Shown here: positions 1 through 64,000 of the stretch, one piece after another
How the letters are laid out: every line of letters starts with the position of its first letter
Numbering within the stretch: position 1 is the stretch's first letter
NCBI RefSeq assembly: GCF_019059575.1
Contig: NW_024881792.1
Coordinates: 186,001-250,000, forward strand
Length of the DNA stretch: 64,000 nucleotides
Origin: Amphibalanus amphitrite
Taxonomy: Eukaryota; Arthropoda; Thecostraca; Balanomorpha; Balanidae
Direction: 5' to 3'
Program-made: the position numbers and the translations under genes
The notes under the pieces: model-generated
Told to the model about the DNA's origin: nothing
Databases searched by the model: none
Seen by the model: the letters and a program-made list of their open reading frames with translations, nothing else

Positions 1-2260
1 GAGTCTAGCAACTTCACAAATGGGTGGCAGCATGTGAGATGCCTGCTATATGAATACCAGAAATCTTTCTCTATGCCTCAACCCCCTGTTCTGGGCTGGG
101 CAGACACTTTCATACCATGTGGGAAGCTCCCCTAGGAGCATACACGGAGCCATGTGCAGTGTCAGGGGCTGGGTGCCCTGTCCACTGGATGGGCTCAGCC
201 CCAATGACTTGTACCAGGGTGCTTGCCCATACCAATAGCTCCCCCTAATTCCTATCATTCCTCCAACTCTGTAGTCTTTTTGGGCCAAAACTTGAAAGAG
301 CCCAACCCAACAAAACTTTAAATTGATTTTGTATCTTGTGGCATAGTACTTTCTATTTTGCCAGTCTGGCAACATCCCATTACTAACTGCTTTGACTGGC
401 TTTCTTCTCTCTCAGGCTGATCTGATCCTGTGTCACAGAGCCACATAGATGAGCAGCTACCCATCGTAGGATGCACACTCAACCTCCTGCTAGTTTCTGA
501 GCCGTCAGCTTGACAGAGGGGTCTGCTAATGCACAGCCACCTGGCCACTGCTAACAGATGCTGGCTGGGGCAGACGCTCATCAAAGGTGTGCCACACGAC
601 ATGGGCATTCTCGTTCTGCATCAAGCCTCAAGGTGCCTCAGCCAAACGGCAGTGAGAAATAAGGGTTGGAATAAAAGAAGATGACTGAGGAGAAAATCCA
701 TTTACCACAATTTTATCACTGTAGACCATCGCGAATGCGTAGTGCAAGGCCCTAAATACAAGGTTGCACGGACTTATTTCTACTAAACCTACCAGAATAT
801 AGTTTCACGGTTGATTATTTAAATAATTATTCAATCAAAATTTCTTTATTATTATCTCGTAATCATTTATAAGCAATTTTACAAATCAACTTTCAATTTG
901 CTTGCCTTTTACTAGCAAAATAACTTTTCTAGTATTGGGTCAGCATAGTGGTGTAGCAGTAGGAACCACATCTGGCAAAACCCCAATGCCTACATACAGC
1001 AGAAAAGCAGCCACCAGGTGTCGCCACAGTCGCCACTTGGTCGCCACACAGATGTCGCGCGCGTCGCCAATCGCCACACCCGATTTCCATAAGGACGCAT
1101 ATGTACGGATATGTATAGGAAAGTCGCCCTTAAGGATTACGCTTACATCCTTTGCTTATGAGGTCGGTGGTTGGAAATTGGGAGGGGCTCAGCTATTTTC
1201 GACCACGGATATGCCTTTATCACATGATGAGGAACATGCTGATAAGCGTTTTATGCGTCATAACAGCACAAAAGTATTTTTAATCATTTTTCAAAAATAG
1301 CCGTTCTGCCGTATCTTTCAGTGCAAGGTGCCGTCGGTCATCCCCGACGTGACGTCACGCAGGGAATTTGCCAGATTTTCCTACTAGACTTCGACACCCC
1401 CTGGCGTAGTGTAATATACCTATTAACTTAGCAGCCCAGCACGCTCAAGAGATCTTGGAAACTGGACCCCAGATCAGTAGATGCAGACATGCACATGCAG
1501 ACGAAACACCAGCGCCATGCATGGGGCCCAATCTCACCATGGAAATGCCAAAGCACACAGCTCAAGCCATGCTGCCATCCACATGACGTGCGGCCAGGTA
1601 TCCATTATCAGACTAGATATGTGATATCTGAGTTTTTTATGACATAGCCATTTGCAATCTTTTGTGGCGATGGAACTTCCTTAGCATAAAAGACCGCCGT
1701 TGTGTACCGTGCCTGTGGCCAGCTTAGTCGTTTCCATTGTATACTTTGTGGTTTTTTAGTTCTGAGCATGTTATCTTTCAACAGGCTCGTTGCTGTCGGC
1801 GGTTCTGAAGACAGCGGTTCGATCCAGCTGAAGGACGTCACCTGGCAGGAAGTTGCAGAGTGTGGTGGCCAGTATCAAGCCACATTGTCCAGAAACCATC
1901 ACATTATCTCCAGGTCAGTAATTGTGTGAACGGGAGGGGGGGGGGGCGCAGCTGCGCCTTGGTCACCACTTTGTCGAGTTGTGGACGCCTGGGCCACTGT
2001 GTCGAGTTGTGATAGGAAAATCCTGCGAAATTCCTCCCACTTCTCCGTAGGTCTCTGCTGCTTTAACACTGCAGGTGTCCAGTCCGTGTCGGTGAGCTGC
2101 CAGTTGAACTAGTCAGGATCGACCCGATGTAAGCACCGGCGTTGAACCGTCGGGCCGGTCGCCGCACGCCACCAAACTGCAGCCCCACGCGGGTAATAAT
2201 CGGGCTTGGACTTCTTGGATGAGATGTTTATGCACAGGCTAATGTACTGTAATTATGACT
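1..2260. other. unassigned stretch, no gene recognised
   Basis: I see no open frame with a recognisable domain here; the open frames are short and unrelated to known families. The segment is mixed in composition, with an AT-rich part at about 780-900, a run of clustered GTCGCCAC motifs at about 1018-1080 and a poly-G run at about 1935-1946. It may be single-copy flanking DNA or a decayed repeat. Confidence 0.4.
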
Positions 2261-2264
2261 GAGT

Positions 2265-2485
2265 GTGCGACAGAAGACGTTGTGACTATGAGTCATACTC
2301 GCCGTGGCTGGTATTTGATGACCGTCGTGACCTGTGACGGTCGCCGTGACTGCTGTGTGACAATCACCGCGACTGTAATGTGACGGTCGCCGTGGCTGGT
2401 ACGTGATGTTCTCAGTAACTGTTTATATAACGGCCGTCGCGACTGAAAGGTGACGATGTGACGTGACGCGACTCGCTCTGTTACA
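2265..2485. repeat. degenerate tandem repeat (GTGAC/GTCGCCGTG)
   Basis: A motif close to TGTGACGGTCGCCGTGACTG recurs with drift, roughly every 35-45 bp (for example near 2330, 2345, 2385 and 2440). No coding role is apparent. It looks like an old minisatellite. Confidence 0.45.
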
Positions 2486-2640
2486 GGTCACTAGTCGCCG
2501 GTGCTCGAGCTGACGGCGTCGTTCAAGGGCTCCACGGTGACAAGCGCCGTCACCGCTGCCGCCGCCGCCGAGACCATCCGACTCCTGGGCCCTGTTTCAC
2601 GGCAGCGTACTGCAGCGCGCTACGCAGCGCTGCAGCCTGT

Positions 2641-2978
2641 GTTACCGTGCGGCCGAGCTCCTAAACGACCTACCTCCCGACCTCTCACAGCTGCCACCCT
2701 CTAAATTCGCACGCGAGTCTGAGTCGGGTATAAGCATGCAGGAACAGAGACCAGTCGAACAACAACACACACACACACACACACGCACACACAGGAAGAC
2801 TCTATATGCTACGATTTCTAACATACCATGTACTTATATACAAGACGAGTGCCTAATTCAGGCCATCACGAAGGTCTATCGTTTTTCCACAGAGACTTGA
2901 CAGCGCGTGCGAATTTAGAGGGTGGCAGCTGTGAGAGGTCGGGAGGTAGGTCGTTTAGGAGCTCGGCCGCACGGTAAC
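2641..2978. repeat. 75-bp perfect inverted repeat around a CA microsatellite
   Basis: Bases 2641-2715 are the exact reverse complement of 2904-2978. The 188-bp spacer contains a (CA)n tract at about 2764-2792. The right arm is part of a non-LTR reverse transcriptase tail read on the minus strand, so the left arm is an inverted partial copy of that tail. A foldback of this size could come from twin priming or from template switching in repair. Confidence 0.75.
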
Positions 2979-3069
2979 TGAAACGCCGCTTACCGGTTTC
3001 TAGTCTGGGACGCAGTAATCGCCACGCCATGTGTGGATCGCCCATGATCGTAAATACAATACAATACAA
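2866..3069 (-). pseudogene. C-terminal relic of a non-LTR retrotransposon reverse transcriptase
   Basis: The minus-strand frame contains RFSYRAAELLNDLP followed by a spaced Leu/Phe-rich tail (LPPSKFARAVKSLW). It resembles the extreme C terminus of jockey/CR1-type polymerases, whose usual form is a Phe-x-Tyr then an LW-N-x-LP core and a FK..L terminus. Only about 55 residues remain; the catalytic domain is absent. It is a 5'-truncated dead copy. The assignment rests on this short signature, so the clade is uncertain. Confidence 0.6.
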
Positions 3070-3403
3070 TTAGTGCGGCGATTGAGACGAATTCGGCTCG
3101 ACGCTCCAGCGTTGCGAAACACCCGTGTCTATGAAGGATACGCCGATACGTCCCCCAGCTTCAAGCCCTTCCCGCCCCCCCCCCCCGCCCCGTCCCAACG
3201 GTGTTGGCCGAGATTGGGGTTTGGTATTTTAACCCGCGCCCGGCTGGGGGTCCTGGATTTCCACGCCCTGCTGGGGGGGGGGGGGTGTTTGAACACCCCC
3301 CCCCTTGTAACTCGGCTCCTGGGCCACGTAGCGATACGCGGAAGGCGATGTTCGAAAGAGCGTAAAAAATAATGACGAAATCACTTCGGTCAATTTTTTG
3401 GTC

Positions 3404-3421
3404 AGGTCAAAGGTCAGGTCA
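3404..3421 (+). promoter_or_regulatory. nuclear-receptor DR1 plus overlapping half-site inside element A1
   Basis: AGGTCA-A-AGGTCA (3404-3416) is a perfect direct repeat with 1-bp spacing, followed by a half-site overlapping by one base (3416-3421). The same arrangement occurs in copy A2 at 10603-10615. DR1 sites are bound by RXR heterodimers and HNF4-type receptors in animals. Activity here is inference only. Confidence 0.4.
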
Positions 3422-3786
3422 CCAGAGGTCATTGAAGGCAAAATTTCGCCGATTTCCAGGTCGAATGTCGAAAATTTCCAAGAAGCCCACGCATAACTCG
3501 GGAACTAATAGAGCTACAGCGCCGCGGAAAAGCGCATTCGATAGCCCTATTAACGCCCTTTCTGAGTAATCCTCTCAGATTTGACCTAACGGCAACGGTT
3601 TTGCCTGCAGGGGGCAAAAACTGCAAAAATAGCCGATTTTTTCGAAAACAGTTTTTCTGCAATAACTTTTGACTTAAGCCTTGTACGAGCTTACTGTTAC
3701 CGGCATCGTGTTCCTCTCGTCAAGACGCATCGAATGAACTATAACTTGACCTTGAAAGGTCAACTTGAAAATTTGACCTCAGGTCA

Positions 3787-3798
3787 AGGTCATGACCT
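3787..3798. promoter_or_regulatory. inverted half-site palindrome AGGTCATGACCT
   Basis: This is a perfect IR0 palindrome of the AGGTCA half-site, overlapped on the left by TCAAGGTCA (3784-3792), which matches the extended monomer site used by FTZ-F1/ERR-type receptors. It is repeated exactly in copy A7 at 50668-50679 and is degenerate in copy A2. It lies within a transposon, so it is a potential rather than a demonstrated site. Confidence 0.4.
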
Positions 3799-4430
3799 GA
3801 CCGGAAAGGGTCATGTTGCATATCAGTCGATCCGTATCGTCGAGCTGAACACATCTAAGGCGTTTTCATCGCTCTAGCATGCCTCTATCAAAAGTTATTT
3901 GCGAAAAACTGTTAGATACCATTCGTGACCTAAGATGACCTCAGGGCATAAACAAGGGTCACGGACACCATTTTCAAGTTCAGTGCGTCTTAACCACTTG
4001 TAATTCGGTGTTTGGGAGTGTTTATAATGTCTTTCATCCAAAAGAGGCGCATTTCAATTTTCTCCCATTGACTTATAATGGGGAGGTCGCAAAATTGACC
4101 TGACCTTAGGTCATCGATATCAAAATTCTGAGATATACATTTTGTACATGCTATTGCTCTTAGCAATCGCTGAAAGTTTCAAAGCGATCGGTCACTCGGT
4201 GTAGCTATGACAGACATTGAAAGTTTTTATGAGGTGAGGTCACTTCAAGTGACCTGGTGACCTGACCTTGAATGACCTTGGTCTGAAATTTTCACAACAT
4301 GTGTAGAATTGATGTATGATAAGGTGTACCAAAAACGGCGGCGCTCCGCGCCGCCGTTTTTGAGATATTCGCGAAAAACCACAAGGGGGGGGTGTTCAAA
4401 CACCCCCCCCCCCAGCAGGGCGCGGGTTAA

Positions 4431-5282
4431 CGGGCTCTCCGATGACGTCCCGCAATTTGTGTTATGTAATTTGACGATTATGTCGTAGTCTCATTCTGTC
4501 TCGATATGCTAATAAATGATAAATGGGACGGAGGTTGGAAGTAAGGTGTGAGTGGCTGTAACCGGCAGGTTTTGGCGAGCGCGATATTAGTTATCGCGAG
4601 CGCGCCAGCTGCAATCAATCGCGCGCTTCTGGCGAGAAAATACTTGCTCTGGAACCTAGAAGTTTGTCGTGAAATCTATGTACCTTTGGATTGAATTATT
4701 AGAACATAATGTACTTTCGGTGTCCAGCACTGCAGCTCTGGAAACAGAAATATGGACGTTGGCTGTTTGATGTAGTAAGGGCTAACAATCCGCGTCAAGA
4801 ATCAAAAGCTGTATGCAAATTAAAGTGAATATATTTCAATGAATTTTTAAATTTTGTGATACAAAACATAAAATGTGTCAACTACTAATTACACCCGGCT
4901 GCAAACACTGCAACGCTTGCAATGCTGTACGGCAAATAGATAATATAGATTCTCTGGCGGCCGACTGGCGCGATCCGAGGCTGCTGACTGTTGTTGTATA
5001 GGGCAACACGGCTGAATGGCTACGATCGAGAGTACGGAACGGTGCTGGTGACTGGCGGACCAGCGAAAACAGGAAAGGAGATGAATAGCTCTAGCTCCCG
5101 TCTGCGCGCGGAAGGGCGCTGATTGGCGCGGCTCGCAGACTCCATTGGCTCATCAGACTATTGTTGGTTTTCCTCCTCCCCTCCCACAGGCGTAGCCAGG
5201 TAGCTTAGTTGTGCGCGGAAGCGAGCGTCCAGAGCGGCGCTAGGTGTCGCCCTCCCAGCGACCGGGCAGTGCAGCTGGACGT
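4431..5282. other. unassigned stretch, no gene recognised
   Basis: No open frame of note. The TTAA element A1 inserted at its left edge and a SINE at its right edge. A GC-alternating motif (GCGAGCGCGATATTAGTTAT region, about 4575-4605) is weakly palindromic. Nothing else is visible. Confidence 0.4.
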
Positions 5283-5294
5283 GCCGCGGATGGT

Positions 5295-5464
5295 TGGTTG
5301 GTTTTGGGTTAAGCACCACATCCAGTGGACCAAGGTGCTAACCGGAACTCTCACGCTGTTCCAAGCGGTCAGGTAGCGGCAATGCCACGTGCATCGCCCG
5401 GGAATCGAACCCGGATGGCCGAATCTAGAGGCAAGTATCTTACCCCTAGACCGGAATGCTCCCC
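5295..5464 (-). mobile_element. tRNA-derived SINE with 12-bp TSD
   Basis: The direct repeat GCCGCGGATGGT flanks the element at 5283-5294 and 5465-5476. Read on the minus strand, the head (5459 to 5391) folds like a tRNA of about 69 nt: acceptor strands GCATTCC and GCGATGC pair at six of seven positions, box A is within GGTCTAGGGGTAAG, and box B is GGTTCGATTCC. About 95 bp of unrelated body follows, then an AACC-repeat tail. The head resembles a Gly/Glu-type tRNA. The TSD and tail argue against a functional tRNA gene. Confidence 0.85.
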
Positions 5465-5563
5465 GCCGCGGATGGTCCGCCTCTGATCTCGGCACACTCG
5501 GAAGAGTGCGGCCGGACACTCCATGGAGTTGCATAGCGTCGATAGGCCGTATGGTGTCGCTGT

Positions 5564-5977
5564 CGTAATTATAAAAGCGTAAGTAGAAGGTTGAAGCAAG
5601 ATATAGAATGTTTTTCTTTACATTTAATATCGCAAAGCACAGCTTTATGCGCTGGCTACGATATGTGCGCGTCGGTTGCGGCAGTAATCATCGAAGAAAT
5701 ATATGGTTTATGAACGTTTCTTGATCATAAAATGATAAAACATTGCAATGTTTGCCTGTTGTGAAGAAAACGTAATTATAAAAGCGTAAGTAGAAGGTTG
5801 AAGCAAGATATAGAATGTTTTTCTTTACATTTAATATCGCAAAGCACAGCTTTATGCGCTGGCTACGATATGTGCGCGTCGGTTGCGGCAGTAATCATCG
5901 AAGAAATATATGGTTTATGAACGTTTCTTGATCATAAAATGATAAAACATTGCAATGTTTGCCTGTTGTGAAGAAAA
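5564..5977. repeat. perfect 207-bp tandem duplication
   Basis: Two copies (5564-5770 and 5771-5977) appear identical along their length. They start CGTAATTATAAAAGCG and end GTGAAGAAAA. No open frame is shared. They sit immediately outside the inverted end of the Penelope-like element, so they may be its flank or part of its terminal structure. Identity suggests a recent event or an assembly artefact. Confidence 0.85.
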
Positions 5978-6084
5978 CTCCTATACTGCCGCTCTATCGT
6001 CCGGAATCATTCGTGTTTGATTACAGCGATTCCGCCACTCTATCAGCTGATTTTTGTTTCCGAGTCACGTGACCAACCGGTGTC

Positions 6085-6215
6085 TCCCTGGATTCCCCAA
6101 GTCTGTGCCTCGCTTACTGTTTCGAGCGTCCCCAAGATGTTCCATGAATCTGGTGCGAATCATTCTTCGCGTTTTACCGATATACGTTTTACCGATATCG
6201 TAGCTTAGAAACGCT
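6085..6215 (-). pseudogene. inverted copy of the Penelope GIY-YIG 3' end
   Basis: On the minus strand this reads KTYIGKTRRMIRTRFMEHLG, the GIY-YIG nuclease core with its following Arg. The DNA is nearly the reverse complement of 12133-12225, the main copy's endonuclease. Penelope-like elements are known to carry partial terminal copies (pseudo-LTRs), often inverted, at the 5' side. The fragment here is read without the frameshift seen in the main copy. Confidence 0.75.
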
Positions 6216-6559
6216 TCTGGAGAAAGGACCCAATTTTGCCCTGTCCTGTCACACAGGAGCAACCCGAGCGGTATAAAAGAGGTAGAAGTAGGCCTTGAAA
6301 GGACAGCGTTCTCAATTCGTTGGAAAGAGGAAATAGAGGCAAAAAACAAAGATAGAATACAAACCAATAGGACCCAAAGTACCAGCGAGCAAAAGTCTCA
6401 TGTTAAGGAAGCCCTTAGGCCACGGTTCAGTGACACAGACACTACACAGGCCCCACAAGCTGGACCAATCACAGAGCACGCCCTGAAAAGGTTGAAAAGT
6501 AAGATCATGGGACTGTAAAGCAAGCATAACCAATCCAATGGAGGAAACCATTCTAAAAC

Positions 6560-7060
6560 TGACTTCACATCATTGGCAGAACTCAAAGGAGATGACGGCC
6601 TTATTATCAAAAGATCTGATAAGTGCAAAGGTTTAGTACTTATGACAAAGTCTGAGTACATACACAAAACAGAAACTATTGTGAAAGACTATGAGCCGGT
6701 GTCAAAAAATCCCATCAAACAGCTGAATAAAGCAACATGTGAGGTCATCCAAAGTACGCTCAAGAGAAAACTCCCAGACAAATTCATTCACGCGATAAAA
6801 CCCAACGAATCCCGCACGGCTGAGCTCTATGGGCTACCCACGACTCATAAGCCGATACACCCATGAGACCTATCGTATCAGCATGCGGAGACCCCCTCGA
6901 AAAACTCTCCTGGTTTCTAGAGCGTATTATCACCCAGCTTCTGATCTTTGTCCCTGCCCACCTCAGCAACACGTACGAGTTTCTAGATGGTTTGAAAAGG
7001 CAGTTCCCCACCGGATTTCCACCAGGCTCCATTGCATTCACGGTTGATGTGAATAATTTG
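6560..7060 (+). pseudogene. Penelope reverse transcriptase, N-terminal third
   Basis: Translation gives GDDGLIIKRSDKCKGLVLM, matching the Penelope motif (usually ..L.I.KADKGGAVVVM), then AELYGLPTTHKP. A one-base indel near 6861 shifts the frame, and RPIVSACGDPLEKLSWFLER and FTVDVNNL follow. These are the fingers and motif A regions of Penelope RTs, with the motif A Asp in FTVDV present. The piece ends at 7060, where a SINE is inserted after the Leu codon. It is inactive because of the frameshift and insertions. The element family is firm; the subclade is not determined. Confidence 0.85.
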
Positions 7061-7394
7061 TTTTTTTATAAATTTAGCTCGAATGTTTGAATGGACGGAT
7101 TGACAGAGCCGGAGCCCACGCTAAGCAGAGCTTGTTGCGTAGACCCCGACCCCTACCGTCCGATCGCGCAATTCCGGGTATCGGGAGAATTTAGATGCCA
7201 AAGTTTAACGTGCCCTTCAAAGCCGGACACGGCCTGCCCCACTCAACTGACTTCAACTGGCTGCGGCCGCTCCCACCAACCGCAGACCATCCCCGTCAGG
7301 AGTCTCAAATATCGAGCGCCGGAGCGTCTCGAAGTGAACCCGGGCTCTCACTACCAGGAGTCCAATGCTCTACCAACTGAGCTACGGGACAGGC
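7061..7394 (-). mobile_element. tRNA-derived SINE inserted in the Penelope RT
   Basis: The minus strand begins at 7394 with CCCGTAGCTCAGTTGG and TAGAGCA (tRNA D-arm/box A). A diverged box B (GGGTTCACTTC) follows within the first 70 bases, then about 250 bp of body and an A-rich tail (ATAAAAAAA) at 7061-7070. The Penelope frame reads from the Leu codon at 7058-7060 into TATGGAAAC at 7398, which fixes the insertion. Only a 3-4 bp direct repeat (TTG/TTGT) is visible, so the TSD is short or eroded. Confidence 0.75.
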
Positions 7395-7397
7395 TTG

Positions 7398-7501
7398 TAT
7401 GGAAACATCCCCACTGCAGAAGCGATTGCGTCCACCATACGCAATACGCATGATCCAAACTCATCAGACCAAGATAGACCTCTATGGACTTACAATACCA
7501 G
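7398..7501 (+). pseudogene. Penelope RT fragment (motif A side)
   Basis: The piece continues directly from 7060: YGNIPTAEAIASTIRNTHDP, then after a small frameshift KIDLYGLTIP. It corresponds to the segment after FTVDV..LYTNIP in Penelope RTs. It ends at ACCAG (7497-7501), the insertion point of the next repeat. Confidence 0.75.
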
Positions 7502-8355
7502 TAAAACGCCTTTTGGGCGAAGAACGAGCGAGCGAGATAGTGAGCCCTGCACGTGCGGAAGGGCGAGAGGGTACTTCCAACGGACTTGCGCAAAGCACCC
7601 TTCTAACCGGTCGATAGCCGTGTGCCAAATTTGAACGCAATCGGCCCAGCCGTTCCTGAGATCTGGAAGCGATATTCTGCACGTGCGCACGTGCAAACGG
7701 GGTCCAAACTGACTTTTGCATGGCACCCTACTAACTGGTTCCCAACCGTGTACCAAATTTGAGCGCAATCGGCCCAGCCGTTCTCGAGATCTGAAGCGCC
7801 CCCTGCACGTGCGCACGTGCAGTAGCACCTTAACCGCAACACATGGGAATGCATTGCCTGGTGGGTGCCTACCTGTATGCCAAGTTTCAGCGAAATCGCC
7901 CCAGTAATTACCGAGTTATTAAAATGGGAACAAATTTGACACCTCTTATTGTTGTATTTTGCACGTGCACTGGGGGTGACCCACATGCATCGAGAGTATC
8001 CTATTTTTGGTAGAAGGGATGCTGCTACCCTACAAAAATTACCGCAAGTCAATCGCCCAAGCGGCTGCTGAGATATGAGCCTCTCAAAATCACTACTTTT
8101 GCAAAACAGCTTGAACACCCTTGACTTTTCACGTGGCACGTGCCACGACGGTCACTGAGGTGTATCAATAGTAGTCAAATACGGGGTAGAAGGGATGTGG
8201 CTACCCAGCAAAAAAGACCGCAGGCCAATCGGTCCAGCGGTTGCTGAGATACAAGCCTCTCAAAAGCGTTACAGGCCGGGCCGGGCCGCTCATACTGAGA
8301 TTTTCCCGTTATATTGAAAAGACTTCGCTTCGCTCGCTGCGCTCGCTCGCTCGTA
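7502..8355 (+). mobile_element. repeat H, copy H1, E-box-palindrome-rich, inserted in Penelope
   Basis: ACCAG occurs at 7497-7501 and 8356-8360 and the Penelope frame continues across it. The 854-bp element contains internal units of about 140-180 bp. These share a phrase near AATCGGCCCAGCCGTT and end in GCACGTGCGCACGTGC, GCACGTGC or GGCACGTGCC. GAGCGAGCGAG-type repeats in opposite orientation lie near its two ends. An inverted second copy is at 19260-19931. It is non-coding and the superfamily is unknown. Confidence 0.7.
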
Positions 8356-8360
8356 ACCAG

Positions 8361-8543
8361 AGATTCAGCATCTCCTTGAACACTGCCTAAACAACAATTA
8401 TGTTCCCTTCGGCAAAGACATTTACAAGCAATCCGAAGAAATCGCGATGGGTAGTCGTATTGCACAACCACTTGCAATTCTTTTTATGAATGTTGTAGTG
8501 TCATTGATGCTAAGCACGGAAACACATCAACTTGCCATATACC
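8361..8543 (+). pseudogene. Penelope RT fragment (motif B region)
   Basis: The frame resumes as EIQHLLEHCLNNNYVPFGK, then KQSEEIAMGSRIAQPLAILF, the motif B region (typically ..K...G.AMGSPLAP..A..FM). It ends at TGCCATATACC (8533-8543), duplicated at 10261-10271 on the far side of the next insertion. Confidence 0.85.
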
Positions 8544-10260
8544 AGGCACGTACCCAGGATTTCGCCCAGGAGGGGGCCACCTGCTTTCGAAGGGGCCCAC
8601 CACAGTGTATGGGGCCCCCCAGGTTTCCCGGGGGCCCCCGGGAGTCATGAAGAACCTTTCGATGGTGGGGGGGGGGGGGCATAGTGGGTCCGGTCTCTCC
8701 TGCAGACGTAGGTGAGAAAACGCCACGTGTGTGAGAAAACGCAATTCAGTTCTTTACAACCTAATGTAGCATTTGGTTGTGATTTCTCGCGTTCAACTTC
8801 ATCAAAGTCAATTAAAACGGTCTCTGTAACGGTCTAAGCTTTGAGAAAATGTGGAAAATTGGAAAGTAAAAATAATTTTGCTTGAGGATTGTGCATGAAA
8901 CGCACGGCATTTCATGAGCGAGCGCCTCAATTACTGAACATCCTCCAATTCCGGATATGTAGGTATATATTATAATAGTGGGGAATAAATGTCTCGTTAT
9001 CTGAATTCCACTATCTGGCAACTAGCCCTATGTAGACGCGGCTATCATATGTTTCACTAAGAATCGAGCGCAATTGTACTTTTAGCCAGAAAATAAATGC
9101 TTGGGTAATTCTGGGACACTCTGTAATAATTGGAGGAATAGGACTTAGGAGGAAATGCGATTGCAAATCGACCCACATCCCTGTGTTAGCCAATGACGCC
9201 TTTGGTGCCAAGGTTGGGGGGTATTCAGTTTAGCCTTTTTGTTTTTCTGTGATATCTCCGGCACCGTGAAAGATATTGGCTCCTTCAGATGAGTGCCTAC
9301 TCCAGCCACTACTTATATCCAGTAGCCAGTAGCCACTCAGATGATTTGGGATCAATCAGATGATAAGCGTACTTTCAGACAACCGGGGGCCCCCAGTCGA
9401 CCAGGGGTTCCCAGGCGACCAGGTCCTCCAGATGACTAGGGGCCCCACTGCCCCAGGCGACCAGGGCCCTCCAGGCGACCAAGGGCCAATGCCATCAGGT
9501 CCCCAAAGCGATCAGGGGCCCCAGGCGACCAGGGGGCCCCATGCGACCAGGCCCCCGGCTACCAGGGGCCCCCAGGCGACCAGGGGCCCTCTAGGTGACC
9601 AGCGGCCCTCAGGCGATCAGGGGCCCCCCAGGCGACCAGGGGATCCCAGGCTACCAGGGGCCAAGGCGACCAGGGTCCCCCAGGGGCCCCAGGCAACCAG
9701 GGGCCCCCATGCGACCAGGCCCCCCAGCTACCAGGGGCCCCCTGGGCGACTAGGTACCCCCAGGCGATCAGGGGCCTCAATATCATGCGACCAGATGCCC
9801 CCCATGCGACTAGGGCCCCCTAGGCGACTAGGGGCCACAGACTATCAGGGGCCCATACGACCAGGCCCCCGGCTATCAGGGCCCCCTAGGCAACTAGGGG
9901 CCCCCAGTCGATCAGGTGCCTCATGCGACCAGAGGCCCCCCCATGCGACCAGGGCCCCCTAGGCGACTAGGGGCCACAGGCTATCAGGGGCCCCCATGAG
10001 ACCAGGCCCCCGGCTACCAGAGGCCCCCTAGGTGACCAGGGGCCCAGGAAACTGGGGGCCCTTGGATGACTGCAGGCAGTGCAGGGGCCCCTCGGGTACC
10101 CAGGGCACATAAATGAAACTTTAATATCAATTTTTCTTCCGAGTAAAAGACGTTATATCCAGTGTTTAAACAAATATCCTGGGGCCTGAGGGGCCCCCTG
10201 AGCGCCGAAGGCGCTCAGGGGGGGCCTTGGCCCCCGTGGCTTCCCCCTTGGGTACGTCAC
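8544..10260 (+). mobile_element. DNA transposon K with 11-bp TSD and an internal minisatellite
   Basis: The perfect 11-bp duplication TGCCATATACC flanks the insertion (8533-8543 and 10261-10271). The ends are imperfect inverted repeats: CACGTACCCAGG near 8548 against GACGTACCCAAGG read inward from 10258. The Penelope frame continues exactly across (..HQLAIY then LRYIDDIF). No transposase frame is present. The interior carries an 18-bp GGGGCCCC array (about 9374-10080) and a poly-G tract near 8665. TSD length fits Mutator-like elements but the ends do not settle the superfamily. Confidence 0.8.
9374..10080. repeat. 18-bp minisatellite (AGGCGACCAGGGGCCCCC-type)
   Basis: About forty degenerate units containing GACCAGGGGCCCC fill this stretch inside transposon K. 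The unit length is a multiple of three, so a 200-residue Gly/Pro/Asp/Gln-rich open frame results that mimics collagen. Unit drift and frame changes indicate it is not a gene. Confidence 0.85.
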
Positions 10261-10271
10261 TGCCATATACC

Positions 10272-10440
10272 TAAGATACATCGATGATATCTTCGGCATA
10301 TGGACCCATGGATCACTATTACTCAACCAATATTTCGATTTTATAAATAGCTTTCACCCAATCCTACGCTTTAGCATTGACAGGACAGACAACACCCCAT
10401 CCAGTGAGATTGCCTTTTTAGACACCCTTATCATCATTAA
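10272..10440 (+). pseudogene. Penelope RT fragment with YIDD catalytic motif
   Basis: It reads LRYIDDIFGIWTHG, the motif C box with both Asp residues retained, then FDFINSFHPILRFS and SEIAFLDTLIII. Penelope RTs show the same order (Y.RY.DD.F..W, then F..LD..I). The piece ends at TTAA (10437-10440), where a TTAA element is inserted. Confidence 0.85.
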
Positions 10441-11607
10441 CCCGCGCCGGGCCGGTGCTCTGAGATTCCGTGCCGGGCCGGGGGGGGTGTCTGAACACCC
10501 CCCTTCTAACTCGGCTCCTGGGCCACGTAGCGACACGCGATAAGTGACAATTGAAAGAACGTCCAAAATAAGGACGAAAACACTTCGGTCATTTTTTGGG
10601 TCAGGTCAAAGGTCAGGTCACCAGAGGTCACCAAAGGTCAAATGTTCACTATTTCAACATTTTGGAAACTGCCAACGGCTATCTCGGGAACCGATAGAGC
10701 TAGAACGCCGCGGAAAAGCGCATTCGATAGCCCTTTTACAGACTTTTCTGAATAATGTTCTCAGACTTGACCTCAGGTCAACGGTTTAGCCTCCAGAGGG
10801 CAAAAACTCCAAAAATAGCCGTTTTTACGAAAAACGTTTTTTCGGCAGTAACTTTTGACTCAAAAGAGCCATGACATTACTTTTGCCACCATCGTGTTCC
10901 TCTCGTCGAGACGCGTTGAATGAACTATAATTTGACCTTGAAAGGTCAACTTGAAAATTTGACCTCAGGTCAAGGTCGTGACCTGACCGGAAAAGGTCAT
11001 GTTGCATATCAGTCGATCCGCAACGTCGAGCCGAACACATCTAAGGCGTTTTCAGCGCTCTAGCAAGTCTCTATCAGAAGTTATTAGCGAAAAACTGTTA
11101 GATTCTGTTCGTGACCTGAGATGACCTCGGGGACATAACGAGGGGTCACAGTTGCCATTTTCCGGTTCAGTGTGTCCATTTTACCTACATCTCGATGTTT
11201 GAGAGTGTCTAGAATAGCGTTCGTGCAAAACAGACGCTTTTCAATTTTCTCCCATTGACTTATAATGGAGAGGTCGCAAAATTGACCTGACCTTAGGTCA
11301 CCGATATCAAAATTCCGAGATATAAATTTTATAGATAATGTTGCTCTAATCAATCGTTGAAAGTTTCAAGGCAATCGATCAGTCGGTGTAGCTATGACGA
11401 GCATTCTTATTTTTTCTGAGGTGAGGTCACTTGGCGTGACCTGGTGACCTGACCTAAGGTGACATGGGTCTGAAATTTTCACGACATGTGCGGAAATAAT
11501 GCACGAACAGGTGTGCCAAAAGCGCCGCCGTTTTTGAGATATCTGCGAAAAATCGCAGGGGGAGGGGGTGCTCAAACACCCCCCCCCCCCGGCCCGGCGC
11601 GGGTTAT
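10437..11607 (+). mobile_element. TTAA-flanked piggyBac-like MITE, family A (copy A2) in Penelope
   Basis: TTAA lies at 10437-10440 and a mutated TTAT at 11604-11607; the element is 10441-11603. The left end is bipartite, with GCCGGGCCGG twice, 26 bp apart. The right end reads inward CCCGCGCCGGGCCGGGGG once. A G-run/TGTC..AACA/C-run hairpin is just inside each end. Removal of the element and one TSD lets the Penelope frame run on in phase (TLIII into ESGSYITELYIKP). It is closely similar to A7 (50149-51311) and to A3 in inverse orientation. Half-sites are dense and there is no gene. Confidence 0.85.
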
Positions 11608-12299
11608 GGAATCAGGTAGCTACATAACCGAGCTATATATAAAACCCATGGAAGCTCCCATCATCCTACACTTTGAATCAAATCACCCTATGCAAACGAG
11701 ACGTTCCCTGATCCATTCACAATCTCTTAGAGCCGTACGTCTCGGGTCAGACACCGCAGCTCAAGGGCGCGGTTTGAAGACAAATGAGAACCCATTTCTA
11801 CAGAACAGATATCCCTCTAAGCTCATTAAAAACATACAGAACTCTATGAGGTGCGGCCCGAGAAAAGCTAGCTTTAAGAAACACGCGGAGGTTACTTTCC
11901 TTTCCCTTCCATACATAGATGAAGCTCTTACACGTAGGGTTAACGCAGCGGCTCGTTCATCTTATCTGGTTGTAGGGGTGGCATGTTGCCAGCAAACTAA
12001 TACGATCAGCTCTAGAGCCTCCACTCTGCCCCAGGGGCAATAGGATATCTTGTCACACCTGCGATGCTGGTATTCCTGGAAAATGTCGCACCAAAAACGC
12101 AGTTTATCAAATAACATGCAAAATTTGTGGTAAAACGTATATCGGTAAAACGCGACGAATGATTCGCACCAGATTCATGAGCATCTTGGGGACGCTCGAA
12201 ACAGTAGGCGAGGCACAGACTAGGGGGATCATGTACTTTTTGAACACTCGACCATACACATCATCATAGGCAATGGTGACTTTAGTATAGGCATCCTCC
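11608..12299 (+). pseudogene. Penelope RT C-terminus and GIY-YIG endonuclease start
   Basis: It begins ESGSYITELYIKP. Further on come a zinc-finger-like linker and then GKTYIGKTRRMIRTRF at about 12130-12175. This is the GIY-YIG nuclease core characteristic of EN-containing Penelope-like elements. A frameshift follows near 12175-12225, after which HVLFEHSTIHIIIGNGDFS can be read in another frame. It ends at CATCCTCC (12292-12299), the TSD of the next insertion. Confidence 0.85.
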
Positions 12300-12850
12300 C
12301 AGGGTTGTGCTTGACTCATGAGTCGAGTCAGAAATTTGACTCAACTCTGACTCAAATGAGTCAGATTTGAGTCGAGTCAGATGAAATGTTGAGCTGTTGA
12401 GTTGAGTCAGAGTTGAGTCGGACAAAAATATTAAGGTGTTGAGTTGAGTCAGAGTTGAGTCAGTAAAATTACTTTTGACATTGAGCTGAGTCAAGCATTT
12501 AGGAACATGAGTCAGCTGACTCAACTCTCTAGAAACAATTGATAATATAAGCTTTTCACCCCCCCCCCCCCCCGCTTAACAACTTAGCCCTTGCCCTGCT
12601 GCCTGATTTTTTTAGCCCCCCCCCCGCTCAACAACTTTTTTATCTGAGTCAATTTTGAGTCAACTCACTTGACTCAACAAAAAATTTGAGTCAAGTTTGA
12701 GTCGACTCATATTTTCATTGAGCCGCTTGAGTCATGAGTCGAGTCAAGGGGAAATATCAGCTCCTTGTTTGAGTCAGAGTTGAGTCAGAGCTTTCTGAAG
12801 TTGAATGATGAGTCGAGTCGGCAAATTTTTTTGAGTCGAGCACAACCCTG
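12300..12850. mobile_element. hAT-type MITE rich in TGAGTCA (AP-1-like) motifs
   Basis: The ends CAGGGTTGTGCT (12300-12311) and AGCACAACCCTG (12839-12850) are perfect 12-bp inverted repeats. The 8-bp TSD CATCCTCC is at 12292-12299 and 12851-12858. An 8-bp TSD with CAGGG-type ends is diagnostic of hAT. The interior is a dense series of GAGTCA/TGACTC in both orientations plus two poly-C tracts (12560-12574, 12617-12626). It has no coding frame. The Penelope frame continues across one TSD copy (GILHTCKDEANL). Confidence 0.9.
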
Positions 12851-12858
12851 CATCCTCC

Positions 12859-12885
12859 ACACCTGCAAAGATGAGGCAAATCTAA
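12859..12885 (+). pseudogene. Penelope C-terminal fragment
   Basis: A short piece reading HTCKDEANL between two MITEs, ending at TAA (12883-12885), which is duplicated at 13312-13314. It continues into RITESIEIRNRNPALHK at 13315. Confidence 0.7.
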
Positions 12886-13311
12886 TGGCCGCCCCACACT
12901 GGAACTCGCATGCGGGTTGCGGGTTTTGGGTTTTCGGGTTTCTTCAAAATTAAATAATACAATCTATGCTGAGTGACCCACACTACCATCTAACAAGCGA
13001 GTCTGCATGTTCTTAGTTTGCGAGCCACCTTGCATCGCATTCCAAAAGTTGATTTGAGTCAACTTTCGATTTTCCTCGCTGCGAGGTCTGCGAGTTCTGC
13101 GAGGTTTGCGGGTTTTTCGTTGGAGTCGAATTTTGGTTCGTTACGCTGGTATTGCGACTATATATAATTTTCTGAAGGTGTACCGGCTTCACTGCAATCA
13201 TGAAGTTACCATGAGGGAACGGTCTAATCACTCTATAAATCAGCATTATGCCCGCAAACTCAAAACCCGCAAACTCGCAACCCGCATGCGAGGTCCAGTG
13301 TGGGGCGGCCG
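12886..13311. mobile_element. PIF/Harbinger-like MITE, TAA TSD
   Basis: The 3-bp TSD TAA is at 12883-12885 and 13312-13314. Inverted ends share GGCCGCCCCACACTGGA and continue with CGCATGCGGGTTGCG over roughly 35 bp. The length is 426 bp and there is no coding frame. A TWA target duplication with GC-rich ends fits PIF/Harbinger. Exact removal of the element plus one TAA restores the Penelope phase. Confidence 0.75.
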
Positions 13312-13314
13312 TAA

Positions 13315-13407
13315 GGATCACAGAGTCTATCGAAATCAGGAACCGAAATCCAGCTCTTCACAAAAATACTTTGTCTTGGCGTCTGTTAAACCCTGTACCA
13401 TACTCAT
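13315..13407 (+). pseudogene. Penelope endonuclease C-terminal tail
   Basis: It reads RITESIEIRNRNPALHKN then LSWRLLNPVPYS, the EN C terminus (usually R...E...I....P.LN). It is broken at ATACTCAT (13400-13407), the TSD of the hAT-type element, and resumes at 38707. Confidence 0.75.
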
Positions 13408-13420
13408 TAGTGATGTCAAT

Positions 13421-15339
13421 TTCAGAAATTTTGGAAACCAATACCAAACCGATACCGACCAAAACCTCTGAGAGTATACCAAAACCGAACCGATTTTCAG
13501 AAATAGGGTGAAATACCGACTAGGTACCGAATTCAGGGAATAATTAAACAAATGCTTCAAACTTTCTCAAAACAAATGATAAGCATTGAAAGGTAATACT
13601 TTCAAATAAGGCAACAAAAACAAGTCAGGAAATCACTAAATTATTTGCAGTGCAAAAAAAATATAACTGTATTGTGTAACTATTAACAAATATTCAGGTC
13701 AGTTACTTAACTGGGATGTGGATTCAAGTCATCTGCATGAGGTGATAGGACAAGAACTTGAACCCTGAATCTCATGCATGCCTGAACCATCAAACGTCCT
13801 TTCAATTCAAGTCATTCAATTCGAGTCCAGTCAAGAAAGGGTTACGTGTGTTATCATGATCCAAAAATGGTAACCAAATGACAATGATGGGCTGGCCTAT
13901 ACCATTAATGTAAACACAATCCATGATACCTACAGTTCAACTCAAGTAGCGATGGTGACGATAGTGACGCAGCCAATTTTTCATCATAAACAAACGTTTA
14001 ACACAACAAATCTTGATAAATAATAACTTACGAGGCACACTGATAGATAGCAGACAGCACTGTAATGATATCGCGATGAAAGCTAAGTAAAATGTCCATA
14101 ATTTTACGAAATCATTGACACGTGTCACGTGGCATCTCTCCCACAATGGCAGCCTTGGACAAGATTCTTACAGATAAGGTTGGGACACCAGTCACGTGAT
14201 CCTTTTTCTGCTTTTCCCAACCCTACTCACGACTTTCATAAGCCTTGATTTATTCCTTGGACAGAGGCGTTTGTAGTTATCTTATATACAAAAACTAATT
14301 CATTGATATTTGAAATTAACAAACAAATTTTACTCACAATCTCAAACGGAAAATGAATTTATTCACGTTTCATTAATTTAATCAGCTGGCAACCATCACC
14401 CATCGTCCTCGACGTAGTCGAACCTGGCGCACTCAGATAGTGTTCGCAATTGGTGACGCTTACTTGTTGCCATGGCGACCGAACAGAACCTACGATTTTC
14501 ATTTGTCAACAAGTGCTTGCGGAGCTGCCGCTCACACTTTTGAACACAGTCTTTATACGTCAGTTTGTTTTACGCGTCATATCTGAAACTCGTTTCGTGA
14601 GGCACCAAAACCATTCAATTCATCTCTTTCAAAAGAAGTGTTTTGTAACATTTTCGATATGTTTTTTGGGCTTAATTGCTAGCTCCATTCATCCTATCTT
14701 GCGTGAGGATAGTCATCACTCGGGGACCAGTCGTTGAAAGCAAGGAACAACGACGAGGAGAAGGTCTTGTAAAAAGTCGCAGCGATTGCATTGAGCATTA
14801 AATGACGAAAATATTTTTACCCCCCCCCCCCACCGCCTCAGGCGATCAGGTGCCGTCACCCACCTGGCCTTGGAGGCGGCGGCCATTTGCATTTGGGCAC
14901 GAAACGCACGGAACTGCATAAAATAAAGTTTTTTTTTGCTTTAGTACACTTAATTTAAAAATATAATGTTCATATTTTGGGATCTTGAAATTAATTCAAG
15001 AAAGATTGTAGGCCGCTATTGCTAAATAATGAAGAACCAGAGAAACAAAATTGCTCAATTATTTTCAATTAGTTATTGAGCTACATCGGGTTTTAGCGCA
15101 GCTGCGACATTTAAGTTCTTAGATGTGTTCAGTTTTTGAACTGCTACTTGCGAATCAAGCCAAGACCCAATTATATTTTAGAAATGCTCTTGATTACATT
15201 GCTAGCGATTTCTATCTGTTGAGGAGAGCAGGAAAGAGAACACTAATTAAATAAAATAAATTATCCACAGGATCTTTTTGAAGTTGAGCGAAGTTGAGAA
15301 TTTGTGGGGTGATGATGAAGTCATAATCATCATCACCGC
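13421..15339. other. left arm of the hAT-type element, non-coding
   Basis: AT-rich sequence with no recognisable protein. A poly-C tract is at 14821-14832. A GC-rich patch follows (about 14833-14890), then AT-rich DNA. Further small insertions may be hidden here. Confidence 0.4.
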
Positions 15340-16170
15340 CAAATCAACTCCCCAGCTGACGGACTATTGCTGCAGAACGACCTCAATCAGCTGTCAGCCT
15401 GGTCCGTCAGATGGGGACTTACTCTAAATCCAAAAAAGTGCAAATCATTCACGATGACCCTCAAGCGTGCCCCCGTCCAGACCAAATATTTTATAGCCGA
15501 TGCGGAACTAGAACATGTGAGCGAGATCAGGGACTTAGGGGTGACCCTCGACACCAAATTAACGTTCGCGCCGCATATATCAGACATTGTTCGCAAGGCC
15601 AATCGTGCGCTCGGCCTCCTCATTCGTTCTTTTCAAGTCGGCTTCGGCAAGGCTAAATTCAACCGCAGCGCAGTGTTAGCCGCATACTTCTCAAACGTGC
15701 GCTCCATTTTAGAATATTGCAGTACGGTCTGGGCGGGGGCGGCAAAGTCCCACGTGGTGCGGGTCGATCGAGTTCAGCACAAATTCCTCATCTGGCTGCT
15801 GGCGAACACATCCTCTGGTTCCTCTCCGTCTCTCTCCTACAGCAGCCTATTACTCCATTTTCAAATCCCTTCTCTGGCACAACGCAGGATCCAGCACGAT
15901 ATCCTTTTCCTGAAGAACATCTTTCATGGGAAAATCAGCTCCGCCATCCTTGTGAATGCATTTCCTCTCCATGTGCCACCTCGATCGACCCGCACCAACA
16001 CTCTTTTTGCTGTGCCCCGCGCTCGTGTGATGGCAGTGCAGTCGGGCATGTATTGCAGGATCCCGAAGGCAATCAACGCTTTTTTGTCCACCAATCTAGA
16101 GGCGGACATATTTAATGACAGTTTACGTGCTTTTAAAACTCGTGTCACCGCATACGTTTTAACCGTGTAG
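15340..16170 (+). pseudogene. non-LTR reverse transcriptase, C-terminal thumb and tail
   Basis: The frame starts inside the palm (INSPADGLLLQNDL) directly downstream of the missing YADD box. It continues LSAWSVRWGLTLNPKKCK, EIRDLGVTLDTKLTF, SNVRSILEYCSTVW and ends in an R..FK..V-type tail before TAG at 16168-16170. These are the thumb signatures of jockey/CR1-clade polymerases (W....L..N..KC, then LGV..D..L.F..H). It is uninterrupted for about 270 codons but catalytically dead because the palm is missing. It is GC-richer than its flanks. Confidence 0.85.
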
Positions 16171-16203
16171 TTTTTTGCTCACCGATCTCACTTTTGTTTT
16201 GTT

Positions 16204-16530
16204 GGGTGGCTATCAAAGCATACAAAATCTTAGCAAACAATCATCAAAACATACAAAATCGTAACATACAACGCGCAAAACCTACAAAACAGGTCGGTAA
16301 GGGGCCAGTCAAAACATACAAAAGTGCAGCGTACAAAATCGTAACGTACAAAAGTTTAACGTTCAATGTGTAAAGCGTACAAAGGCGAATCATACAATGA
16401 TCTTAACGTACAAAATTAGAACGTACAATTCCGATCATACAAGCGCGCAGCATACAAAATTGCAACATACAAAAAGAGATGATCGTATCGTACAAAATCG
16501 CTTTGTCTAAAATCGCAAGGTACAAAATGC
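16204..16530. repeat. left inverted end of M1 (TACAAAAT array)
   Basis: Irregular units of about 10-14 bp built on (C/G)(A/G)TACAAAATCG. Homologous arrays are at 28215-28475 (inverted), 29021-29345 (direct) and 38030-38275 (inverted). The inner part from about 16540 to 16758 is shared with M2 at 29345-29650. Confidence 0.75.
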
Positions 16531-16758
16531 TTCTGGTTGACGCCGGTTGAACTGATATTTAACAAGTCAGCCGCTAGATGGGTAGTGGTACTATGGCATT
16601 GTGTTTTTTGAAAGGCACCAGGAAGTACAGTGGAATACCACCAAGTCCCTAAGAAACACGATGCCTCTGGTCGCTGCACCGGCCGGCTATCGACGCTGCG
16701 GGTGGTCAGAGGGAGCCGAGGGGACCGACGTCGAGCAGGCGAAGAGGAGAGGCGGGCA

Positions 16759-17759
16759 TTAACCGGCGCACCGACGTGGGTCTGCGCCAACTTCGTACCG
16801 ACGGGGGGGCGGATGACCGCCCCCTGAGATCTCGAGAACAAAGCAAGATAGCGACAAGCGGTAAACAGCAATCGGATACGCACGCATAAGGTCTACAATT
16901 TTTACAAGGGTCATTTTCAGGTCAGGTCAAAGATGACGTCACAGGGGTCAAAAAAGTCAAAATGGTGGCGCAAGATATGACGAGTTTTTCTCGAATAATT
17001 TTCGAATTCGTCAAGATAGGAACAAACAAGGGGCATCATCGTGATCCTCTCGTCAATCCGCATAGAAAGATATATATGTTGACCTCAAAAGGTCAAGGTC
17101 AAAGGTTGTCCTCAGGTCACGTGACCTCGAGGTCATCATGTATATCATTCGATGCGTCTTGACAAGCTGAACATAATGAGACCATCCGCGCGGCTGTATC
17201 TTGTTCCTGTACGGAGTTATTGGCAAAAAACCTTTGGTGACCTTTGATGACGTCACATGACCTTACAGCTGCCCAACAGCAAAACAGACCTCAAGGTAGT
17301 GAAGGTTGATCGTATATGAAGTCATGTATGGTATATGGGGTCATTCCGACCCGTTTTAGTGGTAAAAACAGGGAGTTGATTTTTCCCCCATTGACTTATA
17401 ATGGGGAGGTCGAGAAATTGACCTGACCTTAGGTCATCGATATCAAAATTCCGAGATAAACAAATTGTAGCTAATAATGACCTAATAACATCCTGCGACT
17501 TTCAAATGAGGCCTCCGACATCTACTGTAGCTCTGGCACGGTGACAAAGTTGCAAAAAAGTGACTTGAGGTTGGATCATTCAAAGTGACCTGGTGACCTG
17601 ACCTTAAAACTTAGGAGGATAAAACTTGCACACCATGTGTAAATTTTATAAGAAAATAGTCGTACTAAACTTCGCGGCGCTACGCGCCGTGGTTTTCCCG
17701 CTATTTGCGAAAAACCTCAGGGGGGGCGGATATCCGCCCCCCGTCGGTGCGCGTGTTGA
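16759..17759 (+). mobile_element. TTAA-flanked piggyBac-like MITE, subfamily iv (A'1)
   Basis: TTAA is at 16759-16762; the right copy has decayed to TTGA (17756-17759). The left end is bipartite, with ACCGACG twice, 27 bp apart. The right end, read inward, has GCGCACCGACGGGG. The right subterminal hairpin is GGGGGGCGGATATCCGCCCC. The interior has dense TGACCT/AGGTCA, two TGACGTCA-like sites and the CATTGACTTATAATGG block near 17387. It is a close relative of 24605-25613. Confidence 0.8.
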
Positions 17760-17775
17760 GGCCATGTTTTTTCAA

Positions 17776-18720
17776 GGCCATGTTTTTTCGAGACACGCTG
17801 ACGATAGAGAGCAGCTGAAACGTGGCATACCTGCCCTTTGATTCAAGCCGGATCTAGTGACACCAACCGCATTTTCCGGTCAGGTCAGGTCCCTGACCTA
17901 TGACGTCATAAGTGAACCTCTGCACGCAACGCCCTCAGTGCCAGAGAAGCTTTCACAGGGAGGACCCAGTATCCTCCAGAGGTTTCACAACTTGTATATC
18001 TCGGATTTTTCCTAACGGTCACATGAGGTCAGGTCGGTCACTTTACCTCACCGCCTTTAAGTCAACAGGGAAAAATCAAAGCTGCTATTTTAGCGCCGGG
18101 AACGATTTGAAACTATATCAAGCACACGAAATCGCGATTTCATGCACTCCTCGCAAGGTCTGATGCTTCACTTTTGCATTCATTTATGACGTCACTTGGG
18201 TCATAAGAGTTTTTCGTCAATAACTCCCGATCAAATTGAGCTAACGGGTCCGAAAAGCCACCAATGGACTCAGGAAGTCCTGCCGAATCGAGTGATATGC
18301 AGCACGACCTCCTTCGACCAATTTCGTGACCTGGGGGGCGCTGACCTGACCTTGATCCGAGATCCACACCACAAGTTGTCCTCACCCGAACAAAAATTAG
18401 GTATACCATTCGACGTGCCTGAGCGAGGCGAACACGATGATGCCAAAATCGCGTCTCTGGTGGCCGTTTTTTGCGGTTATTTATGAAAAACTGAACCTGT
18501 GCCCTGGGTCACTTGAACTGACCTCAGAGGTCACCGGTTGACCTGAGACCTTAAAATCGGGTACCAGTCACTGTGTCGCGTAACGGCGCACAAACTCGTT
18601 CTTTCTGCGACGCTCTAGCTCCATCAGGGACGAAACGGCGAAGGGGGTCGTACCAACGACCCCCCTCCCCCTCCTCGGCCGGCGCGTATGTAGAAAACTA
18701 ATAGGTCCAGCGAGGGTTAA
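17776..18720 (+). mobile_element. TTAA-element family B, 5'-truncated copy (B1)
   Basis: It matches the second family B copy (20642-21665) from the phrase near CACGCTGACGATAG to the right terminus GGTCCAGCGAGGGTTAA (TTAA 18717-18720), but the left CCCTCGCCGG end is absent and replaced by a short duplicated ATGTTTTTTC motif (about 17762-17790). It contains TGACGTCATAAG and many TGACCT motifs and no coding frame. The right hairpin GGGGGTCGT..ACGACCCCC is intact. Confidence 0.7.
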
Positions 18721-19259
18721 TTTGAATCTCGGCCTGACCGCCGTACCCTCGCTTTTCTGGCTACGTTTCTGTGAGTTGATAGCTTTCCCTGTTTCTGGTG
18801 TCAAGTGGCAGGCTGCGCGCCAAGTTAATGGGGCGTGGAGGTCCACGCCAGCCCATAAATCTGCAGCTAGCGGCAGCGGCGATCTTTGAAGCCGGCGTAA
18901 CCGCAAAACTCCGCTCGGTGAGGGGCATGACTGGAAGGAGCCCTGACGCGGTGCTCTAGTTCACTGAGTCGCTTGAGCCGCCAGTTTGGCGGACGATGGA
19001 CAGACATTCTTTTACCGTGTTTGGTAAAAGAATGTCTGTCAATTTATGACTATTACAAGGCATGATCTGATACAGTTACTGACCTAACAAACATTTAATC
19101 TAACTTGGACGGGGGTCGGCTCCACAGAGGTCATTATGAGCATAGGTGAGCGTACGGCATTTAGCTGTCATATACGAGGACTGCTCCGTTTGTTTTTCAA
19201 AAGAAAAACAATTCTATCGAATAGTGTTTCGTTTGTCTATTTCAAGCAGCCTTCGGTTA
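18721..19259. other. interior of M1, unassigned, with a perfect hairpin
   Basis: No coding frame is recognised. A perfect inverted repeat lies at 18999-19040 (separate entry). Otherwise it is single-copy-looking within this window. Confidence 0.4.
18999..19040. repeat. 18-bp perfect hairpin, 6-nt loop
   Basis: GACAGACATTCTTTTACC (18999-19016) and its exact complement GGTAAAAGAATGTCTGTC (19023-19040) are separated by GTGTTT. It is too short for a typical animal pre-miRNA; it could be a remnant of two abutting inverted ends. Confidence 0.7.
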
Positions 19260-19931
19260 TTACGGAGCGAGCGAAGCGAGCGTAGTCTTTCCTTAGATTA
19301 ACGGAAATTTCTGAGTATGAGCGGCCGGCCGGGTCACGCTTTTGCGAGGCTTATATCTCAGCAACCACTTGACCGATTTACACGCGGTAATTTTTGTAGG
19401 GTAGCTTCATTCCTTCTACCAAGTATTGGACTATTCCCGATGCATGTGGGTGACCCCTTATGCACGTGCCACGTGCAAAACGAAGAGGTGTCACTTTTGT
19501 AATTGTTGCAATATCTCGGTAACTACTTGGCCGATTGCGCTGAAAGTTGGCATGTAGGTAGGCACCCACTAGGCACTGCATATACATGTGCCAGAGTTGG
19601 GGCGCTGCTGCACGTGCGCACGTGCAGGGGTCGTTTCCAGATCTCGAGAACGGCTCGACCGATTGCGCTCTAATTTGGTACACAGTTAGGGACCGGTTAG
19701 TAGGGTGCCGTGCAAAAGTCAGTTGGGACCCATTTTGCACGTGCGCACGTGCAGGGTGCCGCTTCCAGATCTCGAGAACGGCTGGGCCGATTGTGCTCAA
19801 ATTTGGCACATCGCTAGAGACCGGTTAGTAGGGTGCCGTGCACAAGTCAGCTGGAGGTACCCCCTCGAAATTTCGCACGTGCAAGGCTCACCCTCTCGCT
19901 CGCTCCGTTAGTCGCCCCAAAAGGCGCTATA
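19260..19931 (-). mobile_element. repeat H, inverted second copy (H2)
   Basis: The reverse complement matches H1 (7502-8355), from its GCGCCTTTTGGGGCGA start through three CACGTGC palindromes (about 19460, 19611, 19738) to the GAGCGAGCGAAGCGAGCG end. It is about 180 bp shorter than H1. The flank CTGGT at 19932-19936 is the complement of the ACCAG beside H1, so ACCAG could be part of the element or a preferred target. Confidence 0.7.
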
Positions 19932-20017
19932 CTGGTGTATGTAGGTATGTACTATGTAGCGACTAGCCACTGTACTATGTAGTGTCGCATCGACCCCCCC
20001 CCCTGCCAGGGCGAGGA

Positions 20018-21990
20018 TTAACCCTCGCCTGTGTGCGGCGTTTTCCAGCTTCTAATGTGTAGGGGGGAGGGGGTCGGTTGGACCCCCCCCCCTGCCGTTC
20101 GGCCCTGCCCTGCCGTTCGGTTTTTCACGAATAATTCGCGCAAAAGGCGACCGATCACAACGAAACTTTCAGTACCATCGATTTGATCAATGTTGCACAT
20201 ATTCTGAAAATTTCATGACCCTGACCCAAATGACCTTTGACCTCTAACCTGTTTCTCGAGACCATGTTTAGCTGGGAGCGCGATTCAGCGCATGTCGGCT
20301 TACATTATCCGCGCACTTCCAGTCTTTTTTTGTGGTTTTAAACGTTCAGACATGTGAAATGATGTTGGTCCCATGCATTATGGTTGGTTTCAAGGTCACG
20401 TGAAGGTCAGGTCAAGGTCATTGACCTTTGATGACCTCGATTCACTGTTTTGAGTGTTACATGTTTCTATGGCAGTTCTTTGAGCTTATTGCGAATTTGG
20501 CACCTACTTGAACATTTACGAAGTAGTTTTGATGCCTTCGTAACATGTTACGAAGCTGTCAGTGGTGATTGGGACCTACTATGGATAGCCGGCAGGGCGC
20601 CTACTGGTTGCCCTGACCTGACCTGACCCGATCTGGCTTAACCCTCGCCGGCCGAGGGGGGGGGGGCGGGTGCCGCCCCCATAGGGTTTTTTCGGATAGC
20701 TCCGAACACGCTGGCGATAGAAAGCTGAAACTTGGCATACCTGACCTTTGATCCAAGCCGCATCTTTTGACACTAACCGCATTTTTGGGTCTGGTCAGGT
20801 CACTAACCTATGACGTCATAAGTGAACCTCTGCACGGTCTTCAGATGTCGCAACTTCGCAACGCCCTCACTGCCAGAGGAGATGTCACAGGGAAATGAAA
20901 CTTGCAGGATCTAGTATCCAGTATGAGTCCCACAACTTGTATATCTCGGATTTTTCCTAAAGTTCATATGAGGTCAGGTCATTTTCGTGACCTCACCATT
21001 ATAAGTCAATGGGGAAAAATGAAAACTGCTATTCTGGCGCCGGGAACGATCTACAACTATCTCAAGCACACATAATCGTGATTTGATGCACTCCTTGCAA
21101 GGTTAGATGCGTCACTTTTGCAATGTTGACCTTGCGTGACGTCATTTATGACGTCATCAAGGTCATATTAGTTTTTCGTCAATAACTCTTGATCAAATTG
21201 AGCTAGCGAGTCGGGAAAGCTTCCAATGGACTCAGGAAGGCCTGCCGAATCGAATGCTATGCGACATGACCTCTTTCGACCAACTTCGTGACCTGGGGGT
21301 GCTGACCTGACCTTGACCTGAGGTCAACACCCCAAGTTGACCTGACCCGGACAAAAAGTATATCATTCGACGCGCCTGAGCGAGGCGAACACGATGCTGC
21401 CAAAATCGGCGCTCTGCGGCCGTTTTTTGCGAAGTTATTCACCAAAAACTGAACCGTACCTTGGGGCACTTGACCTGAACTCAGAGGTCACCGGTTGACC
21501 TAGGACCTTAAAATCGGGTACCAATCTCTGCGTCTCGTAACGGCGCACACGCTCGTTTTTTCCGCGACGCGCTAGCTCCACCAGAGGCGAAACGGCGAGG
21601 GGGGTCGTACCCGCCCCCCCCCCTCGGCCGGCGCGTATGTAGAAAACCAATAGGTCCGGCGAGGGTTAAATGCATGAAGACATTATCTGTGATCAAAACT
21701 AACATGAAATTCGTGATAAACACCCCGTAGAATCCCATAGCAACCTCACTTTACGAAATTATAACAAGTCCCCATTTTCCCGACTTTTGAGTCATTGACC
21801 TGAGGTCAAAACCAATGACCTAGAACCTTGAAACTGGGTATCATCGGCTTCCCCTCGTCACGGGCAACACGCTCGTTTTTTTTTTCGGCGAAGCTCTAGC
21901 TCAATCAGGGGCCGAACGGCAAGGGAGGGGGGTCCAACGGACTCACTATACATTAGACGCTGGCAAAACACCTATACGAGCGAGGGTTAA
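20018..21990 (-). mobile_element. TTAA-element family C (C1), interrupted by family B
   Basis: TTAA is at 20018-20021 and 21987-21990. The two halves (20022-20637, 21670-21986), read in reverse, match family C copies at 26940-27777 and 36667-37579. Both ends carry a duplicated motif: TGTGT twice 26 bp apart on the left, and CGTAT-like CTCGTATAGG with ATGTATAG on the right. It is therefore an exception to the one-simple-end rule. It contains the perfect palindrome CTTCGTAACATGTTACGAAG at 20536-20555. Confidence 0.75.
20638..21669 (+). mobile_element. TTAA-element family B, intact copy (B2) inside C1
   Basis: TTAA is at 20638-20641 and 21666-21669; the element is 20642-21665. The left end is CCCTCGCCGGCCGAGGGGG (simple). 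The right end, read inward, is CCCTCGCCGG with CGCCGGCCGAGGGG 28 bp later (bipartite). The interior includes CCATTATAAGTCAATGG at 20996-21012, TGACGTCATAAG near 20811 and many TGACCT motifs. Family C is continuous across the TTAA (compare 27245-27260). No gene. Confidence 0.85.
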
Positions 21991-22020
21991 ATCATCTGTG
22001 AACCAACCAGTTTCGAGTGG

Positions 22021-24378
22021 TTAACCCGCGCCAAGCCGGGGGGGAATGGTGTTTGAACACACACACACACCCTGCGGTTTTTCGCAGATATTTCAAAAAC
22101 GGCGGCGTGGAGTGCCGCCGTTTTTGGCACACCTGTTTGTGCATCGTTTCCGCACATGTTGTTAAAATTTCAGACCCAGGTCGCCTTAGGTCAGGTCACC
22201 AGGTCACGCCAAGTGACCTAACCTCAGAAAAAAATAAGAATGCTCGTCATAGCTACACCGACTGATCGATTGCCTTCAAACTTTCAGCGATTGATTAGAG
22301 CAACATTATCTATAAATGTTTATCTCGGAATTTTGATATCGGTGACCTAACGTCAGGTCAATTTTGCGGCCTCTCCGTTATAAGTCAATGGGAGAAAATT
22401 GAAAAGCGTCTGTTTTGCACGAACGCTATTCTAGACACTCTCAAACATCGAGATGTAGGTAAAATTGACATACTGAACCGGAAAATGGCGACTGTGACCC
22501 CTCGTTATGTCTCCGAGGTCATCTCAGGTCACGAACAGAATCTAACAGTTTTTCGCTAATAACTTCTGAAAGAGGCGTACTAGAGCGTTGAAAACGCCTT
22601 AGCCCTCGCCCCGTAGGGGCGGGGGGTGAAACGCCCCCCTGTCCTTTTCCGTCGATATCTCCTAAACGGCTGGACTTATCGCCACCAAACTTTCAGGACC
22701 CCTCCGGGCATCAATGATACACATTGTGACAAAAAAACTTTTCCAGAGGCTATGATAGGTTGGCCATAAATGACGTCAGAATGAGTCATGTTCTGTCATT
22801 TTCGACCGAAAAAAGACCTTCGCGAGAAGACCTGTCAGGCCTACAGCTTTGAAGATACAGAAAAATGATGAAAAAAGGTGTAGAATTGACAGGGCTACAA
22901 AACTGGGCTCTCGGATTTTTGAAATTTTTGAGTTTTGACCCTCAAAAATAAAAAAAACAGTTTGTTGGTTATATTAGCCAAAAAATCTAAAAAGTTTTTT
23001 GAGTTTCGTAAAAAAGGGATATATGTGATAGTACCTACCGTCTTCTATCTACATACCAAATTTCAGATCGATATTTCATTCTTTGGCCAAGTTATAGCGA
23101 AAAAACTGTTCAAAAATGATGACGTCAAATTTTCAAACTCAACTTTTGGTAATTCTAGACCTCGTGGAGCAAAACAAAGACCACCATTAGACTCTCCGTG
23201 ACGAGCTGCATCGAATCAATACCCATTTTATGCAAATATAGCAACTTTAAAATTTGACCTAATTTGACCTGACCTTGACCTGACCTTCACCAAAACGTGA
23301 CCTAGGCTGGCCCCAAAGGCTGCCTAACCCACATAATCGCATTTGTCATGTAAAATGGACCATAAAACATGTACACACGACACTTTCATACTGTGACCCC
23401 CGGTGACCTGACCTCGTTGTGACCTGACCTGGTATCAGTGACCTCAGATAGCAAAGTACGTGTTTGACGAACAATGTGCCATCGATGGTTTTCAACAAAT
23501 TACCAATTTACTCGATTTCACAACACATTTCTTGAAATGCCTGTGAACAGTGAAAATCCGACCTTTGACCTAACCTGTGACGTCATCGATTTGACCTAGG
23601 TCAATGAAATTTGGTCACAAGGTAGTTCCCGGGTAGGGCTATCGAACGCCGTTTGAATTTTGAAAATCGGCCGGTAAATTTCCGAGATCTTAGGGGGGCC
23701 GAAACACCCCCCCCCCCTACGGGTGGTAGGGTCCGTCGGTAGCCCTACGGGGCGCGGGTTAGATGTGATCGGCTCGACGTTGCGGATCGACTGATATGCA
23801 ACATGAATCAACATTGTCCGGTCAGGTCATGACCTTGACCTGAGGTCAAATTTTCAAGTTGAATTTTCAAGATCAAATTATAGTTCATTCGACGCGTTTC
23901 GACGAGAGGAGCACGATGTTGGCACAAATAATGTCATGGCTCTTTTGAGTCAAAAGTTATTGCCGAAAAAAAAACGCTTTTCGTAAAAACGGCTATTTTT
24001 GGAGTTTTTTCCCTCTGGAGGTTAAACCGTTGACCTGAGGTCAAATCTGAGAGCATTATTCAGAAAGACCTGTAAAAGGGCTATCGAATGCGCTTTTCCG
24101 CGGCGCTGTAGCTCTATCGGTTCCCGAGATAGCCGTGGGCAGTTTCCAAAATGTTGAAATAGTCAACATTTTACCTTTGGTGACCTCTGGTGACCTGACC
24201 TTTGACCTGACCCAAAAAATGGACCGAAGTGTTTTTGTCCTTATTTTGGACGTTCTTTCGATTGCCGCTTACCGCGTGTCGCTACGTGGCCCAGGAGCCG
24301 AGTTAGAAGGGGGGGGGGGTGTTTGGACACCCCCCGGCCCGGCGCGGAATCTCAGAGCACCGGCCCGGCGCGGGTTAA
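22021..24378 (-). mobile_element. TTAA-element family A (A3), interrupted by family D
   Basis: TTAA is at 22021-22024 and 24375-24378. In reverse it matches A2 and A7. The bipartite end (GCCGGGCCGG motif twice) is on the right. It is interrupted at 22603-23758 by another TTAA-class element. A (CA)n tract replaces part of the left subterminal hairpin (about 22058-22073). Confidence 0.85.
22599..23762 (+). mobile_element. TTAA-class element family D (D1) with TTAG target duplication
   Basis: TTAG, not TTAA, is duplicated at 22599-22602 and 23759-23762. Element 22603-23758 begins CCCTCGCCCCGTAGGGG and, read inward from the right, CCCGCGCCCCGTAGGG with CCCGTAGGGG again 28 bp later. Outer element A3 reads through one TTAG (CGCC-TTAG-ATGTG; the paralogue A2 has CTAAGGCG here on its own strand). 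The interior is TGACCT-rich and related to 44426-45613. Confidence 0.8.
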
Positions 24379-26136
24379 CCTAGCAAACATTGTGAATGTG
24401 TTCAACAAGATGTTTACAGTGAGGGTTGCACTTAAAAAGACGGGCCATTAAATAATTTAAGTGCCTAGGCTACATATTTTACGTGGATACCCACGAACCC
24501 GATTACGACTAGCTGACGCTCAAAAGCTCCGACCCGGACGATTTCTTGTGGATTAAAGCCCTCATTCACTTATAACATTAACAAACTCCACATCATGTCC
24601 TTAACCCGCGCACCGACGGGGGTCTGCGCCAACTTAGTACCGACGGGGGGGGGGGGCGGATGACCGCCCCCCCTGAGATCTCGAGAACGAAGCAAGATAG
24701 CGACAAGCGGTAAACGGCATCGGATACGCACGGTCAAGATCTACAATTTTTACTAAGGTCATTTTCAGGTCAGGTCAAAGATGACGTCACAGGGGTCGAA
24801 AAAGTCAAAATGGCGGCGCTAAATATTGAGAGAGTTTTTCTCGAATAACTTTCGAATTAGTCAAGATAGGAACAAACTAAGGGCATCATCGTGATCCTCT
24901 CGTCAATCCGCATCGAATGATATATATGTTGACCTCGAAAGTCGAAAGGTCAAGGTCAAAGGTTGACCTCAGGTCACGTGACCTCGAGGTCATCATGTAT
25001 ATCATTCGATGCGTCTTGACGAGCTGAACACAATGAGACCATCCACGCGTCTGTATCTTGTTCCTGTACGGAGTTATTGGCCAAAAACCTTTGGTGACCT
25101 TTGATGACGTCACATGACCTCACAGCTGCCCAACAGCAAAACAGACCTCAAGGTAGTGAAGGTTGATCGTATATGAAGTCATGTATGGTATATGGGGCCA
25201 TTCCGACCCGTTTTAGTGGTAAAAACAGGGAGTTGATTTTTCCCCCATTGACTTATAATGGGGAGGTCGCGAAATTGACCTGACCTTAGGTCACCGATAT
25301 CAAAATTCCGAGATATACAAATTGTAGCTACTAATGACCTAATAACATCCTGCGACTTTCAAAGGCCTCCGACATCTACTGTAGCTCTGGCACGGTGACA
25401 AAGTTGCAAAAAAGTGACTTGAGGTTGGGTCATTCAAAGTGACCTGGTGACCTGACCTTGAAAGGTAGGAGGTTCAAACTTGCACACCATGTGTAAAATT
25501 GATGAGGGAATAGTCATACCAAATTTCGCGGCGCTACGCGCCGCGGTTTTCCCGCTATTCGCGAAAAACCTCAGGGGGGGCGGATATCCGCCCCCCCCCC
25601 GTCGGTGCGCGGGTTAAGTGTCAATAAGCTGTTGGTGGCAGTAAACACCCATTTGGATGTCGGCGGTGACGCCTAATGGTTGAGCTGACCTGACCCGACC
25701 TACCCAAAATGCATGGATACATCGTCTTTGATCAAAACTAGCATGAAATTCGAAATCAGAACCCCAGAAAGTGTGACACCCCTTGCCGTTCTGTCCCTGA
25801 TCAATTCCCTTGGCCCTTGGTTCCTTGGCAATTTCTCGTTATTACTTTACGATCATGATGAATATATTTGTTACATTGATCTTTCTCGTACGACCAATAA
25901 CGTACTCGTATTACAAAATGGATGTCACCATCAAGTTATACGCCAAAATGTGGGTACCCATAAAACGTATGTCATATTCCACGATAGCCAACTTTGATTT
26001 TCGAGGATATGCTCTTGCCTGGTTGACCTAACCTGACCTGACATTGACCTTGACCTGGCCTATGCTTAAGTGATTCCTGCTTAAATCTGACGCTTGTGTA
26101 GCACTCAAATGAAAGATTGTGTACAATCCTGACAGA
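24379..26136. other. M1 interior shared with M2, non-coding
   Basis: Outside the nested element at 24605-25613, this stretch aligns by eye with M2 at 34013-34084 and about 35667-36010 (phrases CTAGCAAACATTGT, CTACATATTTT, CCGATTACGACT, TTTCTTGTGGA, AACACCCATTTGGATGTCGG). It is original interior of the Mutator-like family. No protein frame is recognised. Confidence 0.6.
24601..25617 (+). mobile_element. TTAA-flanked piggyBac-like MITE, subfamily iv (A'2)
   Basis: TTAA is at 24601-24604 and 25614-25617; the element is 1009 bp. The left end is bipartite (GCACCGACGGGG, then TACCGACGGGG 27 bp on); the right reads inward CCCGCGCACCGACGGGG. The right hairpin contains GGCGGATATCCGCC. The empty site is visible in the paralogue near 35845-35865 (ATCTTTATGTGTAAC in place of GTCCTTAAGTGTCAA). 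Confidence 0.85.
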
Positions 26137-26172
26137 GTTTGTTACGAGAGACGCCTAATTCGAGGTTTAAAG

Positions 26173-26669
26173 TAGAGCACTTCATGGGCCGGATAAATCC
26201 GTTATCCACGGATAAATCCGCGGACCGGATAGGATTGGATTCTAAATTTGTTAAAAAAGAACGGATATGGGCGGGCCGGATTTGGGAATTGAAGGTTGAA
26301 CCCGGATCAAAACGGATCAAAATTTTAACATTCAACATTGAAGTTAAAAATTGATACCTTATAGTTTACCAATGTGGTGATTTTCATGTGGTTTTAGGTT
26401 TATAAGCATGGTTTTTGGAACCATGATGGTCTGTGAGATGTATGGCTGTCTGGTCCCTTAGATTGAATTTGTTAGTCCAGTTTTGGGTGAAACCAGTTAT
26501 TGGTGAAACGGATTATTACGGATATTTTTTGGAAGTTTGGCTGCAATACGGGCCATGGGTGGGCCGGATTCTGATATTCAAAGAAAGGCGGATAATGGGC
26601 GGATCTGGATATGACTTGCCGGATATGGGCCGGGCCGGATCCTAAAAAGCCTATCCGTGAAGTGCTCTA
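26173..26669. mobile_element. hAT MITE with perfect 12-bp ends
   Basis: The ends TAGAGCACTTCA (26173-26184) and TGAAGTGCTCTA (26658-26669) are exact complements. The 8-bp TSD GTTTAAAG is at 26165-26172 and 26670-26677. The paralogous stretch at about 36392-36403 is the empty site (AGGTTTAAAGTCC). The interior carries clustered GGATA(A)/GGGCCGGAT motifs, probably transposase-binding subterminal repeats. No coding frame. Confidence 0.9.
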
Positions 26670-26935
26670 GTTTAAAGTCCATGCTGTTTAAAGCCTAATT
26701 TCAGGTGTTTGAAATAATCTTGAACCGACCTGTGACCTCGGAACTCAACTTGAAGGTAATCATCAGAAGCGTCTCGTCGCGTTACTTTGTTTGCTGCCTC
26801 GCCCGTTTCGCTGCGCCTCGAGCTATGGGCTATGGGCTATGGGTTCTCCAGCTATGGGCTGGGAAAGTTAACCCCCTCCCTCCCACCCCCCACCCAGCAA
26901 GTGGGGTGTGGCGAAATACTCCAGCAACTGCCGGG

Positions 26936-27781
26936 TTAACCCTCGCCCGTATTGGTGTTTTGCTAGCCTCGAACGTATGGGGGGGGGGGGTTCGTTGGAA
27001 CCCCCTTGCCGTTTGGCCCCTTATCGAGCTAGAGCTTCGAGAAAAAACGAACGTGTTGCTCGTGACAAGAGGAAGCCGGTGATACCCAAGTTTAAAGTCC
27101 TAGGTCATTGGGTTGACTTTCCAGGTCAGGTCAATGACCCAAAAGTCGGGAAAATCGGGACCTGTTAGAACATCGTAAAGTGAGGTTGCTACGGTTTTTC
27201 GGGGTGCTGATCACGAATTTCATGTTAGTTTTGATCACAGATGATGTCTTAATGCATTTAGGCTTGGTCAGGTCAGGTCAGGCCAACCAGTAGACATCCT
27301 GCGAGGTGTTCAATACTAGTACGTGTCAACCGTTACTGGCAGCTTCGTTACATGTTACGAAGACACCAAAACGACTTCGTAAATGCTCAAATGGTTGCTA
27401 AATTCGAAATCAGCTCCTAAAACTAGCATAGAAACATGTAAAACTCGAAGAAGGGAACTAAGGTCATCAAAGGTCAGTGACCTGACCTGACTTTCAGGTG
27501 ACCTTGACACCCACCATAATGCATGGGACCGGTATCATATCACATGGCTGAACGCTTGAAACCGCAAAAAGACTGCAAACGCGCGGTTAATACGAGCCGA
27601 CATACGCCGGATCGCGATTCCGGCCAAACATGGTCTCGATAAATAGGCCACAGGTCAGCGTTCATTTGGGAAAGGGTCATGAAATATTAAGGGTAGGTGT
27701 AAAATTGATTGACTCGAGGGTACTGAAAGTTTCATCGGTCCGTTCGATCCCCAACCCTCCCCCACTACCGGCGAGGGTTAA
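26936..27781 (+). mobile_element. TTAA-element family C (C2)
   Basis: TTAA is at 26936-26939 and 27778-27781. The left end is bipartite (CGCCCGTAT, then AACGTATGGGG; CGTAT repeated at 26 bp). The right end reads inward CCCTCGCCGGTAGTGGGGG. The left hairpin is GGGGTTC-GTTG-GAACCCC. It carries the CTTCGTTACATGTTACGAAG near-palindrome at 27343-27362 and many TGACCT motifs. Confidence 0.8.
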
Positions 27782-27921
27782 GTCATTCGAATTTCATTTG
27801 CAGTTGTCAATTTGATTTACGAATTATGTTCCGGCAGCTATTGTCAAAATAAGCAGAATGCAACTCAATGTACCAAGCGCCACTTCGTTCCCCGGCCCGC
27901 AGGGAGCGGGGATGTAACTAG

Positions 27922-28113
27922 TCAGGCACGGCCTTGGCCGTTTCCTCTGGAGCCGCGCCGTCTGCCGAGGGAGGGGAGACCTTGCCCAGTCTGAGGGAGG
28001 GGGACGACGGCGCCACCGGGACGCCCCGTCGCTCCGAGACCAGCGCTCACTGTATAAACAAGCAAAAAACGCTGGCCGTGCAAAGCTTGTCTGTGCTTTG
28101 ACAGAGGAGGCAT
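27922..28113 (-). other. small GC-rich open frame conserved in M1 and M2 (63 codons)
   Basis: The minus frame (MPPLSKHRQALHGQ..., then VYTVSAGLGATGRPGG) is also open at 37721-37912 in M2, with only a few substitutions and the same start and stop. The block is much more GC-rich than the surrounding element. Mutator-like elements can capture host gene fragments, which is one explanation. The protein is unrecognised, and conservation may simply reflect recent common origin. Confidence 0.3.
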
Positions 28114-28475
28114 CTAGCGGAATATTTCGTAAGTACGAAAACTTCTAACAAAGATGTCGCTTGAAGCGCAGTTGAGATTGTAGGTTTTGATCCAACTGAA
28201 AATTGACATCTCAAGGACGACGAAATAATAAAAATTTATATGAAATGGTTTTGTATGATGCGTACTTTGATTAATGCCATTAATTTTCCACTGCCTTTTG
28301 TGTGAAACGATTTTGTACCTTGCGATTTTGTATGCCACGATTTTGTATGCTGCGCTTTTGTATGTTTTGACTGTCCCCTACCCGGCCTGTTTTGTAGGTT
28401 TTGCGCGTTGTATGTTACGATTTTGTATGTTTGGATGATTGTATGATAAGATTTTGTATGCTTTGATATGGAGCC

Positions 28476-28816
28476 GTTTTGTTTTACTTTACTTTTATTG
28501 TGTTTATTTTTTATGTGTACCTATTCTTAATTTTCTCACCATTCGCTGATGTTTATTATTACCCCCTCGTGCTTCATTTGCACTTTTATATGCATCTTTT
28601 GATGATTCTTTTTATGCATCATGTATTTTAGCACACCTTTATCTTAATTTTCATTTTATAAAATAGTTGGGAACTGCGGGCTGTGATGCGACAGGTATGA
28701 TGTTTACAATATGTCTTATTACTGTTTAACTGTTTTTATGTTGACTTCACCTGTCAGTGGGGCTTGTCCCTGTTGGTGATTCTGATAAATAAATAAATAA
28801 AAATAAATAAATAAAT
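28476..28816 (+). other. 3' UTR and (AAAT)n tail of the jockey/CR1-like element
   Basis: It begins at the duplicated GTTTTGTT and runs T-rich, then GGGGCTTGTCCCTG shortly before the AAAT-repeat tail (28784-28816). It is the continuation of the UTR interrupted at 16203. Confidence 0.7.
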
Positions 28817-29756
28817 GCTGCCTTCAATATTAGATGATAATGATGAAGCTATTGCTATAAAAAAACATGGTTTTGACTTTTGGATAATGTAATAACTGCA
28901 TTGCAGTGAAATGGAGAGCAAGACAAGGTCAAGAAGATCAATCACAGACTCCTCAAAACAAAGTGAAATTTGTTACTAATGAATGCTTTGGAAATTTTGA
29001 TTACCTAAGGTAGTTCAAGTGGGTGGCTATCAAAGCATACAAAAGCGCAGCGTACAATCCTCAAAACATACAAAATCGCAACATACAACGCGCAAAACCT
29101 ACAAAACAGGCCAGGTAGGGGACAGCCCAAACGTACAAAAGCGCAGCGTACAAAATCCCAACGTACAAAAGTTTACCGTCTAATGGGTAAAGCGTACAAT
29201 GGCAAATCAAACAATGATCAGAACGTACAAAATTGGAACGTACAATGGCAGATCAAACAAACGCGTATCATACAAAATTGCAACATACAAAACGAGATGA
29301 TCGTATCATACAAAATCGCATCGTCGAAAATCGGAAGGTACAAAATGCCTCTGGTTGACGCCGGGTGAATTGATATTTAACAAGTCAGCCACCAGATGGG
29401 GTAATGGTGCTGTGGCAGTGGTTTTTTGGAAGCCACTAGGAAATAGAGTGGAATGCCACTAAGTCCCTTAGAAACATGATACCTCTGGACGCTGCACCGG
29501 CCGGCTATCGACGCTGCGGGCGGTCGGAGGGTGCCGTGGGGAATGGTTCCGAGCAGGCGGGAACACGATACCTCTGAACGCTGCACCGGCCGACTATCGA
29601 CGCTGCGGGTGCCGCGGGGACCGGTGCCGAGCAGGCGACGAGGAGAAGCGGGCATCAAGACCGTGAGAAATCTATTATATTGGCGGGTGTGTATATGTAG
29701 GTAAATAAGGCAAACGTGCATAGGTATGTAACACCTTCAATCCTTGATCACACACC

Positions 29757-31578
29757 CCTACCCACGCACTGCGGGGGGGGGGCTGTTTGAACCACCCCTC
29801 CGGTTTCTCGCGAATATCTAAAAAAAACGGCGGCTCAGAGTGCCGCCGTGTTTTGCACATCTTACCATACATCTTTTCTACACCTTCTGTGAAAAAGACC
29901 AAAGTCATCCAAGGTCAGGTCACCATATCACGTCAAGTGACCTTACTACATGGAAAGTTTCAATGCCTCTCACAGCTACACCGAGTGACTGATCACTTTG
30001 AAAGTTTGAGCAACTGATAAAACAACAGTATACACAATACACATAATGTATACAATAATAATAATAATAATGATACACAAAATGTATCTCTCGGAACTTC
30101 GATATCGGTGACCTAAGGTCAGTTCAATTTTGCGACCTCTCCATTATAAGTCAATGGGAGAAAATTGAAAGGCGCCTCTTTTGGCCGAACGTCATTCTAA
30201 TCACTTTCAAACATCGAATTACAAGTAGACATGACAAACTGAACCGGAAAATGGTACCCGTGACCCCTCTTTATGTCCCTGAGGTCATCTCAGGTCACGA
30301 ATGGTACAGGGTGTCCAGAAAAAAACGGATACTATTATTTTTTGCTGTAATTCCGAAAATAAACACCTTACATTTTAAAATGGCACATGCTTGTATTCGC
30401 CAAAATATGGCAAAACTGACAGCAGGTGCCACATGGCATGTAAACTCTTTGGTTAGTTGCGGCATCTCCTCAAAGCAGATACTCAATGTGAGCGGCCTTA
30501 CGGCGGATCAGCTCCAGCACTAGCACAGTCTGCAGGTGACTGATGGTCATGTTGACCATCTCAGAGGGCAAGCAGACAACCTTCCAACGACGCATTACAG
30601 TGCTCATGAGTTTTGCCAAATCTAGCACTATAAGCAGGGGGTGTCATTACTTTGCTTCGCCATAGGTCCATTACTGATGTCATTGGTTTCGATCCCGCTG
30701 ACGTCAGTGCTGTCGACATCCGGGAACTTCTTGCGCTTGTTTCTCATTAGAGGTGGCCATATTGTTTTGTCCCGTGACGACACATTTGCGTCATCGGGAT
30801 CGAAGCTGGCTGTAAACAAATCGCTCAGTGTCGCTACCTACTATATATGGCCTTGACTATAAGCACATAAATTTGGAACAAAATCGGCACGTGCGTTAAT
30901 GAATGCGACTTAATTTCCGTAGTATCTTTTTTCCTGGACACCCTGTATCCTACAGTTTTTCGCAAATAACTTTTGACAGAGACATGCTAGAGCGATGAAA
31001 AAACCTTATATGTATGTGTTTGGCTCGACAATACGGATCGACTGATGCAGCATGACCTTTTCTGGTCAGGTCATGACATTGACCTGAGGTCATGACCTTG
31101 TCATGAGGTCATGACCTTGACCTAAAGTAAACTTTTCAAGTCGAACTTTTGAGGTCAACTTATAGTTCTTTCGATGCGTCGCCTTGACGAGAGGAACACG
31201 ATGCTGCTGAAAGTAAGCTCGTGCATGTTTTGAGTCAAAAGGTATTGCAGAAAGACAGTTCCCGCAAAAACCATCTACCTATTCTGGCAGTTTTTGGCCC
31301 CTGCACGCTAAACCGTTCCTAAGCTATGCGCCGGTTTGTCGAAATTATCGAAGTTTGACCTGGAAAGTGGCGAAATTTTACCTTTGGTGACCTCTGTTGA
31401 CCTGACCTTTGAGCTGACCTAAAAAGTGGCCGATATAATTTCTTCATTACTTCTGCCGCTCTTTCGAATGCCGCCTACGGCGTGTCGCTACGTGGCCCAG
31501 GAGCCGAGTGAGAAGGGGGTGTTCAACCCCCCCCCCCCCAGTGCAGGTGGCGCCGAGCACCGGCCCGGCGCCGGTTAG
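29757..31578 (-). mobile_element. degenerate TTAA-element family A (A4) with a mariner-type insertion
   Basis: In reverse it matches family A: GGCGGCTCAGAGTGCCGCC hairpin at about 29829-29847, CCATTATAAGTCAATGGG at about 30141, and GGCCCAGGAGCCGAG near the right end. The target copies have decayed (CCTA at 29757-29760, TTAG at 31575-31578). The right bipartite end is eroded. It is interrupted at 30307-30945. Confidence 0.7.
30305..30947. mobile_element. Tc1/mariner-type MITE, TA TSD
   Basis: The ends CAGGGTGTCCAGAAAAAA (from 30307) and the inward-read CAGGGTGTCCAGGAAAAAA (from 30945) form long inverted repeats, extending to GATACTA with a small gap. TA is duplicated at 30305-30306 and 30946-30947. 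The paralogous family A copies show the empty site. The interior (639 bp) has no recognisable transposase. Ends of the CAGGGTGTCC type are common in mariner-like elements of invertebrates. Confidence 0.85.
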
Positions 31579-31619
31579 TCAATCGCATGGCGTTTAACAT
31601 AACGGTACATCATCGGTGT

Positions 31620-32619
31620 TTAACCCGCGCCCTGCTGGGGGGGGGGTGTTTGAACACCCCCCTCCTGTGTTTTTTCACAAATGTCTCAAAAACGGCAGCG
31701 CGGAGCGCCGCCGTTTTTGGCACACCTTATAATACATTTTGTACATACTATTGCTCTTAGCAATCGTTGAAACTTTCGAAGCGATCGGTCACTTGGTGTA
31801 GCTATGGCGGACATGGAAACTTTGTATGAGGTGAGGTCACTTCAAGTGACCTGGTGACCTGACCTTAAATGACCTTGGTCTGAAATTTTCAAAACATGTG
31901 TAGAATTAATGTATTATAAGGTGTGCCAAAAACGGCGGCGCTCCGCGCTGTAAACTATACTGAGATAAACTCTGCATATCTCAGAGTTTTGATATCGATG
32001 ACCAAAGGTCAGGTCAATTTTGCGACCTCCCCATTATAAGTCAATGGGAGAAAACTGAAAGGCGCCTCTTTTGGACCAAAGCCATTATAAACACTCCCAA
32101 ACACTGAATTACAAGAAACTGAGACACATTGAACATGAAAATAGTATCCGAGACCCCTGTTTATGCCCCTGAGGTCATCTCAAGTCACGAATAGTATCTA
32201 ACACTTTCGAAAAAATCGGTTATTTTGGCAGTTTTTGCCCCCTGCAGGCAAAACCGTTGGCGCTAGGTCAAATCTGAGAGGATTATTCAGAAAGGGCATT
32301 AATAGGGCTATCGAAGTCGCTTTTCCGCGGCGCTGTAGCTATATCGGTTCCCGAGTTATGCGTTGGCTTCTTGGAAACTGTCGACATTTGACCTGAAAAT
32401 CGGCGAAGTTTTGCCTTTCACCACTGGTGACCTGACCTTTAGCCTGACCAAAAAAGTGACCGAAGTGATTTCGTTATTATTTTTGGCGCTCTTTCGAACG
32501 CCGCCTTCCGCGTATCGCTACGTGGCCCAGAAGTCGAGTTAGAAGTGGGTGTCCAAACACCCCCCCCCCCCCCCCAGCAGGGCGTGGAAATCCAGGACCC
32601 CCAGCGGGGCGCGGGTTAA
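31620..32619 (-). mobile_element. TTAA-element family A (A5), same subfamily as A1
   Basis: TTAA is at 31620-31623 and 32616-32619. In reverse it matches A1. The right end is bipartite (inward: CCCGCGCCCCGCTGGGGG, then CGCCCTGCTGGGG 27 bp later) and the left is simple (CCCGCGCCCTGCTGGGG). A local rearrangement near 31935-31965 shortens the interior by about 200 bp relative to A1. Confidence 0.8.
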
Positions 32620-32727
32620 AACACATTTGGAAAATATAAATATCTTCAATACAATGTGCGCTAACCAGTTTTCTCAGTAATTCAGCTAGCAAATATCGTG
32701 CTGTGTTGTTTACATCGAGGGTCGAAC

Positions 32728-33000
32728 TTAACCCGCGTCGTGCTGATGGCCTAAGTTTTCCGTGTCGTGCTGGGGGAGGCGTTTTCAAGTCCCCGTCTAA
32801 CTCGGCTCCTGGGTCAAAGGTCACGTCACCAGAGGTCATCAAAGGTAAAATGCTGCCTATTTCAACATTTTCCCAAACACTCAACGCATAACTCGGGAAC
32901 CAATAGAGCTACAGCGCCACAGAAAAGCGCATTCAACAGCTCTTTCAAAGGCCTTTCCGAGTGCTGTTGTTAGATTTGACCTCAGGTCAAAAATAAATCG
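32728..33000 (+). mobile_element. 3'-truncated TTAA-element family A relative (A6)
   Basis: TTAA is at 32728-32731. The bipartite left end carries its own motif, GTCGTGCTG, twice at 27-bp spacing. Family A interior follows (ACTCGGCTCCTGGGTC, CAATAGAGCTACAGCGCC) and stops near 33000, where a family C terminal fragment (about 33020-33064, CAATACGGGCGAGGG then TTAA) takes over. Confidence 0.7.
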
Positions 33001-33095
33001 TGACGTTAGCAACAACGCACGATACGTTAGACGCTGGCAAAACACCAATACGGGCGAGGGTTAAATCATATGTGAACCAACCAGTTTTTGAGTGG

Positions 33096-34012
33096 TTAAC
33101 CCTCGCCGGCACAGGCCATTTTGCGTCCTTTGACGGCACAACGGGGGGGGGGGTTGGTACGCCCCCCCTCGCGTTTGGCCCCTGATCGAGCTAGAGCTTC
33201 GCGGAAAAAAACGAGCGTGTTGCCCGTCACGAGAGGAAGCCGATGATACCCAATTTTAAGGTCCTAGGTCATCGGGTGACCTTCCAGGTCAGGTCAATGA
33301 CCCGAAAACCGGGAAAATCGGGACCTGTTAGAAAGTCGTAAAGTGTGGCTGCTATGTGGTTTTCCGGGATGCTGATCACGAATATCGTGTTAGTTTTGAT
33401 CAGAGATGATGTTTTTAAGCATTTAGACCAGGTCGGGTCAGGTCAGGTCAGGTCAACCGGTAGGGTAGGGGTTGTGACGGGTATTCGTAATACGTGTCAA
33501 CCGCCTCTGGCAGCTTCGTAACATGTTACGAAGGCACCAAAACTACTTCGTAAATGTTCAAATGGTTGTTAAATTCGAATTCAGCTCCAAAAACTAGCCT
33601 AGAAACATGTAAAACTCGAAAAAGTGAACCGAGGTCACCCGAGGTCACCAAAGGTCAATGACCTTACCTGACCTTCAGGTGACCTTGACACCCACCCTAA
33701 TGTATGGGAGCAACATCAAATCACATGTTTGAACGTTTGAAACCACGAAAAGCTTGCAAACGCGCGGCTAATGCGAGCCGACATACGCCGAATCGCGATT
33801 TCGGCCAAACATGGTCACGGAAAAGAGGTCACAGGTCAAAGGTCATTGGAGTCAGTGTCATGAAATTTTCAGGGAACGTGTAAAATTGATCAATGCGAGG
33901 GTACAGAAAGTTTCGTCGCGATCGGCCGCTTTTTACGCGAGTTATTCGCGAAAAACCTTAGGGGGGGGGGGGTGCATCACCCCCCCCCACCCCCGGTGCC
34001 GGCGAGGGTTAA
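33096..34012 (+). mobile_element. TTAA-element family C relative (C3) with its own terminal motif
   Basis: TTAA is at 33096-33099 and 34009-34012. Left: CGCCGGCACAGG, then CGGCACAACGGGG (CGGCAC repeated at 27 bp). Right, inward: CCCTCGCCGGCACCGGGGG. The perfect palindrome CTTCGTAACATGTTACGAAG is at 33514-33533. It occupies the same site in M2 (GAGTGG-TTAA-CCTAGC) that family A copy A3 occupies in M1 at 22021. Confidence 0.85.
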
Positions 34013-34084
34013 CCTAGCAAACATTGTAAATGTGTTCAACAGGATGTTTACAGTGAGGGTTGAACTTGAAAAGACGGGCCATTG

Positions 34085-35661
34085 CACGATGGGACCGCGG
34101 CCGGAATTAGCGTGACATTGGTGGATTTGCCGCCCTTTCCCAAACTGAGTTAGATTGTTCCACGTTGTTCAGAAATGTCCAATTCCATGGACCACGAATC
34201 TGCAAATATTTTTCGTCCATGGTGTATAGCGTCCGCGCCACATCAGCCCAAATACAAAGTTATGTGACAAGCATCGTAGACCCGTTTTCGTACGGAGAAA
34301 AGTAGCAGCTAATGTAGGTAAGAAAAAATGTATATTAGACGGCTTCATCAATATTTTCGGGGTCTAACCTGATAGTTTAGACCATGGGCTTCACGATGGA
34401 AAGAAAAACTTATAACGGAATATATAAATACGCTTCAAATGTTAAGTTTGTAGGTGCTTTTAAAATTGTGAGTTAATTTTGTTGTTATAAACATTCTAGA
34501 ATGCCGATATAAAACGTCCGGCTAGGTCGCGCTCTTCTTTTATCAATATGGTCTTTACCGATCAATTGCCTTTCAGAAAATGTATAATTTAGCTGCTTCA
34601 GCCTGCTACATCGAAAATGAGGGGCATTTTTGTTTTTACTTCAGGTCGCCGGCGCTGGCCGTGTGCGGTTACCACGAGCCGGCCGGAAGCTGGGAGTAAC
34701 AGATCGACAGATCCTCCTAGGAGTCGAACAAGGCTGCCAAATGCCAACTATATTTAAGTTTTGTCCGGAAATATCCGTACCTGCTATCGGAGTGTCTGAT
34801 ACACTTTTCTGATCCTCACTTTATTTGTTATATAGTCCATCAGGCTATCAGATTCCCATCATGGTTTTGGCGGCTACATTATTTGCTTATGGGAAGTTCC
34901 GGTTCCGTCATGACTTGACCTGGCAGGTAATGCCATCTTATCACGTGACCGAACCGAGTCAAGGTCAACGCAGGTCAACTGATTAATTAATTAATTCATA
35001 TCAATTGATTAAAGGGACCCTCCCACCTTAACATTAGTTTTGAGTTGAGATAGCCAAATTGGTGGCCATGGCCTGCAAATACCGGTTTGGGCACTCACAA
35101 CATCGAAAAATGCTTTAATTCGAAGATATGGAATTTCAAACTTGCAGTTTTCGGATTCTAAGGGGCTAATGCATTGGAATGCCCCCTTAGAATTTGTGAC
35201 GTCAGCGGAGATCTAACTATTTTTAAATCTTAGACTAAAACCATCGTTAACACGTGGTGGTATACGCTGCTTTGCGCGCAACGTCTGCCGCATTTTAAGG
35301 CTGCCAAATTATTGCTTCCAAATAAAGTCGCTAGTAACAGGGGAGATCCCAAAAAGTAAACAAAAGTAAAAGCCTAATATCTTGAAAACCAGTGAATATT
35401 TTTCGGTGAAATTTGGTAGATATTCGTTTCCGCTCTTTCTGAACCAAGGGACATCACTTTTATGCCAATTCATTAACTTTTTTGAAGGTGGGAGGGTCCC
35501 TTTAAATGACTAATGAATATTTAATTAAATTTATCAGGAATTGCTTCGAAAGTACACCGACTACCATTTGTATGATTCTATCATCCCTTTCATGTGAAAA
35601 GTGGGCACGAAACACGAAAAAGTACCGATGTCGCGCTAATTCTCGCTTCGGTCCCATTGTG
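34085..35661. mobile_element. DNA transposon J with about 30-bp inverted ends
   Basis: The left end CACGATGGGACCG and the inward-read right end CACAATGGGACCG align, and both continue to GAATTAGCG. The 5-bp flank CATTG occurs at 34080-34084 and 35662-35666. In M1 the two flanks are adjacent (near 24447-24465). No transposase is recognised, and a second MITE is inserted inside. Superfamily undetermined. Confidence 0.65.
35009..35505. mobile_element. MITE with AGGGACCCTCCCACCTT ends inside J
   Basis: The ends AGGGACCCTCCCACCTT (35013-35029) and its complement (35485-35501) are perfect over 17 bp. Both are flanked by TTAA (35009-35012, 35502-35505). The element is 489 bp and has no TGACCT motifs, unlike the other TTAA elements here. 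TTAA flanks suggest piggyBac-like, but a TA target with TTAA context cannot be excluded. Confidence 0.75.
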
Positions 35662-36662
35662 CATTGTGAGAAATAGTTTTAGTGTCTATGCTACATATTT
35701 TGCGACCGATACCCCCTGAACCCGATTACGACTCGCTGACGAAGTTTTGTAAATACAATTTGAAAGCTCCGACCCGAACGATTTCTTGTGGAGTGAAGCT
35801 CTCATTCACTTATTGCATTAACAAACTCCACAGTCCACATCAAATCTTTATGTGTAACTACGCTGTTGGTGGCGGTAAACACCCATTTGGATGTCGGCGG
35901 TGACGCCTTATGGTTGAGCTAACCTGACCCGACCTACCCAAAATGCACGGATGCATCGTCTTTGATCAAAACTAGCACGAAATTCGAAATCAGAACCCCG
36001 ATAAAAAACTCACTAACAACCTCATTTTAAAAAGTTAAAATAGGACACGATTTCCCTGACTTTTAAGTCATTTACCCGAAATGAAATGCCAACTAATGAC
36101 CGGCGATCTTAAAATCGGGTATCATCGGCTTCCTTTAGTTACGGTAGGACGTTCATGTTTTCGCGAAGCTATAGTTCGGTTAGAGACTGAACGATTGGGG
36201 ATCCAACAGAATTCCCCTTCCCCCCCGCAATTATATGCTAGCGGCTGAAAACGCGGTGACGCAAGGGGTTTTAAAGAGCATACAAACACATAAGTCCATA
36301 ATCCTCGCTCGTACTGGTGTTTTGTCAGCCGCGAACGTATATGGGGGAGGGGGTCCGTTGGAGACATAGTTTGTTACGAGAGACGCCCAATTCGAGGTTT
36401 AAAGTCCATGCTATTAAAAGCCTAATTTCAGGTATTTAAAATAATCTTGAACCGACCTGTGACCTCGGAACTCCACTTCAAGGTACTCATCAGAAGCCTC
36501 TCGTAGCGTTATTTTGTTTGCTGCCTCGCCCGTTTCGCTGCGCCTCGAGCTATGGGCTATGGGCTATGGGTTCTCGAGCTATGGGCTGGGAAAGTTTACC
36601 CCCTCCCCTCCCACCCCCACCCAGCAAGTGGTGTGTGGCGAAATACTCCAGCAACTGCCGGG

Positions 36663-37583
36663 TTAACCCTCGCCCGTATTGGTGTTTTGCCAGCCTCGAA
36701 CGTATAGGGGGTTGGACCGCCCCCTTGCCGTTTGGCCCCTGATCGAGCTAGAGCTTCGAGAAAAAAAAGAGCGTGCTGCTCGTGACGAGAGGAAGCCGGG
36801 GTGATACCCAATTTTAAGGTCCTAGGTCATTGGTTGACTTTCCAGGTCAGGTCAATGACCCACAAGTCTGGAAAATAGGGACCTGTTAGAACATCGTAAA
36901 GTGAGGTTGATGAGGGTTTTTTCGGGGTGCTGATCACGAATATCGTGTTAGTTTTGATCACAAATGATGTCTTAATGCATTAAGGCCAGGTCAGGTCAGG
37001 TCAGGCCAATCAGTAGACGTCCTGCCAAGTGCCAGGTATACATAGTACGTGTCAGCCGTTACTGACAGCTTCGTAACATGTTATGAAGACACCAAAACAA
37101 CTTCGTAAATGCTCAAATGGTTGCTTAATTCGAAACCAGCTCCAAAAAGTAGCATAGAAACATGTAAAACTCGAAGAAGTGAACCTAGGTCATCAAAGGT
37201 CAATAATATGACCTGACCTTCGGGTGACCTTGACACCCACCATATGCATGGGACCAACATCATATCACATGTTTGAATGCTTGAAACCGCAAAAATACTG
37301 CAAACGCGTGGCTAATACGAGCCGACATACACCGAATCGCGATTCCGGCCAAACATGGTCTCGAAAAATAGGCCACAAGTCAAGGCTCATCTGGGACAGG
37401 GTCATGAAACTTTAAGGGTAAGTGTACAATTGATACTCGAATTTAATTAATTGATAATTGATTGATAGACTCGACAGTACTGAAAGTTTCATCGCGATCA
37501 ACCGCTTTTTACGCGAGTTATTCGCGAGAAACCATGGGGTGGGGGTCCGTTCAACCCCCCCCCCCTCTACGGGCGAGGGTTAA
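36663..37583 (+). mobile_element. TTAA-element family C (C4)
   Basis: TTAA is at 36663-36666 and 37580-37583. The left end is bipartite (CGCCCGTAT with AACGTATAGGGG); the right reads inward CCCTCGCCCGTAGAGGGGG. It has a decayed palindrome at 37069-37088. It is the orthologous insertion to C2 in the paralogous arm of M1. Confidence 0.8.
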
Positions 37584-38284
37584 GTCAGTTAAATTTCTTT
37601 TGCAGTTTTCAATTTAATTTACGAATTATGTTCCGGCAGCTATGGTCAAAATGAGCAGAATGCTGCTCAATGTACCAAGCGCCACTTCGTTCTCCGGCCC
37701 GCAGAGAGCGGGGATGTAAGTCAGGCACGGCCTTGGCCGTTTCCTCTGGGGCCGCGCCGTCTGCCGAGGGAGGGGAGACCTTGCCCAGTCTGAGGGAGGG
37801 GGACGACGGCGCCACCGGGACGCCCCGTCGCTCCGAGACCGGCGCTCACTGTATAAACAAGCAAAAAATGCTGGCCGTGCAAAGCTTGGCTGTGCTTTGA
37901 CAGAGGAGGCATCTAGCGGAATATTTCGTAACTACACAAACTTCTAACAAAGATGTCGCTTGAAGCGCAGTTGAGATTGTAGGTTTTGATCCAACTGAAA
38001 ATTGACATCTCAAGGACGACGAAATGATGTAAATTTATATGAAATGGTTTTGTATGATGCGTACTTTGATTAATGCCATTAATTTTCCACTGCCTTTTTG
38101 TGTGAAACGATTTTGTACCTTGCGGTTTTGTATGACACGATTTTGTATGCTGCGCTTTTGTATGTTTTGACTGTCCCCTACTCGGCCTGTTTTGTAGGTT
38201 TTGCGCGTTGTATGTTACGATTTTGTATGTTTTGATGATTGTATGATAGGATTTTGTATGCTTTGATATGGAGCCAGTTAAAGT

Positions 38285-38706
38285 ATGTTTTCCCGTATAC
38301 AGTGAGTTAAACATTGATACATGATTATGTCTTGCACATTAGCTTTTTTGTAAGATAATTATCCTCATGGTATTGGAATTTGCTAGCACTGATAAGTTGC
38401 CATTTAACATTGGTAGACTGATGTGTTTGATGTTACAGTTAACGTGTTGCCCATTTGTTATGACATCATGCATTTGGGAGAAATGTGTCATGATTGTCCT
38501 TTTCATTCATCCAATGTCATTTAGGAAATCAAATTTGAGTTCAGAAGGTTTATCAAAAATGTTTTCAATTTTTTATGACAGTAGTTGACTTTCATAATAA
38601 TAATACCGACAAAATCCCAAATGCTTTGGTATAAAATACCGAATACCGAATCGGTATCGGTTCGGTATTGGTATACCGAAATTTTGGTAACCGATTGACA
38701 CCACTA
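38285..38706. other. right arm of the hAT-type element
   Basis: AT-rich non-coding DNA ending in subterminal ACCGAATACCGA/CGGTATCGG repeats (38618-38690) and the terminal GATTGACACCACTA. The repeats mirror those at 13433-13525 near the left end. Confidence 0.65.
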
Positions 38707-38893
38707 ATACTCATCGTATACACGTATACACTGTCTGGTCTACACCACATTATTGAATAATTGTTTAGTTCACCGGGTGATCATTTTGGAATGATATAAA
38801 AACAATCGCTAATATCAGACGTGTTTTCAGTATGTCAGTCAAACCAAGCACACCCATCGAACAGACCCGGTTGGACATTTCATCCATGACAAA

Positions 38894-39241
38894 CATCCAG
38901 TCACTAGGGCCAGAGGTTGGCTCAGAGGAGGTGCTCGAAGTGTCCGCCCCTCATCCAGTCACGAGGGTCAGAGGTTGGCTCAGAGGAGGTGCTCGAAGTG
39001 TCCGCCCCTCATCCAGTCACTAGGGTCAGATGTTGGCTCAGAGGAGGTGCTCGAAGTGTCCGCCCCTCATCCAGTCACTAGGGTCAGAGGTTGGCTCAGA
39101 GGAGGTGCTCGAAGTGTCCGCCCCTCATCCAGTCACTAGGGTCAGAGGTTGGCTCAGAGGAGGTGCTCGAAGTGTCCGCCCCTCATCCAGTCACTAGGGT
39201 CAGAGGTTGGCTCAGAGGAGGTGCTCGAAGTGTCCGCCCCT
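38894..39241. repeat. 58-bp minisatellite, six units
   Basis: Units start CATCCAGTCAC at 38894, 38952, 39010, 39068, 39126 and 39184, with very few differences. Read on the minus strand, each unit contains the transposase ending GGHFEHLL plus stop or its out-of-frame equivalent. The array therefore grew out of the 3' end of the adjoining transposase fragment. There are no spacers, so it is not CRISPR. Confidence 0.9.
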
Positions 39242-39535
39242 CGCGGACTGGCAGAGCTCTGCCCGACGCCCGGTGTGCCTGGCCACTTTCCGCAGACTTG
39301 CTTCATCCATGTTTCGGGTGAAGTCCTCGACCACCTCGACCGCAGACCATCAGCTGGGCGATGGTCTGCGGCTCACATCGGAACACGTGTGCCATAATCT
39401 CAGACCAGACACTGAAGTCCAGGCACGAGAGATCTGGGCTGTAGGGCGGCCAGTGGTGCTCGCTTTTTCGAGAGATGATTCGATCGCCGAACTTGGAGCG
39501 CAGGAACTCCATGACAGGTTCTGTGATGTGTGGAG
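39212..39535 (-). pseudogene. Tc1/mariner (IS630)-type transposase, C-terminal fragment
   Basis: The minus strand reads FGDRIISRKSEHHWPPYSPDL, the catalytic-domain motif WPP.SPDL that precedes the third catalytic acidic residue in Tc1/mariner-type DDE transposases. After a frameshift near 39350 it ends TRNMDEASLRKVARHTGRRA and GGHFEHLL before the stop at 39212-39214. The DDE N-terminal half is missing. The usual residue after SPDL is Pro or Thr; here SPDLSCLDF retains the Asp. It is dead. Confidence 0.75.
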
Positions 39536-39794
39536 ACGTGTGGGGCCGTGGCCGGCTCCCCGGCGTGACCGGTGACGTCACCTGGCTGACCGGTGACGTC
39601 ACCGGTCGGCTGACCCGGCCGAGGTCGGGGCAGCGGCCGGCGGCCGGGAGGAGGGGCGGCAGTTGGCGCCGGACGCGGAGCCGAGTCGGTGACGCGCGCG
39701 CGCGGGTTATACCCCCCGGAGACTTCGTGTTGGTTCGGGTGCCTGCTGGATAATACAAGAGTACCTGAGGAACTCCGGATTCTCGCCTAACACT

Positions 39795-40227
39795 GGCGCG
39801 GTCGGACACTCAAGACCTACACTCCCGAGGTGAGACGTTTTCGTTCCTCTCATAGTATTTAATGGCAGTAATTTAAGACAATTATCGTAAAGTGTGATAG
39901 GCACTAACGCATTGCGTTGTGCAACACCTGTGCTAGGTGTCGTGTAGGCTGGTTTGAGGCAAACGTTTAGCGTTGTCTCAATAGCAGGGGTTCAGTGCCA
40001 ACGGTTTCCGTCGCGCTGATACCTCGTAGGGGAGGTGCAACCTTTGGGTGTACCAACCTAACACCGTCCGTCAGCAAAACAATATTGCACAGCATGACCA
40101 ATTAATTTACCCGAAGCTAACGTGGAAACGTTGCACCGGATAATTACCTACAAAGAGTTTTTGCCCACGTTATTAATTGCGTCAAAGAAGGAATTAAACA
40201 AACATCATTTCAAAACAAAAACAGATC
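39795..40227 (+). other. putative 5' leader of the gypsy element
   Basis: A candidate primer-binding site, TGGCGCGGTCGGAC, lies at about 39796 just after CTAACA, a plausible LTR end. A matching 3' LTR was not found, so the 5' LTR cannot be delimited. The rest is an untranslated leader before the gag start. Confidence 0.35.
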
Positions 40228-41223
40228 ATGGACCCAAAACTACTGCTATATGCCCGCGGGACTCCATTCTCCGGCGTGGAGGGGGACAACTGGGACACTT
40301 GGATAGCACGATTCGAAGCCAGAACATCCCCCCTCTCAGACACCGAAAAACTGCATGTTCTTCTGGGACTGTTGGAGGGCCAAGCCCTAGACGTTTGTGG
40401 GGCCCTGTCCAGTAAGGAACAAACCGACTACAACAAAGTCAAATCCACCCTCGAAGCACAGTTTAATACAAAAGTTGACGAACTGCAAGCATTCTCGGCA
40501 TTTTCACAAGCAACAAGGCAACCAGGGGAGAGCATACAGGCGTTCGGGGACCGACTGAAAAGACTGGCACAATGGACGCATCAGAAACAGGCGGAGACAA
40601 ACGAACAGGTCATCCAGACCATCGTCAACCGCTTCATCTGCGGCATACAGGATCCCTGGTTACAGAGGAAGTTATTTGTGGACCGACCAAAAGACCTCGA
40701 GACTGCCGTAAAAAAGGTCAAGGAACTGCACCGCCAGCAGGACGTAATCGCCTCACTGACACCAGGACCTGGTTCAGTAGCAGCTTCATACGGAGGTCCA
40801 GCACCAGAACACGGGGCAGCCTGCGGAAGCAGTACGCAGTGGGAGAGGAGCGCTGTGAATAACCCCCAACAGCCAGGGAGATACCAGCAACCAGCTTCAA
40901 ACTCCGATACGTTAAGGACTCGGCCTCCCGCAACGTCGACGACGTCACAAGCCAGCAGACCCGCCAGAGAACCCCCGAGATGCTTCGGCTGCGGAGAAAT
41001 GGGACACATCCGTCGCTTCTGCCCCAGCTCCCGGTCAGGCCGCGACCGCACCAAGGATAGTAGGTCCCCCTGGTGCCTGTGCTGCGGGGAAGACGGACAC
41101 TGGATGGCCGGCTGTCATCACTACCGACGCTTGATGAGCATCCGCCAGCTACCGCAGGACGAGACCGAAACGAGAACGAAGCACCCAACATCGTCACAGA
41201 CGCAGACGTCGGAAAACTGGTAA
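40228..41223 (+). CDS. gag: Ty3/gypsy Gag-like protein with two zinc knuckles
   Basis: The 331-codon frame begins with ATG at 40228. Residues about 1-160 look like a Gag capsid region (FEARTSPLSDTEKLHVLLG and the following RQPGESIQAF..RL..LA segment). A proline/serine-rich linker follows. Two CCHC zinc knuckles lie near residues 252-265 (CFGCGEMGHIRRFC) and 286-299 (CLCCGEDGHWMAGC). The family role is nucleocapsid and RNA packaging. Pol begins downstream in another frame, with a gap from the Gag stop (41221-41223) to the Pol frame, which opens only after a stop at 41238-41240. This suggests mutation or an unusual expression strategy. The frame itself looks intact. Confidence 0.85.
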   Translation: MDPKLLLYARGTPFSGVEGDNWDTWIARFEARTSPLSDTEKLHVLLGLLEGQALDVCGALSSKEQTDYNKVKSTLEAQFNTKVDELQAFSAFSQATRQPGESIQAFGDRLKRLAQWTHQKQAETNEQVIQTIVNRFICGIQDPWLQRKLFVDRPKDLETAVKKVKELHRQQDVIASLTPGPGSVAASYGGPAPEHGAACGSSTQWERSAVNNPQQPGRYQQPASNSDTLRTRPPATSTTSQASRPAREPPRCFGCGEMGHIRRFCPSSRSGRDRTKDSRSPWCLCCGEDGHWMAGCHHYRRLMSIRQLPQDETETRTKHPTSSQTQTSENW

Positions 41224-41285
41224 GTGTTGGATGTGCGTGACGAGATCCAACAACTACACCAAACCAGTCCCACAAAACCGCTGCA

Positions 41286-41840
41286 ATGATCGAGGTGGGC
41301 GTCGCAGGGCGTCTCTGGTGGGCCCTTGTAGATTCAGGGGCAGATTTCTCTATGATAAATGATGTCCTATATCACGAGCTTAAGGAGAGCACGAAAGTCA
41401 CAATGCAACCCCCTACACGGACAGCAGTCGGGGTGGGTGGTGAGCGAGTACCGATACTGGGGGAATTACAGGGACTGACATTGAGGGTGCAACACAAACA
41501 GCTGGCTTGTCCAGCCGTGTCGGTGGTAGCCGGACTGGTCCACGACATCGTACTGGGACGGGACTTCTGTTGCAAAATGGGGACGGTGCTGGACGACCGT
41601 CGGGGAACCTTGCAGGTAGGAGACCTCACGATTACCTTGCCCACCTACGAAGAGATCCGCCCTCAGCGATCAAGAGTTCGGGTAGCCGCGGCAGTAGTGA
41701 TTCCTCCCAGATCAGGAGTCACGATATGGGCGAAACTCCAACCTGTCGACGGACGACTTCTGGAGAACGATCCCCACCCGCTCGAGGGTGTTCTCGAGCC
41801 CAGCGAGAAGCTGAGTCACGAAGAGCTTCTAGTGCCCCGG
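41286..41840 (+). pseudogene. pol: gypsy Pol N-terminus: aspartic protease
   Basis: It starts at ATG 41286. The retropepsin active-site motif is near residue 16 (ALVDSGADFSMI), and the flap/second half ends with IVLGRDF near residue 94. A spacer follows (LLENDPHPLEGVLEPSEKLS). The frame is cut after LLVPR (about 41840) by a non-LTR element, into which the open frame runs on by chance, giving a chimeric 510-codon frame. The sense resumes at 45833 (RDGTVPVRITN). The split inactivates Pol. Confidence 0.85.
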
Positions 41841-42818
41841 ATCGACAGCGACGACCCGTCTATCGAAGCCATCTGGGTGTCCGTGTCTATCCGAGGCGGG
41901 AGGGCGGCCACCATTGGCGCCGCCTACCGGCCACCGGACGCACCAATGGTTCCCGCACTGGACAGTCTGCAGCAGCAGCTCTGCCAGGTCAAATCCCTCG
42001 GGAAGTCGCTATACCTCCTAGGAGATATGAACCTGGACGTCTCCAGACCTGAAGCTCGGGGGGTGCACCGATACCTGCAGCTGCTGGACGAGCTGCAGCT
42101 ACACCAGCTGGTTCGGGAGACGACGCACCCGAGTCCGACGCCGACCACACTGGACCACGTGATTACTAACGTGCCACCAGAGAGGTCATCAACGATCGTC
42201 GTCGACGACGACATCAGCGATCACCTGCCGATCATCGTCAGCACAGCCGTCCCAAAGCCCCGCCGGGTGACCAGGACATACACGTGCAGGCCCTGGCACC
42301 GCGCCGACTGGGACGCGATGTGTCTCGACCTGCTGTTATCTGACTGGATGGAGTTCGACGGCGCCACGGATGTAAATGAGCTGCTAGACATTTTCATGCG
42401 CATCTGGAACAGCTCGGTTGATAAACATGTCCCGGAGCGCAGTGTGCGCACGCGCCGCCCCCACTGCCCGTGGGTTCAGGACGTGCTGCCCGAACTGAGG
42501 GAGGCTATCGATGCCAAAAACACTGCGAGAGCTGACTGGCAGGCGTTCGGACAGCCTGATGACAGGGCGCTGTATGTCTCCCTGAAAAAGCGGGTAAACA
42601 GCATTTTGATCACGGCACACCGAAACTTTAACTGTCAGCAACTGCTCTCAAAGGACTTTCAAGGTTTTTGGAACACTATGCGGAAATTTAACCTGTCATC
42701 TGGTAGTGTAACCGAGCCTGATGCTGACACTGTGCCTGATCCTGACGTGCTAAATGAGTATTTCTCCACAGTAGGGTCCAGAGTGGCGGCCGAGGTGACC
42801 GTGAGTGACCGTGAGTGA
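41841..42818 (+). pseudogene. APE-type endonuclease, C-terminal part, and RT linker
   Basis: Fused in frame to the gypsy protease, it reads IGAAYRPPDAP, LYLLGDMNLDVS, TTLDHVITN and ISDHLPIIV. These are the APE endonuclease motifs YRPP, GDxN, LDxVxxN and SDH of non-LTR retrotransposons. The N-terminal catalytic Glu region is missing through 5' truncation. About 200 residues of linker follow to a stop caused by the repeated GTGACCGTGA at 42795-42834. Two units would keep the frame open into the RT; four are present. Confidence 0.85.
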
Positions 42819-42834
42819 CCGTGAGTGACCGTGA
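42795..42834. repeat. 10-bp tandem repeat (GTGACCGTGA x4) causing a frameshift
   Basis: Four exact units lie at 42795, 42805, 42815 and 42825. The endonuclease frame enters in one phase and the RT frame leaves in another. A two-unit version would keep both in phase, so a 20-bp slippage gain probably split the frame. Confidence 0.75.
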
Positions 42835-44425
42835 GCCGCGTCCCGTGAGACCTGCGAGGGTCTGCGCTGCTCGGTTTCAGCTCACGCCGGTAACGCTCAC
42901 GGAGCTGTCGGCTGCAGTCAGAGGCATGAGGAGCTCGGGCGCCGTCGGTGTGGACGGGGTCCCCTTGCTCGCTGTGAGAAAGTGCTGGCCAGTGATCGGT
43001 CCTCGGCTACTTCGCATCGTGAATGCATCGCTGGTCTCTGGCGTGTTTCCCTCGGCGTGGAAAACGGCGTGCGTCGTGCCGATTTTCAAAGCTGGGGACC
43101 GCACGGTGCCTAGCAATTTTAGACCTATATCTTTACTGAGTGTCTTATCAAAAGTGACCGAAAAGGTTGTTTGTAACCAGCTGGTGAGCTATCTCGTGTG
43201 CAACGACATTCTCTCTGACAGCCAATATGCGTATCGGCCTGCACACTCGACTGAGGACGCCCTGATCGACGCTGTCACCTGGGTGTCAAACAACACCGAC
43301 CAGGGCCTGCTGTCATCGATCACAGCAGTAGATCTCAGTAAAGCTTTCGGCAGCGTCGATCACGGCGTCCTCATCGAGAAACTGGCCTGGTGTGGAGTAC
43401 CGTGCCACTGGTTTGATAGCTACCTCACTGATCGGAGCCAGATGGTGCGAGGAGGCACCTTGACCTTACCAGTGACGCATGGGGTGCCGCAGGGGTCACT
43501 GGTGGGACCCGTCCTATTCAGTGTCCTAACGAATGACTTTGCAAATTTTATCCCTTTCGGCAAAGTCATTTCTTATGCTGACGACACGAACATTCTGGAC
43601 AGGGCTCATCCAACAGATGACAGCCTTTCCGACCTCAAAGACCGGGTCGAGGACACGCTCTCAGCGCTCAAAAGATGGTTTTCACGTAACTCTCTCAAAA
43701 TGAACGCGGCCAAAGCGAACTTCATGATCTTTGGAACAAAACAGTCTGTAAATAAGCATTCAGCTCACCTGACACTAAGTGTCTCAGGATCCGATGTGCA
43801 GCCGTCAACAAGCATGAAAATTCTAGGCGTTACCTTCGACCAAACTCTGTCCTGGGAGAGTCACGTTTCGAGTGTAGTAGGCAAGTGTTTTGGCTCTCTC
43901 ATCAGTCTAAATCGCTTCCGTCACCACTTCACCCCTGCGGCACTCCAGCTCATCATTCAGGCCCATGTAATGTCGCATGTTACCTACTGCTTACCTGTGT
44001 GGGGAGGCGCATGTAAGACGCAGCAGGCACGAGTGCAAAAGGTACTCAATTTTGCAGCCAGAGTGATCACTGGCAAGCGAAAAAGAGACCACATCTCGCC
44101 AGCCATGCGCTCGCTCAAGTGGCCCACGTTCCAGGAGATGGTGACCGAGCGCGACCTCATCAACGTCCACAGGGCCATTCATGATGATCATGCACCGGCC
44201 GCGCTCCGCTCTCTCTTTGTGCCCCGAAACCGAGTATCGGTCAGGGACACCCGAGCTCATGAGCGCTGCCTGCAACTGCCTCGCTGCAGACTGGAAGCAA
44301 CTAGGCGTTCTTTCGTGTACCGAGCCGCCTCGGCGTGGAACGCATTACCGGTGTCGGCGCTGGAGTGTCCGACCCGCGGTGCGTTCAGGGCCCAGCTGAG
44401 GCGGCGCCGTGTGGGGGGTACTTAA
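42815..44425 (+). pseudogene. non-LTR reverse transcriptase (jockey/CR1-like)
   Basis: An open frame of about 536 codons in phase with the lost endonuclease. In order: GAVGVDGVPLLAVRK; FRPISLLSVLSKVTEK; QYAYRPAHSTEDAL; motif A ITAVDLSKAFGSVDH (first Asp kept; the usual second Asp of KAFD is Gly); THGVPQGSLVGPVLF (motif B); SYADDTN (motif C, both Asp kept); LKILGV-like MKILGVTFDQ; HVTYCLPVWGG; and a final SAWNALP...R.QLRRR tail. Most catalytic residues survive, so inactivation came mainly from truncation, slippage and insertion. The stop TAA is provided by the TTAA target copy of element D2. Confidence 0.9.
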
Positions 44426-45617
44426 CCCGCGACCTGGTGGGGGGGGCTATTTTTTGCCCCCCCCCCCTCCAGACTTTTCGATATATCTCCAGAACCACTG
44501 CGCCGATCGTCACCAAACTTTCAGTACCCTCCCGGACATCAATTTTACACATTGTGACCAAAAATTTTTCCAAAGGCTATGATAGGTTGGCCGGAAATGA
44601 CGTCAGAGTGACGTCATGTTCTGCCGTTTTCGACCCAAAAAAGGGTTTCGCGGGAAGAGCTGTCAGGCCTATAGCTTTGAAAATACAGAAAAATGATACG
44701 GACATAAAAGCTGTAGAATGGACAGGGCTACAAAACTGCTATCTCGGATTTGTGAAATTTTTGGATTTTGACCCCCAAAATCAAAAATAGATTTTTTGAA
44801 TATAATAGCCAAAAAATCCAAAAAGTTTTTTGAATTTCGAAAAACCGGAATATATGTGATAGTCCTTACCGCCTTCTATCTACATACCAAATTTGAGATC
44901 GATACCTCTTTTTTTGGCCAAGTTATAGCGAAAAAACTGTTCAAAATTGATGACGTCAAATTTTCAAACTCAATTTTAAGCAATTCTAGACCTCGTAGCG
45001 CAAAACAAAGACCACCATTAGACTCCCCGTGACGAGCTGCATCGAATCAATACCCATTTTATGCAAAAATATCAACTTTGAAATTTGACCTTTTTTGACC
45101 TGACCTTGACCTGACCTCCACCAGAAAGTGACCTAAACCGTACCTGATGGTCTTATAACCAACACCATTGAGTTGGAAATGAAAAACTGGCCATAAAACA
45201 TGCATCGCATAACCTTAGTAAAGTTGGGTTCATGTGGTGACCCTTGGTGACCTTTGGTGACCTGACCTGTGACCTGACCTGGTATGACCAGTGACCTCTA
45301 ACAGCAACATATCTACTAGGCAACTGACGCCCTATCGCTGATTCCCGACAAAATGCGTTTTCCTCGGTGTTATAGCGCATTCCCTAGAAGAACCGTGAAC
45401 GGTGAAACATTTCATCTTTGACCTGACCTGTGACGTCACCGGTGACCCCGAGGTCAATAAAATTTGGTTTCCCTCGACAAATTTGACAGGCCTTTCGAAC
45501 GCCGTTTGAATTTTTCGGATCCGTCCAGTAGTTTCGGAGATACGAGGGGGGGCAAAAAATAGCCCCCCCCCCCTTCCAGGTCGCGTTATAAACAGACCCC
45601 ACCAGGGCGCGGGTTAA
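44422..45617 (+). mobile_element. TTAA-class element family D (D2)
   Basis: TTAA is at 44422-44425 and 45614-45617. Left: CCCGCGACCTGGTGGGG (simple). Right, inward: CCCGCGCCCTGGTGGGG with CGACCTGGAAGGGG (CCTGG repeated at 26 bp). Subterminal G-run/C-run blocks surround GCTATTTTTTGC and GCAAAAAATAGC at the two ends, complementary to each other. It is related over its length to D1 and has no coding frame. Confidence 0.85.
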
Positions 45618-45831
45618 TGGGTGTCCGCCAGTCACTGATGTGTACTCCACTTCGCTGTCATATGTAGATGTATTGTGTTTTTAAGCCATGTCATTTTATA
45701 TCAGGTATGCCATCCTTCATACAATTGTTTTACATGCATTGTATCGTACTGTATGACGATAATCTCGAAAAACCTCAGCGGCCTGCGAGGACAGATTTGA
45801 AATAAACTACTACTACTACTACTACTACTAC
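45618..45831 (+). other. 3' UTR and (CTA)n tail of the non-LTR element
   Basis: Continues from the RT stop once D2 is ignored. It has AATAAA at 45801-45806 followed at once by CTACTACTAC to 45831. The trinucleotide tail differs from the AAAT tail of the other non-LTR copy, so two families are present. Confidence 0.7.
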
Positions 45832-45832
45832 C

Positions 45833-47740
45833 ATGTCCAGGGACGGCACGGTGCCAGTCAGAATCACAAACGTCACCGCAGAAGAAGCAACGATATTGGA
45901 AGGCAGCGATATCGGGACTTTCTTCACGATAACCAACAAGGAACAGGCAGAGTATCACCTGTGCGAAGAGGGTAAAGACAAGCCAGACAGGGCGAACCTT
46001 GAAACGGTGCCAGGGCTGGATCTGTCATGCCCTGACCTTTCCGAGGTGGGCCGACAAAAACTGGAAGACCTGACGAAGCGTTTCCGGGACATATTTAGCA
46101 GCCACCCTGATGATATTGGTACCACTCATCTACTCCAACATCCAATCGACACGGGAGACGCACCCCCGGTTAAACAGCAGCCACGGCGCATCCCACAGCG
46201 CCTCAGGGAGCAGGTGGAGGTGCAGAAGGAAAACATGCTGGCGAACGGCGTAATAGAAGAGAGTACGAGCCCATGGTGCTCTCCGGTCGTCCTCGCTAGG
46301 AAACGAGACGGCAGCGTCCGGTTCTGCGTCGACCTCAGAGCCGTCAACAGCGTCACGAAGCCCATAGCCTACCCATTGCCAAGGATTGACGAGGCCCTGG
46401 ACAGCCTGTCCGGAGCAAAGTTCTTCACAACCCTGGACATGACTGCCGGCTACTGGCAGGTGGACATAGCGCCGGAAGACCGGGAGAAAACGGCGTTTTC
46501 CACTGGGAAAGGCCTACATCACTTCCGGAAGATGGCCATGGGACTCCGCAACGCGGGTGCGACGTTCCAGAAGCTAATGGAACTGGTGCTGGCCGGTGTA
46601 GACGCCCAATCCTGCCTGGTTTACCTCGACGACGTTATTTTGTTCAACAAAACTGAAGATGGACACATCCGCACGCTGGAAGAGGTCTTCACGCGCATCA
46701 GGAGAGCTAGGCTCAAACTGAAGCCTCAGAAGTGCCTCATCGGGAGGAAGGAAGTCACCTTCCTCGGACACCAGGTCTCCCGAGAAGGGATCAGACCCGA
46801 CCCGTCGAACATTGAGAAGGTGCGGAGCTGGCCGAGACCCAACAATGACGCGGAAGCCAAAAGCTTCTTGGGACTTTGCGGATACTACGCAAAGTTCATT
46901 CCAGATTACGCCGAGGTCAGCAAGCCACTGAGAGAGGCTTCAAACCGGAAGGGGACAATCGATTGGACTACAGACCTGACAACATCCTTCAACATGCTGA
47001 AGAAAAGCCTGGCTTCACCACCAGTTCTGACGCTGCCCTCCTTCAACGGCACTTTTCGGATATACACGGACGCCTGCAACTCGTCCGTCGGGGCCGTTCT
47101 GACGGAGGCAGCGGAGGGAGAAGAGAAGGTGGTTGCATACGAAAGTAAGGTCTTGTCACGGCAGCAGCGCAGATGGCCAACATACGACAAAGAACTCTGG
47201 GCAGTGGTGCACGCGATCCGGCGCTTCCATCAATACGTCACGGGAGCGCGGTTCCAGGTCATCACAGATCATAAACCACTGGCCAACATCCCGAAGTCGA
47301 TAGCCTCCGAGAGGGACGGCACTGGGCGACGAGGGAGGTGGGCCATCGAACTCAGCTCGTACGACTTTGACGTCATCATCAAGGCGGGAGCTGAGCACAC
47401 GAACGCGGACGCGCTTTCCCGAAGGCCAGAGCCAGGCAGCGATGCCGAAAGGGAGGGGCAGTGCGAGCAGGAGGATGCTCCGCAAGGATGTCGCGGTGGT
47501 GCCCCCTGTACAGCAGCCCCACCAGCCGTGTCACCAGCTGTGGACCTTGGTCACCCCCAGGACCTGAGTCAGGTCTGGGCGACTGAGAGCGGTACAGGTC
47601 CGACCGAGGTATGTACACCCTGTCAGGGTCTCAACCGCTCAGCAAACCGATATTCCAGAAAGACAAACTCGGACGACTCAGCAGCCCGGTATGACTTCAG
47701 CCAGACAAGGAACGAACGGAACGGCGGCAGAGCCAGACGA
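45833..47740 (+). pseudogene. pol: gypsy Pol: reverse transcriptase and RNase H
   Basis: After the spacer (NVTAEEATILEGSDIGTFF), RT motifs follow in order: SPWCSPVVLARKRDGSVRF, CVDLRAVNSVT, FFTTLDMTAGYWQV (motif A Asp), MGLRNAGATFQKLM, and LVYLDDVILF (catalytic YLDD) near residues 263-272. Then GHQVSREGIRPDPSNIEKV, and RNase H with FRIYTDACNSSVGAVL, TYDKELWAVVHAI and VITDHKPL (catalytic Asp, Glu, Asp). It ends HTNADALSRRP. The frame shifts relative to the integrase between about 47690 and 47760. Domain order RT-RNase H-integrase is typical of Ty3/gypsy. Confidence 0.9.
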
Positions 47741-49226
47741 ACAGCACCGGCTTCTGAGCGCGCAACGCGAGGACCCGGTGTTCAGGCGGCTCAAGGAGCT
47801 GGCAGGCAACACAGGGAACCCTCCCACACGGCAGCAGCTCCGTGATCAGTCCGGCGAGTGGTCCTACCTGGGGAGCAGGTGGACGGAGGTGACAGAGGAG
47901 AATGGCCTTCTCGGTCTCCGAGGGAAGCAGCCCGACGAACAATTTAAGGTCCTCGTCCCAGAAAAACTGAGGGAGGACGTGCTGAAGTGGAGGCACGAGC
48001 ACCCATCATCAGGACACATGTGCACGCAGAAAACAGTGAACAGACTGTTGGGGCGCTTCAGCTGGCCAGGGATGTGTCACCAAGCCAAGATGTTCTGCAG
48101 GTCATGCGTCCTTTGCCAAAGACGAAGCAGACCGACGCCGAGCAGGCGCGCGCCCTTGATCACCGAGACGGCATCCCACCCATTTGAGAGAGTCGCCCTA
48201 GACATCACGGAGATGCCGTTGTCCTCTGATGGCAACAAGTACGCCCTAGTTGTCATGGACTACTTCAGCAAGTACGTCCGGATCTATCCCATGAAGGACC
48301 AGAAAGCTGTGACAGTGTCAGAGTGTTTGATGGACTGGGTGTACGAGCTGGGCGTCCCGGAGCGCATCCACTCGGATCAAGGACCGCAATTCGAATCGAT
48401 CGTTTTTCAAGAGCTCTGCAAACAGCTTGGCATCAGAAAGACCAGAACAACTCCATACCACCCACAGAGTGACGGCATGGTGGAGCGGTTTATGCGTACG
48501 TTGAAAGATATGGTTGCAAAATACGTCGACGCACAAGGTCTGACGTGGGACAAAGGCGTGAAAGTCTACGCCATGGCGTACAACTCGGCGGTTCACAACA
48601 CGACCGGATATTCACCATTCTTCCTCGTTCACGGCTACGAGCCTCGTCTACCCATGGACGTTCAGTTCGCCACGCCTCGGCCGTTGGTGGACGTGCAAAG
48701 CTTCCCCGAGGAGCGGCGGAGAGGGTTGGAGAAAGCATTCGAAGATGTCCGTCGAGCCTCGAAGAAGGCTGCATCAGAGTCAGCAGAAAGATACGGCAAG
48801 GCCACCAGACATATTTCCTACCAAGAAGGCGACAAGGTGTGGATACGCGATCACACCGCCGCTGTCGGCGGAAAACCCAAACTGGGCCTGCCGTACAAAG
48901 GACCAGGAACCGTCATCAGAGCGGTTGGAGAAAGGGGGAAGGAGGTGACGTATGCCGTACGTCTGCCTGGATCGAAGGACCGGATCGTCCACCATAACGA
49001 TCTGAAGCCCCTTATCCAGCGGGGAGAAACCCGACGAAGCCCCCAGAACGATGGAGAAGAGGGCATGCCGCACCTAGCTAGGTCGGCACACCAGCAAATC
49101 AGCAACGGGGGACGGGATGCGAGACCTCAAGACGAGGAAAGGGCTTCGGCCAAAATCAGAGTTTGGAATGGGTCACAAACCATGCCCCCGCGTCCCCCGT
49201 CACTGCATCACTGCATGACCAAATGA
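47691..49226 (+). pseudogene. pol: gypsy Pol: integrase
   Basis: The frame overlaps the RT/RNase H frame in another phase. The HHCC zinc domain is visible (HEHPSSGH, then FCRSCVLCQRR). Catalytic residues are Asp in VALDITEMPL, Asp in IHSDQGPQFE and Glu in SDGMVERFMRTL, i.e. the DD35E triad. A GPF/Y-like C-terminal module follows (VWIRD..., LPYKGPGTVI, VHHNDLKPL). An Asp/Asn/Pro-rich tail runs to 49226, with a further open frame to 49399. There is no env gene. The domain is complete; the break from RT by a frameshift, as well as the large insertion upstream, makes the element non-functional. Confidence 0.9.
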
Positions 49227-50144
49227 TGACAAACCCACCTGACACAGAACACCCTGTCTCCGACAACCCGGACAACCACCAAACAAACCATGCAGAGGAC
49301 GGAGACAGCGTCGACGAGCAGCTTGGGGAGACTGAAGCTGGAGCCTCTGCGCCACTGCACACAGCCACTATCCGGGTTCAGAAGTGGCCAATACCCTAAT
49401 TTTCGACAAATTTCAAAGCGTGCTTTTCTCACATTTTCTGGTCGTAAATTGATCAGACTGTATAAAATATCATCCAGAAAAAAATATTACTCATTCTGGC
49501 ACAGATTGGTGGGCTCCCAAAGTACACCGTTTTGTTTTGCTCCGTGAGACCGAACTTGTGCTGCGATTTTCATGTTAATGTTGACGAGTCTCCTGTCATA
49601 ATCTTTGCTTGAAAATGCGGAAGTAAGATATCAGCTGAAATGGGAAAATGTGCGGAATCCATTGGTAACAAAAGTGCATCTAAAAAGCTTCCCACTCAGT
49701 AATTGTAAGCTAATTGTTGCACACTTGCACAAAGCAGAGGGACTTGAGGATTTCATATTTATATAGGCCGCCTACCAAAAAACGCACAGCGTGCTTCACA
49801 TCGAGACAACGTCCATAACATAAACCGTACAATTGTGATGCATTTGCTGAAAAAAATTAGGTCGGCATGACACTGCCGGCAAAAGTTATCACAGTTCTAG
49901 TGACGCTAGGTCGCCGCCCGGCCGACCCCGGTCAGGTCGGACGGGCGGCGGCCGCGCAGCTGACGTCTATGCGGTTCGGCAGCTGACCAATCAGCTGCGA
50001 GAGAGGAGCGCGGTCCGTCTAATCGCCCCCGGCAGTTACTTGTGCGGAGGGATGCTCGACGCTCGTGTCGATTACATTTGTTGGTTGTCGATTGTCGATT
50101 GACTTGTTGGTATACTTTCTGGTGACCAATAAATGTACGTTGTC
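49227..50144. other. gypsy 3' flank, LTR not resolved
   Basis: An open tail continues to 49399 in another frame (DNPDNHQTNHAEDGDS). After that no coding sense is visible. TATAAAA at about 49460 and AATAAATG at 50130 could belong to LTR sequences, but nothing here matches the 5' side, so no LTR pair can be called. Confidence 0.4.
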
Positions 50145-51315
50145 TTAACCCGCGCCGGGCCGTTGCTCTGAGATTCCGCGCCGGGCCGGGGGGGGGGGGG
50201 TGTCTGAACACCCCCCTTCTAACTCGGCTCCTGGGCCACGTAGCGACACGCGGTAAGCGGCAATCGAAAGAACGTCCAAAATAAGGACGAAAACACTCCA
50301 GCCAGAGGTCAGGTCACCAGAGGTCACCAAAGGTCAAATGTTGACTATTTCAACATTTTGGAAACTGCCAACGGCTATTTCGGGAACCGATAGAGCTACA
50401 GCGCCGCGGAAAAGCGCATTCGATAGCCCTTTTACAGACGTTTCTGAATAATGTTCTCAGATTTCCTCAGGTCAACGGTTTAGCCTCCAGAGGGAAAAAA
50501 ACTCCAAAAATAGCCGTTTTTACGAAAAACGTTTTTTCGGCAATAACTTTTGACTCAAAAGAGCCATGACATTACTTTTGCCACCATCGTGTTCCTCTCG
50601 TCGAGACGCGTCGAATGAACCATAATTTGACCTTGAAAGGTCAACTTGAAAATTTGACCTCAGGTCAAGGTCATGACCTGACCGGAAAAGGTCATGTTGC
50701 ATATCAGTCGATCCGCAACGTCGAGACGAACACATCTAAGGCGTTTTCAGCGCTCTAGCACGTCTCTATCAGAAGTTATTAGCGAAAAACTGTTAGATTC
50801 TGTTCGTGACCTGAGATGACCTCGGGGACATAACGAGGGGTCACAGTTGCCATTTTCCGGTTCAGTGTGTCCATTTTACCTACATCTCGATGTTTGAGAG
50901 TGTCTAGAATAGCGTTCGTGCAAAACAGACGCTTTTCAATTTTCTCCCATTGACTTATAATGGAGAGGTCGCAAAATTGACCTGACCTTAGGTCACCGAT
51001 ATCAAAATTCCGAGATATACATTTTATATATAATGCTGCTCTAATCAATCGCTGAAAGTTTCAAGGCAATCGATCAATCGGTGTAGCTATGACGAGCATT
51101 CTTATTTTTTCTGAGATGAGGTCTTTTGGCGTGACCTGGTGACCTGACCTAAGGTGACCTGGGTCTGAAATTTTCACAACATGTGCGAAAAAGATGCACA
51201 AACAGGTGTGCCAAAAACGGCGCCGCTCCGCGCCGCCGTTTTTGAGATATTTGCGAAAAACCGCAGGGGGGGGGGGTGTTCAAACACCCCCCCCCCCCGG
51301 CCCGGCGCGGGTTAA
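50145..51315 (+). mobile_element. TTAA-flanked piggyBac-like MITE, family A (copy A7)
   Basis: TTAA is at 50145-50148 and 51312-51315; the element is 1163 bp. It is nearly collinear with A2, with the same bipartite left end (GCCGGGCC motif twice) and simple right end. The GGCGCCGCTCCGCGCCGCC hairpin precedes the right G-run. The half-site palindrome AGGTCATGACCT is at 50668-50679. Its flanks are unrelated to those of A2, so the high similarity suggests recent amplification. Confidence 0.85.
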
Positions 51316-52225
51316 CTGAATGTAGTCTGATCAAATTCAATAAAGCAAAAAGACATCCAGCCAACAGAACATCATAAGAATGTCCGATATGGTTGATAAC
51401 ATTCAGAGTTTTGTGAAGCAGTCATCGACCAGAATGAACCTTATTGGCTTTTGTATGTAACATTTGCATTGCTTTTGGAAAGTTACAGTCAGATATCTTC
51501 AGAAATGGCAATGTTATCGGCTTTTGCATTTTACCGTAATCGGTTAATCACAATTTTCGATATTGCAAAGGCAATTTCAGTACGTTGACATCGAAAACCA
51601 AAACGAATAGCATCATCGTGTTCCAGAGCTCAAATTGCATCCGATGCACATCTTTTTGTTGAGAATGTTCAACTTCAAAATTTGACCTTTTTGACCTCGC
51701 CGTGACCTGACCTTCATTTGTCGAATGGAAATAGTTTCGAATCGGACGACCCAGATGACATCATTTATAGATGCTTTTGCCGAAATGGACCATTAAAGAT
51801 GTGTCGCATGACCTTAAAAATGTATAAATTTCCTTCCATGACCTTTTCCATGACATTTTGTGACCCATGACCTTTCCATGACCTTTTGTGGCAAAGTTAG
51901 GTTTCGTTTGTCAGCTATTCCTATCAGAAGCCGTTTGAATTTTTAGTATTAAACGAGTAGTTTCGAAGACAGCAGGGAAGCTATGCAGAATCCCCTCCCG
52001 AGTCACCCACGTTATGGGATATACCCGTCATTCGCGGATTACAGGTAAAAATATTTTTACGGCAATGTTGGATCAGCAGGATGCTCATACGTTTCCATAC
52101 GTGACCTTAAGGTTTACTTCACAATAATAAAAATTCCTTGGCAAAATGTCAACTGGCTAACGAGTTATCGCATTTTGGCCACTTCCGAACTCAAATAGCG
52201 GCTGTGTGCACTGCCAGGGGCAATA
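51316..52225. repeat. unassigned stretch with a decayed TGACCT-rich segment
   Basis: Bases about 51660-51900 carry runs such as TTTGACCTTTTTGACC and CCATGACCTTTTGTGG that resemble family D interiors, but no TTAA termini are found. The remainder shows nothing recognisable. Confidence 0.4.
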
Positions 52226-52239
52226 AACGACACGCTCCA

Positions 52240-52459
52240 TGCGAATGGCGAGGACAACATCAATGAGACCGAAACTGGGCCCCAGACCGAGCAGGGGGAG
52301 CAGACGCGGATGATACACCCTATGATGAGTCTCTCCTAACCCCGTACATTACCAGGGCTGGGCGAAGGTCAATCCCCGTGATGAAATATCAGGCTGGAGT
52401 AAGCCCCACGGTGGCAGAACTTAAACATAAATACGAGTTGTTCCTGAATAGAAAATAGA
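52240..52459 (+). pseudogene. possible C-terminal tail of a retroelement Pol
   Basis: The short frame ends YITRAGRRSIPVMKYQ...ELFLNRK then stop (52457-52459). RAGRRS.P.MKY resembles the R-S-G-R..K-P tail common at the end of LTR-retrotransposon Pol proteins. A purine run (AGGAAAGGGGGGGGGG, 52463-52478) follows, as a polypurine tract would. No upstream domains are present, so this is tentative. Confidence 0.3.
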
Positions 52460-52573
52460 CCAGGAAAGGGGGGGGGGGTATCTATAAAATCCAACAAGGG
52501 GCTTGTGTTCATGCTAGATAGGGTGATGGTTGGTGAAATCGTGGTAACGATCTGTCAAACGCCCATCGCAGAA

Positions 52574-53233
52574 ATGGCGTCCGACCGCGGTGACTTCGAG
52601 GCACTCCAAAGACGGGTCGTCGAGCTGGAGGCCCGAGTCGCCGCTCTGGAACTGGGCGGGGCCAGCGGCGCCCAGCCAGCCTGGGACGTACCGGATGGCT
52701 CGCCGCCGGACAAGCTGAGGAGCCCGGACCCAGCGGGGTCCCCGGACGTGCTCCGGGAGCTTCTAGGAAGCCCGGTCCCCACGGAGATGTGGGACGCCGA
52801 CGACTGGACGGCGGCGGACACCGAAGTGCACCCGGACTGGAAGCTCGCCCTACTGTCTCCACCTGGATTCCCGAGCCCTGTGCTGCCGCTCCCCGAGTCG
52901 CTGCGGTCTCCACCGGGATCGTCAACCCCTGCTGTGACGGTGCTGCTCCCCGAACCTAGCGAGGTCGTGGAATTAGCAACCGGAACCAGCGACAGGGAGG
53001 TGGTGCTGGGAGACGGCGATGAGAAAAACACACCGATGTTGCCGCCTCGAGCGGTTCTGGGGGCCCCCGCGGCTCCCTCGAAGGTGGAAGTGGCCGCCCT
53101 GGTAGTGGGCGACTCGATAGCCCGCCGGGCCACCTTCACTTCCCAACCCCCATACCAGCTAACCGTGGCCGCTCGTGGCGGAATGGCCCTGAGCTGGGGG
53201 TCAGGGTGGATTATCGACCAGGTGCTGGTGTAA
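52574..53233 (+). CDS. hypothetical retroelement ORF1-like protein (coiled coil, GDS motif)
   Basis: I prefer the ATG at 52574 (AGAAATGG context) over upstream starts, giving 219 codons. Residues about 8-30 (FEALQRRVVELEARVAALEL) form a heptad coiled coil. A proline- and acid-rich low-complexity middle follows. Near residue 177 comes VAALVVGDSIARR, then AARGGMAL, similar to the first block of SGNH/GDSL hydrolase domains found in ORF1 proteins of some CR1-like elements. The later SGNH blocks are missing, so the frame is either truncated at 53233 or the match is superficial. GC content is high compared with the flanks. Function unknown. Confidence 0.4.
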   Translation: MASDRGDFEALQRRVVELEARVAALELGGASGAQPAWDVPDGSPPDKLRSPDPAGSPDVLRELLGSPVPTEMWDADDWTAADTEVHPDWKLALLSPPGFPSPVLPLPESLRSPPGSSTPAVTVLLPEPSEVVELATGTSDREVVLGDGDEKNTPMLPPRAVLGAPAAPSKVEVAALVVGDSIARRATFTSQPPYQLTVAARGGMALSWGSGWIIDQVLV

Positions 53234-53960
53234 CAGCTGGAAGCTGTAACATTTTTTCCGTACATCAAAAAGGACATCTCTCACACTCTATACGTAAGGA
53301 CGATCGCACTGTCTGCCGCGGCGCTGAGCCGGCGTGGGGAGGGGGTCGACCAAACGATTACCCGACCGTCGGCCGGTCACCATTAAGCGAAGATCAAAGG
53401 CTCGCCGAAGGGTGGAGTTCCAACACACCCATCCGGGCCGGCGCAGCTGCCACCGACAAACGCGGCACAGTCGGAACCACCTGCTCCCGGTGCTGGCTAG
53501 TGCGAAAAACGCCGCGTCCGGCACAGGCAGGGACCGACATCCGGCGAAAATCGAGTGTGAAAACGTCATCCGGCAGGAGACAGCTGAGACGGATGAGCCG
53601 CGCAAGTGAGGATGACGTCGCTTTCCGGCGGAATGGAGGGAGGAGGGTGACAGTCTCGACTCCGGATGCGAGACGGGATGTCGCCAATTTTCTGCCCCGG
53701 TCGGGGAGGCCCGGCGACGCCCGGAACCTCCGGCCCGGAAATCACAGGCGAACAAAAACTCAGCGGAGAAGGAGAAGGGGATTCAGACAGACCCGAGGCC
53801 GACCACCGGAGGCCGACCACCAGGGACAGAACGCCTCGGGACTCGGCGCGGGACACCGCCCCGCCCGGCTTCGGCCGGAGCGGCCTCGCTGCTGATCGGA
53901 TCATCACTGCACCGGACCTCAACTGGAGTGGACAGCAATCATCAAACACTGTCAAGTGAG
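53234..53960. other. GC-rich continuation without a continuous frame
   Basis: Several overlapping open frames of 90-230 codons exist in different phases and on both strands, all Arg/Pro/Gly-rich, as expected by chance at this GC content. It may be the decayed remainder of the preceding ORF's element. Confidence 0.35.
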
Positions 53961-56461
53961 TCATCTCATCTGTCCGCCTCATCAAGACTGCCTCCCCGCC
54001 ATGGACAATTCACCCTCCATTTACCCATCGGATGTCTCTGATCTGGATTACAAATGCCACTCCCTGGGGTCTAACCTGAGCCACCATTAGAGGGTAATGG
54101 ATTTAACATCGTGGGAGTGTTATTCGGCAGGGAAGGGAGGGCAGATGGTCGCTACATTCCGCTCCCGACCGAGCAGCGCGGCAGTGGTGCGTCTGTTTGT
54201 AAAGGCGGGAAGGGGCTAATGGGCCTGACTGGTCCGGCCTTGTCTATGGGATAGACAGAGGGGTTAGAGGGACAGGGTCAGTAATGGTCAGTGTAGGCAA
54301 ATGGCTCACCATTACATTGGTATTGGGGTGGCACTATCTGTCGGCCATCACGCGCGCGGTCCGGCCGCAGTAAGGTGTGGGATTCGAGGGGAGGGGAACA
54401 GGTCAGATGGTGTCATTTTGGGGGCGCTGGTCACTATTGACGCGTCAAACTACGTCAGATGACGTCATGACGGTTCAATTCGCGATGGTTTGTAATTAAG
54501 TTCTCTGCAGTTAGGGCGTTAGGATTAGATTTAAGGCTAAGTTGGCATTGGCGAGCTGACAACCGATCGTGGTACACCGGTTGAAAATGACCAGTATTGT
54601 ATCGTCCGTTTGTAAATATAGCGTGAAAATTTAACAATCTGTCTGGGAAAGAAAGGGAGGGTTACTCCAGATATGTTGCTGATTCGGATTCACAGAGACC
54701 GCTAACGTAATTATCATTGAGTCGTCATCGTCGATCACACGGCCTCACGCCGGCCTAGCACCACCGGCTCACCGGAGTTGAATGAGACTACGCCACGGCC
54801 GTCTGATCATCAATCAACGGAAATGCAATGATCACCCCTCACGACGCGACCATCACAGATATTTTTTTTGTTCGAAGCTAGTAGGTCAGCATAAGCCGTT
54901 TCATAATCTAACTAGTTTGAACTCGGTAGATCAGCGTTTCAATCCACTATCAGTCTAGTGTTAACCCAAGGCTTATCAATCGATTCTCAATTCTTACAAA
55001 GCGCTCTTCGGGATAAATCGACGGTCAGCGTAGGATAGTCACATTCATGGGTTAGATTCATCATTTGGATAAGGTTTGATACGAAAGCGGCCCAAGAAAT
55101 CGTAACGTGTTCAGTTACATTTGGATAAGGAGAGTAAAACCTCGTGAACGTTAAACATTATTCTGCTCCTTCGGCAGCTCAGCGCCAGAACAAGAACGCT
55201 GGGAGTCTGAATCGCCTTCCGGTTCGTTATTAAGCCAGCATGGAGTCGTTTCGTGATTCGCGTTCATATAACCGATACAAATCTGAATCACCATTTCAAT
55301 CGTTATAAATTTATCGCTGTTCGTAACCTGTCAATCAATCCCCCTTTTTCTCCTAGCATCATCAGTACCTAACTGATACTGATGCCAGCTCCCCCTTCGA
55401 GGTATATCAAAGAATAACGTGGAAATGTCACGGTTGTTAAATTGATGCATCATTTGAGACAATGGATCACAAACATTAAGCGAGTTACCGTTCAATGTGA
55501 CGTGACTATGTCAAAAATGTCACCCTGCTCGCACACGTCTAGAGTTGGTTACGGAGGGAAGCGAGAAATTACCGCAGCTCATGTCCTTCATGTAGAATAA
55601 AGAATTTGTTCTGTTCAGGTCACATTGTCACCAGGCCACCTTACTGAACGAGATGCAGACCCTAATTAACTGATGTTGGACCTGTGAGCTTTTCTTTAAA
55701 CTGAGCGATTGTAGTCCAAACGAAATGGAAATGTATGACCCTTGACCTTAAACATGACCTTAAACACTTAACAGGTCAATAGACGCACCGACGACAGCAC
55801 CACTAGCGCCACCTACAAGATCCAATGCCTTCAGTGCAGACTCCGACAGTGCTCACTGCTCAGCTGCAGCTGACAGTACTAACAGTGCCACCTAGCATGG
55901 AATACGCCACACTGGTTCCCAAAACTGCCATGAGAGGTCGCCACATAACCCTGAATCTGACGCGTATGCGAGTATGCGTAGGAGAGACAGACGGGCAAGG
56001 ATAGAAAGAGTAAGTGAGTGATGAGTGAATGAGTGGACGCGTGCGGGAGTGGATGAGTAAATTGGGGCGTGAGTTGGTATGTATGTGAGAAAGAGAGCAA
56101 GATGTCGAAGTTTCTTAATCAGTAGTTATAAAGATCGATCTCATACATGAAATATTTTGGTACAAGTTCGACAATCCAGACCAACCCGTGACTCCCTACC
56201 GCCACCTAGCTAACGTAACCTTGACGACATCCGCTAGGAGTCGCCAAAATCACCGATGAGTCAGAATGGGCGCCGATCAGATCTGAAGCAGGGTCAGGTC
56301 GCCGCAGAACTTTCATTACAATCAATTAAAGGCCGGTTATCACCTGTCCCTTTGTGTTTGCTTAATTTACAAATATTGTACAATTCCGATAAATCCCGTT
56401 TGCCTAAAAGACTCAACGTTATGGTTTCAATCTTAAGACCTGCGACAGTGAGTTAAAACAG
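53961..56461. other. unassigned, single-copy-looking DNA
   Basis: No recognisable coding frame, transposon end or RNA gene. A few isolated TGACCT motifs occur near 55737-55772. It may be host intergenic or intronic sequence. Confidence 0.4.
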
Positions 56462-56668
<207 letters not shown>

Positions 56669-58279
56669 AGTGAGTGAGATATCCAGGTGTAATACTTCAT
56701 TTATATCTGTAGGCAAAAGCGACCTTCATGCTAATTTAAACCAGAGAAAGACAATGACGCGAATGCTTTGGATCTCACAAATGCGACCTGGTCCCCCCGC
56801 CGCTGGATCGGAGAAAGCACGGGCCCATGAAGTCCTCAGCTCAGCTGAACCGCGGGCAGTACACGAATATGGACCTGCTGAGAGAAACAAATTATCTGTT
56901 AAGACAGCTGGACGAACCCTTCTTTTAACGATTGACCCACGATGACCTCAGTAGAAAAGACGGACAAAATTGTGGGTGGTCAAAAAGGGGAGAAATAGGC
57001 AGCAGTCGCGTATGATCAACTTTTAGCAAATCTTGGTGAACAACTCTACGGTCTAATTCTGGGAGAAACTGGTTCCCTTTGTCAGTCGAAACCAAACTCT
57101 ACCTCGCGAGGCATGCTACCGACTCAGATTAGCAGACAATTATAGTCTAAAGGCAGGATGGGGAATTAATTGTGTTATGATTGAGCGCGCATCACTAAAA
57201 CTTAGACATTGGCACCCCAAGCCTAGGAGAACAGTCATCTCATGTCAAACGTGGTGTGAAAAGCTACTGACAACTGTACTTACAAAGCTTTGGAGGGACA
57301 CGCTGAAATTAATGAATTCAGATGATAAATCAGTAACATGCAACAATTCAAGTCATATTATTCCCAGTAACATCCGTTAGTTGATCTCTTTCTATTGACA
57401 TGATCTATTGAACATGGAATTTCAATGTCAATGACCATTGACCCCTCAGGTCACACTAATCTCATATCTGGCCTTGGATGCTAGCAAAACAGTTTCAGAC
57501 CAGTGCGGTTTCACTTAAAAGGGATATCCTGGAATTGAAATTTATAAGGCATCATTGAACATGACAAACTTTGTCAGATGGCGGAACAGATACAACAAAG
57601 GGCTGTCTATCGGATTGTCCTCTATCCTGGACAGCTACCTTGACTGAAATTATAATAGCAGGTTTGCCAGCAAAAGTACCCACTAGGTGAACAAATCAAA
57701 TTACCATTAACACTGGAGAAATGGCAATGAGCGTACTATTGATTACACCAGTCTTTGCCGAGCCATCAATTTAGTTTAAAAATTAGCATCATTCTCCAAT
57801 GGTCAGTTCCCCATTAGCTTATTGCAATTTACTGCTCCTGTCTCTGATTTGATATAGCCATTTCCCATTGCTGATGTCCCCCATTTGAATAATTGGATAC
57901 CAAATTTGCCAAATCTGTATACCTTCAACACCATAGCAATCGGCAAACCGAGCTACCTTAAATTAGAACATCACAAGTTGATTGTCCATTGCAAATTAAA
58001 TAAATCATCTGGACCAGTATGTCAATAAAAATCTGCATTATGAAATTGATTCTAAAAATCGGTTCAGTGGCATAACATGAAATCACATGATTTGGATTGT
58101 CTTTAAACCGAAATGCCAAATTGAGACTAATCCGGCGCACTACCTTAGAGTTCCCTTGATGCAAATACTTACGACCCCAGAGAAATTTGCGACAGCGTGG
58201 CGAGGGACGCCAGACAACAATCCACATAAAATACGCCCGGTTATATATGACAAGATATAACCGGTTTTTCCGCGACACT
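56669..58279. other. unassigned, single-copy-looking DNA
   Basis: AT-rich with no long or conserved open frame. Nothing recognisable was seen. Confidence 0.4.
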
Positions 58280-58480
58280 ACGAGCCGGAGCGTCTTCTCT
58301 GGGGCGGCCCCGGAGCCGGGCCGGCCTCTGCGAGCAGCGTTCGGCGGCAGGCGGGCGGCCGCCTGCGCCCCCGGGCGGCGAGGCCGCTAAGGCGGCGGCC
58401 TCCTCTGATTGGTGGAGCGACTCGTGTCACGTGACCGTGACGGCGCGGGGTTTGAGTGCATTTGCGCGGTCACTCTGTTC
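58280..58480 (+). promoter_or_regulatory. CpG-rich promoter-like island
   Basis: A sharp GC rise within AT-rich DNA. It holds GGGCGG boxes (near 58354 and 58372), an inverted CCAAT box (CTGATTGG, ATTGG at 58408-58412) and the perfect E-box palindrome GTCACGTGAC (58426-58435). The spacing resembles TATA-less housekeeping promoters of animals. No first coding exon is confirmed downstream. Confidence 0.35.
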
Positions 58481-60700
58481 TAAGCCGCCTGGTCTGACGC
58501 AAGTCAGCAGTGTTCTCGCTCTGAAATGTTTTTGCGTTTACTGCGGTCGTGTTCAGTGGAAACTGGAAGACATCAAGGGGAGTATAAGTTCGGTTTTATA
58601 TCAATGTTATATTGATTGACGAGGATGTTTTTCCTTTCGGGGTTTTTATGTTTATTTTTTTACTGGTTTGTTGTTTCTGTCTGATTTTTTTTTTCATTTT
58701 CGGCATGAGGTTTGGTTATTTTTGTGCTTATGCTATGCTATCACGGGAAGAGGGTCGATGAGCAATGGGTCGGCAAATGCCCGGTATATTATAGGTTCTT
58801 TGAAGGTTATATGAAACAACGAAACTTGGACTGCTGGTAGAAATAGGCTTTGTGTGTTTTTTTTTTCAGATTTTGGGAGATTGAGTGTAGGTATTTGCTA
58901 GGTGAAACATAGCTGTAACTGTTTTGTTTCTTCCCTGGAACGGAGCGCCGGACTTTGCCATTCTACACTCCGTGCGAGTGAAATCAGCTCATACTTTCTC
59001 GGTGTAGCAGCTCAGAGTGCACGGCCGGGCCGGCGTAGGGTTTGGTGGCCACGTGGTGTTGGCCGGTGGTTGTGCAGAGAGTTGGTAAAATTGCCGTTTT
59101 GTGGTGCCTGGTGTTGGTTGAACTGTGGTTCCCATACAGGTGAACGGTTACTGGCGTAAGGTGTGCCAGGTGGGCGTACCCCGTGGAGAATGAGCTGCTG
59201 GTGATGTTGGCTCTGTCCGAGCGTGTCCGAGCGGGGTTTTCATTAGTGGGTTAGGGATTGTTGATAACAAGGGTACCAACTACCGGGTGAGACTTGAGAG
59301 GGTAAATGGAGTTCATTGTAAGGATAACCAATGCAATGGTATTGGTCTAAGATGGTATTGTTATCTGGTGTTGATAGGTTGGAATGAAAGGTTTAGTGGG
59401 TGATAGAGGTACAGAGGTGATACAGTGGAACCCAGGTTGGGTGTGATAAGCCTCGGCGGACTAGGATATTATGGATTAGAGGGGGATTTATGTAAGGTGG
59501 TTTTGGGATGCATTAGCGATAGCATAGTAAGTTACGGGCTATTACCCAGAGGAACTTTTCACACCCATGTTTAAAGGCTGTAGTAGGTGGCATTTTCTAG
59601 GATGCAGTTTTAGGGTAGCCCGTGATTGTGTGGCTCTAACTCTGCATTGAGGTACGAGTTAACTGTGTTTCGTTTTTATGGTAGTGACGTTTGTAAATCT
59701 TTTTTTTGCCAGAGTGAGGTGCCTTTCTTGTAGTTGGTCAATAGAGCATTGCCGTGGCATGCATAAGCGACATCTGCAATATGCATATCCTGCCGATATC
59801 TCATCACACGCATTGTCAGATAAATGGCTCTAGTATACTCGTATATTGCCCCTATTGATACGAGATTTCGGCTAAAAATGGCTCTGTGACACAATCTGTT
59901 TTTTTTTTTCTTCCATGGCTTGGTGGTTGGCATCCGACTCTGAACGCCAACGGCGACGGGTCGGCACACTCGGCGGGGCCGGCCCGTTTTGCCAGAGTCT
60001 TCTTGGGCCGCTGGAGGTTTCCTTCACAGCTCCCACGTCAGCTGAGGGAGTTCCGGCCCCACCCAGCTCATCTTGCTCCAGTGGTGCTGCCTAGCAGGTC
60101 TTACGGGACATCGTCAGGTATAGGCCAAGGTGGCCGGGGTTTTGAAAGGTACGTTATTCCATGTACGGGGCCCGGTGCATATCTGTTAATGGAGGTTCTG
60201 GGGGACCCGATAGGCTGGATAGTGAACGCTTGGGCATGGGCGATATCGGCATTTTTGAGGGGATATTTGGTTCCACCAATAGGGACATGAGGGCAATGCT
60301 GGTGGAAAGTAAGATACTAAGATAGTAATAAAATTGTGATAAAATCGTTAGGCGGAGCCCGTAGATAAAAAATGAAATCTAGTCAACTCTAACGTTAGAC
60401 GTGTTTCCAACCTTGGTTTGCTGCTGCTGCTGAGGGTTGTTAAATCGTCTGTAACTATCTTCAAAGCGGTCTATTTCTTAGCAAATTATTTCTACTTGTC
60501 GCTATAGAGTATGATATGACCTTTCTCCTGCAAAACAGCGAATGAACATTGAACAATACAGGTCAGGTACTATTATTAAAGCTAAAATGAAGTAAGTCAG
60601 TATGCGTTGTTAGGACTGGGAGTTCCCCTCAGTGTCCCAAAATTGTATTTTGGCTTGGGTGTCAAAAGGAAAATTCCTAGGGGTCCGGGAACGATTTTCA
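58481..60700. other. unassigned, possibly intronic
   Basis: T- and GT-rich sequence without a convincing frame. A GC-rich patch at about 59935-60115 is followed by CAG|GTATAG, which could be a splice donor, and is preceded by a T-rich tract, but no protein family is recognisable. An exon here is only a possibility. Confidence 0.3.
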
Positions 60701-60789
60701 AGGTGGGGGGGGGGGGGACGTGCACATAAAATACCTGACATGATGCATATGGAACGGTGGCGTAGCTAGGGGTCTAAGGGGACACGTAC

Positions 60790-61780
60790 CCCACCTCCCC
60801 ATCGGGTTCAAAGGGAGCCTCGGGTCCGAGGGGCCCTGCGGCGCCATTTGACCACTGGGGGTTAACAATGGCCATTTAGAAGCGCCCCGTGGGGCTCATT
60901 AGAGCACCTCATGGACCCTAAATTGCCACACTAAGATCTCTTTAAGGGCCCACGCCGGATTCTGAGGGCCTCTTGTGCCCTTTAGGGCCCTTCGGTGGTC
61001 TCCAAAGGCCCCTTACTGGCCTCTGAAAGTTCTTACCGGCCTATGAGGGCCCAGTTCTAGGGGCATTTCCCGCCTGTGATGGTCTCACAATTATTTTTTT
61101 GAGAGCCCTATAACGGCAACTGTGGGGGCCCTCGTCGGCGCCTATGAGGGCCCACGCCGGTGTCTCTGAGGGTGTCACACCCCCAACTCTGAGTGCCTAC
61201 ACTAGTGCCTATTTATGCCCTATATCGGCGACTCTGAGAGTGAGGACCCGAATCCCTACCAACACCGGCGCATCTAAAGGCCACCCACTGGTGACTTCTG
61301 AGGGCCCCACACCGGTCCGGTGACTCTTGGGGCCCCACCGGCGTCTGATAGTACCATGCCGCTCTCTAAGGACCCCACAGAACTTCTTCTGCTGGCCTAA
61401 GGGCCTCTGGCCGGTCAATGAGAACCCCCTGCCGGCTTGAAGAGGGTTCGCGTCCGCGGCTCAGGCCCCACACCCGTCTGTAACGGCTCCACACCAGCGT
61501 CTATGAGGGCCCACAGCAACGCCTGTAAGGACCCTCACCGGCGCCTCTGAGGGAATCACACTAGCACCTCTGAGCGCCCACACCGGCACCTGCATGACAT
61601 TCCCACACCAGTGCCTCTAAAGGCCCCTTACCGGCGGCTCTTAGGGCCCTACGCCGGTGATTCTGAGGATGCTAACGATAACCGAAGGTACCATACAAGC
61701 GCTTAGTGTCGCTGAGCTTTTAATCCCATACCGGCCTTCCAAGGGCGCCACGTCAGTGCACTCAATGCCCCACACCCCTC
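60790..61780. repeat. degenerate minisatellite (GAGGGCCCACACCGGCGCCTCT-type)
   Basis: A motif of GGGCCC/CACCGG/CTCTGA recurs about every 35-45 bp with heavy drift (for example 61135, 61264, 61503, 61545). No long uninterrupted frame results. Its style resembles the GGGGCCCC array of transposon K. Confidence 0.65.
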
Positions 61781-61789
61781 CATTTCACC

Positions 61790-62813
61790 CGGAGTGGGTA
61801 AACTGTGTTATACCTATAGCAACGATTTTACCACAGTTGTACTTTAGGTATTTCTCAAGGTTGACTCAAAATGGTCCAGTGTAAAAGCTGGCCTGCCAAA
61901 CTTATGGCCAAGGCCAGGCCCAAACAAAAGCGGGATGTCAACAGCAGATGTCAAATCGATACTGTAACAGCAGAAACCATTCAGATGGCAAGGAAAATGC
62001 CTTGTGGTTATGTTTAGGTGTATAAAGGAAACAAGAAGTCCGGAAAAGGGAGGGAAGGTCCTTTCTCGCTGCCTCAATGTTGAGGGGTGCCGCCCCCTCG
62101 GCTCTCAGGTTGGGAGGGGGGCAAGCGCCCCCGCTGCCCCCCTGTTTCCCGGGTCTATGAAAATTACTCACCAAATAAGGGATAAGGGTGGAAAACTGAT
62201 GGTCAGATAAGGCCTAAAAAGAGTGGAAGAAGAATGTACAGCAAAATTGAATACAAGGCTGGTATGTGGGAAGTAAAATGGCTATCGATCCATGCAAATG
62301 CTTTTTCTTGGTAAAATTGGGAGTGGAAAATGGGCTTAAAATGGAGGCGAGTGAAGAGTGATTTTCATTTGGATGTCGTTTCCCACCTAAATCAACAAAT
62401 TTTGGGGCACTGGTACGGGGTACCCCTCGCCAGCATCAGGGTTGACGTCACTCAGGACCTGCCTATGGTTGGTTGGTGGGTGAGTTACTGTACCTTCTAT
62501 GGGTGACATTGAGCCAGCTCGGCGTTTGGAGGCAGTAAGCACCTCCTAAACGTGTCGAGCTAGGAAGCAGCGGCAACCTTTGGAAGTAAAACCATATTGG
62601 CCTGTTTACAGCGTAGGGGCTGTCTGTATGCTGGTCATTTGGTCCCTGATCAATCCGGATCTTCGCGGAAAGGCAAGCTTGTTGCCCGTGGCGGGTGATG
62701 CGGATACTATCAGATTTCAAAAGCGGGTATTTTTGGTATTCAGGTCGGGTAATTGCCCTAGACATTCGGAGAATCTTGGGATGCCCAATTCTGCAAGTCC
62801 TGGGTGAAGCTCG
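61790..62813. other. unassigned stretch
   Basis: Includes a GC-rich segment (62080-62155) resembling a decayed transposon end, and otherwise nothing recognisable. Confidence 0.35.
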
Positions 62814-63295
62814 CTAGTCTACCCGGGGGTGTCCCCTTCTACAACGACCCCGGGGCAGCTCACTAGTCTGCCCGGGGGGTGTTCCCTTCTACAACGACCC
62901 CGGGGCAGCTCACTAGTCTGCCCGGGGGTGTCCCCTTCTACAACGACCCCGGGGCAGCTCGCTAGTCTGCCCGGGGGGTGTCCCCTTCTACAACGACCCC
63001 GGGGCAGCTCGCTAGTCTGCCCGGGGGTATCCCCTTCTACAACGACCCCGAGGCAGCTCGCTAGTCTGCCCGGGGGTGTCCTCTCCTGCAACGGCCTCGG
63101 GGCAGCTCGCTAGTCTGCCCGGGGGTGTCCCTTTCTACAACGACCCCGGGGCAGCTCGCTAGTCTGCCCCAGGGTGTCCCCTTCTACAACGGCCTCGGGG
63201 CAGCCCGCTAGTCTGCCCGGGGGTGTCCCTTCTACACGGCCTCTGGGCAGCTCGCTAGTCTGCCCGCGGGCGTCCCCTCCTACAACAGCCTGATT
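62814..63295. repeat. 49-50-bp minisatellite, about 9.5 units
   Basis: The start CTAGTCT occurs at 62814, 62863, 62913, 62962, 63012, 63061, 63110, 63159, 63208 and 63255. Units contain CCCGGGGGTGTCCCCTTCTA and ACGACCCCGGGGCAGCTC. One-base length changes between units prevent a stable frame, so the Pro/Gly/Arg-rich frames are artefacts. Confidence 0.9.
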
Positions 63296-64000
63296 CCTGG
63301 AGCGGGCTGAGAGCCCTCCCCTTTTTTGCTGGGCGGCTGTCAACGACCTTCGTTGATGCTGTTCTAACCCCTTCCAAAGTTATGGGAAAATTAATGGTCG
63401 CGCTGAAAGGCATGTGCATAGGGTTCAAGGTAAAGGAGAATACAGCTTCTGTTGTCAGATGCCTCAAAACTCATGGATGGTTGTTTTTTCGGCGGGTATA
63501 TCGAGGGCCTTTACTTGGTGGAGGCTATCATCGCAGTAGTGGCTAATGCTACTGGTTGTTAGTCCTGTGAGGGCTTCGGTATAAATGCCGTAATATTGCT
63601 CTTCATTGGTGACCGCTGTATCGCTCACATTCATGTTGGCAGGTTTAAGGGATCGTGGCGTTTCTGGTAAGCTTCGGGCCAGGTTGAGGAAATAATTACC
63701 TACCTTCAACCAAGCACGTATTTGGGTGGGTTCTGCCACTGGTCTCGACACTGGTGGCGACTAGAGGTCTTTTGTGTTAATTTGTATCCCCCATTCGGTC
63801 TGCTGGTCTCGGGAAGGGGGCGTTTTATTTTGGCGCATTGGTGTCTGGGTGGATGTATTGAATGGGTGGGGACACCATTGCGCCGCGCGGGGGGAGGGGT
63901 GGCGGCCCGTTGGCAGGGCAGTCTCGGTTGAGACATGTATACTTGCTAGTATGTTTGTGTCGTGTTCATTTGGGCTGAATATACCAATAGCCCCTTTTTG
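63296..64000. other. unassigned stretch at window end
   Basis: No recognisable gene, transposon end or RNA. The longest open frames are under 100 codons and not family-like. Confidence 0.4.

Follow-up and report, generated by a model that had tools for sequence, protein, structure and literature searches.

Family-matched terminal codes at three sites of asymmetric miniature piggyBac-type elements in the barnacle Amphibalanus amphitrite

Introduction

The closest described system is the piggyBac element of Trichoplusia ni (T. ni; IFP2, LE35/RE63), which, like the barnacle elements reported here, has TTAA targets, a CCC tip and a repeat present once at the LE and twice at the RE, where bp 34-63 are nearly the same as LE bp 7-35 with a shift of 27-28 (PMC7351741, PMC12324416). 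Its 19-bp palindromic repeat is separated from the TIRs by 3 and 31 nt (PMC7351741, PMC12324416), and the barnacle ends also carry a palindrome, built, unlike that of T. ni piggyBac, from a G-run and a C-run around a variable centre. According to the T. ni cryo-EM structure, bp 2-6 are held by the catalytic domain, bp 9-14 are read by the DDBD through the major groove, and the palindrome is occupied by two cysteine-rich domains (CRDs). The authors of the structure termed the layout of these ends puzzling (PMC7351741).

Asymmetric ends with a repeated motif and a palindrome are also described for piggyBat of Myotis lucifugus, whose transpososome includes an inner non-catalytic dimer; unlike in the barnacle, its left-end motif recurs at 44-bp steps (bp 11-16, 55-60 and 99-104) and its right end is described as lacking the palindrome (PMC11707139, PMC13405395). 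The coral CMITEs are likewise TTAA MITEs; their families resemble each other more in the internal region than in the TIRs, and one CMITE family is tied to a piggyBac-like element; they differ in being about 100 bp long with TIRs of 13-14 bp, and neither a double end nor a three-site code is described in the cited parts of that report (PMC2872659). Moth piggyBac-like elements such as CsuPLE1.1 share asymmetrically placed subterminal inverted repeats, but CsuPLE1.1 is a single element, for which the cited parts describe no diversification of the repeat (PMC4273485). The asymmetric layout with 27-28 bp spacing is thus already known from T. ni piggyBac, which has one sequence, whereas the barnacle has at least 17 core families and a large non-coding swarm; what is new is that many codes lie on one conserved geometry and are altered in concert.

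Materials and Methods

End pairings (45) were collected from the window and from 50 genomic loci (L010-L059). Ten were dropped because they joined ends of separate or nested elements; one of these, the apparent element L057:51-895, differs between its two ends in both code and palindrome and was taken as two elements. Two window elements (16759-17759 and 22021-24378) were added by hand, giving 37 curated elements. A curated element was obtained from 24 of the 50 loci, and the 37 together with three transposase elements and L079 make up a set of 41. The loci of the 24 non-window elements were fetched by a match to the double-end pattern, the L016 element being a neighbour of its match; neither the 13 window elements nor the genome-wide end-pattern listing depends on that pattern.

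Results

Inventory of the window

The window, that is the whole stretch of 64,000 nucleotides analysed, contains 13 piggyBac-type elements with both ends and nine additional solo or truncated double ends (Table 1). The first-pass annotation had proposed at least nine TTAA elements with a single copy of a terminal motif at one end and two copies at the opposite end; the elements it listed are all present, at coordinates that omit the TTAA (for example 20642-21665, 22603-23758, 26940-27777 and 36667-37579). TTAA flanks both ends of 10 of the 13, while two have TTAA on the left and a changed copy on the right. The nested element, proposed as another TTAA insertion, is real, but its duplication is TTAG at both ends (1/13), one of the reported exceptions to TTAA targets (PMC10813416), and the empty site for this insertion (22599-23762) is seen in element 50145-51315. 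Both CGTAT elements (26936-27781 and 36663-37583) were found as well, but they are not independent because one insertion was copied by segmental duplication. The CCC tip, which two genome patterns also require, is present on the ends of the elements as part of a conserved CCC[G/T]CG. Scanning the window for Rfam families and tRNAs returned no matches.

Table 1. Positions of piggyBac-type elements and double ends in the window (offset, distance in bp between outer and inner copies).
Feature	Coordinates	Strand	Code	Outer	Inner	Simple	Offset	Remarks
Element	3229-4430	+	GCCC(T/G)GCTGG	3238-3247	3265-3274	4412-4421	27	
Element	10437-11607	+	GCCGGGCCGG	10446-10455	10472-10481	11589-11598	26	
Element	16759-17759	+	CACCGACGG	16768-16777	16795-16804	17741-17750	27	right end decayed
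Truncated double end	18630-18720	-	GGCCGAGG family					inner extent approximate; best self-match outside 26-28
Truncated double end	20018-20108	+	TGTGT family				26	5/10 letters; extent approximate
Element	20638-21669	-	GCCGGCCGAG	21651-21660	21623-21632	20647-20656	28	outer deviating, GCCGGACCTA
Truncated double end	21900-21990	-	CGTAT family				26	6/10 letters; extent approximate
Element	22021-24378	-	GCCGGGCCGG	24360-24369	24334-24343	22030-22039	26	split by 22599-23762
Nested element	22599-23762	-	CCCGTAGG	23744-23753	23716-23725	22608-22617	28	TTAG duplication
Element	24601-25617	+	CACCGACGG	24610-24619	24637-24646	25599-25608	27	
Solo double end	26868-26939	-	AGTTGCTGG/ACTTGCTGG				27	TTAA common to it and 26936-27781
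Element	26936-27781	+	CGTAT	26945-26954	26971-26980	27763-27772	26	simple copy decayed, deletion near end
Decayed double end	31488-31578	-	related to GCCGGGCCGG family					no clear inner copy; extent approximate
Element	31620-32619	-	GCCC(T/C)GCTGG	32601-32610	32574-32583	31629-31638	27	
Truncated element, double end	32728-32977	+	GTCGTGCTG				27	end coordinate approximate
Truncated double end	32975-33064	-	CGTAT family				26	6/10 letters; extent approximate
Element	33096-34012	+	CGGCAC	33105-33114	33132-33141	33994-34003	27	
Truncated double end	36298-36380	+	CGTAT family				26	5/10 letters; extent approximate
Solo double end	36595-36666	-	TTGCTGG				27	duplicate of 26868-26939
Element	36663-37583	+	CGTAT	36672-36681	36698-36707	37565-37574	26	segmental-duplication copy of 26936-27781
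Element	44422-45617	-	CCTGG	45599-45608	45573-45582	44431-44440	26	
Element	50145-51315	+	GCCGGGCCGG	50154-50163	50180-50189	51297-51306	26	

Spacing of the double end

The simple end carries the family tag once and the double end carries it twice, usually 26-28 bp apart. The spacing of 26, 27 or 28 bp claimed for the window holds in all 13 two-ended elements (6, 5 and 2 of them, respectively), and the best self-match of the nine solo or truncated double ends lies at 26-27 in eight, over 5 to 9 of 10 letters, with ties in all window ends leaning to 27. The double end at 18720 has its best self-match at 54, and that of 31578 is probably due to chance because it is only against a G-run.

In the larger sets the spacing is largely kept, although not strictly fixed. 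In an unconstrained search over 8-60 bp of the 37 curated elements, which had no lean to 27, the repeat was found at 26-28 bp in 35 of the 37 double ends (the exceptions being L017 at 36 and L026 at 42) against 4 of the 37 simple ends, and the best offset was in no case 44, the piggyBat-type step. With ties leaning to 27, the offset is 26-28 in 39 of the 41 curated elements; among 50 typed double ends, three have offsets of 34-36 and six of 21-25 or 32; and in the negative control, made up of 19 distinct ends from other piggyBacs of this barnacle, it is 26-28 in one. The CGTAT ends among the matches listed lie at exactly 26 in 85 of 100 cases, the pattern allowing 16-46.

The pattern TTAACCCKCGCN{5,11}GGGGGG gave 25 overlapping matches in the window and none in 100 dinucleotide shuffles. 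Genome-wide (807.5 Mb assembly), an end pattern was matched 80,897 times and its reversal 23 times. A scan of viral contigs for simple ends yielded one match, on an IMG/VR contig, which we regard as a chance match.

Match of the code at three sites

The core of the code, a window picked after the codes had been inspected, comprises bp 9-13 from the tip and defines at least 17 families. In 13 families compared, none of 100,000 permutations matched the three sites as well as the observed assignment. Outer and simple cores were identical at 85 of 100 letters, where permutation gave 38 on average and 60 at most, over 20 simple-end cores, of which nine rest on one curated element each and three of these are decayed copies of others. 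Genome-wide, an outer CGTAT with an inner CGTAT was matched 1,527 times and one mismatched combination, outer CGTAT with inner TGTGT, never; matched TGTGT double ends do occur among the matches listed, at least four in the end-pattern listing and at least one in another genome-pattern listing.

The first-pass annotation had the motif matching at all three positions, and this is true of most families, with one site off in some. In the GGCCGAGG family (20638-21669), proposed as a CGCCGG type, the inner copy equals the simple copy in 10/10 letters, but the outer GCCGGACCTA in only 6/10. Curated copies of the GGCCG and CATGT families have a deviating outer site (3 and 2 of 5 core letters, respectively), and the C44 family has CGACC at the double end but CGCCT as its simple core.

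A palindrome follows the code

Inward of the code, each end carries a palindrome composed of a G-run, a centre and a C-run; it is matched between the ends and is absent from the first-pass annotation. Where parsable, it starts at bp 14-16 of the simple end and mostly at bp 40-44 of the double end. Over 14 families, those with a palindrome centre parsable at both ends, the centres agree at 0.88 within a family and at 0.53 across families, and none of 20,000 permutations did as well. The CTGCT and GGGCC families have the GTGTTTGAACAC palindrome in common, and C33 and L079 have GCCATTTTGGC in common although their cores are different.

Concerted change between related elements

Seven related pairs with different codes were chosen for their close bodies, some members occurring in several pairs; four of them are fully concerted, two partly and one not. 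The bodies of L025, L044 and L055 are 92.9-95.1% identical, their cores differ by 9, 6 and 12 of 15, and at each differing position the outer, inner and simple sites carry an identical substitution. The core changes between L029 and L050 (86.2% identical) are likewise the same at all three sites. Two pairs involving window elements are concerted at two of the three positions, and the codes of L045 and L048 differ without any one substitution common to all three sites. Together with the permutations and the matched and mismatched CGTAT counts, these pairs support the proposed diversification of the three sites in concert.

Transposases with matching ends

The proposed search for piggyBac transposases whose own ends bear such codes was successful in three cases: the C44, C702 and C33 elements contain PF13843 piggyBac transposase sequence and swarm ends with three different codes. 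By eye, C44 has Asp at all three positions aligned with the T. ni catalytic aspartates, and the transposase P0001 has a Cys-rich C-terminus. The best solved relative of the transposase is T. ni piggyBac (251.8 bits, versus 110.4 for piggyBat). L045, a miniature element with the C44 code, matches C44 at 90.4% and 92.5% over its two end regions. The copies of C44 and C702 examined look broken.

Other candidate mobilisers were rejected. The best 30 transposase loci (L060-L089) have at least one end of another type (TTAACCCATTA and similar) in 26 cases and no end within 1.5 kb in four, and 18 of the 19 distinct other-type ends lack a repeat at 26-28 bp. The C531 transposase is flanked by a TTAACCCAGG end, no end was seen within 1.0-1.2 kb of the C72 transposase, and C778 (57% identical, L087) has no end of its own within 1.5 kb.

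Discussion

Very probably these are non-coding miniature elements of the T. ni-like piggyBac type, in which one transposase surface reads three copies of the core, which shift together. The barnacle core (bp 9-13) lies at the positions where the T. ni transposase contacts its ends (bp 9-14), and it is this homology that makes the motif a putative transposase recognition site, as the first-pass annotation had proposed. By extension from the T. ni cryo-EM structure, the catalytic domain would lie on bp 2-6, the DDBD on bp 9-14 and two CRDs on the palindrome. One transposase dimer might join the two tips, at the simple and outer sites, and a second, non-catalytic dimer might occupy the inner site and the palindrome of the double end. 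If one protein surface reads three core copies, a shift in recognition must therefore move all three together. The families share a common geometry with different cores and palindromes, the three transposase lineages carry three of the codes on their own ends, and each code may be an exclusive address for its own piggyBac transposase.

The route by which codes change could also be an exchange of whole ends, by gene conversion or by template switching during gap repair after excision, with bodies re-addressed in blocks and not stepwise. This concerns the route only and is compatible with a recognition function. The bodies of L045 and L048 are 94.7% identical, yet both codes and double-end spacers differ, and in the coral CMITEs, too, conservation is higher in the internal regions than in the TIRs (PMC2872659). 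The double-end spacers of L044 and L055, however, are still alike by eye, and at each of three separated sites the same pair of point substitutions distinguishes their cores; we lean against exchange as the route, while regarding it as a serious contender.

Slippage or local conversion keeping the three copies alike, with neither selection nor a protein reading them, would fit outer and inner copies merely 26-28 bp apart. The simple copy, however, matches equally well from the far end, mostly 0.8-1.2 kb and in C33 up to 4.7 kb away, the repeat is missing from nearly all of the control ends, which come from other piggyBacs of this barnacle, and the core falls on the bases contacted in T. ni, which together make such homogenisation very improbable. 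Kolobok and Sola3 also have a TTAA duplication. An origin in either superfamily is hardly conceivable: that duplication is the only feature they are known to have in common, and the tip is CCC and three elements with these ends hold a PF13843 transposase.

We tentatively suggest, with slightly less than even confidence, that the ends might form an address made of two modules, a DDBD core repeated at three fixed sites and a CRD palindrome present at two, the modules changing separately on conserved bodies. One genome would therefore house mutually exclusive piggyBac systems, and the swarm might be read as a natural covariation screen for the recognition code of the piggyBac DDBD.

At least 17 families have replaced the letters and kept the geometry. 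This argues for constraint on the spacing and the three-fold matching but not on the letters, and suggests that the specificity core is bp 9-13. The transposases and their ends are candidate pairs, perhaps without cross-reaction, for use in genome engineering, and changes at three short sites could give a miniature element a new master.

Code sites within elements

Counting the first base after TTAA as bp 1, the simple end of the swarm elements (non-coding miniature piggyBac-type elements) starts with CCC[G/T]CG (bp 1-6). Next come a family-specific stretch reaching about bp 15 and a palindrome, in which a G-run and a C-run flank a short family-specific centre and which begins at bp 14-16. The double end opens with this same tip and stretch; a spacer follows, then the stretch repeated, mostly 26-28 bp further inward, and finally the palindrome, here beginning mostly at bp 40-44. 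Among 20 simple-end cores, which include three decayed copies of others and fold to 17 families, the most variable positions common to the three sites were bp 10-13; bp 9 and 14 were somewhat less variable, and bp 7-8 varied mainly in the inner copy. After inspection of these data bp 9-13 was picked as the core, whose letters name the families; agreement among the three copies at bp 11 and 12 nevertheless reaches 18-20/20 comparisons. By eye, many families with different codes have a GGTTTTTCGCGAATA-like stretch directly inward of the palindrome at the simple end; it was not seen at the double ends inspected.

In 13 elements, one per code, the simple code fitted its own double end better than those of others, both at the inner site (8.2/10 vs 5.7/10) and at the outer one (8.8/10 vs 5.2/10), a fit equalled in 0/100,000 permutations; the own double end was the unique best fit in 10/13 (inner) and 11/13 (outer). 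Over the 20 cores, outer and simple sites agreed at 85/100 positions (permuted mean 38, maximum 60). Palindrome centres also match between ends (0.88 own vs 0.53 cross, 14 families; 0/20,000 permutations as good). In the whole genome, an outer CGTAT was followed by an inner CGTAT in 1,527 matches and by an inner TGTGT in none, although double ends with TGTGT in both copies occur in the assembly. The earlier claim that the motif is alike at all three positions holds for most families; the deviating ones are GGCCG (outer site partly different; 4 curated copies), CATGT (outer and simple sites agreeing at 2/5; one curated copy) and the family of the transposase-bearing element C44 (simple core agreeing with the double end at 3/5).

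Offset and abundance

When offsets from 8 to 60 bp were searched without constraint, the outer 10-mer matched its own end best at 26-28 in 35/37 double ends vs 4/37 simple ends. Offsets in the 41 elements with both ends were 27 (22 elements), 26 (11), 28 (6), 25 (1) and 36 (1). Fifty distinct typed double-end sequences, drawn from the genome-wide match lists of the end pattern and the double-end pattern, comprised 41 at 26-28, 3 at 34-36 and 6 elsewhere, and at least 6/8 bases matched at 26-28 in 27/50, vs 2.3% of shuffles. For CGTAT double ends, a tally from the coordinates of the first 100 of 1,527 matches, with a pattern permitting 16-46, gave 26 (85), 25 (8), 27 (3), 28 (2), 24 (1) and 30 (1). 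The 26-28 bp offset, previously stated for every case in the window, is predominant in these larger sets, with a minority elsewhere.

Across the assembly (807.5 Mb, 2,644 contigs), TTAACCCKCGN{4,34}HGGGGG had 80,897 matches vs 23 for the reversed pattern, and the double-end pattern 22,466 vs 11, these being matches rather than elements, in which one end may count twice and which are lower bounds for repeats. The lengths of 100 listed TTAACCCKCG matches were bimodal, 22-27 or 47-50 bases with a single exception of 42; the short class includes a few double ends in which a G-run directly adjoins the outer copy (e.g., C1:536054). These rough counts point to a swarm of some tens of thousands of elements.

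Concerted change of the codes

The best evidence for concerted change comes from related elements with unlike codes, compared in seven overlapping pairs. The bodies of loci L025 (GGCAC), L044 (CGTAT) and L055 (TGTGT) are 92.9-95.1% identical, but 9, 6 and 12 of the 15 core bases differ between them, and each differing position carries the identical substitution at the outer, inner and simple sites; every core change between L029 (CTGCT) and L050 (GGGCC), with bodies 86.2% identical, is likewise the same at three sites. The concerted diversification proposed earlier is complete in these two sets, partial in the pairs 3229/50145 and 44422/L047 (86% bodies; cores differing at 8/15, 2/3 positions concerted) and absent in L045 vs L048 (bodies 94.7%; cores differing at 9/15 without any shared change). 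In a same-code control, L044 vs 36663-37583, bodies were 87.6% identical and cores differed at 1/15. Since neutral drift is unlikely to repeat one change at three separated places, we infer that the three-site matching must be maintained, either because it is recognised or because ends are exchanged.

Transposases and their ends

The piggyBac transposase family search of the assembly gave 116 scored matches. Among the best 30 loci, 26 have one or more ends of a different type (TTAACCCATTA and the like), and 4 had no end within 1.5 kb; in 19 distinct TTAACCCATTA-like ends the best self-match fell at 26-28 once, at 6/10. Three lower-ranking matches, C44, C702 and C33, sit between swarm ends (Table), so that the search proposed in the first-pass annotation, for piggyBac transposases with swarm codes on their own ends, was successful. 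The C33 and C702 transposases were read from search rows and their ends from sequence; that of C33 has near-equal-scoring copies on C431 and C257. Because C44 departs from the reading frame of the transposase P0001 near the C-terminus and the C702 transposase lies in two frames, both copies are probably broken. The transposase C-terminus of C44 is not the same as that of C527, C1173 and C171. The miniature element L045, which has the C44 code, is 90.4% and 92.5% identical to C44 in its two end regions (alignments of 395 and 295 bases). A transposase from the assembly shares 98% identity, along 84% of the query, with the Amphibalanus amphitrite protein "piggyBac transposable element-derived protein 4-like", which makes this acorn barnacle the probable host.

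At another locus (L079:7-3825) a piggyBac of the other type, with TTAACCCATTAG ends and a transposase inside, is inserted in a swarm element whose code is CCC(T/A)GATGG. Nine transposase matches in the assembly, all scoring 258.7 with frames of 604 aa, suggest that the TTAACCCATTAG piggyBac was recently active, independently of the swarm.

Elements in the window

In the window 13 elements, 0.85-2.4 kb long, are present with both ends; a further 9 double ends examined there are solo or truncated. One element is nested in another swarm element, and the uninterrupted site is present in the copy at 50145-51315. AGGTCA/TGACCT-like sixmers, direct and inverted, appear abundant in element bodies across families (by eye, uncounted).

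Table. Transposase-bearing elements with swarm ends, and features of the window
Feature	Position	Size or unit	Remarks
C44		3,975 bp	double end CGACC, simple end CGCCT
C702			CGTAT family; ATAA on both sides; 53-63% identical to C44, in two pieces
C33			CTGGT code; 38% identical
Duplicated swarm element	26936-27781, 36663-37583		single insertion, duplicated together with flanks
Segmental duplication	26670-28478, 36397-38279		pieces 90-95% identical; two swarm elements aboard
Solo double end	26868-26939, 36595-36666		TTGCTGG code; TTAA or TTTA close on inner side; resembles an end without body
Nested swarm element	22599-23762		target duplication TTAG
Ty3-type gag-pol	40198-49226		gag, protease, RT, RNase H, integrase; apparently split by endonuclease + RT (non-LTR type) and by the next element
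Swarm element	44422-45617		TTAA overlaps end of the RT frame
Tandem repeat	9400-10060	~18 bp	extent by eye
Tandem repeat	38836-39299	~58 bp	
Tandem repeat	56426-56711	~8-12 bp	
Tandem repeat	62773-63277	~49 bp	
AGGTCA/TGACCT-like sixmers	3400-3420, 4250-4290		examples, by eye

Discussion

No description of a swarm with concerted three-site codes was found in the open-licence full-text literature, judged by titles and abstract starts. Luo et al. 2022 reportedly deals, by its title, with asymmetric ends.

In the excerpts of the sources cited here, single/double end asymmetry and a 27-28 bp shift are already known for T. ni piggyBac (PMC7351741, PMC12324416), asymmetric subterminal repeats for a moth piggyBac relative (PMC4273485) and bodies more conserved than TIRs for coral CMITEs (PMC2872659), and a survey naming Amphibalanus amphitrite excluded MITEs by its own statement (PMC10813416).

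The C44 transposase is closest by sequence to T. ni piggyBac (6x67, 251.8 bits), piggyBat (9c0f) being more distant (110.4 bits). As excerpts of PMC7351741 describe the T. ni structures, bp 2-6 are contacted by the catalytic domain, the DNA-binding domain DDBD reaches into the major groove at bp 9-14, and the palindrome, bp 17-33, is bound by a dimer of the cysteine-rich domain (CRD); right-end bp 34-63 are a near-repeat of left-end bp 7-35, and its authors infer that the right end holds a second dimer, without catalytic role. According to the same source, activity in cells falls by about half when the second repeat is randomised or the spacing is increased by 5 bp; a loss of that size, as in T. 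ni, would permit deviating copies and odd offsets to exist. On this map the swarm ends show a conserved tip (bp 1-6), a variable core (bp 9-13), a palindrome from bp 14-16 and a shift of 26-28. Because of this match to the T. ni contacts we conclude, by homology, that the core would be the address for the DDBD, recognised at three places in each synapse, and that the CRD would have the palindrome as its address.
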